Shown here: positions 1 to 20,536 of the stretch, in pieces | Position numbering within the stretch: the stretch's first letter is position 1 | How the letters are laid out: each line of letters begins with the position of its first letter | Origin: a virus | Length of the DNA: 20,536 nucleotides | Direction: 5' to 3' (one strand) | Virus record (IMG/VR): IMGVR_UViG_3300032240_001861 | Coordinates: 1 to 20,536 of that record | The notes under the pieces: model-generated | The model's database searches: none | What the model was told of the DNA's origin: nothing | Seen by the model: the letters and a program-made list of their open reading frames with translations, nothing else | Program-made: the position numbers and the translations under genes

Positions 1-324
1 ATTGGCGCTGGTGGTGGCGCTCTGCTGTCTTATGACTTCAGCCTCGCTCGTAAAGCTGGCGTTTCCACGACTAACCTGTATCTGGGTGCTGGATATCAAG
101 TGCCGTTCGTTAACAATACCGAAGCTAACTTCCAGTCGGCTGTGGGTGAGAAAGGACAAGTTGTGCTGGCCGTTGGCCTTGAGCGCCGGATTACTAACTC
201 GCTGACTGCGTTCGCTGACCTCAAGTTCCCGACTACCAACGCCTCCTACACGGACGAAACTTCCGGTGACAACAACAAGGGTTACTCCCCTGTTCTGACG
301 GTTGGAGCTGGTTTCAAGTTCTGA
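1..324 (+). CDS. Outer-membrane beta-barrel (porin-like) protein, C-terminal part
   Basis: The reading frame is open from base 1 to the stop at 322-324 (107 residues); the start lies outside the window. The sequence alternates polar and hydrophobic residues in strand-like stretches (LYLGAGYQVPF, VVLAVGLERRI, LTAFADLKF) with Gly-, Asn- and Thr-rich turns. It ends VLTVGAGFKF, a final beta strand with the C-terminal aromatic residue typical of proteins inserted by the BAM/Omp85 machinery. I infer an outer-membrane barrel whose pore or receptor role cannot be judged from this fragment. A gram-negative host is implied. A phage copy could alter the host surface, for example in superinfection exclusion, but that is speculation. 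Confidence 0.6.
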   Translation: MGAGGGALLSYDFSLARKAGVSTTNLYLGAGYQVPFVNNTEANFQSAVGEKGQVVLAVGLERRITNSLTAFADLKFPTTNASYTDETSGDNNKGYSPVLTVGAGFKF

Positions 325-436
325 GCTAGTCGCCAAGGGTGCAGCTAGGTTAACTGCATTAAACGTTCCCGCCCGAAAGTTTGGGGTCGCCCTGGCAAAA
401 TCCCCTTCCGTGTGAACGACTAGCCCCCGTAAGGGG
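325..436 (+). ncRNA. Candidate structured RNA of unknown class
   Basis: This non-coding stretch between the barrel gene and the first tRNA is full of complementary segments. A perfect 8-bp inverted repeat closes it (GCTAGTCG at 325-332 with CGACTAGC at 417-424). Inside are GCCA-GGG (332-339, one bulge) with CCCTGGC (390-396), a TGCAG/CTGCA hairpin (340-358) and an AAAC-TTC/GAA-GTTT hairpin (361-382). A GTAA-loop CCCC/GGGG hairpin (425-436) follows. GGGG at 383-386 can also pair with CCCC at 402-405, crossing the 332/396 helix as a pseudoknot. I do not recognise an Rfam family. It could be a small RNA, a riboswitch-like element or a 3' processing/termination structure. Confidence 0.5.
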
Positions 437-442
437 CCACAT

Positions 443-512
443 CCGCCGTTAGTCCATTGGTAAAGACAACCTGACAAGGGTTAGAAACAGGGTTCGATTC
501 CCTGCCGGCGGG
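443..512 (+). tRNA. Irregular tRNA, possibly tRNA-Val(GAC)
   Basis: A cloverleaf can be drawn. The acceptor is CCGCCGT (443-449) with CCGGCGG (505-511), one mismatch at the inner pair. The D arm spans 452-467, and the T arm is CAGGG-TTCGATT-CCCTG (488-504). The anticodon arm is abnormal: AACC/GGTT (468-471, 479-482) leaves the loop TGACAAG, in which U is not in position 33. If U472 acts as U33 the anticodon would be GAC (Val), but the loop is then a base short. No CCA is encoded. It may be a degenerate or specially structured phage tRNA; identity is uncertain. Confidence 0.55.
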
Positions 513-530
513 CCTAACTTAAACAACACC

Positions 531-602
531 CTTATAGCTCAGTGGTAGAGCGCCCTCCTTACAAGTGGGATGTCGTCAGTTCAAATCTGGCTGGGGGTAT
601 AT
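531..602 (+). tRNA. tRNA-Val(UAC)
   Basis: A near-complete cloverleaf is visible. The acceptor is ACCCTTA with TGGGGGT (seven pairs including two G-U). The D arm is GCTC-AGTGGTA-GAGC. The anticodon arm is CCCTC-CTTACAA-GTGGG with one T-T mismatch, giving anticodon TAC. The T arm is GTCAG-TTCAAAT-CTGGC and the discriminator is A. CCA is not encoded, so the 3' end must be added by the CCA enzyme. It lies 18 bases after the irregular tRNA, probably on the same transcript. Confidence 0.85.
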
Positions 603-634
603 TCCGGGTAAAACTTTATAAATGCTCTTCGCAA

Positions 635-1465
635 ATGTGCGTTATCGCCGCAAAATGGTTTCCAGAAGTAGGCTGGGTAGGTATAAAACAGCGGGATCGT
701 AACTACACGCCGAAACTCAGCTCTGAGAGTATTCCCACCGAAAATAACGGTGATATGACGTTATATGTAGACGAAATGACGGGGTACCGAGAGGGGCTAA
801 ATAGTAGCAGTGTTGGTATCTTGTCCGCAAGCCTCAAGGTAGCAGACGACGAAAAGGAAATCGAGAAAAGCTCCGATAAACACAGTGGTGACGGTGATCG
901 TATCGAAAAGGCGTTAGCTCAGGGGGATTTGAAAAAAGCGATAAAAACATGCCTAAAGGAAAAACTGACAGGAAACACCATCATCTTTGATAAAGATCGA
1001 CTCTTCCTACTTGAGGCTTGCACCAAACCTTGCAAAGAGGGGGAGTCAGAGGAAGGGGAATACGAGTTCAGATTGAAAGAGATTCCGAGGACAGAAACAG
1101 TTGCCAGAACAAATCACGGAGTTGATCTTGCATGGGCTGGTTATCAGAAAACGGGGGATATCGGTGAAAAAATGTCTCGAAAAAGCAGTGAGTCCCGCCT
1201 GAAAATTGCTCGAGCAATCGTTAAGAAAGCGAAAACTCCCAAAGAAATGTTAGACCTTCTTTGTGTGAAATACTCAGAAGACCCGCAGATGAACACATTG
1301 CGAAAGGTGTCGGGGGACAAGAAGATGCGAACAACCGCTCAGATCGCCATTGTTCCGTCCGAGTCAACAATGTATATTCGCCCGATTGACACTAAAATTG
1401 ACCCTGAAATAGAGATCCAAGAAAAACCTTTTCTTCGTGTTTTAAACAATAAAGAAGTGAGATGA
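635..1465 (+). CDS. Ntn-hydrolase-like protein (TANGO2/NRDE- or C45-like)
   Basis: This encodes 276 aa beginning MCVIAAK. The frame is open upstream through the tRNA, but ATG at 635 is the natural start because it puts Cys directly after Met. N-terminal nucleophile hydrolases (TANGO2/NRDE, peptidase C45, choloylglycine hydrolase) expose such a Cys after Met removal. A KQRDRNY segment at residues 18-24 resembles the NRDE/NRD motif that follows in these families. The middle (about 85-105) is Lys/Glu/Asp-rich and probably a loop; the C-terminal half is mixed alpha/beta. Substrate is unknown. Codon use is visibly richer in A (many AAA, GAA, ATA) than in neighbouring genes, and there is no cassette promoter upstream, which suggests later acquisition. 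Confidence 0.5.
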   Translation: MCVIAAKWFPEVGWVGIKQRDRNYTPKLSSESIPTENNGDMTLYVDEMTGYREGLNSSSVGILSASLKVADDEKEIEKSSDKHSGDGDRIEKALAQGDLKKAIKTCLKEKLTGNTIIFDKDRLFLLEACTKPCKEGESEEGEYEFRLKEIPRTETVARTNHGVDLAWAGYQKTGDIGEKMSRKSSESRLKIARAIVKKAKTPKEMLDLLCVKYSEDPQMNTLRKVSGDKKMRTTAQIAIVPSESTMYIRPIDTKIDPEIEIQEKPFLRVLNNKEVR

Positions 1466-1466
1466 G

Positions 1467-1537
1467 GACGGTTTCCCGTACCTCGCTGGGCGGTTTACCC
1501 CCTTTCCTCGAAGCATAAAATGAGCTATGCTTAAGGC
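1467..1537 (+). promoter_or_regulatory. Terminator-promoter cassette 1 (TATGCT class)
   Basis: Hairpin CCGTACC (1476-1482), loop TCGCT, GGGCGG (1488-1493). The -35 TTTCCT is at 1503-1508, then 17 nt, then the -10 TATGCT at 1526-1531. The ATG of the RNA ligase gene starts 6 nt later at 1538, so the transcript should be leaderless. The element separates the Ntn-hydrolase-like gene from the RNA ligase gene. Confidence 0.8.
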
Positions 1538-2635
1538 ATGGAAATGAACTTACGACACTACCTGATCGATTGGCTGAATACGTACGGGCTTAGGACTCTT
1601 GACGCCTACGACATTCGTATCTCCACCGACGACCGGTTCCCGAACCTCTTCAACCTGAAGTACGGTGTTATCTCGGCAGATAAATTTGATCCGATTGTTT
1701 GCGCTTGCCGTGGTGCTGTCGTAGAACGTGTAGATAATGACGGGGATCATTCACCTTATTTCCGCCTGGTTGCTTACGCGTTTGACCGGTTCTTTAACCT
1801 GGGTGAACCTGGCGCGGCTGAGATCGACTGGTCTTCCGCCAAGGTGCACGAGAAGTATGATGGCTCGCTGATTAAGCTGTTTTGGGGTGGCTCGCAGTGG
1901 ATTGTTTCCACCTCCGGCTCTGTCGGTGGTGCAGGAAGCGTTGGTGAGTCGGACAAATCGTTTGAGGAGCTGTTCTGGGATACCTTCCGGTATATGCGGT
2001 ACAACATTAACGATCTGAATACGGACTACTGTTATGTGTTTGAGCTTTGCTCGCCTGATAACCGTATCGTAGTGAAATACGACGAGCCGACGTTGCGTTT
2101 GCTGGCCGTTCGTGATCGCTCGGACGACTTCAACGAACTGGACCTCAAGTGGTTCAACCGCCACTGGAGTGTTGCGGAAGGTTTCCTTCTGACTGATCCG
2201 GATGCGGTTTTCGCAGCGGCTAACGCTCGCGGCGCTGACCATGAAGGTTTCATCGTGTCGGATGCAAACGGCAACCGTATCAAGGTGAAATCTGACGTTT
2301 ATGTTCAACTGCATCGCGTTCGCGGTAACGGGGAGCCGGATTTCTCCGAGTTGTACCTCAATGGCGACTTGGAAGAGTTTCTTCTGCACTTCCCTGACTT
2401 CCGTGCGAAGTTCCAACCGTTGATGGATCGCCTAGAAGAACTCAACTTCTGGGTGAACGGGTTTGTTGGCCTTTACCGTGAGTACACTCGGAAGGAGTTC
2501 GCTGGTATCGTGCTTGCGAACCACCAGAAAGTTTCCGGTGCCATGTTTGCTATCCGGTCGGGCAAGTGCCGTGACTTCATTCATTACGTTTCGGAATTGT
2601 CCCCGAAGAAATTGGACGAGTTGCTCGGGCTGTGA
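1538..2635 (+). CDS. T4 Rnl1-family RNA ligase
   Basis: ATP-dependent RNA ligase of 365 aa (T4 RnlA is 374) that joins 3'-OH and 5'-phosphate RNA ends. All nucleotidyltransferase motifs are visible: motif I EKYDGS with the adenylated lysine at K106, motif Ia VSTSGSV near residue 130, motif III around YVFELCSPDNRIVV, motif IV DHEGFIV and motif V IKVKSDVY. The C-terminal region after about residue 260 is helical, as in Rnl1, where it binds tRNA. In T4 this enzyme repairs tRNAs cut by the PrrC anticodon nuclease together with Pnkp; the matching kinase and phosphatase genes are at 11105 and 15825. The start is set by cassette 1. It is a single-gene operon, since another cassette follows directly. 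Confidence 0.93.
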   Translation: MEMNLRHYLIDWLNTYGLRTLDAYDIRISTDDRFPNLFNLKYGVISADKFDPIVCACRGAVVERVDNDGDHSPYFRLVAYAFDRFFNLGEPGAAEIDWSSAKVHEKYDGSLIKLFWGGSQWIVSTSGSVGGAGSVGESDKSFEELFWDTFRYMRYNINDLNTDYCYVFELCSPDNRIVVKYDEPTLRLLAVRDRSDDFNELDLKWFNRHWSVAEGFLLTDPDAVFAAANARGADHEGFIVSDANGNRIKVKSDVYVQLHRVRGNGEPDFSELYLNGDLEEFLLHFPDFRAKFQPLMDRLEELNFWVNGFVGLYREYTRKEFAGIVLANHQKVSGAMFAIRSGKCRDFIHYVSELSPKKLDELLGL

Positions 2636-2637
2636 CT

Positions 2638-2710
2638 GGGGCGGTTAACCGTACCTAATAGGGCGGTCTGCCCCCTTTCGAAAACTGCCAAAACGCGCTA
2701 TAGTAATTAC
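2638..2710 (+). promoter_or_regulatory. Terminator-promoter cassette 2 (TATAGT class)
   Basis: A CGGTTAACCG palindrome leads into hairpin CCGTACC-TAATA-GGGCGG (2649-2666). The -35 TTTCGA is at 2676-2681, with a 17-nt spacer and -10 TATAGT at 2699-2704. ATG follows 6 nt later at 2711. Confidence 0.8.
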
Positions 2711-2971
2711 ATGATGAATCTCTCACCCGAAGCCGTCGCCCTGACCGCTGCTTGCCAACTCCACGCTGAACTTCTTTCCGACGATTGTTTCGCCGGTTAC
2801 GATGGAACCAAAGAGCAATTTGACGAACTGTTCGCCGAACTGTTTATTATCGCTCGCGATGAAGTCAGCCTGGAAGTAGAACCTGTTGAGCAGGTTGTAG
2901 ACACCTTCTACGAGTACCAACTGGAAATTTCCTCCGGCGATCGCCCGTTCGACTGGTTCCAGTTTCACTGA
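2711..2971 (+). CDS. Small acidic protein, paralogue of the gene at 13223
   Basis: An 86-aa acidic, helical protein of unknown function. ATG at 2711 is in the cassette position, and a second ATG follows directly (MMNL). Its C-terminal two-thirds resembles the C-terminal part of the 124-aa product at 13223: both show AGYD-T-F-L-E, then VV-T, Q-I-G-P, and DWF near the end. Both are first genes behind a cassette, so gene and promoter may have duplicated together. It lies 8 nt upstream of the phosphoesterase gene and is probably co-transcribed with it. Confidence 0.75.
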   Translation: MMNLSPEAVALTAACQLHAELLSDDCFAGYDGTKEQFDELFAELFIIARDEVSLEVEPVEQVVDTFYEYQLEISSGDRPFDWFQFH

Positions 2972-2979
2972 GTAAAGTA

Positions 2980-3687
2980 ATGTCTTACGCACTAATTGGG
3001 GATCTGCACTCGCAGATTGCGCCTCTGAATCAAGCTCTTGACTACTGTGTTGCGAATAACCTTCGCCCCGTCTTTCTGGGCGACGTGTTTGACTCTCGTT
3101 GCGAACTGAGCAACTCGGTTGAAGTCTACAACACCCTGCGTGAAGCGCAACGTAGCCTGAACGCAGTCATTCTGCGGAGTAATCACCAAGATAAACTTGA
3201 ACGGCTGATTCGTGGCAATAATGTCTTTCGTTCGCCGGAATTGCTCCGCACGATTGAAGATTTTGAAAAATCCAACACGGACCTGTCAGAGGTAGGCGGT
3301 TGGTTAGAGACGCTGCCCTACGGATACTGTTTTCGTGATAGTTCAGACCAGGAGTTCAGATGCGCCCATGCGTACTTTCCCTCTTGGCAAGAAGTTCCGC
3401 AGTATTTCGAAAATCTGTCGATCTTTGACGTGACTCGCAAAGCGAAACAGCTGATGATGTACGGACCGAGTCATAAAGATGGCAACGGTCGCGTATTCTG
3501 GTGGGAGCGACCGACCGAAAGGTCGTGGACCCGCGTGGCCGGACACTATCACGTTGTTCATTACAGCGAGAATAATCTGGTCCTGGACGCCGGTTGCGGT
3601 GGTACCAACCGCTCCTGGTTCTGCGACAAAGACGCCGCTCTGGTGCTCTACGACGTGAGCCGCAAACAGGGAGTGGAATTCTTGTGA
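2980..3687 (+). CDS. Calcineurin-like metallophosphoesterase
   Basis: A 235-aa protein with the metallophosphoesterase signature. GDLHS (residues 7-11) provides the first metal ligands, GDVFDS (34-39) the bridging Asp, RSNHQ (66-70) stands where GNHE/D is usual, and GHYH lies near residue 189. The SNH variant of the GNH motif is unusual, but the Asn and His are kept, so activity is plausible. The substrate could be phosphoprotein, a cyclic nucleotide or a nucleic-acid end; the family does not decide this. It is the second gene of its operon and is followed immediately by cassette 3. Confidence 0.85.
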   Translation: MSYALIGDLHSQIAPLNQALDYCVANNLRPVFLGDVFDSRCELSNSVEVYNTLREAQRSLNAVILRSNHQDKLERLIRGNNVFRSPELLRTIEDFEKSNTDLSEVGGWLETLPYGYCFRDSSDQEFRCAHAYFPSWQEVPQYFENLSIFDVTRKAKQLMMYGPSHKDGNGRVFWWERPTERSWTRVAGHYHVVHYSENNLVLDAGCGGTNRSWFCDKDAALVLYDVSRKQGVEFL

Positions 3688-3758
3688 GGGCGGTTTCCCG
3701 CCCTTTTTGGGCGGTTTGCCCCCTTTCGAAAACCCGGAAAATGAGTTATGCTTATAGC
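3688..3758 (+). promoter_or_regulatory. Terminator-promoter cassette 3 (TATGCT class, perfect stem)
   Basis: The hairpin is a perfect CCGCCC-TTTTT-GGGCGG (3698-3714). The usual TACC/GG irregular stem is replaced by fully paired bases on the 5' side only, which supports a real RNA stem. The -35 TTTCGA is at 3724-3729, then 17 nt, -10 TATGCT at 3747-3752, and ATG at 3759. GTTATGCTTATAGC is close to an inverted repeat around the -10. Confidence 0.8.
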
Positions 3759-3956
3759 ATGGAAATGAAAAGAGTCAACCTTGAGCTGATCGTTGCCTGC
3801 CGACTTGAGGATATGGCCGACCGAATGGAGTTCCACCTACTCAGGGGGAATCACGTTGAAGCGAACCTCCTTCAGAAGGAAGGGTTAGAACTTGCCCGAG
3901 CTTACGACGACGATCAATCTTTTCTTTTTATCAACGACTTGAAAACATCTCGATGA
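3759..3956 (+). CDS. Small hypothetical protein
   Basis: A 65-aa, mostly helical, charged protein beginning MEMKRVN. The start is fixed by cassette 3; genes 1538 and 13223 also begin MEM after a TATGCT cassette. No family is recognised. Its stop overlaps the start of the secreted-peptide gene (ATGA at 3953-3956), suggesting translational coupling. Confidence 0.65.
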   Translation: MEMKRVNLELIVACRLEDMADRMEFHLLRGNHVEANLLQKEGLELARAYDDDQSFLFINDLKTSR

Positions 3957-4165
3957 AATCCACTCTTTTCTGTTTGTTCTCGCTGGCCCTGGCTCAAGTG
4001 GCCCTGGCTCAAAACGTTCCTGTTCTGAAGTACGGCCAGTGTCCGGTCAGAACGGTAGCCTCCGGGAATGCCTGCGTCCCTGTTCAAGGAACGCAAGTGT
4101 TCTGGAACGGCGGAGCCACCTGTCCGGTGGGCTGGACCCGCTCCGGCCAGTACTGCGAGCGGTAG
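3953..4165 (+). CDS. Small secreted cysteine-containing protein
   Basis: A 70-aa protein with a clear Sec signal peptide: MKSTLF, a hydrophobic core, then an ALAQ-type signal peptidase I site near residue 19-20. The mature part of about 50 residues has four Cys (CPV, ACVP, TCPVGW, QYCE), enough for two disulfides, and many Gly/Pro/Val, suggesting a compact periplasmic or secreted domain. The signal peptide holds a 15-nt-period direct duplication encoding LALAQ-VALAQ (3985-3997 and 4000-4012). Function is unknown; an envelope-acting phage factor is possible. Confidence 0.7.
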   Translation: MKSTLFCLFSLALAQVALAQNVPVLKYGQCPVRTVASGNACVPVQGTQVFWNGGATCPVGWTRSGQYCER

Positions 4166-4233
4166 GGTTTCCCGTACCTGGCAGGGCGGTTTACCCGCTT
4201 TACTTCCTCGCCAAAATCCGCTATAATAGTTAC
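4164..4233 (+). promoter_or_regulatory. Terminator-promoter cassette 4 (consensus TATAAT, leadered)
   Basis: Hairpin CCGTACC-TGGCA-GGGCGG, -35 TTTACT at 4199-4204, 17-nt spacer, and perfect -10 TATAAT at 4222-4227. The predicted start point, at the same spacing as the other copies, falls at about 4234. There is no ATG there: the DUF932 start is 34 nt further on. This is the only copy that makes an untranslated leader, and it has the best -10. Confidence 0.8.
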
Positions 4234-4267
4234 AGTTAAAAAACTTTCACCAAACCAACCAAGAAAA

Positions 4268-5101
4268 ATGCCTGCTTTCGCTGTTACCAACAATCTCGAC
4301 TGGACCGTTTCTCATCGTCCTCTCTTCTTCGTGGGCGACCAAGGTCAGCCCGTCAAGTGGGACGAGCGAGTTGCCGTTGTCCGCGATGATAACGGTGCCT
4401 GCCTCGGTTCTGTCAGCCCGAATTACGAGACTGTTCAGAACTCCGACCTGCTGAAACTCATCACCCCGATGGTTGACGAGGGCCTGCTCACGATCGAAAA
4501 CATGGGATACCTGAACAACGGTGCCCGTGTGTTCGCCCAAGCCAAAGTGAACCAAGAGTTCAATGTGATTGGCGAGAACTACAGCTCCTATATCACTCTG
4601 CTCAACGGCCACGTCGGCAACGCTTCCGTCGCGATTGGCCCTTCGGCGACCCGTGTCATCTGCGGAAATACGTTCGCAATGGCTTACGCTGACCTGAGTG
4701 AGAAGTACCGTCACCAAGTCGGTGTGAACGAGCGAGTTCTTTCCTCGACGGCTGTCCTTGACTACGTCAACGGTGCCATGCAGAAATACTCTCAATACGT
4801 TGACAAGCTGGCTACCACTCCTTGCAACTCGGTGCAGTTTCGCAACGCTCTGGAGGAAATCTATCAGAAAGGTGTCGGGACGATGCGTGACTCCTTCGTA
4901 AGCCAGCTTAACCAACTGTTTTACAGCGGCAAGGGTAACGAAGGTCGTACCTACTACGATGCCTTCAACGCTGTGACCGAATACGCCTCCAACTACTCTC
5001 GCAAGACTGTGGCTGGGCGGTTCAACTACGCTCAGTTTGGCCAGGGCGCCCGCATCAACCAACGTGCGATGCGCGTCCTGACCGAACTGGCTGCGGTCTG
5101 A
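4268..5101 (+). CDS. DUF932 family protein
   Basis: A 277-aa protein of the DUF932 (phage/plasmid-like, TIGR03299) type. Recognisable stretches are the N-terminal WTVSHRPLFF, YETVQNSDLL, and the conserved core RVICGNTFAMA followed by a helical C-terminal half. The family is common in phages and plasmids; its biochemical role is not settled, so I give none. The start is ATG at 4268, preceded by an A-rich leader with only a weak AAG-type Shine-Dalgarno match. It is driven by the strongest-looking promoter in the window and is followed by a hairpin, so high expression is likely. Confidence 0.82.
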   Translation: MPAFAVTNNLDWTVSHRPLFFVGDQGQPVKWDERVAVVRDDNGACLGSVSPNYETVQNSDLLKLITPMVDEGLLTIENMGYLNNGARVFAQAKVNQEFNVIGENYSSYITLLNGHVGNASVAIGPSATRVICGNTFAMAYADLSEKYRHQVGVNERVLSSTAVLDYVNGAMQKYSQYVDKLATTPCNSVQFRNALEEIYQKGVGTMRDSFVSQLNQLFYSGKGNEGRTYYDAFNAVTEYASNYSRKTVAGRFNYAQFGQGARINQRAMRVLTELAAV

Positions 5102-5127
5102 CCCTTCGGGGTCCAGCCCCGTTTCTC
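5101..5127 (+). terminator. Hairpin after the DUF932 gene
   Basis: Two overlapping hairpins directly follow the stop: ACCC-TTCG-GGGT (a UUCG tetraloop, 5101-5112) and CGGGG-TCCAG-CCCCG (5107-5121) followed by TTTCTC. They are mutually exclusive. The second with its T-rich tail could be a weak terminator that reduces expression of the gene at 5145. Confidence 0.5.
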
Positions 5128-5144
5128 TACTCACCTTGAAAACT

Positions 5145-5552
5145 ATGAAACAACAAAACGGATTCATCGACCCCGTCATTTCCCTTTCTGTAATCGGCTT
5201 GATTACAGTTGCCGGCCTCTTCTTTATTGGCGGTCCACAATACAATGTGTGGCAACAATCTCTAGCCGGTAAAGCAGAACTTCAGAAGGCGGAGTATACT
5301 CGTCAAGTGGCTGTGTTAGAAGCACAGGCAAAGAAAGATTCGGCACAGCAACTCGCTGATGCTGAAATCATTCGTTCCTCTGGCGTTGCCAAAGCCAACC
5401 AAATCATTGGCGACAGCCTGAAGGATAACCGAGAGTATCTTCAGTACCTGTATATCACTGGTATCGAAGATGGCGCTAAGAATGGCAACGTGACGATCTA
5501 CGTCCCCACCGAAGGTGGAATGCCCGTTCCTACCCTGCAGATGAATAAATGA
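5145..5552 (+). CDS. Membrane-anchored prohibitin/SPFH-tail-like protein
   Basis: A 135-aa protein. I take ATG at 5145 rather than an in-frame TTG at 5136. Residues about 10-31 form one transmembrane segment (PVISLSVIGLITVAGLFFIG). After it runs a long Ala/Gln/Lys/Glu-rich coiled coil (about 45-95), then a short globular tail with LQYLYITGIEDGA and VTIYVPTEGG. This tail strongly resembles the C-terminal part of SPFH/prohibitin proteins (helix, then I-Y-P-TEGG), but the SPFH domain itself is absent. I infer an oligomeric inner-membrane protein of unknown role. Confidence 0.65.
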   Translation: MKQQNGFIDPVISLSVIGLITVAGLFFIGGPQYNVWQQSLAGKAELQKAEYTRQVAVLEAQAKKDSAQQLADAEIIRSSGVAKANQIIGDSLKDNREYLQYLYITGIEDGAKNGNVTIYVPTEGGMPVPTLQMNK

Positions 5553-5585
5553 GGGAAGGGTTTCGGCTCTCTCCCCTTTTTCTTT
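5553..5585 (+). terminator. Possible terminator
   Basis: A G-rich segment (GAGGGAAGGG) and a pyrimidine segment (CTCTCCCC) can pair imperfectly, and a run of five T follows. It lies directly after the stop of the membrane-protein gene. The stem is irregular, so the call is tentative. Confidence 0.4.
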
Positions 5586-5625
5586 CCCTACCCATGTCAA
5601 ACGTTCGCCCTTGGAAGTTTAAGAA

Positions 5626-6093
5626 ATGTCCATCGCAATCACCTCCCTCCGGGCGGACTACCGTGTTACCTCTGCGGGGAACATGCGAGACGAAGACGTC
5701 CCCTACACAATCATCAATGTCACCTTCAGAATTGAGGGCGACCCTCACTACAAGGAATCAACGAAGAGCGAAGCGGAAGATTTTTGCAAATCACTTACGA
5801 TCGATGATCCGGAGCGTTACGAGAATTTTCTTCTGAACTGGGATTTTAACTTTAACAAGAGTTATGATGGCTACGGTCGTGCGTGGGTTCTTCAAGATCC
5901 GCTCTGGCAGTACATCGAAAAGTTCGATACTTTCTGGTTTCGAGAGTGGATTGCTGACAGCCCCGTCACACGTGCCATCATCTCCGAGTTAGAGTATTTT
6001 GCTCAGCACAACAAACTTAAGTCGGTTTACCGTCACGCTGACGAGTGTATAATACTGTCACACCTTCGGACCCTAAGTCGTTACTGGGATTGA
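5626..6093 (+). CDS. Hypothetical protein, 155 aa
   Basis: An acidic protein rich in aromatic residues (many Trp, Tyr and Phe between about 65 and 110) with no family I recognise. ATG at 5626 follows GGAAG 9 nt upstream, a modest Shine-Dalgarno match. The C-terminal HADECIILSHLRTLSRYWD looks helical. It starts a run of four small genes leading into the tRNA cluster. Confidence 0.65.
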   Translation: MSIAITSLRADYRVTSAGNMRDEDVPYTIINVTFRIEGDPHYKESTKSEAEDFCKSLTIDDPERYENFLLNWDFNFNKSYDGYGRAWVLQDPLWQYIEKFDTFWFREWIADSPVTRAIISELEYFAQHNKLKSVYRHADECIILSHLRTLSRYWD

Positions 6094-6094
6094 G

Positions 6095-6265
6095 ATGACG
6101 ATTGATCTTTATCGGGTAAGAATGAAGGATGGGACCGAATACGAAGGTCTTGACGATGAGGCTGTTCTCCCCTTGATTTCCGGAGACAGCTGGGTCTTCG
6201 TTCAACCAATGTCTCTGAAAGAAGTTGTAACCGAGTCGACCGATGACCAATCCGGATTCTCCTGA
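6095..6265 (+). CDS. Small hypothetical protein, 56 aa
   Basis: It begins MTIDLYRVRMKDG one base after the stop of the preceding gene and overlaps the start of the zinc-ribbon gene by 23 nt. Beta-rich N-terminus, acidic C-terminus; no family recognised. The tight packing with neighbours is the main support. Confidence 0.55.
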   Translation: MTIDLYRVRMKDGTEYEGLDDEAVLPLISGDSWVFVQPMSLKEVVTESTDDQSGFS

Positions 6266-6509
6266 TCAGCCCGAATGTTGCCGAAGAAGTTTCGGTGCCT
6301 CCTTGAAAGATACCGCAAAGCGGTTGCTCGACAACCCGAAATTAGCCCCGCGCAAAGTTGCCAGTGAGCGTCTGACTATTTGCGAAGAGTGTGATCATTA
6401 CCGGAAAGATAAGATGCAATGTGACATCTGTCAGTGCGTAATGCCACTCAAGACCACCTTTTCAAACATGCGGTGCCCGATTGACAAGTGGGAAGAATAT
6501 GTTCATTGA
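6243..6509 (+). CDS. Small zinc-ribbon protein
   Basis: An 88-aa protein whose C-terminal half has C47-x2-C50, C60-x2-C63 (plus C65) and C78, with LTICEECDHY and MRCPIDKW. This matches the short zinc-binding ribbon often seen in T4-like phages, where four Cys hold one zinc and the chain ends CP-x-x-KW. The N-terminal part is a basic helix. It may bind nucleic acid or a host protein; the target is unknown. Confidence 0.7.
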   Translation: MTNPDSPDQPECCRRSFGASLKDTAKRLLDNPKLAPRKVASERLTICEECDHYRKDKMQCDICQCVMPLKTTFSNMRCPIDKWEEYVH

Positions 6510-6771
6510 GCGGCTCTCGTTTCAGGTTAACCCTGAGGCCGAGGAAAATTTTCTGAAAGAAGACGAGAGAATCTGGACCAGTTGGTTGAGGCAACAGCCA
6601 GGTTTTCTGCACAAAACTTTGAACAAGTTTGGCGGTAATCTAATCCAGTTCAACATTTTCTGGAAGGACGAGAACGCGAATAAGAAAGCTGCGGGCAAAC
6701 CTGATCTGAAATCAGTTGAAGCCCGTTTTCGGAATGCGTTGGGACCTGTTTATCGAAGGATTTCGATCTAG
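6499..6771 (+). CDS. TIGR03792-like protein (ABM-like fold)
   Basis: A 90-aa protein starting at ATG 6499, overlapping the zinc-ribbon stop. The pattern MFIERLSFQV, then FLKEDERIWTSWL-x-PGFLHK, then an aromatic strand (LIQFNIFWK) matches the dimeric alpha+beta TIGR03792 family found mainly in cyanobacteria. The Trp and PGF are the family's landmarks. No function is established. Its presence is the best host hint in the window. Confidence 0.6.
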   Translation: MFIERLSFQVNPEAEENFLKEDERIWTSWLRQQPGFLHKTLNKFGGNLIQFNIFWKDENANKKAAGKPDLKSVEARFRNALGPVYRRISI

Positions 6772-6781
6772 CATTAACCTT

Positions 6782-6855
6782 GCCCCGTTAGCTCAGCGGA
6801 CTAGAGCAACCGCCTTCTAAGCGGTCGGCCGCTGGTTCGAATCCAGCACGGGGTG
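6782..6855 (+). tRNA. tRNA-Arg(UCU)
   Basis: Acceptor GCCCCGT with ACGGGGT, D arm GCTC...GAGC, anticodon arm ACCGC-CTTCTAA-GCGGT giving TCT, T arm GCTGG-TTCGAAT-CCAGC, discriminator G. It decodes AGA/AGG. No encoded CCA. First of four tRNAs in a tight cluster. Confidence 0.9.
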
Positions 6856-6857
6856 TT

Positions 6858-6930
6858 GCTCCTTTAGCAATCTGGTGAATGCAGCGAACTCATAATTCGC
6901 CTGAGGCGAGTTCGATCCTCGCAGGGGGCA
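6858..6930 (+). tRNA. tRNA with CAU anticodon (Met or Ile2)
   Basis: Acceptor GCTCCTT with AGGGGGC (two G-U pairs), anticodon arm GCGAA-CTCATAA-TTCGC, T arm GCGAG-TTCGATC-CTCGC, discriminator A. The anticodon is CAT, so it is elongator Met or, if the C is lysidine-modified, Ile for AUA. It does not look like an initiator. It lies two bases after tRNA-Arg. Confidence 0.88.
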
Positions 6931-6933
6931 TTC

Positions 6934-7018
6934 GGGAGCATGGTGGAATCGGTAGACACAACGGACTTAAAATCCGTCGGGATAAAATCCTGTGGGGGTT
7001 CAAGTCCCCCTGCTCCTA
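6934..7018 (+). tRNA. tRNA-Leu(UAA)
   Basis: A class II tRNA with acceptor GGGAGCA/TGCTCCT, anticodon arm ACGGA-CTTAAAA-TCCGT giving TAA, a long variable arm, T arm GGGGG-TTCAAGT-CCCCC and discriminator A. It is uninterrupted: the well-known cyanobacterial group I intron of tRNA-Leu(UAA) is absent here, although a group I intron occurs about 260 bases downstream in a protein gene. Confidence 0.92.
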
Positions 7019-7021
7019 CCT

Positions 7022-7106
7022 GGAAAAGTGGCCGAGTGGTTGAAGGCTGCAGTCTTGAAAACTGCCGAGGTGAAAACCTCCGTGGGTTCGAATCCCACCT
7101 TTTCCG
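7022..7106 (+). tRNA. tRNA-Ser(UGA)
   Basis: A class II tRNA with acceptor GGAAAAG/CTTTTCC, anticodon arm GCAGT-CTTGAAA-ACTGC giving TGA, a long variable arm (GAGG-TGAAAA-CCTC), T arm GTGGG-TTCGAAT-CCCAC and discriminator G. Last of the cluster. Confidence 0.92.
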
Positions 7107-7110
7107 TCAG

Positions 7111-7134
7111 TTGCAAAGTTTACTCACTTTGTAA
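7111..7134 (+). other. Hairpin after the tRNA cluster
   Basis: TTGCAAAGT (7111-7119) pairs with ACTTTGTAA (7126-7134) through nine pairs including one G-U, loop TTACTC. There is no T run, so it is more likely a processing or stability structure at the 3' end of the tRNA transcript than a classical terminator. Confidence 0.5.
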
Positions 7135-7194
7135 CTCGCTATCATCAAATCAGCAAACACTCAACAGGGTTTGCAAAATAATACAAGCACTACT

Positions 7195-7687
7195 ATGGCA
7201 ATTGAAAATCGTGACGACGTTGTGGACGTTCTGGTGTCCCGCGTTTGTGAGAACGCACCACTCAGAGAATTGATTCGGGTCAACTGAATAGGCCCCTTTA
7301 GGGAGTAATCCCTACAGCAAACAGGGTTAATTGCTGGGACCCCCTAACGTAGAGGCGAGGGAAATCAGCAGCCAAGCCAACCCACAAGTTGGAAGGTTCA
7401 ACGACTAGATCCCGAGAGGAAACTCAGTAACGGATCCACGAATGCCCTGCCCCAGTGATGGGTGAAGATATAGTCTGACCTTGCTGGAAACAGTAAGAAG
7501 TGGGAATAAAGAGTTCCACGATAACATTTGTTATTCTGAAGCCGTTCGCGCTGCTATTTCTCAGATGGATGATGACGGTCTGGTTAACGCCATTCTGCAG
7601 GCAGGCTACCCTGACATCCTTGAGGCCTTCGGCCTGGTCCCGTCAGGCGCTCCCACAGAGCCCGCTGCCGAGCCCGCCACCGTGTGA
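7195..7687 (+). CDS. Small protein gene interrupted by a group I intron
   Basis: Exon 1 (ATG at 7195 to about 7280) encodes MAIENRDDVVDVLV through IRV and would hit a stop at 7287-7289 if unspliced. Exon 2 (from about 7504) continues KEFHDNICYSEAV and ends PAAEPATV at 7687. Joining 7280 to 7504 keeps frame (86 + 184 = 270 nt) and gives an 89-aa protein. Junctions 3 or 6 nt earlier on the 3' side would also be in frame. Exon 2 is helical (ISQMDDDGLVNAILQAGY), then a Pro/Ala-rich tail. No family is recognised. The product depends on splicing. Confidence 0.7.
7281..7503 (+). ncRNA. Group I self-splicing intron, no ORF
   Basis: The conserved core is readable: GTTCAACGACTAGA (7396-7409, R/P7 5' strand) and GAAGATATAGTC (7464-7475, S/P7 3' strand), with GACTA (7403-7407) pairing TAGTC (7471-7475). 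Other helices: GTAA-loop hairpin TAGGGA/TCCCTA (7299-7314), CAGCAA/TTGCTG (7315-7336), P6-type CCAAC/GTTGG (7377-7392), GAG/CTC P8-like, and a possible P3 GGGA (7336-7339) with TCCC (7410-7413). P1 is exon GGGU with GCCC (7292-7295), giving the required U-G pair at the 5' splice site (U7280). The intron encodes no homing endonuclease. The exact 3' end (G at 7497, 7500 or 7503) is uncertain. Confidence 0.88.
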
Positions 7688-7690
7688 GGG

Positions 7691-7710
7691 CCGGTGGGCC
7701 TAGCCACCGG
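7691..7710 (+). other. Perfect hairpin after the intron-containing gene
   Basis: CCGGTGG (7691-7697) and CCACCGG (7704-7710) pair perfectly around GCCTAG, 3 nt after the stop. No T run follows. It may protect the 3' end or slow polymerase ahead of the terminators in cassette 5. Confidence 0.55.
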
Positions 7711-7737
7711 GTTAGGCTCCCTGCAGGCTGTTTTCGA

Positions 7738-7813
7738 CGGGTAGGGTTTCCCTTACCCTTTTAGGGCGGTTTCCCGGCTTTACGGGGACCGCCTTTTGAG
7801 CTATGCTTAAAGC
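7738..7813 (+). promoter_or_regulatory. Terminator-promoter cassette 5 (TATGCT class, two strong terminators)
   Basis: The most elaborate copy. First terminator: GGGTA-GGG/CCC-TACCC with one bulge and a TTT loop (7739-7758), then TTTT. Second: GGCGGT/ACCGCC (7765-7770, 7788-7793) with inner CCCG/CGGG, then TTTT (7794-7797). The -35 TTTACG (7779-7784) lies inside the loop of the second terminator, 17 nt before -10 TATGCT (7802-7807). ATG is at 7814, 6 nt later. Confidence 0.85.
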
Positions 7814-7969
7814 ATGAATAACCCCGATTGGACCACCCCTGCGGAATTCCGCAAGACCATGCTTGAAGAGGCTCTTGAGCATTACATTTATTGTCTGAAG
7901 AAAGACAACTGCAACCAAGCTGCGATCGACGCATTCACCCAGCTCCTGCAAGAGGTTGAAAATGAGTAA
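7814..7969 (+). CDS. Small hypothetical protein, 51 aa
   Basis: Begins MNNPDWTTPAEFRKTM, with start set by cassette 5 (leaderless). Helical and acidic. No family recognised. It overlaps the next gene by 8 nt (ATGAGTAA), suggesting coupled translation. Confidence 0.6.
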   Translation: MNNPDWTTPAEFRKTMLEEALEHYIYCLKKDNCNQAAIDAFTQLLQEVENE

Positions 7970-8093
7970 AGTACCGAATTGGCAACATAACTCCGGAAAA
8001 CGCAAGCAGACGAAAGGTCTGTGCAAGGGCCAAGTACGTGCCCGCAAAGAGGCGCTTCGCGCTCTGAAAAAACAACTTGCCGTAGTGAAATGA
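7962..8093 (+). CDS. Very small basic protein, 43 aa
   Basis: Begins MSKVPNWQHNSGKRKQ; about a third of the residues are Lys or Arg, pI clearly basic, unlike its acidic neighbours. It could contact nucleic acid. Overlapping starts and stops on both sides (8 nt upstream, ATGA at 8090 downstream) support it as a real gene. Confidence 0.55.
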   Translation: MSKVPNWQHNSGKRKQTKGLCKGQVRARKEALRALKKQLAVVK

Positions 8094-8290
8094 CTGACGA
8101 ACAAATCCTTGAACTTGCTAAATCGTCCGGATTAGATAGTTTCACGGGTGAAAAAGATGACGGGGCGAACTCCGAGTATTGGGAAGGATGGGAAGATCAA
8201 CTCTTGAAGTTTGGCAAAACAATCTACATGGAGGGTTTCACAGTTGGTTTTGATGTAGGAGCCACCTATTCCCTGGATGTGGCCGGTTAA
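8090..8290 (+). CDS. Small hypothetical protein, 66 aa
   Basis: Starts at ATG 8090 overlapping the previous stop. Acidic, with EYWEGWEDQLLKF and a Gly/Phe-rich C-terminal segment. Its TAA stop (8288-8290) lies inside the CGGTTAACCG palindrome of cassette 6, so the last residues (VAG) are partly dictated by the repeat. Confidence 0.6.
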   Translation: MTDEQILELAKSSGLDSFTGEKDDGANSEYWEGWEDQLLKFGKTIYMEGFTVGFDVGATYSLDVAG

Positions 8291-8352
8291 CCGTACCTTT
8301 CGGGGCGGTTTCCCCCCTTTCCAAAACAGCCAAACCACGCTATAGTTATATC
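8283..8352 (+). promoter_or_regulatory. Terminator-promoter cassette 6 (TATAGT class)
   Basis: CGGTTAACCG palindrome, hairpin CCGTACC-TTTCG-GGGCGG, alternative hairpin GGGG-CGGTTT-CCCC, -35 TTTCCA (8318-8323), 17 nt, -10 TATAGT (8341-8346), ATG at 8353. Confidence 0.8.
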
Positions 8353-8925
8353 ATGAACAAAATCCTCTGCCACCTCGGCGATCCCCGTCAGTCCAAGCCC
8401 GAAACTCTGCAGGAGTACGGTAAACTCCGTGAGCGCATGATTCAGCGTCCTTGGGAGGCGCTGCACGAGCATGAATTTATTCGCCTTGTGACTGAGAAAG
8501 GTTGCCCTTTTTACGGCGGTCTTCTGAACGGTCGCGATCTGATGGAACTCCAGTTTGAAAAGCTCTGCTGGCGCACTCAAACGCTTGTCGGTCTCGACTT
8601 TGACGTTTGTGAAGTTTCCGGTAACGATATGGTCCAGTGGTTTGGTTACTTCGGCATGAAGCCTTGGCTCGGTTACTTCACTTTTTCCAATGACGGTCGC
8701 TTCCGCAACCAGTCCTATCGCCTGCTGTGGCGCGTTGAAACCGACCTGAATGTTTCTTACGAGGAATGTGTGAAGGCGCTGAAAGCAATGCGTGCACAAT
8801 CTGGAAACCTTGCTGATAAGCATGCTTGCAATCCGACTCGGATGTGGCAAGGAACCAACTGCGGGTTCTTCCACTACGCTCACGACGCAAAGCGTCTCAA
8901 CCTTAAGGAGCTTTCCTCTGTATGA
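8353..8925 (+). CDS. Primase-like protein (possible archaeo-eukaryotic primase superfamily)
   Basis: A 190-aa protein. LVGLDFDV (D82 and D84) looks like the hhDxD metal motif of AEP primases. A strand YRLLWRVE (122-129) follows, where the family has its second motif, and D155 with NPTRMWQGTNCG (160-171) resembles the late Asp and the NP-R-x-x-G pattern of phage and plasmid replication primases. The usual S-x-H is not evident (SYR instead), so this is an inference from motif order. It is shorter than bifunctional primase-helicases and would be the catalytic domain alone. It leads a run of six genes. Confidence 0.45.
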   Translation: MNKILCHLGDPRQSKPETLQEYGKLRERMIQRPWEALHEHEFIRLVTEKGCPFYGGLLNGRDLMELQFEKLCWRTQTLVGLDFDVCEVSGNDMVQWFGYFGMKPWLGYFTFSNDGRFRNQSYRLLWRVETDLNVSYEECVKALKAMRAQSGNLADKHACNPTRMWQGTNCGFFHYAHDAKRLNLKELSSV

Positions 8926-9143
8926 CAAGATGCACTTTCAACCAATATCTAGTGGGCGCAGAGGCTTACTATCAGGAGCACAAACAACATCTACGTCTTG
9001 GGCAAGCATACATGAACTATCTTGGACAGGTAAACAAAGACCTTTTTCACGCTGTACCTTGGGACTTGGACCCTTACTATCAAGACAAATTTGTTCCAAC
9101 CTTTCTTGAATGGTTGAATCTACGCTGGAGTCTGCAAGAATGA
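8922..9143 (+). CDS. Small hypothetical protein, 73 aa
   Basis: ATG overlaps the previous stop (ATGA). Rich in Tyr, Leu, Trp and Gln (YLVGAEAYYQEHKQHLRLGQ); predicted helical. No family recognised. Likely co-translated with the primase-like gene. Confidence 0.6.
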   Translation: MTRCTFNQYLVGAEAYYQEHKQHLRLGQAYMNYLGQVNKDLFHAVPWDLDPYYQDKFVPTFLEWLNLRWSLQE

Positions 9144-9370
9144 CTGAACGCACCGTAACCGTCAAGCCACTTTCGTCGAAGGCGGAGAATCGCCTGGCAA
9201 ATTCCATGAACGGAAACCCGTGGTGTGTAGTTCATCAAGACACCGGAAGCGAATTGTTCCTGGAGGGTGAGGGCGGCAGATATTTCTTTTGGGTGAGCAC
9301 AAGAACCGGAACAAGCCGTTTCGGTGATTTGCAGGACAAACACTGGAAAATTGCAGAGGGTGAAGAATGA
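9140..9370 (+). CDS. Small hypothetical protein, 76 aa
   Basis: ATG at 9140 overlaps the previous stop by 4 nt. The sequence is beta-rich (WCVVHQDTGSELFLEGEGG, RYFFWVSTRTGTSRF), like a small barrel domain. No family recognised. Confidence 0.6.
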   Translation: MTERTVTVKPLSSKAENRLANSMNGNPWCVVHQDTGSELFLEGEGGRYFFWVSTRTGTSRFGDLQDKHWKIAEGEE

Positions 9371-9399
9371 TTGAAGCAATTGAATTGGAGGAAATTAAA

Positions 9400-9579
9400 A
9401 TGATTAAAATCAGTAAAACTTACCATCTTGCTCCCACAGAGGAACAAGCAAAAGAACTCTATCAACTTCTACGAACTGAAAGGGATAGTGGATTTCTAAC
9501 ACTGATAAAGAACTGGTGGTTGTTTATCACGAACTCAAAAACCTCTTTGATACTGGAATACGATGAAGCCACTCCCTGA
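9400..9579 (+). CDS. Small hypothetical protein, 59 aa
   Basis: I chose ATG at 9400 because GGAGGA (9387-9392) lies 7 nt upstream, one of the few strong Shine-Dalgarno sequences here. An in-frame ATG at 9367 overlaps the previous stop and would add 11 residues. The protein (MIKISKTYHLAPTEEQ...) is helical with a hydrophobic aromatic stretch (TLIKNWWLFI) that may be peripheral to membranes or a core strand. Confidence 0.55.
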   Translation: MIKISKTYHLAPTEEQAKELYQLLRTERDSGFLTLIKNWWLFITNSKTSLILEYDEATP

Positions 9580-9742
9580 AAAAGACGACCTTCGAATCTT
9601 CTGGCAAGTGGCGGTAACTTCCGCCATCGAAGGGCAAGGCGAGCCGTACGAGATCTTCGCTCGACAACTTTACCACTACTTCGCAGGCACCTATAATCAC
9701 CTTGTTATAAGGTGGGGAGACGACGATGAAACCGAAGGCTAG
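9563..9742 (+). CDS. Small hypothetical protein, 59 aa
   Basis: Begins MKPLPEKDDLRIFWQ and ends WGDDDETEG. Overlaps both neighbours (17 nt upstream, 17 nt downstream), which is typical of this region. Acidic, helical, no family recognised. Confidence 0.55.
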   Translation: MKPLPEKDDLRIFWQVAVTSAIEGQGEPYEIFARQLYHYFAGTYNHLVIRWGDDDETEG

Positions 9743-9908
9743 AGTCACCCTGGAGATGGCGATTGAACAGGGTGTGAGGCGGGGATACGCACGAGCCCAC
9801 AAACACGTGGAAAATCCGAACGAAGGGTCAATCATAGCGCACATCGAGGAATGCGTTATGAGCGAAATTTACGAGTATTTCACGTTTGACAGTGAGGAGG
9901 GCGGTTAA
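9726..9908 (+). CDS. Small hypothetical protein, 60 aa
   Basis: Begins MKPKARVTLEMAIEQG. The basic N-terminal half and acidic end (FTFDSEEGG) resemble a small regulator, but no domain is recognised. The TAA stop sits within the CGGTTAACCG palindrome of cassette 7, giving the repeat-derived GG ending. Confidence 0.6.
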   Translation: MKPKARVTLEMAIEQGVRRGYARAHKHVENPNEGSIIAHIEECVMSEIYEYFTFDSEEGG

Positions 9909-9971
9909 CCGTACCTGAGAGGGGCGGTTTGCCCCCTTTCGTCTGCAGCGAAAAGGCGCTATAGTTAAAGT
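9899..9971 (+). promoter_or_regulatory. Terminator-promoter cassette 7 (TATAGT class)
   Basis: CGGTTAACCG palindrome, hairpin CCGTACC...GGGGCGG, alternative GGGGC-GGTTT-GCCCC, -35 TTTCGT (9937-9942), 17 nt, -10 TATAGT (9960-9965), ATG at 9972. Confidence 0.8.
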
Positions 9972-10139
9972 ATGAAATTCAGACTCCCCTCGCGTCGGCT
10001 CAGTTCCCGGCTCACCTCCCTGTTCTTCGGAATGTTTTTGGGCGCACTGGTTACGGGTCAAACTGTCCTCATGGTGACCGGTTTCGTCGGAATGCTTGTT
10101 TTTTACGTCATCTTCTGCAACAACACCAATGAAAACTGA
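9972..10139 (+). CDS. Small membrane protein, 55 aa, two transmembrane helices
   Basis: A basic N-terminus (MKFRLPSRRLSSRL) is followed by two hydrophobic segments (about 15-32 and 34-49) and a short polar tail. This is typical of a small inner-membrane phage protein oriented by positive-inside charge. Overlaps the next gene by 11 nt. Confidence 0.65.
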   Translation: MKFRLPSRRLSSRLTSLFFGMFLGALVTGQTVLMVTGFVGMLVFYVIFCNNTNEN

Positions 10140-10665
10140 GCCTATCCGTTACGAGCGCACCGTAACTTTTGCTCGGATGAATATACCTCATTCGGGGCAT
10201 ATTGAGCTTATTCAAATGATGCTCGCCCACGGCGATGAAGCCCACGTTTACGTGTCCGAAGGAGTTAAAAACAACGATTGGGACCTTCGTGTGCTTCTTC
10301 TAACGCACCTGTGCCGAGAAGCGAAACTGGACATGAATCGGGTATACTTTAACAAAGCCAAGAGCCCGTACGAAGCAGTCTCAAAAGCTGTAGAATCTTC
10401 CTTCTGGAAGGAAGCCGCGATTGTTCTCGGTTCCGATCAGCAGGAAATGGCGAGAAAACTCGGAGAAGTCTATGACTGTCCGACAATCATCAACCGCCGA
10501 ACCAACTCTTCGACGCAAATGCGATTCTTCCTCGATGCGGAGGATTTCCTCCAGGATCTTATCGGTCTGTATGGTGGAGATGAATACGCGACTGCCTTGG
10601 CAATGATTCTTCGTAAAGAGGAGCTTCACCATGACCACAGAAATTCTAAAGACCAAGCTGCGTAA
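10129..10665 (+). CDS. Nucleotidyltransferase, cytidylyltransferase/NMNAT-like fold
   Basis: A 178-aa protein with both HIGH-superfamily signatures: HSGH (residues 21-24) in FARMNIPHSGH, and SSTQMR (127-132), the ISSTxxR equivalent. An IVLGSDQQ segment (98-105) matches the strand before the second substrate loop. Such enzymes transfer AMP or CMP to a phosphate, as in NMN adenylyltransferase (NadM type) or pantetheine-phosphate adenylyltransferase. The size fits. The substrate cannot be fixed; NAD synthesis would fit phages that counter NAD-depleting defences. The start at 10129 overlaps the membrane-protein gene. Confidence 0.75.
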   Translation: MKTEPIRYERTVTFARMNIPHSGHIELIQMMLAHGDEAHVYVSEGVKNNDWDLRVLLLTHLCREAKLDMNRVYFNKAKSPYEAVSKAVESSFWKEAAIVLGSDQQEMARKLGEVYDCPTIINRRTNSSTQMRFFLDAEDFLQDLIGLYGGDEYATALAMILRKEELHHDHRNSKDQAA

Positions 10666-10855
10666 CCTCCTTCTCGCAACTCCCAACCAGAACATCTTTC
10701 CCCAGGAACCTTGGAATGACGAGGACCTTCAAGATGCCGCACGAATAATTCAAGACTTCGTGAATCTTGACCAAGGGGTAATTGACGATTCCAATCCCTG
10801 GAAAGAGTGGCTGGACCGTTGGAAGTTTTATGAAGCTTCTCAACAAGGCGGATAA
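10631..10855 (+). CDS. Small hypothetical protein, 74 aa
   Basis: MTTEILKTKLRNLLLA is followed by an acidic helical region rich in Trp, Asp and Ile. It overlaps the nucleotidyltransferase gene by 35 nt and its TAA stop lies in the CGGATAACCG segment of cassette 8 (QQGG ending). No family recognised. Confidence 0.6.
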   Translation: MTTEILKTKLRNLLLATPNQNIFPQEPWNDEDLQDAARIIQDFVNLDQGVIDDSNPWKEWLDRWKFYEASQQGG

Positions 10856-10917
10856 CCGTACCCACGAGGGCGGTTGCCCCCCTTTACCTTTCGGCCAAAA
10901 GGCGCTATAGTAGTTAC
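10847..10917 (+). promoter_or_regulatory. Terminator-promoter cassette 8 (TATAGT class)
   Basis: CGGATAACCG, hairpin CCGTACC-CACGA-GGGCGG, -35 TTTACC (10883-10888), 17 nt, -10 TATAGT (10906-10911), ATG at 10918. Drives the operon with kinase, phosphatase and exonuclease. Confidence 0.8.
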
Positions 10918-11103
10918 ATGACGAATGAAACGACTGTGACCTACTTCAAGAAAGAGAAAATCCTGTTCCGAGTTCGCATGGCCCTGGAAGCCCGGGAAAT
11001 GGCCTTGCAACCGGGAAACGAAGTAACCCATGGTTACGCCTACGCTGCCGGATATATGGCCAGCTGCTTGGAAAACATCGCGCTGATGCTGGAGGATGCT
11101 TGA
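10918..11103 (+). CDS. Small hypothetical protein, 61 aa
   Basis: Leaderless start from cassette 8. Helical, with Ala/Met-rich stretches (GYAYAAGYMASCLENIALML). Its last codons hold the GGAGG that serves the kinase gene. No family recognised. Confidence 0.6.
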   Translation: MTNETTVTYFKKEKILFRVRMALEAREMALQPGNEVTHGYAYAAGYMASCLENIALMLEDA

Positions 11104-11104
11104 T

Positions 11105-11569
11105 ATGAACGCCATGACTGCTTACGTGATGGTTGGTTGCCAAGGTTCCGGAAAGACTTTCCAAGCGCAGAAAATCGCAGAAGTTGAAAATGCTGTTATT
11201 ATCTCCGGTGACGATATCCGTGCTGAACTGTACGGTGACGCCTCAATCCAGGGAAACTGGGTGGAGATTCATGACCGCATTGCAGAGCAAGTTGCTAACG
11301 CTGCTGCTTTGGGTCGTAATGTTGTACTGGACGGTACTCACTATCGCAAATCGTACCGCTCTGAGGCAATCGCGCTTCTGAAGTCTTTCGGTTACGGTAA
11401 TATCGAGGCCGTGGTGGTTGACAAACCTCTCGCTGTTTGCCTCTCTCAAAACTTCTCCCGTTCCCGAAAAGTACCTGAGTGGGTGGTTACCCAGACCCAC
11501 GAACGATTCAAGAGTTCGACGCGTAACATCTTGGACGAAGAATTTGATCGCGTAACGTTCGTTTATTAA
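11105..11569 (+). CDS. Polynucleotide 5'-kinase-like P-loop kinase (T4 Pnkp kinase domain)
   Basis: A 154-aa protein with Walker A GCQGSGKT (11-18), a DD-I-R catalytic segment (D36, D37, R39), DGTHYRK (76-82, where T4 Pnkp has DTNL) and a lid RSRKVPE (119-125) like the R-x-x-x-VP of T4 Pnkp. It probably phosphorylates 5'-OH RNA or DNA ends with ATP. It corresponds to the kinase half only; a separate gene at 15825 supplies the phosphatase half that is fused in T4. The start at 11105 is chosen because GGAGG ends 9 nt upstream; ATG 11096 sits too close. A general AAA_33/zeta-like kinase is the alternative. Confidence 0.75.
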   Translation: MNAMTAYVMVGCQGSGKTFQAQKIAEVENAVIISGDDIRAELYGDASIQGNWVEIHDRIAEQVANAAALGRNVVLDGTHYRKSYRSEAIALLKSFGYGNIEAVVVDKPLAVCLSQNFSRSRKVPEWVVTQTHERFKSSTRNILDEEFDRVTFVY

Positions 11570-11572
11570 CTA

Positions 11573-12259
11573 ATGTTCAACTACAATGACAAAATTAACC
11601 CCGGTGACGTGATTGCCGTTGGAGATATCCACGGCATGGCACAGCTGTTCTTCCGGTTTCTTGACTGGGTGAAGGACACCGGTGCCCGTGTTATTCTACT
11701 AGGAGATCTGATTGACCGAGGGGGTCAAGACGAGGCGGTTCTGCTTCGCACTCGCCAACTTCTTGAGAATCCCGACCTGCTTGGCCTGGAAACTTTCACA
11801 GTGCTCAAGGGTAACCACGAGCAAATGTTCATCAATGCTGTAGACGGATGGGGATTGAGCGATTGGGTTCACAACGGCGGAGATTACGAGAACTTTGAGT
11901 TGCTCGCAGAGCACTCCGGGTGGCTTCGTCAGTTGCCTTACTATGTGACGGTTGGTGATACAATGTTTACGCATGCGGGCACTCCTCCGGGCAGAAACCC
12001 CCAGGATTGGATGGCAACTGAATACCTGCGGGAGACCTTTCTTTGGCAACGTGAGCCGTTTCTGAGTACCGGCCCCCAGTTTGAACAATGGACTCCGCAT
12101 CTGAAGAAGATTGTGTTTGGCCACACCCCGAAAAATTCGCTTCCTTACCGTATCCCCAACGGTATTTGTATAGACACTGCCGCTTATCATACTCGGGTAC
12201 TTACGGCGTATAATAACACTCAGGACACCATTATGCAGTTTGACTTGATCGGCGAATGA
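11573..12259 (+). CDS. PPP-family serine/threonine phosphatase-like
   Basis: A 228-aa protein close in size to phage lambda phosphatase. All metal and phosphate motifs of the PPP family are present: GDIHG (17-21), GDLIDRG (44-50), GNHE (80-83), HAG (134-136) and FGHT near residue 183. It should hydrolyse phosphomonoesters on protein or on diadenosine tetraphosphate (ApaH-like). It lies 3 nt after the kinase gene and overlaps the exonuclease gene by 4 nt, so the three are one operon. Confidence 0.9.
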   Translation: MFNYNDKINPGDVIAVGDIHGMAQLFFRFLDWVKDTGARVILLGDLIDRGGQDEAVLLRTRQLLENPDLLGLETFTVLKGNHEQMFINAVDGWGLSDWVHNGGDYENFELLAEHSGWLRQLPYYVTVGDTMFTHAGTPPGRNPQDWMATEYLRETFLWQREPFLSTGPQFEQWTPHLKKIVFGHTPKNSLPYRIPNGICIDTAAYHTRVLTAYNNTQDTIMQFDLIGE

Positions 12260-13146
12260 AACGACTTCTTTTGGTGGATACATCTGCCCTTTTTCACCGG
12301 TCGCGTTCCGCTTTGATGCGAACATGCGGTGAGCTAACAACTTCAGCTGGTATCCCCGTGACTGGGACAATGGGTTTTCTGAACGCATTGTTTGCAATCA
12401 TGGGGAAGTATGAGTATGATTGCGTCATTCCTTGCGCGGAAGGTGGAAATAACTGGCGCAAGAGAGAGTCCGCCGATTACAAGGCGAACCGGGAGAGCGA
12501 AAACATTGCCCATTACGCAGATCAAGGGCTCTTGCTTGATGAAGTGCTTCCCACGCTTGGCATGACGGTCGTAAGGGCACCGGGGTACGAGGCCGACGAC
12601 GTAATCGCCCATATTTCGCGTCATTCAGTCGCGTACTCAGAAGTTCACATCCTAACATGTGACAAAGACCTTCTGCAGCTAGTTTCAAACAAAGTCAAGG
12701 TCTTGCTCTTTAACTCCGCGAAGAAGATGGAGCTAGTAGACATTGATGGTGTGTTGAAACATTTTGGTGTGTTTCCCGTCGAGGTGAAGTACTTTAAGGC
12801 ACTTGCTGGAGACAGCAGCGATAACGTCGCTGGTATCAAAGGGATCGGGCCGAAAACAGCAGTGAAAATAATTGAAGATAGTCGCCCGAAGGGACTTTGT
12901 AGCGAAGGGGACACTTTTCTAAGTGGCGCTGACAGAATTGCCCTTCACCCAAAGGTTAAGAATGACGCGGGGACTTTTCTGGCTAATTTGCGTCTCGTGA
13001 CGCTAGAGAACAACTTGCCGGATTTGACTTGGTTCTCTTCAAGTCCGCCGATACCTTCTCACGTTGAGGACCTCTTTGAGGGTTTGGAGTTTAAGCAGAT
13101 TTTGAAGAGGAAAGATAAAATTCTTCAAACCCTTGGCTGTTCGTGA
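12256..13146 (+). CDS. 5'-3' exonuclease / flap endonuclease
   Basis: A 296-aa protein like the N-terminal nuclease of DNA polymerase I and T4 RNase H. Visible motifs are LLVDTSALFHR with D8, GYEADDVIA, LTCDKDLLQLV, and GDSSDNVAGIKGIGPKTA, the last containing the metal-binding Asp residues and the helix-hairpin-helix. It removes RNA primers and flaps at replication forks. The ATG overlaps the phosphatase stop (ATGA). Codon use is somewhat richer in GTA/ATA than its neighbours, but the motifs are intact. Confidence 0.92.
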   Translation: MKRLLLVDTSALFHRSRSALMRTCGELTTSAGIPVTGTMGFLNALFAIMGKYEYDCVIPCAEGGNNWRKRESADYKANRESENIAHYADQGLLLDEVLPTLGMTVVRAPGYEADDVIAHISRHSVAYSEVHILTCDKDLLQLVSNKVKVLLFNSAKKMELVDIDGVLKHFGVFPVEVKYFKALAGDSSDNVAGIKGIGPKTAVKIIEDSRPKGLCSEGDTFLSGADRIALHPKVKNDAGTFLANLRLVTLENNLPDLTWFSSSPPIPSHVEDLFEGLEFKQILKRKDKILQTLGCS

Positions 13147-13148
13147 GT

Positions 13149-13222
13149 CGGGGCGGTTTCCCGTACCTGGCAGGGCGGTTTACCCCCTTTCGCCGGGAGG
13201 CAAAATGAGCTATGCTTATAGC
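13149..13222 (+). promoter_or_regulatory. Terminator-promoter cassette 9 (TATGCT class)
   Basis: Hairpin CCGTACC-TGGCA-GGGCGG, -35 TTTCGC (13188-13193), 17 nt, -10 TATGCT (13211-13216) within the inverted repeat GCTAT-GCTT-ATAGC, ATG at 13223. Confidence 0.8.
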
Positions 13223-13597
13223 ATGGAAATGAATCAAGTGACCACCCCCGACTTCCGCGCCCTATGCGCTGAGCTGGCTGATGCGCTGGCCTCCTTCCAA
13301 CGATACGAAGGACCGTTTGAAGAAACGGCTGTCACCGAAATGACTGACCTGATCCTGGCTGCCGCTCTTGAGGTTCACAATGCCATCAAAGATGATGAGG
13401 GTTGGGCTGGTTATGATCCCACTGTGGCTGGATTCACCCGGCTGCTCTCCGAAATTGAGCCCCTGGTGGAGCGCCTCTACGTGCCTAAGATGCTCGAACT
13501 CGACACTGTCGTAGCCACCTGGTTTGCGGTTCAGAATGCTATTGCCGAAGGCGAACTTCCGGTTGATTGGTTTTCTACCTACGCTGATTGCGCCTGA
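13223..13597 (+). CDS. Hypothetical acidic helical protein, paralogue of 2711
   Basis: A 124-aa protein beginning MEMNQVTTPDF. Its C-terminal 60 residues align by eye with the 86-aa product at 2711 (AGYD-T, F-L-E, VV-T, Q-I-G-P, DWF). The extra N-terminal part is helical with FEETAVTEMTDLIL. Both paralogues head a cassette operon. Function unknown. Confidence 0.75.
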   Translation: MEMNQVTTPDFRALCAELADALASFQRYEGPFEETAVTEMTDLILAAALEVHNAIKDDEGWAGYDPTVAGFTRLLSEIEPLVERLYVPKMLELDTVVATWFAVQNAIAEGELPVDWFSTYADCA

Positions 13598-13612
13598 GCG
13601 CGGCCTTTTTCT
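13590..13612 (+). terminator. Possible terminator after 13223 gene
   Basis: GCGC-CTGA-GCGC spans the stop codon (13590-13601), followed by GGCC and TTTTT (13606-13610). A short stem with a T run; plausible weak termination between two genes of the operon. Confidence 0.4.
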
Positions 13613-13633
13613 TTCCTTTCTTAATAAACAACA

Positions 13634-13942
13634 ATGAATCAATTGGAAACTGTCGAACAAGAGGTCGCTACCCTCATGGACACGCAGAAAGACATCATCC
13701 GGCGCCTGGAAGCCCTTGAGGCTGCCGCCAACCACTTTGCTGACGTCAGCAAAATGGTCCCCGCCCCGGCCGGTGGGCTGGTGGAGCGGGTGGCGGCAGC
13801 CGTTGCAGTGGCAGAGGAAGAGACATGGACAGGCGAAGCCCGCGCCGCGATCCTGGCTGTGGCGGAGTGGCTGGACACCCGAGGCCAGCACGGCTTCTCG
13901 TTGTGGCTGCGGCTCGGGCTGGAATCGTGGCTGAATCCTTGA
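13634..13942 (+). CDS. Hypothetical protein with N-terminal coiled coil
   Basis: A 102-aa protein. Residues about 1-35 form heptad-like repeats (LETVEQEVATLMDTQKDI...RLEALEAA); then an Ala/Val-rich helix and WTGEARAAILAVAEWLDTRG with a Trp/Leu-rich end. Its third codon positions are clearly more GC-rich than its neighbours, suggesting different origin. Probably a dimeric small protein; function unknown. Confidence 0.65.
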   Translation: MNQLETVEQEVATLMDTQKDIIRRLEALEAAANHFADVSKMVPAPAGGLVERVAAAVAVAEEETWTGEARAAILAVAEWLDTRGQHGFSLWLRLGLESWLNP

Positions 13943-14082
13943 GCCCTGCGGCGCAGGCGGTGCTGGATGCGTTCAACGCCGAAGCGAGACCTGAGCCTCA
14001 CCACCAGCGTGAGGCCATTGCTCTTCAAAATTTTGCCCACGATGCCGTTACTCCCGTAATAGAGGCTCTAATCCATGGCTGA
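13927..14082 (+). CDS. Small protein with LSPAAQAVLDAF motif, 51 aa
   Basis: GTG start at 13927, inside the end of the preceding gene (16-nt overlap). The product MAESLSPAAQAVLDAFNAEA then REAIALQNFAHDAV resembles short phage and prophage proteins with a SPAAQAVLDA helix followed by an alanine-rich helix. Function is not established. The resemblance from memory supports this frame over the longer upstream extension. Confidence 0.6.
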   Translation: MAESLSPAAQAVLDAFNAEARPEPHHQREAIALQNFAHDAVTPVIEALIHG

Positions 14083-14347
14083 AACTTTAAGTAAACAAGA
14101 ACTCTCAGAAGAAACCTTCGGACTAATGGCCAAGTGGATTAGGGACAACTACTACAAGACAATATCGTATTCCGATGTAAAGAGGTGGCACAGACTTCAC
14201 GGTAACATGGAGTCTATACCGGACTTGATTAGGGTACTAGAAGGTGTGTCAAGAGGGAACTTTAACATTGCTCTTGACGAGTGGAATAGGCGTCAACGGC
14301 TGCTAGCCTGGATGCAAGATAACCGAAAAAATGAGGACAATGACTGA
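14075..14347 (+). CDS. Hypothetical protein, 90 aa
   Basis: Begins MAETLSKQELSEET; helical, with WIRDNYYKTISYSDVKRWHRLHG and a basic C-terminal segment (WNRRQRLLAWMQDNRK). It might bind nucleic acid. Overlaps both neighbours by 8 nt. No family recognised. Confidence 0.6.
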   Translation: MAETLSKQELSEETFGLMAKWIRDNYYKTISYSDVKRWHRLHGNMESIPDLIRVLEGVSRGNFNIALDEWNRRQRLLAWMQDNRKNEDND

Positions 14348-14588
14348 CACCCTCTACGACCGCATCTGGGAAACTGTAGGCAAGAAGGTGGGATACGGCA
14401 TCGCTTGCGACGAACTCACTGATGCCCTCTTTGACATCTTCAACGAGGAAAAGAAAAAGGGTCGTCCCTATTCCGGCCCTGTTAGGGACGAAGCTGAGCA
14501 CCAGCGCCGACTCCGAATCCAGGAGCAAAGCAAAGAAGTTGCAAAGAAAATGAAAGATCAAGCTGAGGACGGTTTCCCGTACCCGTGA
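14340..14588 (+). CDS. Hypothetical protein, 82 aa, running into cassette 10
   Basis: ATG at 14340 overlaps the previous stop; an in-frame ATG at 14331 is possible. Charged and helical (NEEKKKGRPYSG, QSKEVAKKMKDQ). The last residues EDGFPYP are encoded by the cassette hairpin itself, with the stop in its loop, so translation would cross the terminator stem. No family recognised. Confidence 0.6.
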   Translation: MTDTLYDRIWETVGKKVGYGIACDELTDALFDIFNEEKKKGRPYSGPVRDEAEHQRRLRIQEQSKEVAKKMKDQAEDGFPYP

Positions 14589-14638
14589 GGGCGGTTTACC
14601 CCCTTTCGCCTGCGGCGAAAATGAGCTATGCTTAATTC
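14571..14638 (+). promoter_or_regulatory. Terminator-promoter cassette 10 (TATGCT class)
   Basis: Hairpin CCGTACC-CGTGA-GGGCGG with the upstream TGA stop in its loop, -35 TTTCGC (14604-14609), 17 nt, -10 TATGCT (14627-14632), ATG at 14639. GCCTGCGGCGAAAA in the spacer can form a small GC stem. Confidence 0.8.
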
Positions 14639-14956
14639 ATGGAAAACAAAACCAACCACGGCCTGCGCACTACCGGGACACACACAGGGAACTTCGGACG
14701 CGCCAAAGTTCAAGGAAAACGCGAATCCCTTGACCTTTCTAAACAAATTCTTAAGAAAGACAATTTACGGATTCCTCGGCCCGACGAGGCGTTTACCAAA
14801 CTCGTTGAAGCGTATAATACCACTACCGATCCTCGCCTCAAAGCAGGTCTTTGGGAAATTCTTAAACGGAGAAAAGCAACTCTTAACCCTGTGAAGGTGA
14901 AACCAAATGAACGTCCAAGGGCTGAGTTCTGGGATATGGTCCGTCAGGTACGATAA
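14639..14956 (+). CDS. Hypothetical basic protein, 105 aa
   Basis: Leaderless start from cassette 10 (MENKTNHGLRTTG). Lys/Arg-rich throughout, with KRRKATLNPVKVKPNERPRAEF near the end split by helices. A nucleic-acid-binding role is plausible but unproven. It overlaps the next gene by 50 nt. Confidence 0.6.
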   Translation: MENKTNHGLRTTGTHTGNFGRAKVQGKRESLDLSKQILKKDNLRIPRPDEAFTKLVEAYNTTTDPRLKAGLWEILKRRKATLNPVKVKPNERPRAEFWDMVRQVR

Positions 14957-15182
14957 AGTGGAATACCAATCCCCCTTGTTGGTTGACGAGTGTTACCCCA
15001 CCGCTGTGACATACAAGTGCGCAGTCACTCGAAAGTATGTCGGTAAAGTGTACCGGTCAGACGACGGTCGGTGGTGGTTAACTAGCGTGTTTTTCGCAAA
15101 CGGGGTTCCTGTAGAAGTCTTCAGTAAAATTGAAGGCTTTTTTCTGCTAAATAATCTTCACAAACAAAACCATGAACACTGA
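14907..15182 (+). CDS. Hypothetical beta-rich protein, 91 aa
   Basis: Begins MNVQGLSSGIWSVRYDKVEY; several strands (TYKCAVTRKYVGKVYRSDDGRWW, LTSVFFANG) suggest a small beta domain. The 50-nt overlap with the preceding frame is unusually long; an internal start is possible but none is obvious. No family recognised. Confidence 0.55.
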   Translation: MNVQGLSSGIWSVRYDKVEYQSPLLVDECYPTAVTYKCAVTRKYVGKVYRSDDGRWWLTSVFFANGVPVEVFSKIEGFFLLNNLHKQNHEH

Positions 15183-15339
15183 ACGGAACAACATCTCCTT
15201 AGATTTTCGCTCATTCGATGAGAATCATGATACTGACATAAATGTTAGTATAAACGGTGATAACATCGATGATGTTAAATTGAAACGGATCGTAAATACT
15301 TGGCTCTCGGCGATAAACTCCGAACTTCTTATCTCATGA
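15172..15339 (+). CDS. Small acidic protein, 55 aa
   Basis: MNTERNNISLDFRSFDENHD followed by INVSINGDNIDDVKLKRIV; Asn/Asp-rich and AT-rich compared with neighbours. Overlaps the previous gene by 11 nt and the next by ATGA. No family recognised. Confidence 0.55.
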   Translation: MNTERNNISLDFRSFDENHDTDINVSINGDNIDDVKLKRIVNTWLSAINSELLIS

Positions 15340-15581
15340 GCCTAGTAACTCTTGTTTGGTTGACTTTATTCTCGTTCTTAGCGTATGCGATTGCGCAGGA
15401 TGCTAACATCTACGATTGGCTAGTGATGAAAGTCAAGCTGGGTGGTATATTCTTTGCGAGGATTTACTATCTAGTTCGCTTCCATCCAAGAAGTCCGTGG
15501 GTTCGCTTCGAGATTCATCGAAATGCCCAAAGAATCGCAAAAGAACTCACCCGAGAAATGGAATCCAAACATGACCTCTGA
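15336..15581 (+). CDS. Small membrane-anchored protein, 81 aa
   Basis: The N-terminal hydrophobic segment (SLVTLVWLTLFSFLAYAIA) is a membrane anchor or uncleaved signal, followed by a second moderately hydrophobic part (LGGIFFARIYYLVRF) and a charged helical C-terminus. ATG overlaps the previous stop. No family recognised. Confidence 0.6.
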   Translation: MSLVTLVWLTLFSFLAYAIAQDANIYDWLVMKVKLGGIFFARIYYLVRFHPRSPWVRFEIHRNAQRIAKELTREMESKHDL

Positions 15582-15828
15582 ATCAGAAATTGTAGTTTTA
15601 GCCGATCAACCTGACGAGGAGATTCGTCGTTCCGTAAATCTTACGAACGAACAGTGGTCAATCCTGGCGATGTGCGTAGACTCATACGCGGATACTTTCA
15701 GGACGAAACAGTCGCAGATTGTGACGACCTATGTAACTCGAAACCAGCTTGAAAACGCAGTCCAAGCGGCAGAAAAGATGAACACATTGCTTCAACAGCT
15801 TGACACTCTGCAGGCGAACCTCCTGTGA
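15571..15828 (+). CDS. Hypothetical helical protein, 85 aa
   Basis: MTSESEIVVLADQPDEEIRR followed by helices, including a C-terminal leucine-rich heptad region (LENAVQAAEKMNTLLQQLDT). Probably forms a coiled coil. Ends at the GTG start of the phosphatase gene (GTGA overlap). Confidence 0.6.
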   Translation: MTSESEIVVLADQPDEEIRRSVNLTNEQWSILAMCVDSYADTFRTKQSQIVTTYVTRNQLENAVQAAEKMNTLLQQLDTLQANLL

Positions 15829-16214
15829 ATAAACCAATCGTGTTTGACATAGACGGGACTCTCACCGCTGAGCCTTACAACGAGGACAATCTTCTTTCTC
15901 TTAGAGAGAACCCAGCGATGGTGCTTGTTGCGATTGCGTTGCAAGCAGAACGTCCCCTTTTAATTTCAACTGCGAGACCTGAACGATTCAGGGGGCAAAC
16001 CGAGCAGTGGTTATCCGGGCATGGCCTCAAACCCTCTCGAACTTTCATGCGGAGAGACGAAGACGAGGGTATCCCTGACCAAGAAGTTAAATTCGAACAT
16101 TTGCAGGAAATTCGAAGTATTTACGGAGATCCGCAGGTTTGGGTAGACGACCACGACTCTAACGTCAGAATGTTAAGAATGAACGGAGTTCCCGTAATTC
16201 ACGTCAACAGGTGA
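15825..16214 (+). CDS. PNK-type 3'-phosphatase (HAD superfamily)
   Basis: A 129-aa protein starting at GTG 15825. HAD motif I FDIDGTLT (D8, D10), motif II STARPE (48-53), FMRRDEDE (74-81) as in the T4 Pnkp phosphatase domain (FMRK-D), K89, and motif IV VDDHDSN (107-113) followed by MLRMNGVPVIHV. This order and wording match the C-terminal domain of T4 polynucleotide kinase-phosphatase, which removes 3'-phosphate or 2',3'-cyclic phosphate from RNA ends. Together with the kinase at 11105 it would supply both Pnkp activities as separate proteins. It is encoded late in a seven-gene cassette operon. Confidence 0.85.
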   Translation: MNKPIVFDIDGTLTAEPYNEDNLLSLRENPAMVLVAIALQAERPLLISTARPERFRGQTEQWLSGHGLKPSRTFMRRDEDEGIPDQEVKFEHLQEIRSIYGDPQVWVDDHDSNVRMLRMNGVPVIHVNR

Positions 16215-16218
16215 AATT

Positions 16219-16383
16219 ATGGAACAAGACGAGTGGGACCAGCTAGTAGCTTTGCGGTCGGAGATGAATAATCATCTTATGGCGCTTGATCATAAAACCC
16301 AGGAAAAATATACCGAGCTTCTGGTGAAGTCCCTGAGGGGTAAGGGGGACCAACCGGTGAGGACGGTTTCCCCTCCCCGTTAG
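16219..16383 (+). CDS. Small hypothetical protein, 54 aa, ending in cassette 11
   Basis: MEQDEWDQLVALRSEMN, helical; then a tail VRTVSPPR encoded by the cassette's hairpin region. The TAG stop is in the hairpin loop. No family recognised. Confidence 0.5.
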   Translation: MEQDEWDQLVALRSEMNNHLMALDHKTQEKYTELLVKSLRGKGDQPVRTVSPPR

Positions 16384-16433
16384 GGCGGTTTGCCCTCCTT
16401 TCGCCGAGGGCGGAAATGAGCTATGCTTAAGTC
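16363..16433 (+). promoter_or_regulatory. Terminator-promoter cassette 11 (TATGCT class)
   Basis: Divergent hairpin CCCC-GTTA-GGG(CGG), alternative GGGC-GGTTT-GCCC, -35 TTTCGC (16399-16404), 17 nt, -10 TATGCT (16422-16427), ATG at 16434. It opens the longest operon in the window (ten genes). Confidence 0.78.
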
Positions 16434-16640
16434 ATGGAAAACGACACATTCACCTTCACCCTCAGCCTTCACGATGCTCGCAACATTGTGCAGGCTCTTC
16501 GCAATGAAGCGTTTCAACTTACTCAGGAAAGTGACCGAGCTTGCGAGAAAGGTGCTCTTGAGTACGGAGCTCTTTTGTGGAACGAAACTGCGACTTTCAA
16601 CGACCTTGCCGATTACATTGACCTCGAGCTACCTGAATGA
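16434..16640 (+). CDS. Hypothetical acidic helical protein, 68 aa
   Basis: MENDTFTFTLSLHDARNIVQ, then helices with QESDRACEKGALEYG. Start set by cassette 11. ATGA overlap with the next gene. No family recognised. Confidence 0.6.
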   Translation: MENDTFTFTLSLHDARNIVQALRNEAFQLTQESDRACEKGALEYGALLWNETATFNDLADYIDLELPE

Positions 16641-16792
16641 CACCTGAAGAATACCGACACCTATACCAGCAGATTCGGAAATATCAGCTGGAAGATACAA
16701 GGATTAGCGGCAAATCTCACGCTGCTTGCGATGTTCTGCTTCAAGAGCTTTTTCCTCACTACTACACCCAAAAACAAGAGCAATGCCGCTGA
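16637..16792 (+). CDS. Small hypothetical protein, 51 aa
   Basis: MTPEEYRHLYQQIRKYQLED, Tyr/Gln-rich helix, then CDVLLQELFPHYYTQ. Coupled on both sides (4-nt and 10-nt overlaps). No family recognised. Confidence 0.55.
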   Translation: MTPEEYRHLYQQIRKYQLEDTRISGKSHAACDVLLQELFPHYYTQKQEQCR

Positions 16793-17109
16793 GTTCGCCG
16801 AACAAAGAAACTTCTATTTACGAAAAAGGGGACATTCAATGTTTCTTCACCGAAGAGGAAGTTGAAGCTCTTTGCGATATGTTGGATGACTATGAGCCTA
16901 CAACTCCGACGGACTCTTTTGTTTCTGCCGCTCAAAAGCTCGCAGCACTGTACGATGATCATTGCGTTAAGTATAGTCTCTCCCCTGCCTTAGAGGCCTA
17001 CAACCAGAAATATGGAACTTGGGGGACGGGTAATCCGGAGGACGTGGCGCGATGGGAAGGTTTTCGCGACGCTTTCACGATGATGCAGAAATCTGCAATC
17101 GACCAATAA
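16783..17109 (+). CDS. Hypothetical acidic protein, 108 aa
   Basis: MPLSSPNKETSIYEKGD, followed by FTEEEVEALCDMLDDYEP and a C-terminal WEGFRDAFTMMQK. Mostly helical and acidic. The start at 16783 overlaps the preceding gene; a longer frame upstream is read through that gene and is not credible. Confidence 0.6.
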   Translation: MPLSSPNKETSIYEKGDIQCFFTEEEVEALCDMLDDYEPTTPTDSFVSAAQKLAALYDDHCVKYSLSPALEAYNQKYGTWGTGNPEDVARWEGFRDAFTMMQKSAIDQ

Positions 17110-17129
17110 ACACCCGAACAACCAGAACA

Positions 17130-17378
17130 ATGCTGATTAACTTTCAAGGCTATAACCCTACAACTCAGACTGTTGAGTTCAACTCCGACGACCTTCAGGA
17201 GTTTCGCAAAATTGTAAACGATCAGTTCATGACGTACGTCCGGTACGGAACCTTTGACCCCTACTTCCCTTCGGCCATGGATAAAACAATTCTCGACTTC
17301 TGTGGGCGATTTGGGGTGGATGGTTTAAATAAGACGGCGAGGATTGCTTTCTTCGAGGCACTTACTTCCGCAGTCTGA
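17130..17378 (+). CDS. Hypothetical protein, 82 aa
   Basis: MLINFQGYNPTTQTVEFNSD opens a beta-then-alpha protein with DQFMTYVRYGTFDPYFPSAM. The start is taken at ATG 17130 since upstream codons belong to the previous gene. No family recognised. Confidence 0.6.
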   Translation: MLINFQGYNPTTQTVEFNSDDLQEFRKIVNDQFMTYVRYGTFDPYFPSAMDKTILDFCGRFGVDGLNKTARIAFFEALTSAV

Positions 17379-17406
17379 GGTAAAATTGATCGTTCGCGAA
17401 AGCAAA

Positions 17407-17724
17407 ATGCTCTCTACACAAACTCGTTTACGGTTAGAAGATATTGCTGTGAGGATTGCCGATGGTTTGAATGTCAGTCTTGAAGAAATGACATGGGCGA
17501 CTAAATGGGCCGAGCACAATCGTTCCGCAGCCGAGATTCTTCGCCGAGGACGAAGACGTGCGATCAACGGAACTCCGGAGAAAGGTAGTCTTGACGAGTT
17601 GATCGAGGGAATGGATTTAGGAGATCCAGACCCATCAAACCACTTAATTGGTCCCCAAGATCCGATAGACCTGGCAAACTGGTTTCGTCAAGATAAAAGC
17701 GAAGATTGGAGGCAACGTGACTAA
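17407..17724 (+). CDS. Hypothetical protein, 105 aa
   Basis: ATG at 17407 begins MLSTQTRLRLEDIAVRIADG; a basic segment (ILRRGRRRAING) around 44-55 may contact nucleic acid, and the C-terminal part is acidic (DELIEGMDLGDPDPSN). Ends overlapping the GTG of the next gene. No family recognised. Confidence 0.55.
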   Translation: MLSTQTRLRLEDIAVRIADGLNVSLEEMTWATKWAEHNRSAAEILRRGRRRAINGTPEKGSLDELIEGMDLGDPDPSNHLIGPQDPIDLANWFRQDKSEDWRQRD

Positions 17725-17944
17725 CTTTAATGTCGAAACGACTCGAACTAATTCGAAAACAATCTGGACATCTAGTGAACAAGTCAATGAATTTTACAGG
17801 TGGTTCGACGAACCCGAAGGGCATGGCTTCAGGGAAGAAAGATTCTGGGGAGCCTGTGTCCGAGGAGACGAGAAAGAACTCTACGAATGGTTGCGAACAT
17901 CCTTCCGAATGGGTTGGGAAGCCGGACAACGCCAAAGTGATTGA
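17717..17944 (+). CDS. Hypothetical protein, 75 aa
   Basis: GTG start at 17717 (MTNFNVETTRTN). Contains EFYRWFDEPEGHGFREERFWG and WLRTSFRMGWEAGQ, rich in aromatic and charged residues. Overlaps neighbours on both sides by 8 nt. No family recognised. Confidence 0.55.
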   Translation: MTNFNVETTRTNSKTIWTSSEQVNEFYRWFDEPEGHGFREERFWGACVRGDEKELYEWLRTSFRMGWEAGQRQSD

Positions 17945-18134
17945 CGATTGTTTCTATGTGAAAAATCAACGTTGGGGAACTTATGTGTCCGTTCACAAGA
18001 CCGGAGAACTATTGGTAACTTCCTCAACGGAAGAACAATGCATCTCCTCTACGAGGTGGTATCTAAAAGCTAAACAAGAGGGTTTCCCAGCGGGCGGAAG
18101 CGGTTATACTGGTACAGTTGGCGGAAAGTTGTGA
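17937..18134 (+). CDS. Hypothetical beta-rich protein, 65 aa
   Basis: The frame is open further upstream but overlaps the preceding gene fully, so GTG at 17937 is the likely start (VIDDCFYVKNQRWGTYVSVH). Strands CFYVKNQRWGTYVSV and GELLVTSSTEEQ, then a short helix and a Gly-rich end. No family recognised. Confidence 0.5.
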   Translation: MIDDCFYVKNQRWGTYVSVHKTGELLVTSSTEEQCISSTRWYLKAKQEGFPAGGSGYTGTVGGKL

Positions 18135-18271
18135 TGCCTGCACTGGATCCAACAACTCCCTGGTACGAGTTTCTGTCGTATTGTGAGTGTTGCTGGTCGC
18201 TTGGAGTCGAACCTTCCGTCCATAAATTCGCACGGTACCAAGCCTTCTACCGTTCCTACTTCAGTCGTTAA
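18134..18271 (+). CDS. Very small hypothetical protein, 45 aa
   Basis: MPALDPTTPWYEFLSYCECC, aromatic-rich, with three Cys close together (C17, C19, C20) and FARYQAFYRSYFSR at the end. One-base overlaps at both ends (TGATG and TAATG) argue for a real coupled gene. Confidence 0.5.
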   Translation: MPALDPTTPWYEFLSYCECCWSLGVEPSVHKFARYQAFYRSYFSR

Positions 18272-18561
18272 TGGAAAACCAATCTCAACAAGACATAGCG
18301 CAGGTCTGCGATGAAATCAAGGGTATGCTCCTTGAAAAGAATCGAAAGTATGGAGATTCTGCCCTGAAACCGGTGAGAATCTTCAGCAAAGCAAGCACGC
18401 TTGAGCAGTTAAAAGTTCGCCTCGATGACAAACTCAGCAGGTTGCGAAATGCTCAAGACGATGAGGACGAAGATGTCATCTCTGACCTTGTTGGTTATTT
18501 GATCCTGTTCAAAGTGGCGCAAATTCAGAAACGCCGCTCGGACGATTTCGTAATCACCTGA
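18271..18561 (+). CDS. DUF1599-like (MazG-related all-alpha) protein
   Basis: A 96-aa protein. EKNRKYGDSALKPVRIFSKA, then LKVRLDDKLSRL and EDVISDLVGYLILFKV match the DUF1599 / nucleotide-modification-associated domain: the K-x-x-YGDSA loop and the D-L-x-GY helix. These all-alpha proteins resemble MazG/dUTPase-like pyrophosphatases and are often found near phage nucleotide-metabolism genes. I infer handling of a nucleotide or modified base; the substrate is unknown. Confidence 0.75.
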   Translation: MENQSQQDIAQVCDEIKGMLLEKNRKYGDSALKPVRIFSKASTLEQLKVRLDDKLSRLRNAQDDEDEDVISDLVGYLILFKVAQIQKRRSDDFVIT

Positions 18562-18579
18562 CATGACACCCTGGTAATC

Positions 18580-18807
18580 ATGAAAAAACCCGAACACTGG
18601 ATTGAAGAAGATCGTGGGGAAATTGCCTCCGCGATTACTGACGGAATCGTATCCGAAATGACTCTGGAACGAATGCGTCAAATAGTCTGGGATTTACACT
18701 ACGAGGAAATTGTCTGGAAACCGTGGGTTGAGATTTGGGACTTGGCGGAAGATTATGCCCCCGACCTTCTAGCCAGGTTCAACGAACCAGAATCCAAACT
18801 GGGGTAG
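18580..18807 (+). CDS. Hypothetical acidic protein, 75 aa
   Basis: MKKPEHWIEEDRGEIASAI, helical and Trp-rich (IVWKPWVEIWDLAEDYAPD). Last gene of the cassette 11 operon; the TAG stop touches cassette 12. No family recognised. Confidence 0.6.
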   Translation: MKKPEHWIEEDRGEIASAITDGIVSEMTLERMRQIVWDLHYEEIVWKPWVEIWDLAEDYAPDLLARFNEPESKLG

Positions 18808-18878
18808 GGCGGTTTCCCGTACCTCGCTGGGCGGTTTACCCCCTTTACTTTCGAGACGAAATGAGGCATAATAAAGGC
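18803..18878 (+). promoter_or_regulatory. Terminator-promoter cassette 12 (CATAAT variant)
   Basis: Hairpin CCGTACC-TCGCT-GGGCGG identical to copy 1, -35 TTTACT (18844-18849), 17 nt, -10 CATAAT (18867-18872), then the usual 6 nt to ATG at 18879. ATGAGGCATAATAA replaces ATGAGCTATGCTTA. Confidence 0.78.
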
Positions 18879-19103
18879 ATGAACGAACTCACTCCTACTC
18901 CCCCCCTAACCTACGTTTCCCCCTTGACAGGGATGACTTACGAAGCTGTTCTTGATCACCGTGGCTATACTCGTTGGGAAATTTTCCTTGTTGAAGGGGA
19001 AACCCGTACGGGGGTGCAATTTGCTCTCACCAAGGACGGAATCGCCGCTGCGGTTAATTTCCTGGAGGCCCCTGGCCCGTACATAGGCTCCCGTTTCGAC
19101 TGA
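18879..19103 (+). CDS. Hypothetical protein, 74 aa
   Basis: MNELTPTPPLTYVSPLTG, then beta-rich YEAVLDHRGYTRWEIFLVEGE and a short helix. Start set by cassette 12. Eleven bases before the SprT-like gene, so likely co-transcribed. No family recognised. Confidence 0.6.
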   Translation: MNELTPTPPLTYVSPLTGMTYEAVLDHRGYTRWEIFLVEGETRTGVQFALTKDGIAAAVNFLEAPGPYIGSRFD

Positions 19104-19114
19104 GGGCGAATAAC

Positions 19115-19714
19115 ATGGAATTCAAAACAACTGTCTCATCCTCTTTCTTTCAGGCTTTCTGCCCTGATCCTACTTCGATCTACGACCTCGGTGAGTTGTA
19201 CGCGGAGTTCAATGCTAAATACTTCGACGGAAATCTTCGAGTTCTTCGAGTAATCGAGAAGACGGACGCGAACGGCGATCAACGCAATGTCTACCCCGAG
19301 TTGAAGTGGGAGGGCCGATTCCGAAAACTCTGGGGTTATTACAAACCGGGCAATCAACGCGGAACCGGTATGATTAAGATCGCCCGGAAAGCAGCCCTCG
19401 ACCCCATTCAAGTGCGAAGCACACTTCTGCATGAAATGGTTCACAAATGGCTGGATCAAGTCGGTAAAGATGACGGCATCAAAGGACACGGCCAGAACTT
19501 CATCGATAAAGCTCGGCAAATCAATGAGATTTGCGACAGAACGGGCGTGAAGTATCGGGTTAACTTCTACGATGTACCTGTTACCAAAGAAGAGCCCGAA
19601 GTGTTCTCCGACATGCTGAAGACCACGATTTACTGTGGTAAAGACCTGGACCTGGCTCGCAAGATGAAATCGATCTTGAACGCTGCGTTTGAAACTTACG
19701 AGTACGATCAGTGA
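19115..19714 (+). CDS. SprT-like zinc metalloprotease
   Basis: A 199-aa protein of the SprT/Spartan-like family. LYAEFNAKYFDGNL (29-41) is the family's N-terminal signature, followed by a strand MIKIARKA and the catalytic helix HEMVHKW (H106, E107, H110) with the third zinc ligand H125 in GHGQNF. In eukaryotes Spartan digests DNA-protein crosslinks; SprT-like phage proteins have unknown targets. The C-terminal part (about 150-199) is helical with one Cys, so no full zinc ribbon is seen. Confidence 0.85.
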   Translation: MEFKTTVSSSFFQAFCPDPTSIYDLGELYAEFNAKYFDGNLRVLRVIEKTDANGDQRNVYPELKWEGRFRKLWGYYKPGNQRGTGMIKIARKAALDPIQVRSTLLHEMVHKWLDQVGKDDGIKGHGQNFIDKARQINEICDRTGVKYRVNFYDVPVTKEEPEVFSDMLKTTIYCGKDLDLARKMKSILNAAFETYEYDQ

Positions 19715-19737
19715 GGGCGGGAAACCGCTCTCTTTTT
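19713..19737 (+). terminator. Rho-independent terminator after the SprT-like gene
   Basis: GAGGGCGG-GAAA-CCGCTCTC forms an eight-pair stem (one G-U) capped by a GNRA tetraloop, followed by TTTTT (19733-19737). This is the most classical terminator in the window, unlike the cassette hairpins. Confidence 0.85.
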
Positions 19738-19762
19738 GTGTATACGTTTCAGCTTGTTAGGC

Positions 19763-19818
19763 TATCTTGGAACGTGGGTAAAACTGTGATTGAACAACCT
19801 GAATTAAAACCATGGTAA
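19763..19818 (+). promoter_or_regulatory. Possible promoter with a leaderless 14-codon ORF
   Basis: GGCTATCTT (TATCTT at 19763-19768) resembles the GCTATGCTT of the cassettes. GTG 5 nt after it opens a 14-codon frame (19774-19818) whose TAA overlaps the ATG at 19812 of the next gene. There is no matching TTTCG -35. It may be a diverged cassette or chance. Confidence 0.3.
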
Positions 19819-20536
19819 GGTCCATACAGCTAACTGAACTTCTTCCGTTCGATAAAGACAGGCTCGGTGAGCGCCCAACCCTTGCAGATTGCAAGGAGTT
19901 GATCAACGAAGACTGCGATGTGTTTGCTCCCGACGGAACTCTTGTGGTGGCATTCCGTAAGAACGCAGTGAAAGCAGCGAAAGAAATCGCCCCCGGTACG
20001 AAAGCCTATGAGTACTGGCGTTGGGCTTGCCGTTCCCTCCTCTCTGACCAGAGGGGTATGGCATCCGGTAAAGAAATCTACACAAACGTTGAAATCCGCA
20101 CTACTTACGGTCAGAATGAGTTTTTGCGGCGTGCCCTCAAAGGTGAAGTTTCTACTCTTGAAGAGGCGCTCGAGATTCTCAACTCTGATACTCGGCCTTC
20201 TCGCACAACTTACTACGTTGGCAAAGCTGAGAAAGCTGGTTACGTTGATCTAGACGAGGTTGAAAAGTGGGACTCCATTGTTCGCAAGAAGAGCACACCA
20301 TTCGACGCTCGTAAAGAGGCGATCGCCAACCGAAACAAAGCCAAACTCGCGTGGTTTGAGAAGTGGCTCCGCACTGTGTGGGCAGTTTCCGAGCAGAAAG
20401 TTCCCGTAACCAAAGAGTTCAAGAAGGTTTTTATTACGAAGCAGCCTCGCTCAAACAAAACTTTCTCCGCTGTTCTTGGAACGATTGATCGTAGTGGGCG
20501 AACTCCTTTCGGGCGTCTAACTTCCCCCACTATGGA
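19812..20536 (+). CDS. Possible TET/JBP-like 2OG-Fe(II) oxygenase, N-terminal part
   Basis: The frame runs from ATG 19812 through the window end (241 codons, no stop). The N-terminus MVRSIQLTELLPFDKDRLGE leads to TLVVAFRKNAV, then DQRGMASG (about 76-83), and late in the fragment TFSAVLGTIDRSG with PFGRLTS. From memory, phage and fungal TET/JBP-family enzymes show a similar order: a strand ending R-K/R, an NRG-x-A-G loop, SG-x-x-G, then CRLT before the HxD iron motif. The HxD would lie beyond the window, so catalysis cannot be judged. The match is suggestive, not proof; it could be another uncharacterised phage protein. Confidence 0.4.
   Translation, partial: MVRSIQLTELLPFDKDRLGERPTLADCKELINEDCDVFAPDGTLVVAFRKNAVKAAKEIAPGTKAYEYWRWACRSLLSDQRGMASGKEIYTNVEIRTTYGQNEFLRRALKGEVSTLEEALEILNSDTRPSRTTYYVGKAEKAGYVDLDEVEKWDSIVRKKSTPFDARKEAIANRNKAKLAWFEKWLRTVWAVSEQKVPVTKEFKKVFITKQPRSNKTFSAVLGTIDRSGRTPFGRLTSPTM

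Follow-up and report, generated by a model that had tools for sequence, protein, structure and literature searches.

A repeated intergenic hairpin-promoter element of about 75 nucleotides with a mostly leaderless predicted start in uncultured cyanophages

The window and its twelve intergenic units

The DNA analyzed here, called the window throughout, is the complete IMG/VR record IMGVR_UViG_3300032240_001861, 20,536 bases long, which represents a fragment of a virus genome. Gene content indicates that the window and its relatives belong to cyanophages, because the relatives encode psbA and the nearest isolate, judged by the DUF932 protein (43% identity), is Synechococcus phage S-CBWM1. The record of this isolate (NC_048106, Aokuangvirus) lists psbA and two sigma factors, and the relative G005 codes for PsbA, RNR, a sigma70-region-2 protein, and an unusual DNA polymerase. 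A near-identical element of 75 letters lies between dozens of gene groups in these uncultured viruses. The window holds twelve copies, here called cassettes, and one hairpin that stands alone:

1463-1540, plus strand: cassette 1; stop TGA 1463-1465, hairpin 1, hairpin 2 from 1488, -10 TATGCT 1526-1531, predicted leaderless ATG 1538
1538-2635: RNA ligase gene, downstream of cassette 1
2637-2713, plus strand: cassette 2; hairpin 2 from 2661, -10 TATAGT 2699-2704, predicted leaderless ATG 2711
3685-3761, plus strand: cassette 3; hairpin 1 (the 3688 copy) a perfect stem with T5, GGGCGG-TTTC-CCGCCC-TTTTT, hairpin 2 from 3709, -10 3747-3752, predicted leaderless ATG 3759
4161-4235, plus strand: cassette 4, predicted to be leadered; hairpin 2 from 4184, -35 TTTACT 4199-4204, -10 TATAAT 4222-4227, expected start A at 4234 (CAGT), ATG of the DUF932 gene 34 nt further on, at 4268
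7740-7816, plus strand: cassette 5; hairpin 1 a perfect 8-bp stem, GGGTAGGG-TTTC-CCTTACCC, hairpin 2 from 7764, -10 7802-7807, predicted leaderless ATG 7814
8279-8355, plus strand: cassette 6; loop of hairpin 1 containing the upstream gene's TAA (8288-8290), hairpin 2 from 8303, -10 8341-8346, predicted leaderless ATG 8353
9897-9974, plus strand: cassette 7; loop of hairpin 1 containing the upstream TAA (9906-9908), hairpin 2 from 9922, -10 9960-9965, predicted leaderless ATG 9972
10847-10920, plus strand: cassette 8; loop of hairpin 1 containing the upstream TAA (10853-10855), hairpin 2 from 10868, -10 10906-10911, predicted leaderless ATG 10918
13150-13225, plus strand: cassette 9; hairpin 2 from 13173, -10 13211-13216, predicted leaderless ATG 13223
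14565-14641, plus strand: cassette 10; hairpin 2 from 14589, spacer between -35 and -10 a perfect inverted repeat (TTTCGCC-TGC-GGCGAAA), -10 14627-14632, predicted leaderless ATG 14639
16359-16436, plus strand: cassette 11; hairpin 2 from 16383, -10 16422-16427, predicted leaderless ATG 16434
18805-18881, plus strand: cassette 12; upstream TAG 18805-18807, hairpin 2 from 18829, -10 CATAAT 18867-18872, predicted leaderless ATG 18879
19713-19737, plus strand: stand-alone putative terminator after a SprT-like gene, made of the cassette hairpin sequence with T5 (GAGGGCGG-GAAA-CCGCTCTC-TTTTT), with no cassette promoter behind it

The window also encodes a polynucleotide-kinase-like AAA_33 kinase, a metallophosphoesterase, and a separate PNKP-type phosphatase (11096-12259 and 15825-16214), which with the RNA ligase at 1538 have the appearance of a split set for RNA repair. 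A group I intron at 7271-7497 (Rfam, 80.9 bits) splits a small gene running from about 7195 to 7687. At the Rfam gathering threshold, this intron and tRNAs were the only matches in the window, and the cassette corresponded to no known family.

The first-pass annotation had reported twelve copies of a unit of about 70 bp, all on the plus strand and always between operons. Its coordinates are right within a few bases, a family profile recovers 12/12 (E-values of 5e-9 to 5e-20), 12 copies lie on the plus strand and 0 on the minus strand, and all 12 sit between two genes, on the coding strand. The repeated unit is real, with a length of 73-76 nt. Within the proposed core, CCGTACC-N5-GGGCGG or a variant, CCGTACC is exact in 9/12 copies (the variants being CCGCCC at 3688, CCTTACC at 7738, and CCCCTCC at 16363), and the gap, mostly 5 nt, ranges from 4 to 6 nt. 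The full order of the unit is stop codon, hairpin 1 (common form GGGCGGTTAACCGTACC), about 5 nt, hairpin 2 (GGGCGGTTTRCCCCC), TTT, 20 nt, TATRNT, 6 nt, and ATG; the fixed 6 nt from the -10 to the ATG, the stop codons within the hairpins, and the overlap of the T-tract with the -35 had been missed. A search for CCCTTT-N20-TATRNT-N6-ATG matched the window at 8 sites, and 100 dinucleotide shuffles yielded 0 matches; a chance origin of the repeats is excluded. A simple consensus scanner found no excess of promoters or terminators in the window, since it scores by the E. coli consensus, to which the -35 and the U-tract are a poor match; the repeats are visible by alignment only.

Distribution, placement, and inheritance of the unit

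The motif-model scan suggested in the first pass found more copies in the relatives besides the 12/12 in the window. The motif is not missing from related viruses: the same build is present in about 38 viral contigs, the largest 277 kb, where a pattern scan marked 62 stretches, and in the isolate S-CBWM1. The cassette core occurs in 37/37 related records, nearly always confined to one strand, and the pattern read backwards gave 0 matches among these 37. A profile (HMM) trained on 84 cassette copies of the family detected about 20 copies each in G005 and G010, two relatives of ~113 kb, and 44 diverged copies in the 190-kb relative G032; against the reversed sequences of all 15 records it returned a single match (E = 0.35). 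An exact-match search of 84,980 prokaryote genomes found no occurrence of the pattern, and derivation of the element from the host was rejected on these zero matches. BLAST of a single cassette against phage records gave nothing meaningful, and the S-CBWM1 versions were reachable solely by profile and pattern searches.

In G032, 43/44 copies fall within the first 98.5 kb, together with RNA ligase, nucleotide and cofactor genes, and many genes of unknown function, while the other half of the genome carries terminase, portal, head/capsid, sheath, tail fibres, DNA polymerase, primase, and RNR. Across 13 records, most of the gene order between cassettes is maintained; where it differs, the change is often the gain or movement of a single cassette with a single gene, as seen for family 194 (between families 5 and 98/1), families 192 and 57 (between 56 and 43), and family 47 (between 88 and 89). 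The earlier proposal that any block of small genes could be added in this way is supported only in part: cassette-plus-gene units were gained or moved at several junctions, but insertions are just slightly more frequent at junctions with a cassette, as 15/34 of these against 51/164 others gave no significant hot-spot effect (Fisher p = 0.16).

Promoter halves are more alike when copies have the same downstream gene (0.747 vs 0.589) and hairpin halves when they have the same upstream gene (0.831 vs 0.765); thus, the unit behaves as a joint between two inherited halves. Likeness within a genome hardly exceeds that across genomes (0.777 vs 0.765), which indicates that the copies are not homogenised and leaves concerted evolution unsupported as the cause of their conservation. 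The repeat and its geometry, orientation, distribution, and conservation are direct observations.

In S-CBWM1, about ten fused putative terminator-promoters, unannotated in NC_048106, have perfect stems, usually GGGCGG-NAAA-CCGCCC, that run straight into TTTAC, which is also the promoter -35; about 18 nt separate TTTAC from a -10 of TAAGCT or TATAAT. Most of these units directly precede annotated genes, and one on the minus strand stands before a minus-strand kinase gene. Like the window cassettes, they have a GC hairpin, a T-tract coinciding with the -35, a -10 about equally distant, and the orientation of the gene. Unlike them, they have perfect stems, mostly a single hairpin, and about ten copies, and they are leadered, several with GGAG/GAGG-like ribosome sites, whereas the window cassettes are mostly leaderless by prediction. 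One S-CBWM1 cassette, at 101565, lies immediately before a phage sigma factor gene. At 22937-23272 of NC_048106 (L093), the annotated protein HOU61_gp166 overlaps the fused terminator-promoter at 23035 and, therefore, may be misannotated.

Predicted termination, predicted start, and competing explanations

Hairpins 1 and 2 fold with mean energies of -6.9 and -7.0 kcal/mol, compared with -2.6 and -2.5 for shuffled sequences. In the named hairpin pairs, 84.1% of the cells are paired and the covariation score is 0.130, which 0/500 shuffles attained, compared with 0.041-0.060 for slid partners; an arm-swap test of covariation was not significant for either hairpin (z = -0.95 and -0.31, respectively). 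The commonest forms leave one base unpaired (GGGcGG/CCCCC; CCGTaCC). Upstream stop codons fall inside or touch the hairpin part in about 110/145 copies, for example, as a TAA within GGTTAACC or as a TGA or TAG fused to GGGCGG. As for intrinsic termination, the stems are well above shuffles and the tract is mostly CUUU: in most copies it is just CTTT, which is weak for an intrinsic terminator, and few copies are called by a generic scanner. There are also perfect forms with TTTAC or T5, and the best case for termination would be the comparative one, namely, the perfect S-CBWM1 stems running into TTTAC. Hairpin 2 is near-invariant in sequence, beyond the needs of pairing, which suggests that it may have an added sequence-specific role.

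In the promoter part, the T-tract lies 20 nt from the -10 in 149/152 strong copies, and in 127/152 strong copies with a recognisable -10 the ATG follows after exactly 6 nt, although these 152 are not all independent, some coming from records of close relatives (G010/G015 and G005/G012). The ATG is in place in 97/125 distinct cassettes and in 11/12 window copies, where each opens a reading frame. Plotted as a histogram, the distance from -10 to ATG has its maximum at 6 nt in the window and in three relatives; in S-CBWM1 the histogram is flat. RNA normally begins about 7 nt past a -10, and the transcript would therefore begin on the A of this ATG. In 90/90 leaderless copies a pyrimidine precedes the ATG, and in 37/38 leadered ones the predicted start position holds a purine, in line with the YR context that a transcription initiator would require. 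With the A at the expected RNA start, and always after a pyrimidine, the mRNAs should be leaderless. Further support comes from codons 2-12 past the ATG, where 146 changes affect the third position, 84 the first, and 37 the second; since most changes are at third positions, these codons are coding. The possibility that the ATG is an initiator motif of DNA only was rejected on this coding-type change and on the frequent use of CAGT instead in leadered copies. Three independent signs, i.e., the initiator bases, the start of a structured RNA described below, and the coding evolution past the ATG, agree on the same start. It is strongly inferred from this arrangement that most cassettes give mRNAs without a leader or a Shine-Dalgarno site. 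GTG takes the place of ATG in eight cases (GGGTGGTTG...), which appear to belong to the starts of small RNAs and tRNA operons, not proteins.

The heads of tRNA clusters in G005, G010, and G016 carry two to four tandem cassettes about 150-300 nt apart (G005 L073, about 12600-13070, minus strand; G010, about 25550-26300; G016, about 16230-16500 in flipped record coordinates). The first of them would drive an RNA of ~80 nt with a three-way-junction fold (-54 and -47.5 kcal/mol, 96 nt), which in all three relatives starts at the predicted position. Its sequence differs among the phages and its fold is kept; comparison with Rfam gave no convincing match. The -35 is poor beyond TTT in many copies. 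The spacer between -35 and -10 contains an inverted repeat in many copies, not all, of varying sequence and maintained pairing, which unlike the two hairpins is significant in the arm-swap test (z = -5.6). In the distant relatives G003, G013, G024, and G032 (e.g., L011, L026, and L044), this repeat is near-perfect and again of varying sequence (CTTTCTCGAAGAGAAAG, GTTTCTGCCTCGCAGAAAC), with CGG next to it, ahead of the -10.

Taken together, the cassette is probably a compact transcription insulator, that is, a terminator, fused to a promoter with a mostly leaderless start. The polymerase leaving the upstream operon would meet a stop codon inside or touching hairpin 1, and then two GC hairpins and a short T-tract, at which it would mostly be released. 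The same T-tract would double as the -35 region of a sigma70-type promoter (TTTNNN-17-TATRNT), so that initiation 7 nt past the -10 would fall, in most copies, on the A of the next gene's ATG, and ribosomes would translate the downstream operon on a leaderless mRNA with no Shine-Dalgarno site, a step that the geometry strongly favors. In the other copies, transcription would begin at this position on CAGT or GGGTGG, and the product would be a leadered mRNA, the RNA of a tRNA operon, or a small structured RNA. The copies lie mainly in the accessory-gene part, and this placement would make small operons transcription units of their own, in the manner of the PeSLs of T4-type phages (see below). 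Termination, start site, and the use of a host or phage sigma are all inferred from sequence. The reading of the first pass, a terminator-promoter cassette between operons, remains the best one, and the relatives have the same build; this kind of element was already known, and the leaderless start had escaped notice.

The rigid distances to the -10, combined with a poor -35, would also be expected of an activated promoter. Each copy has two GGGCGGTT direct repeats, spaced about 22 bp apart and at a fixed distance from the -10, to which an activator of phage or host, or a phage sigma, could bind as DNA sites; this would make the unit no more than an activated promoter, with the hairpins a by-product. 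The near-invariance of hairpin 2 despite its imperfect stem agrees with such sites, as does the similar likeness within and across genomes (0.777 and 0.765), which implies that the sequence is kept by selection and not by copying, and candidate factors exist in the sigma70-region-2 protein of a relative and the two sigma factors of S-CBWM1. A binding site would not explain why hairpin 1 exchanges one perfect stem for another (GGTACGG/CCGTACC, GGTAGGG/CCCTACC, and GGGCGG/CCGCCC), why perfect G-C stems precede TTTAC in S-CBWM1, or why the cassette hairpin with T5 stands at 19713 with no promoter, and stop codons at or inside the unit are what a terminator predicts. This explanation is considered unlikely, although it is the strongest of the rivals.

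In phage T7, RNase III sites adjoin promoters, and the hairpins might likewise be sites of RNA processing or 3'-end protection, at which read-through transcripts are cut, and not terminators. Imperfect, bulged stems with a weak U-tract, in tandem right after stop codons, are compatible with such a role. However, stems of 6-8 bp are short for RNase III, T-rich tracts follow the hairpins in S-CBWM1 and at 19713, and a promoter beside each hairpin makes processing needless for the downstream operon; this role is improbable. Even less credible is a mobile or repetitive element of the REP/MITE type that spreads itself and has promoter activity by chance. The many copies and the gain and movement of cassette-plus-gene units would fit it, but the single orientation relative to genes, the strictly intergenic position, the fixed start-codon distance, the co-inheritance of promoter halves with the downstream gene, and the absence of the pattern from 84,980 prokaryote genomes do not; orientation, geometry, and co-inheritance largely led to its rejection.

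A terminator fused to a promoter is thus the preferred reading, and a bolder extension of it can be offered as a tentative speculation that we regard as doubtful: this cyanophage lineage may have made leaderless translation a genome-wide programme, repeating the cassette 20 times or more, with imperfect hairpins read by a phage factor and accessory operons forming an expression class apart from the leadered ones.

If the preferred reading is true, large phages evolved composite promoter-terminator cassettes on more than one occasion, in this case as a form that runs seamlessly from stop to start without an untranslated leader. With the cassette as a marker, operons and start codons could be called in cyanophages rich in unknown genes, and cyanobacterial engineering would gain a very short natural insulator-promoter. 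Furthermore, the role of leaderless translation in phage infection becomes directly testable, and a cultured phage-host pair, S-CBWM1 with Synechococcus CBW1002, exists for the leadered form.

Comparison with known systems

The PeSLs of T4-type phages were reportedly described by Arbiol et al. in 2010 and by Comeau et al. in 2014. In a cyanophage paper that cites them, these promoter-early stem-loops are composite promoter-terminator cassettes, which were weighed as a route of gene gain in S-PM2 and dismissed (PMC4503421). The cassettes resemble PeSLs as small units of promoter plus stem-loop, many per genome, in variable regions and linked to the shuffling of gene blocks, a link only partly supported here. 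They are repeated and intergenic, combine a sigma70-like promoter with a stem-loop, and, as the G032 distribution indicates, are concentrated in the accessory region. They differ in several respects: their sequence is, as far as is known, unrelated; they have two tandem hairpins; the T-tract and the -35 share bases; the start codon is fused to the promoter (leaderless) and the stop codon to the hairpin; and the host is a cyanobacterium. The carriers are not T4-like: DNApol_Exo and family-A domains occur in the polymerase of one relative, and S-CBWM1 (Aokuangvirus) gives the best protein match. The cassette is accordingly regarded as PeSL-like in its working and not filed with the T4 family.

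The literature searched, a set without the two PeSL papers, contained no report of this cassette. Promoter-terminator elements are known from other phages, and, to our knowledge, the leaderless build of 75 nt is undescribed. Leaderless mRNAs are known as well, including those of CvkR and Cas12k in Anabaena, 51 in Synechocystis, and lambda cI, and in cyanobacteria they are few (PMC9938897). Like these, the cassettes place the transcription start, here a predicted one, on the A of the AUG; the known cases are single genes, whereas the cassette would build a leaderless start into many operons of one genome.
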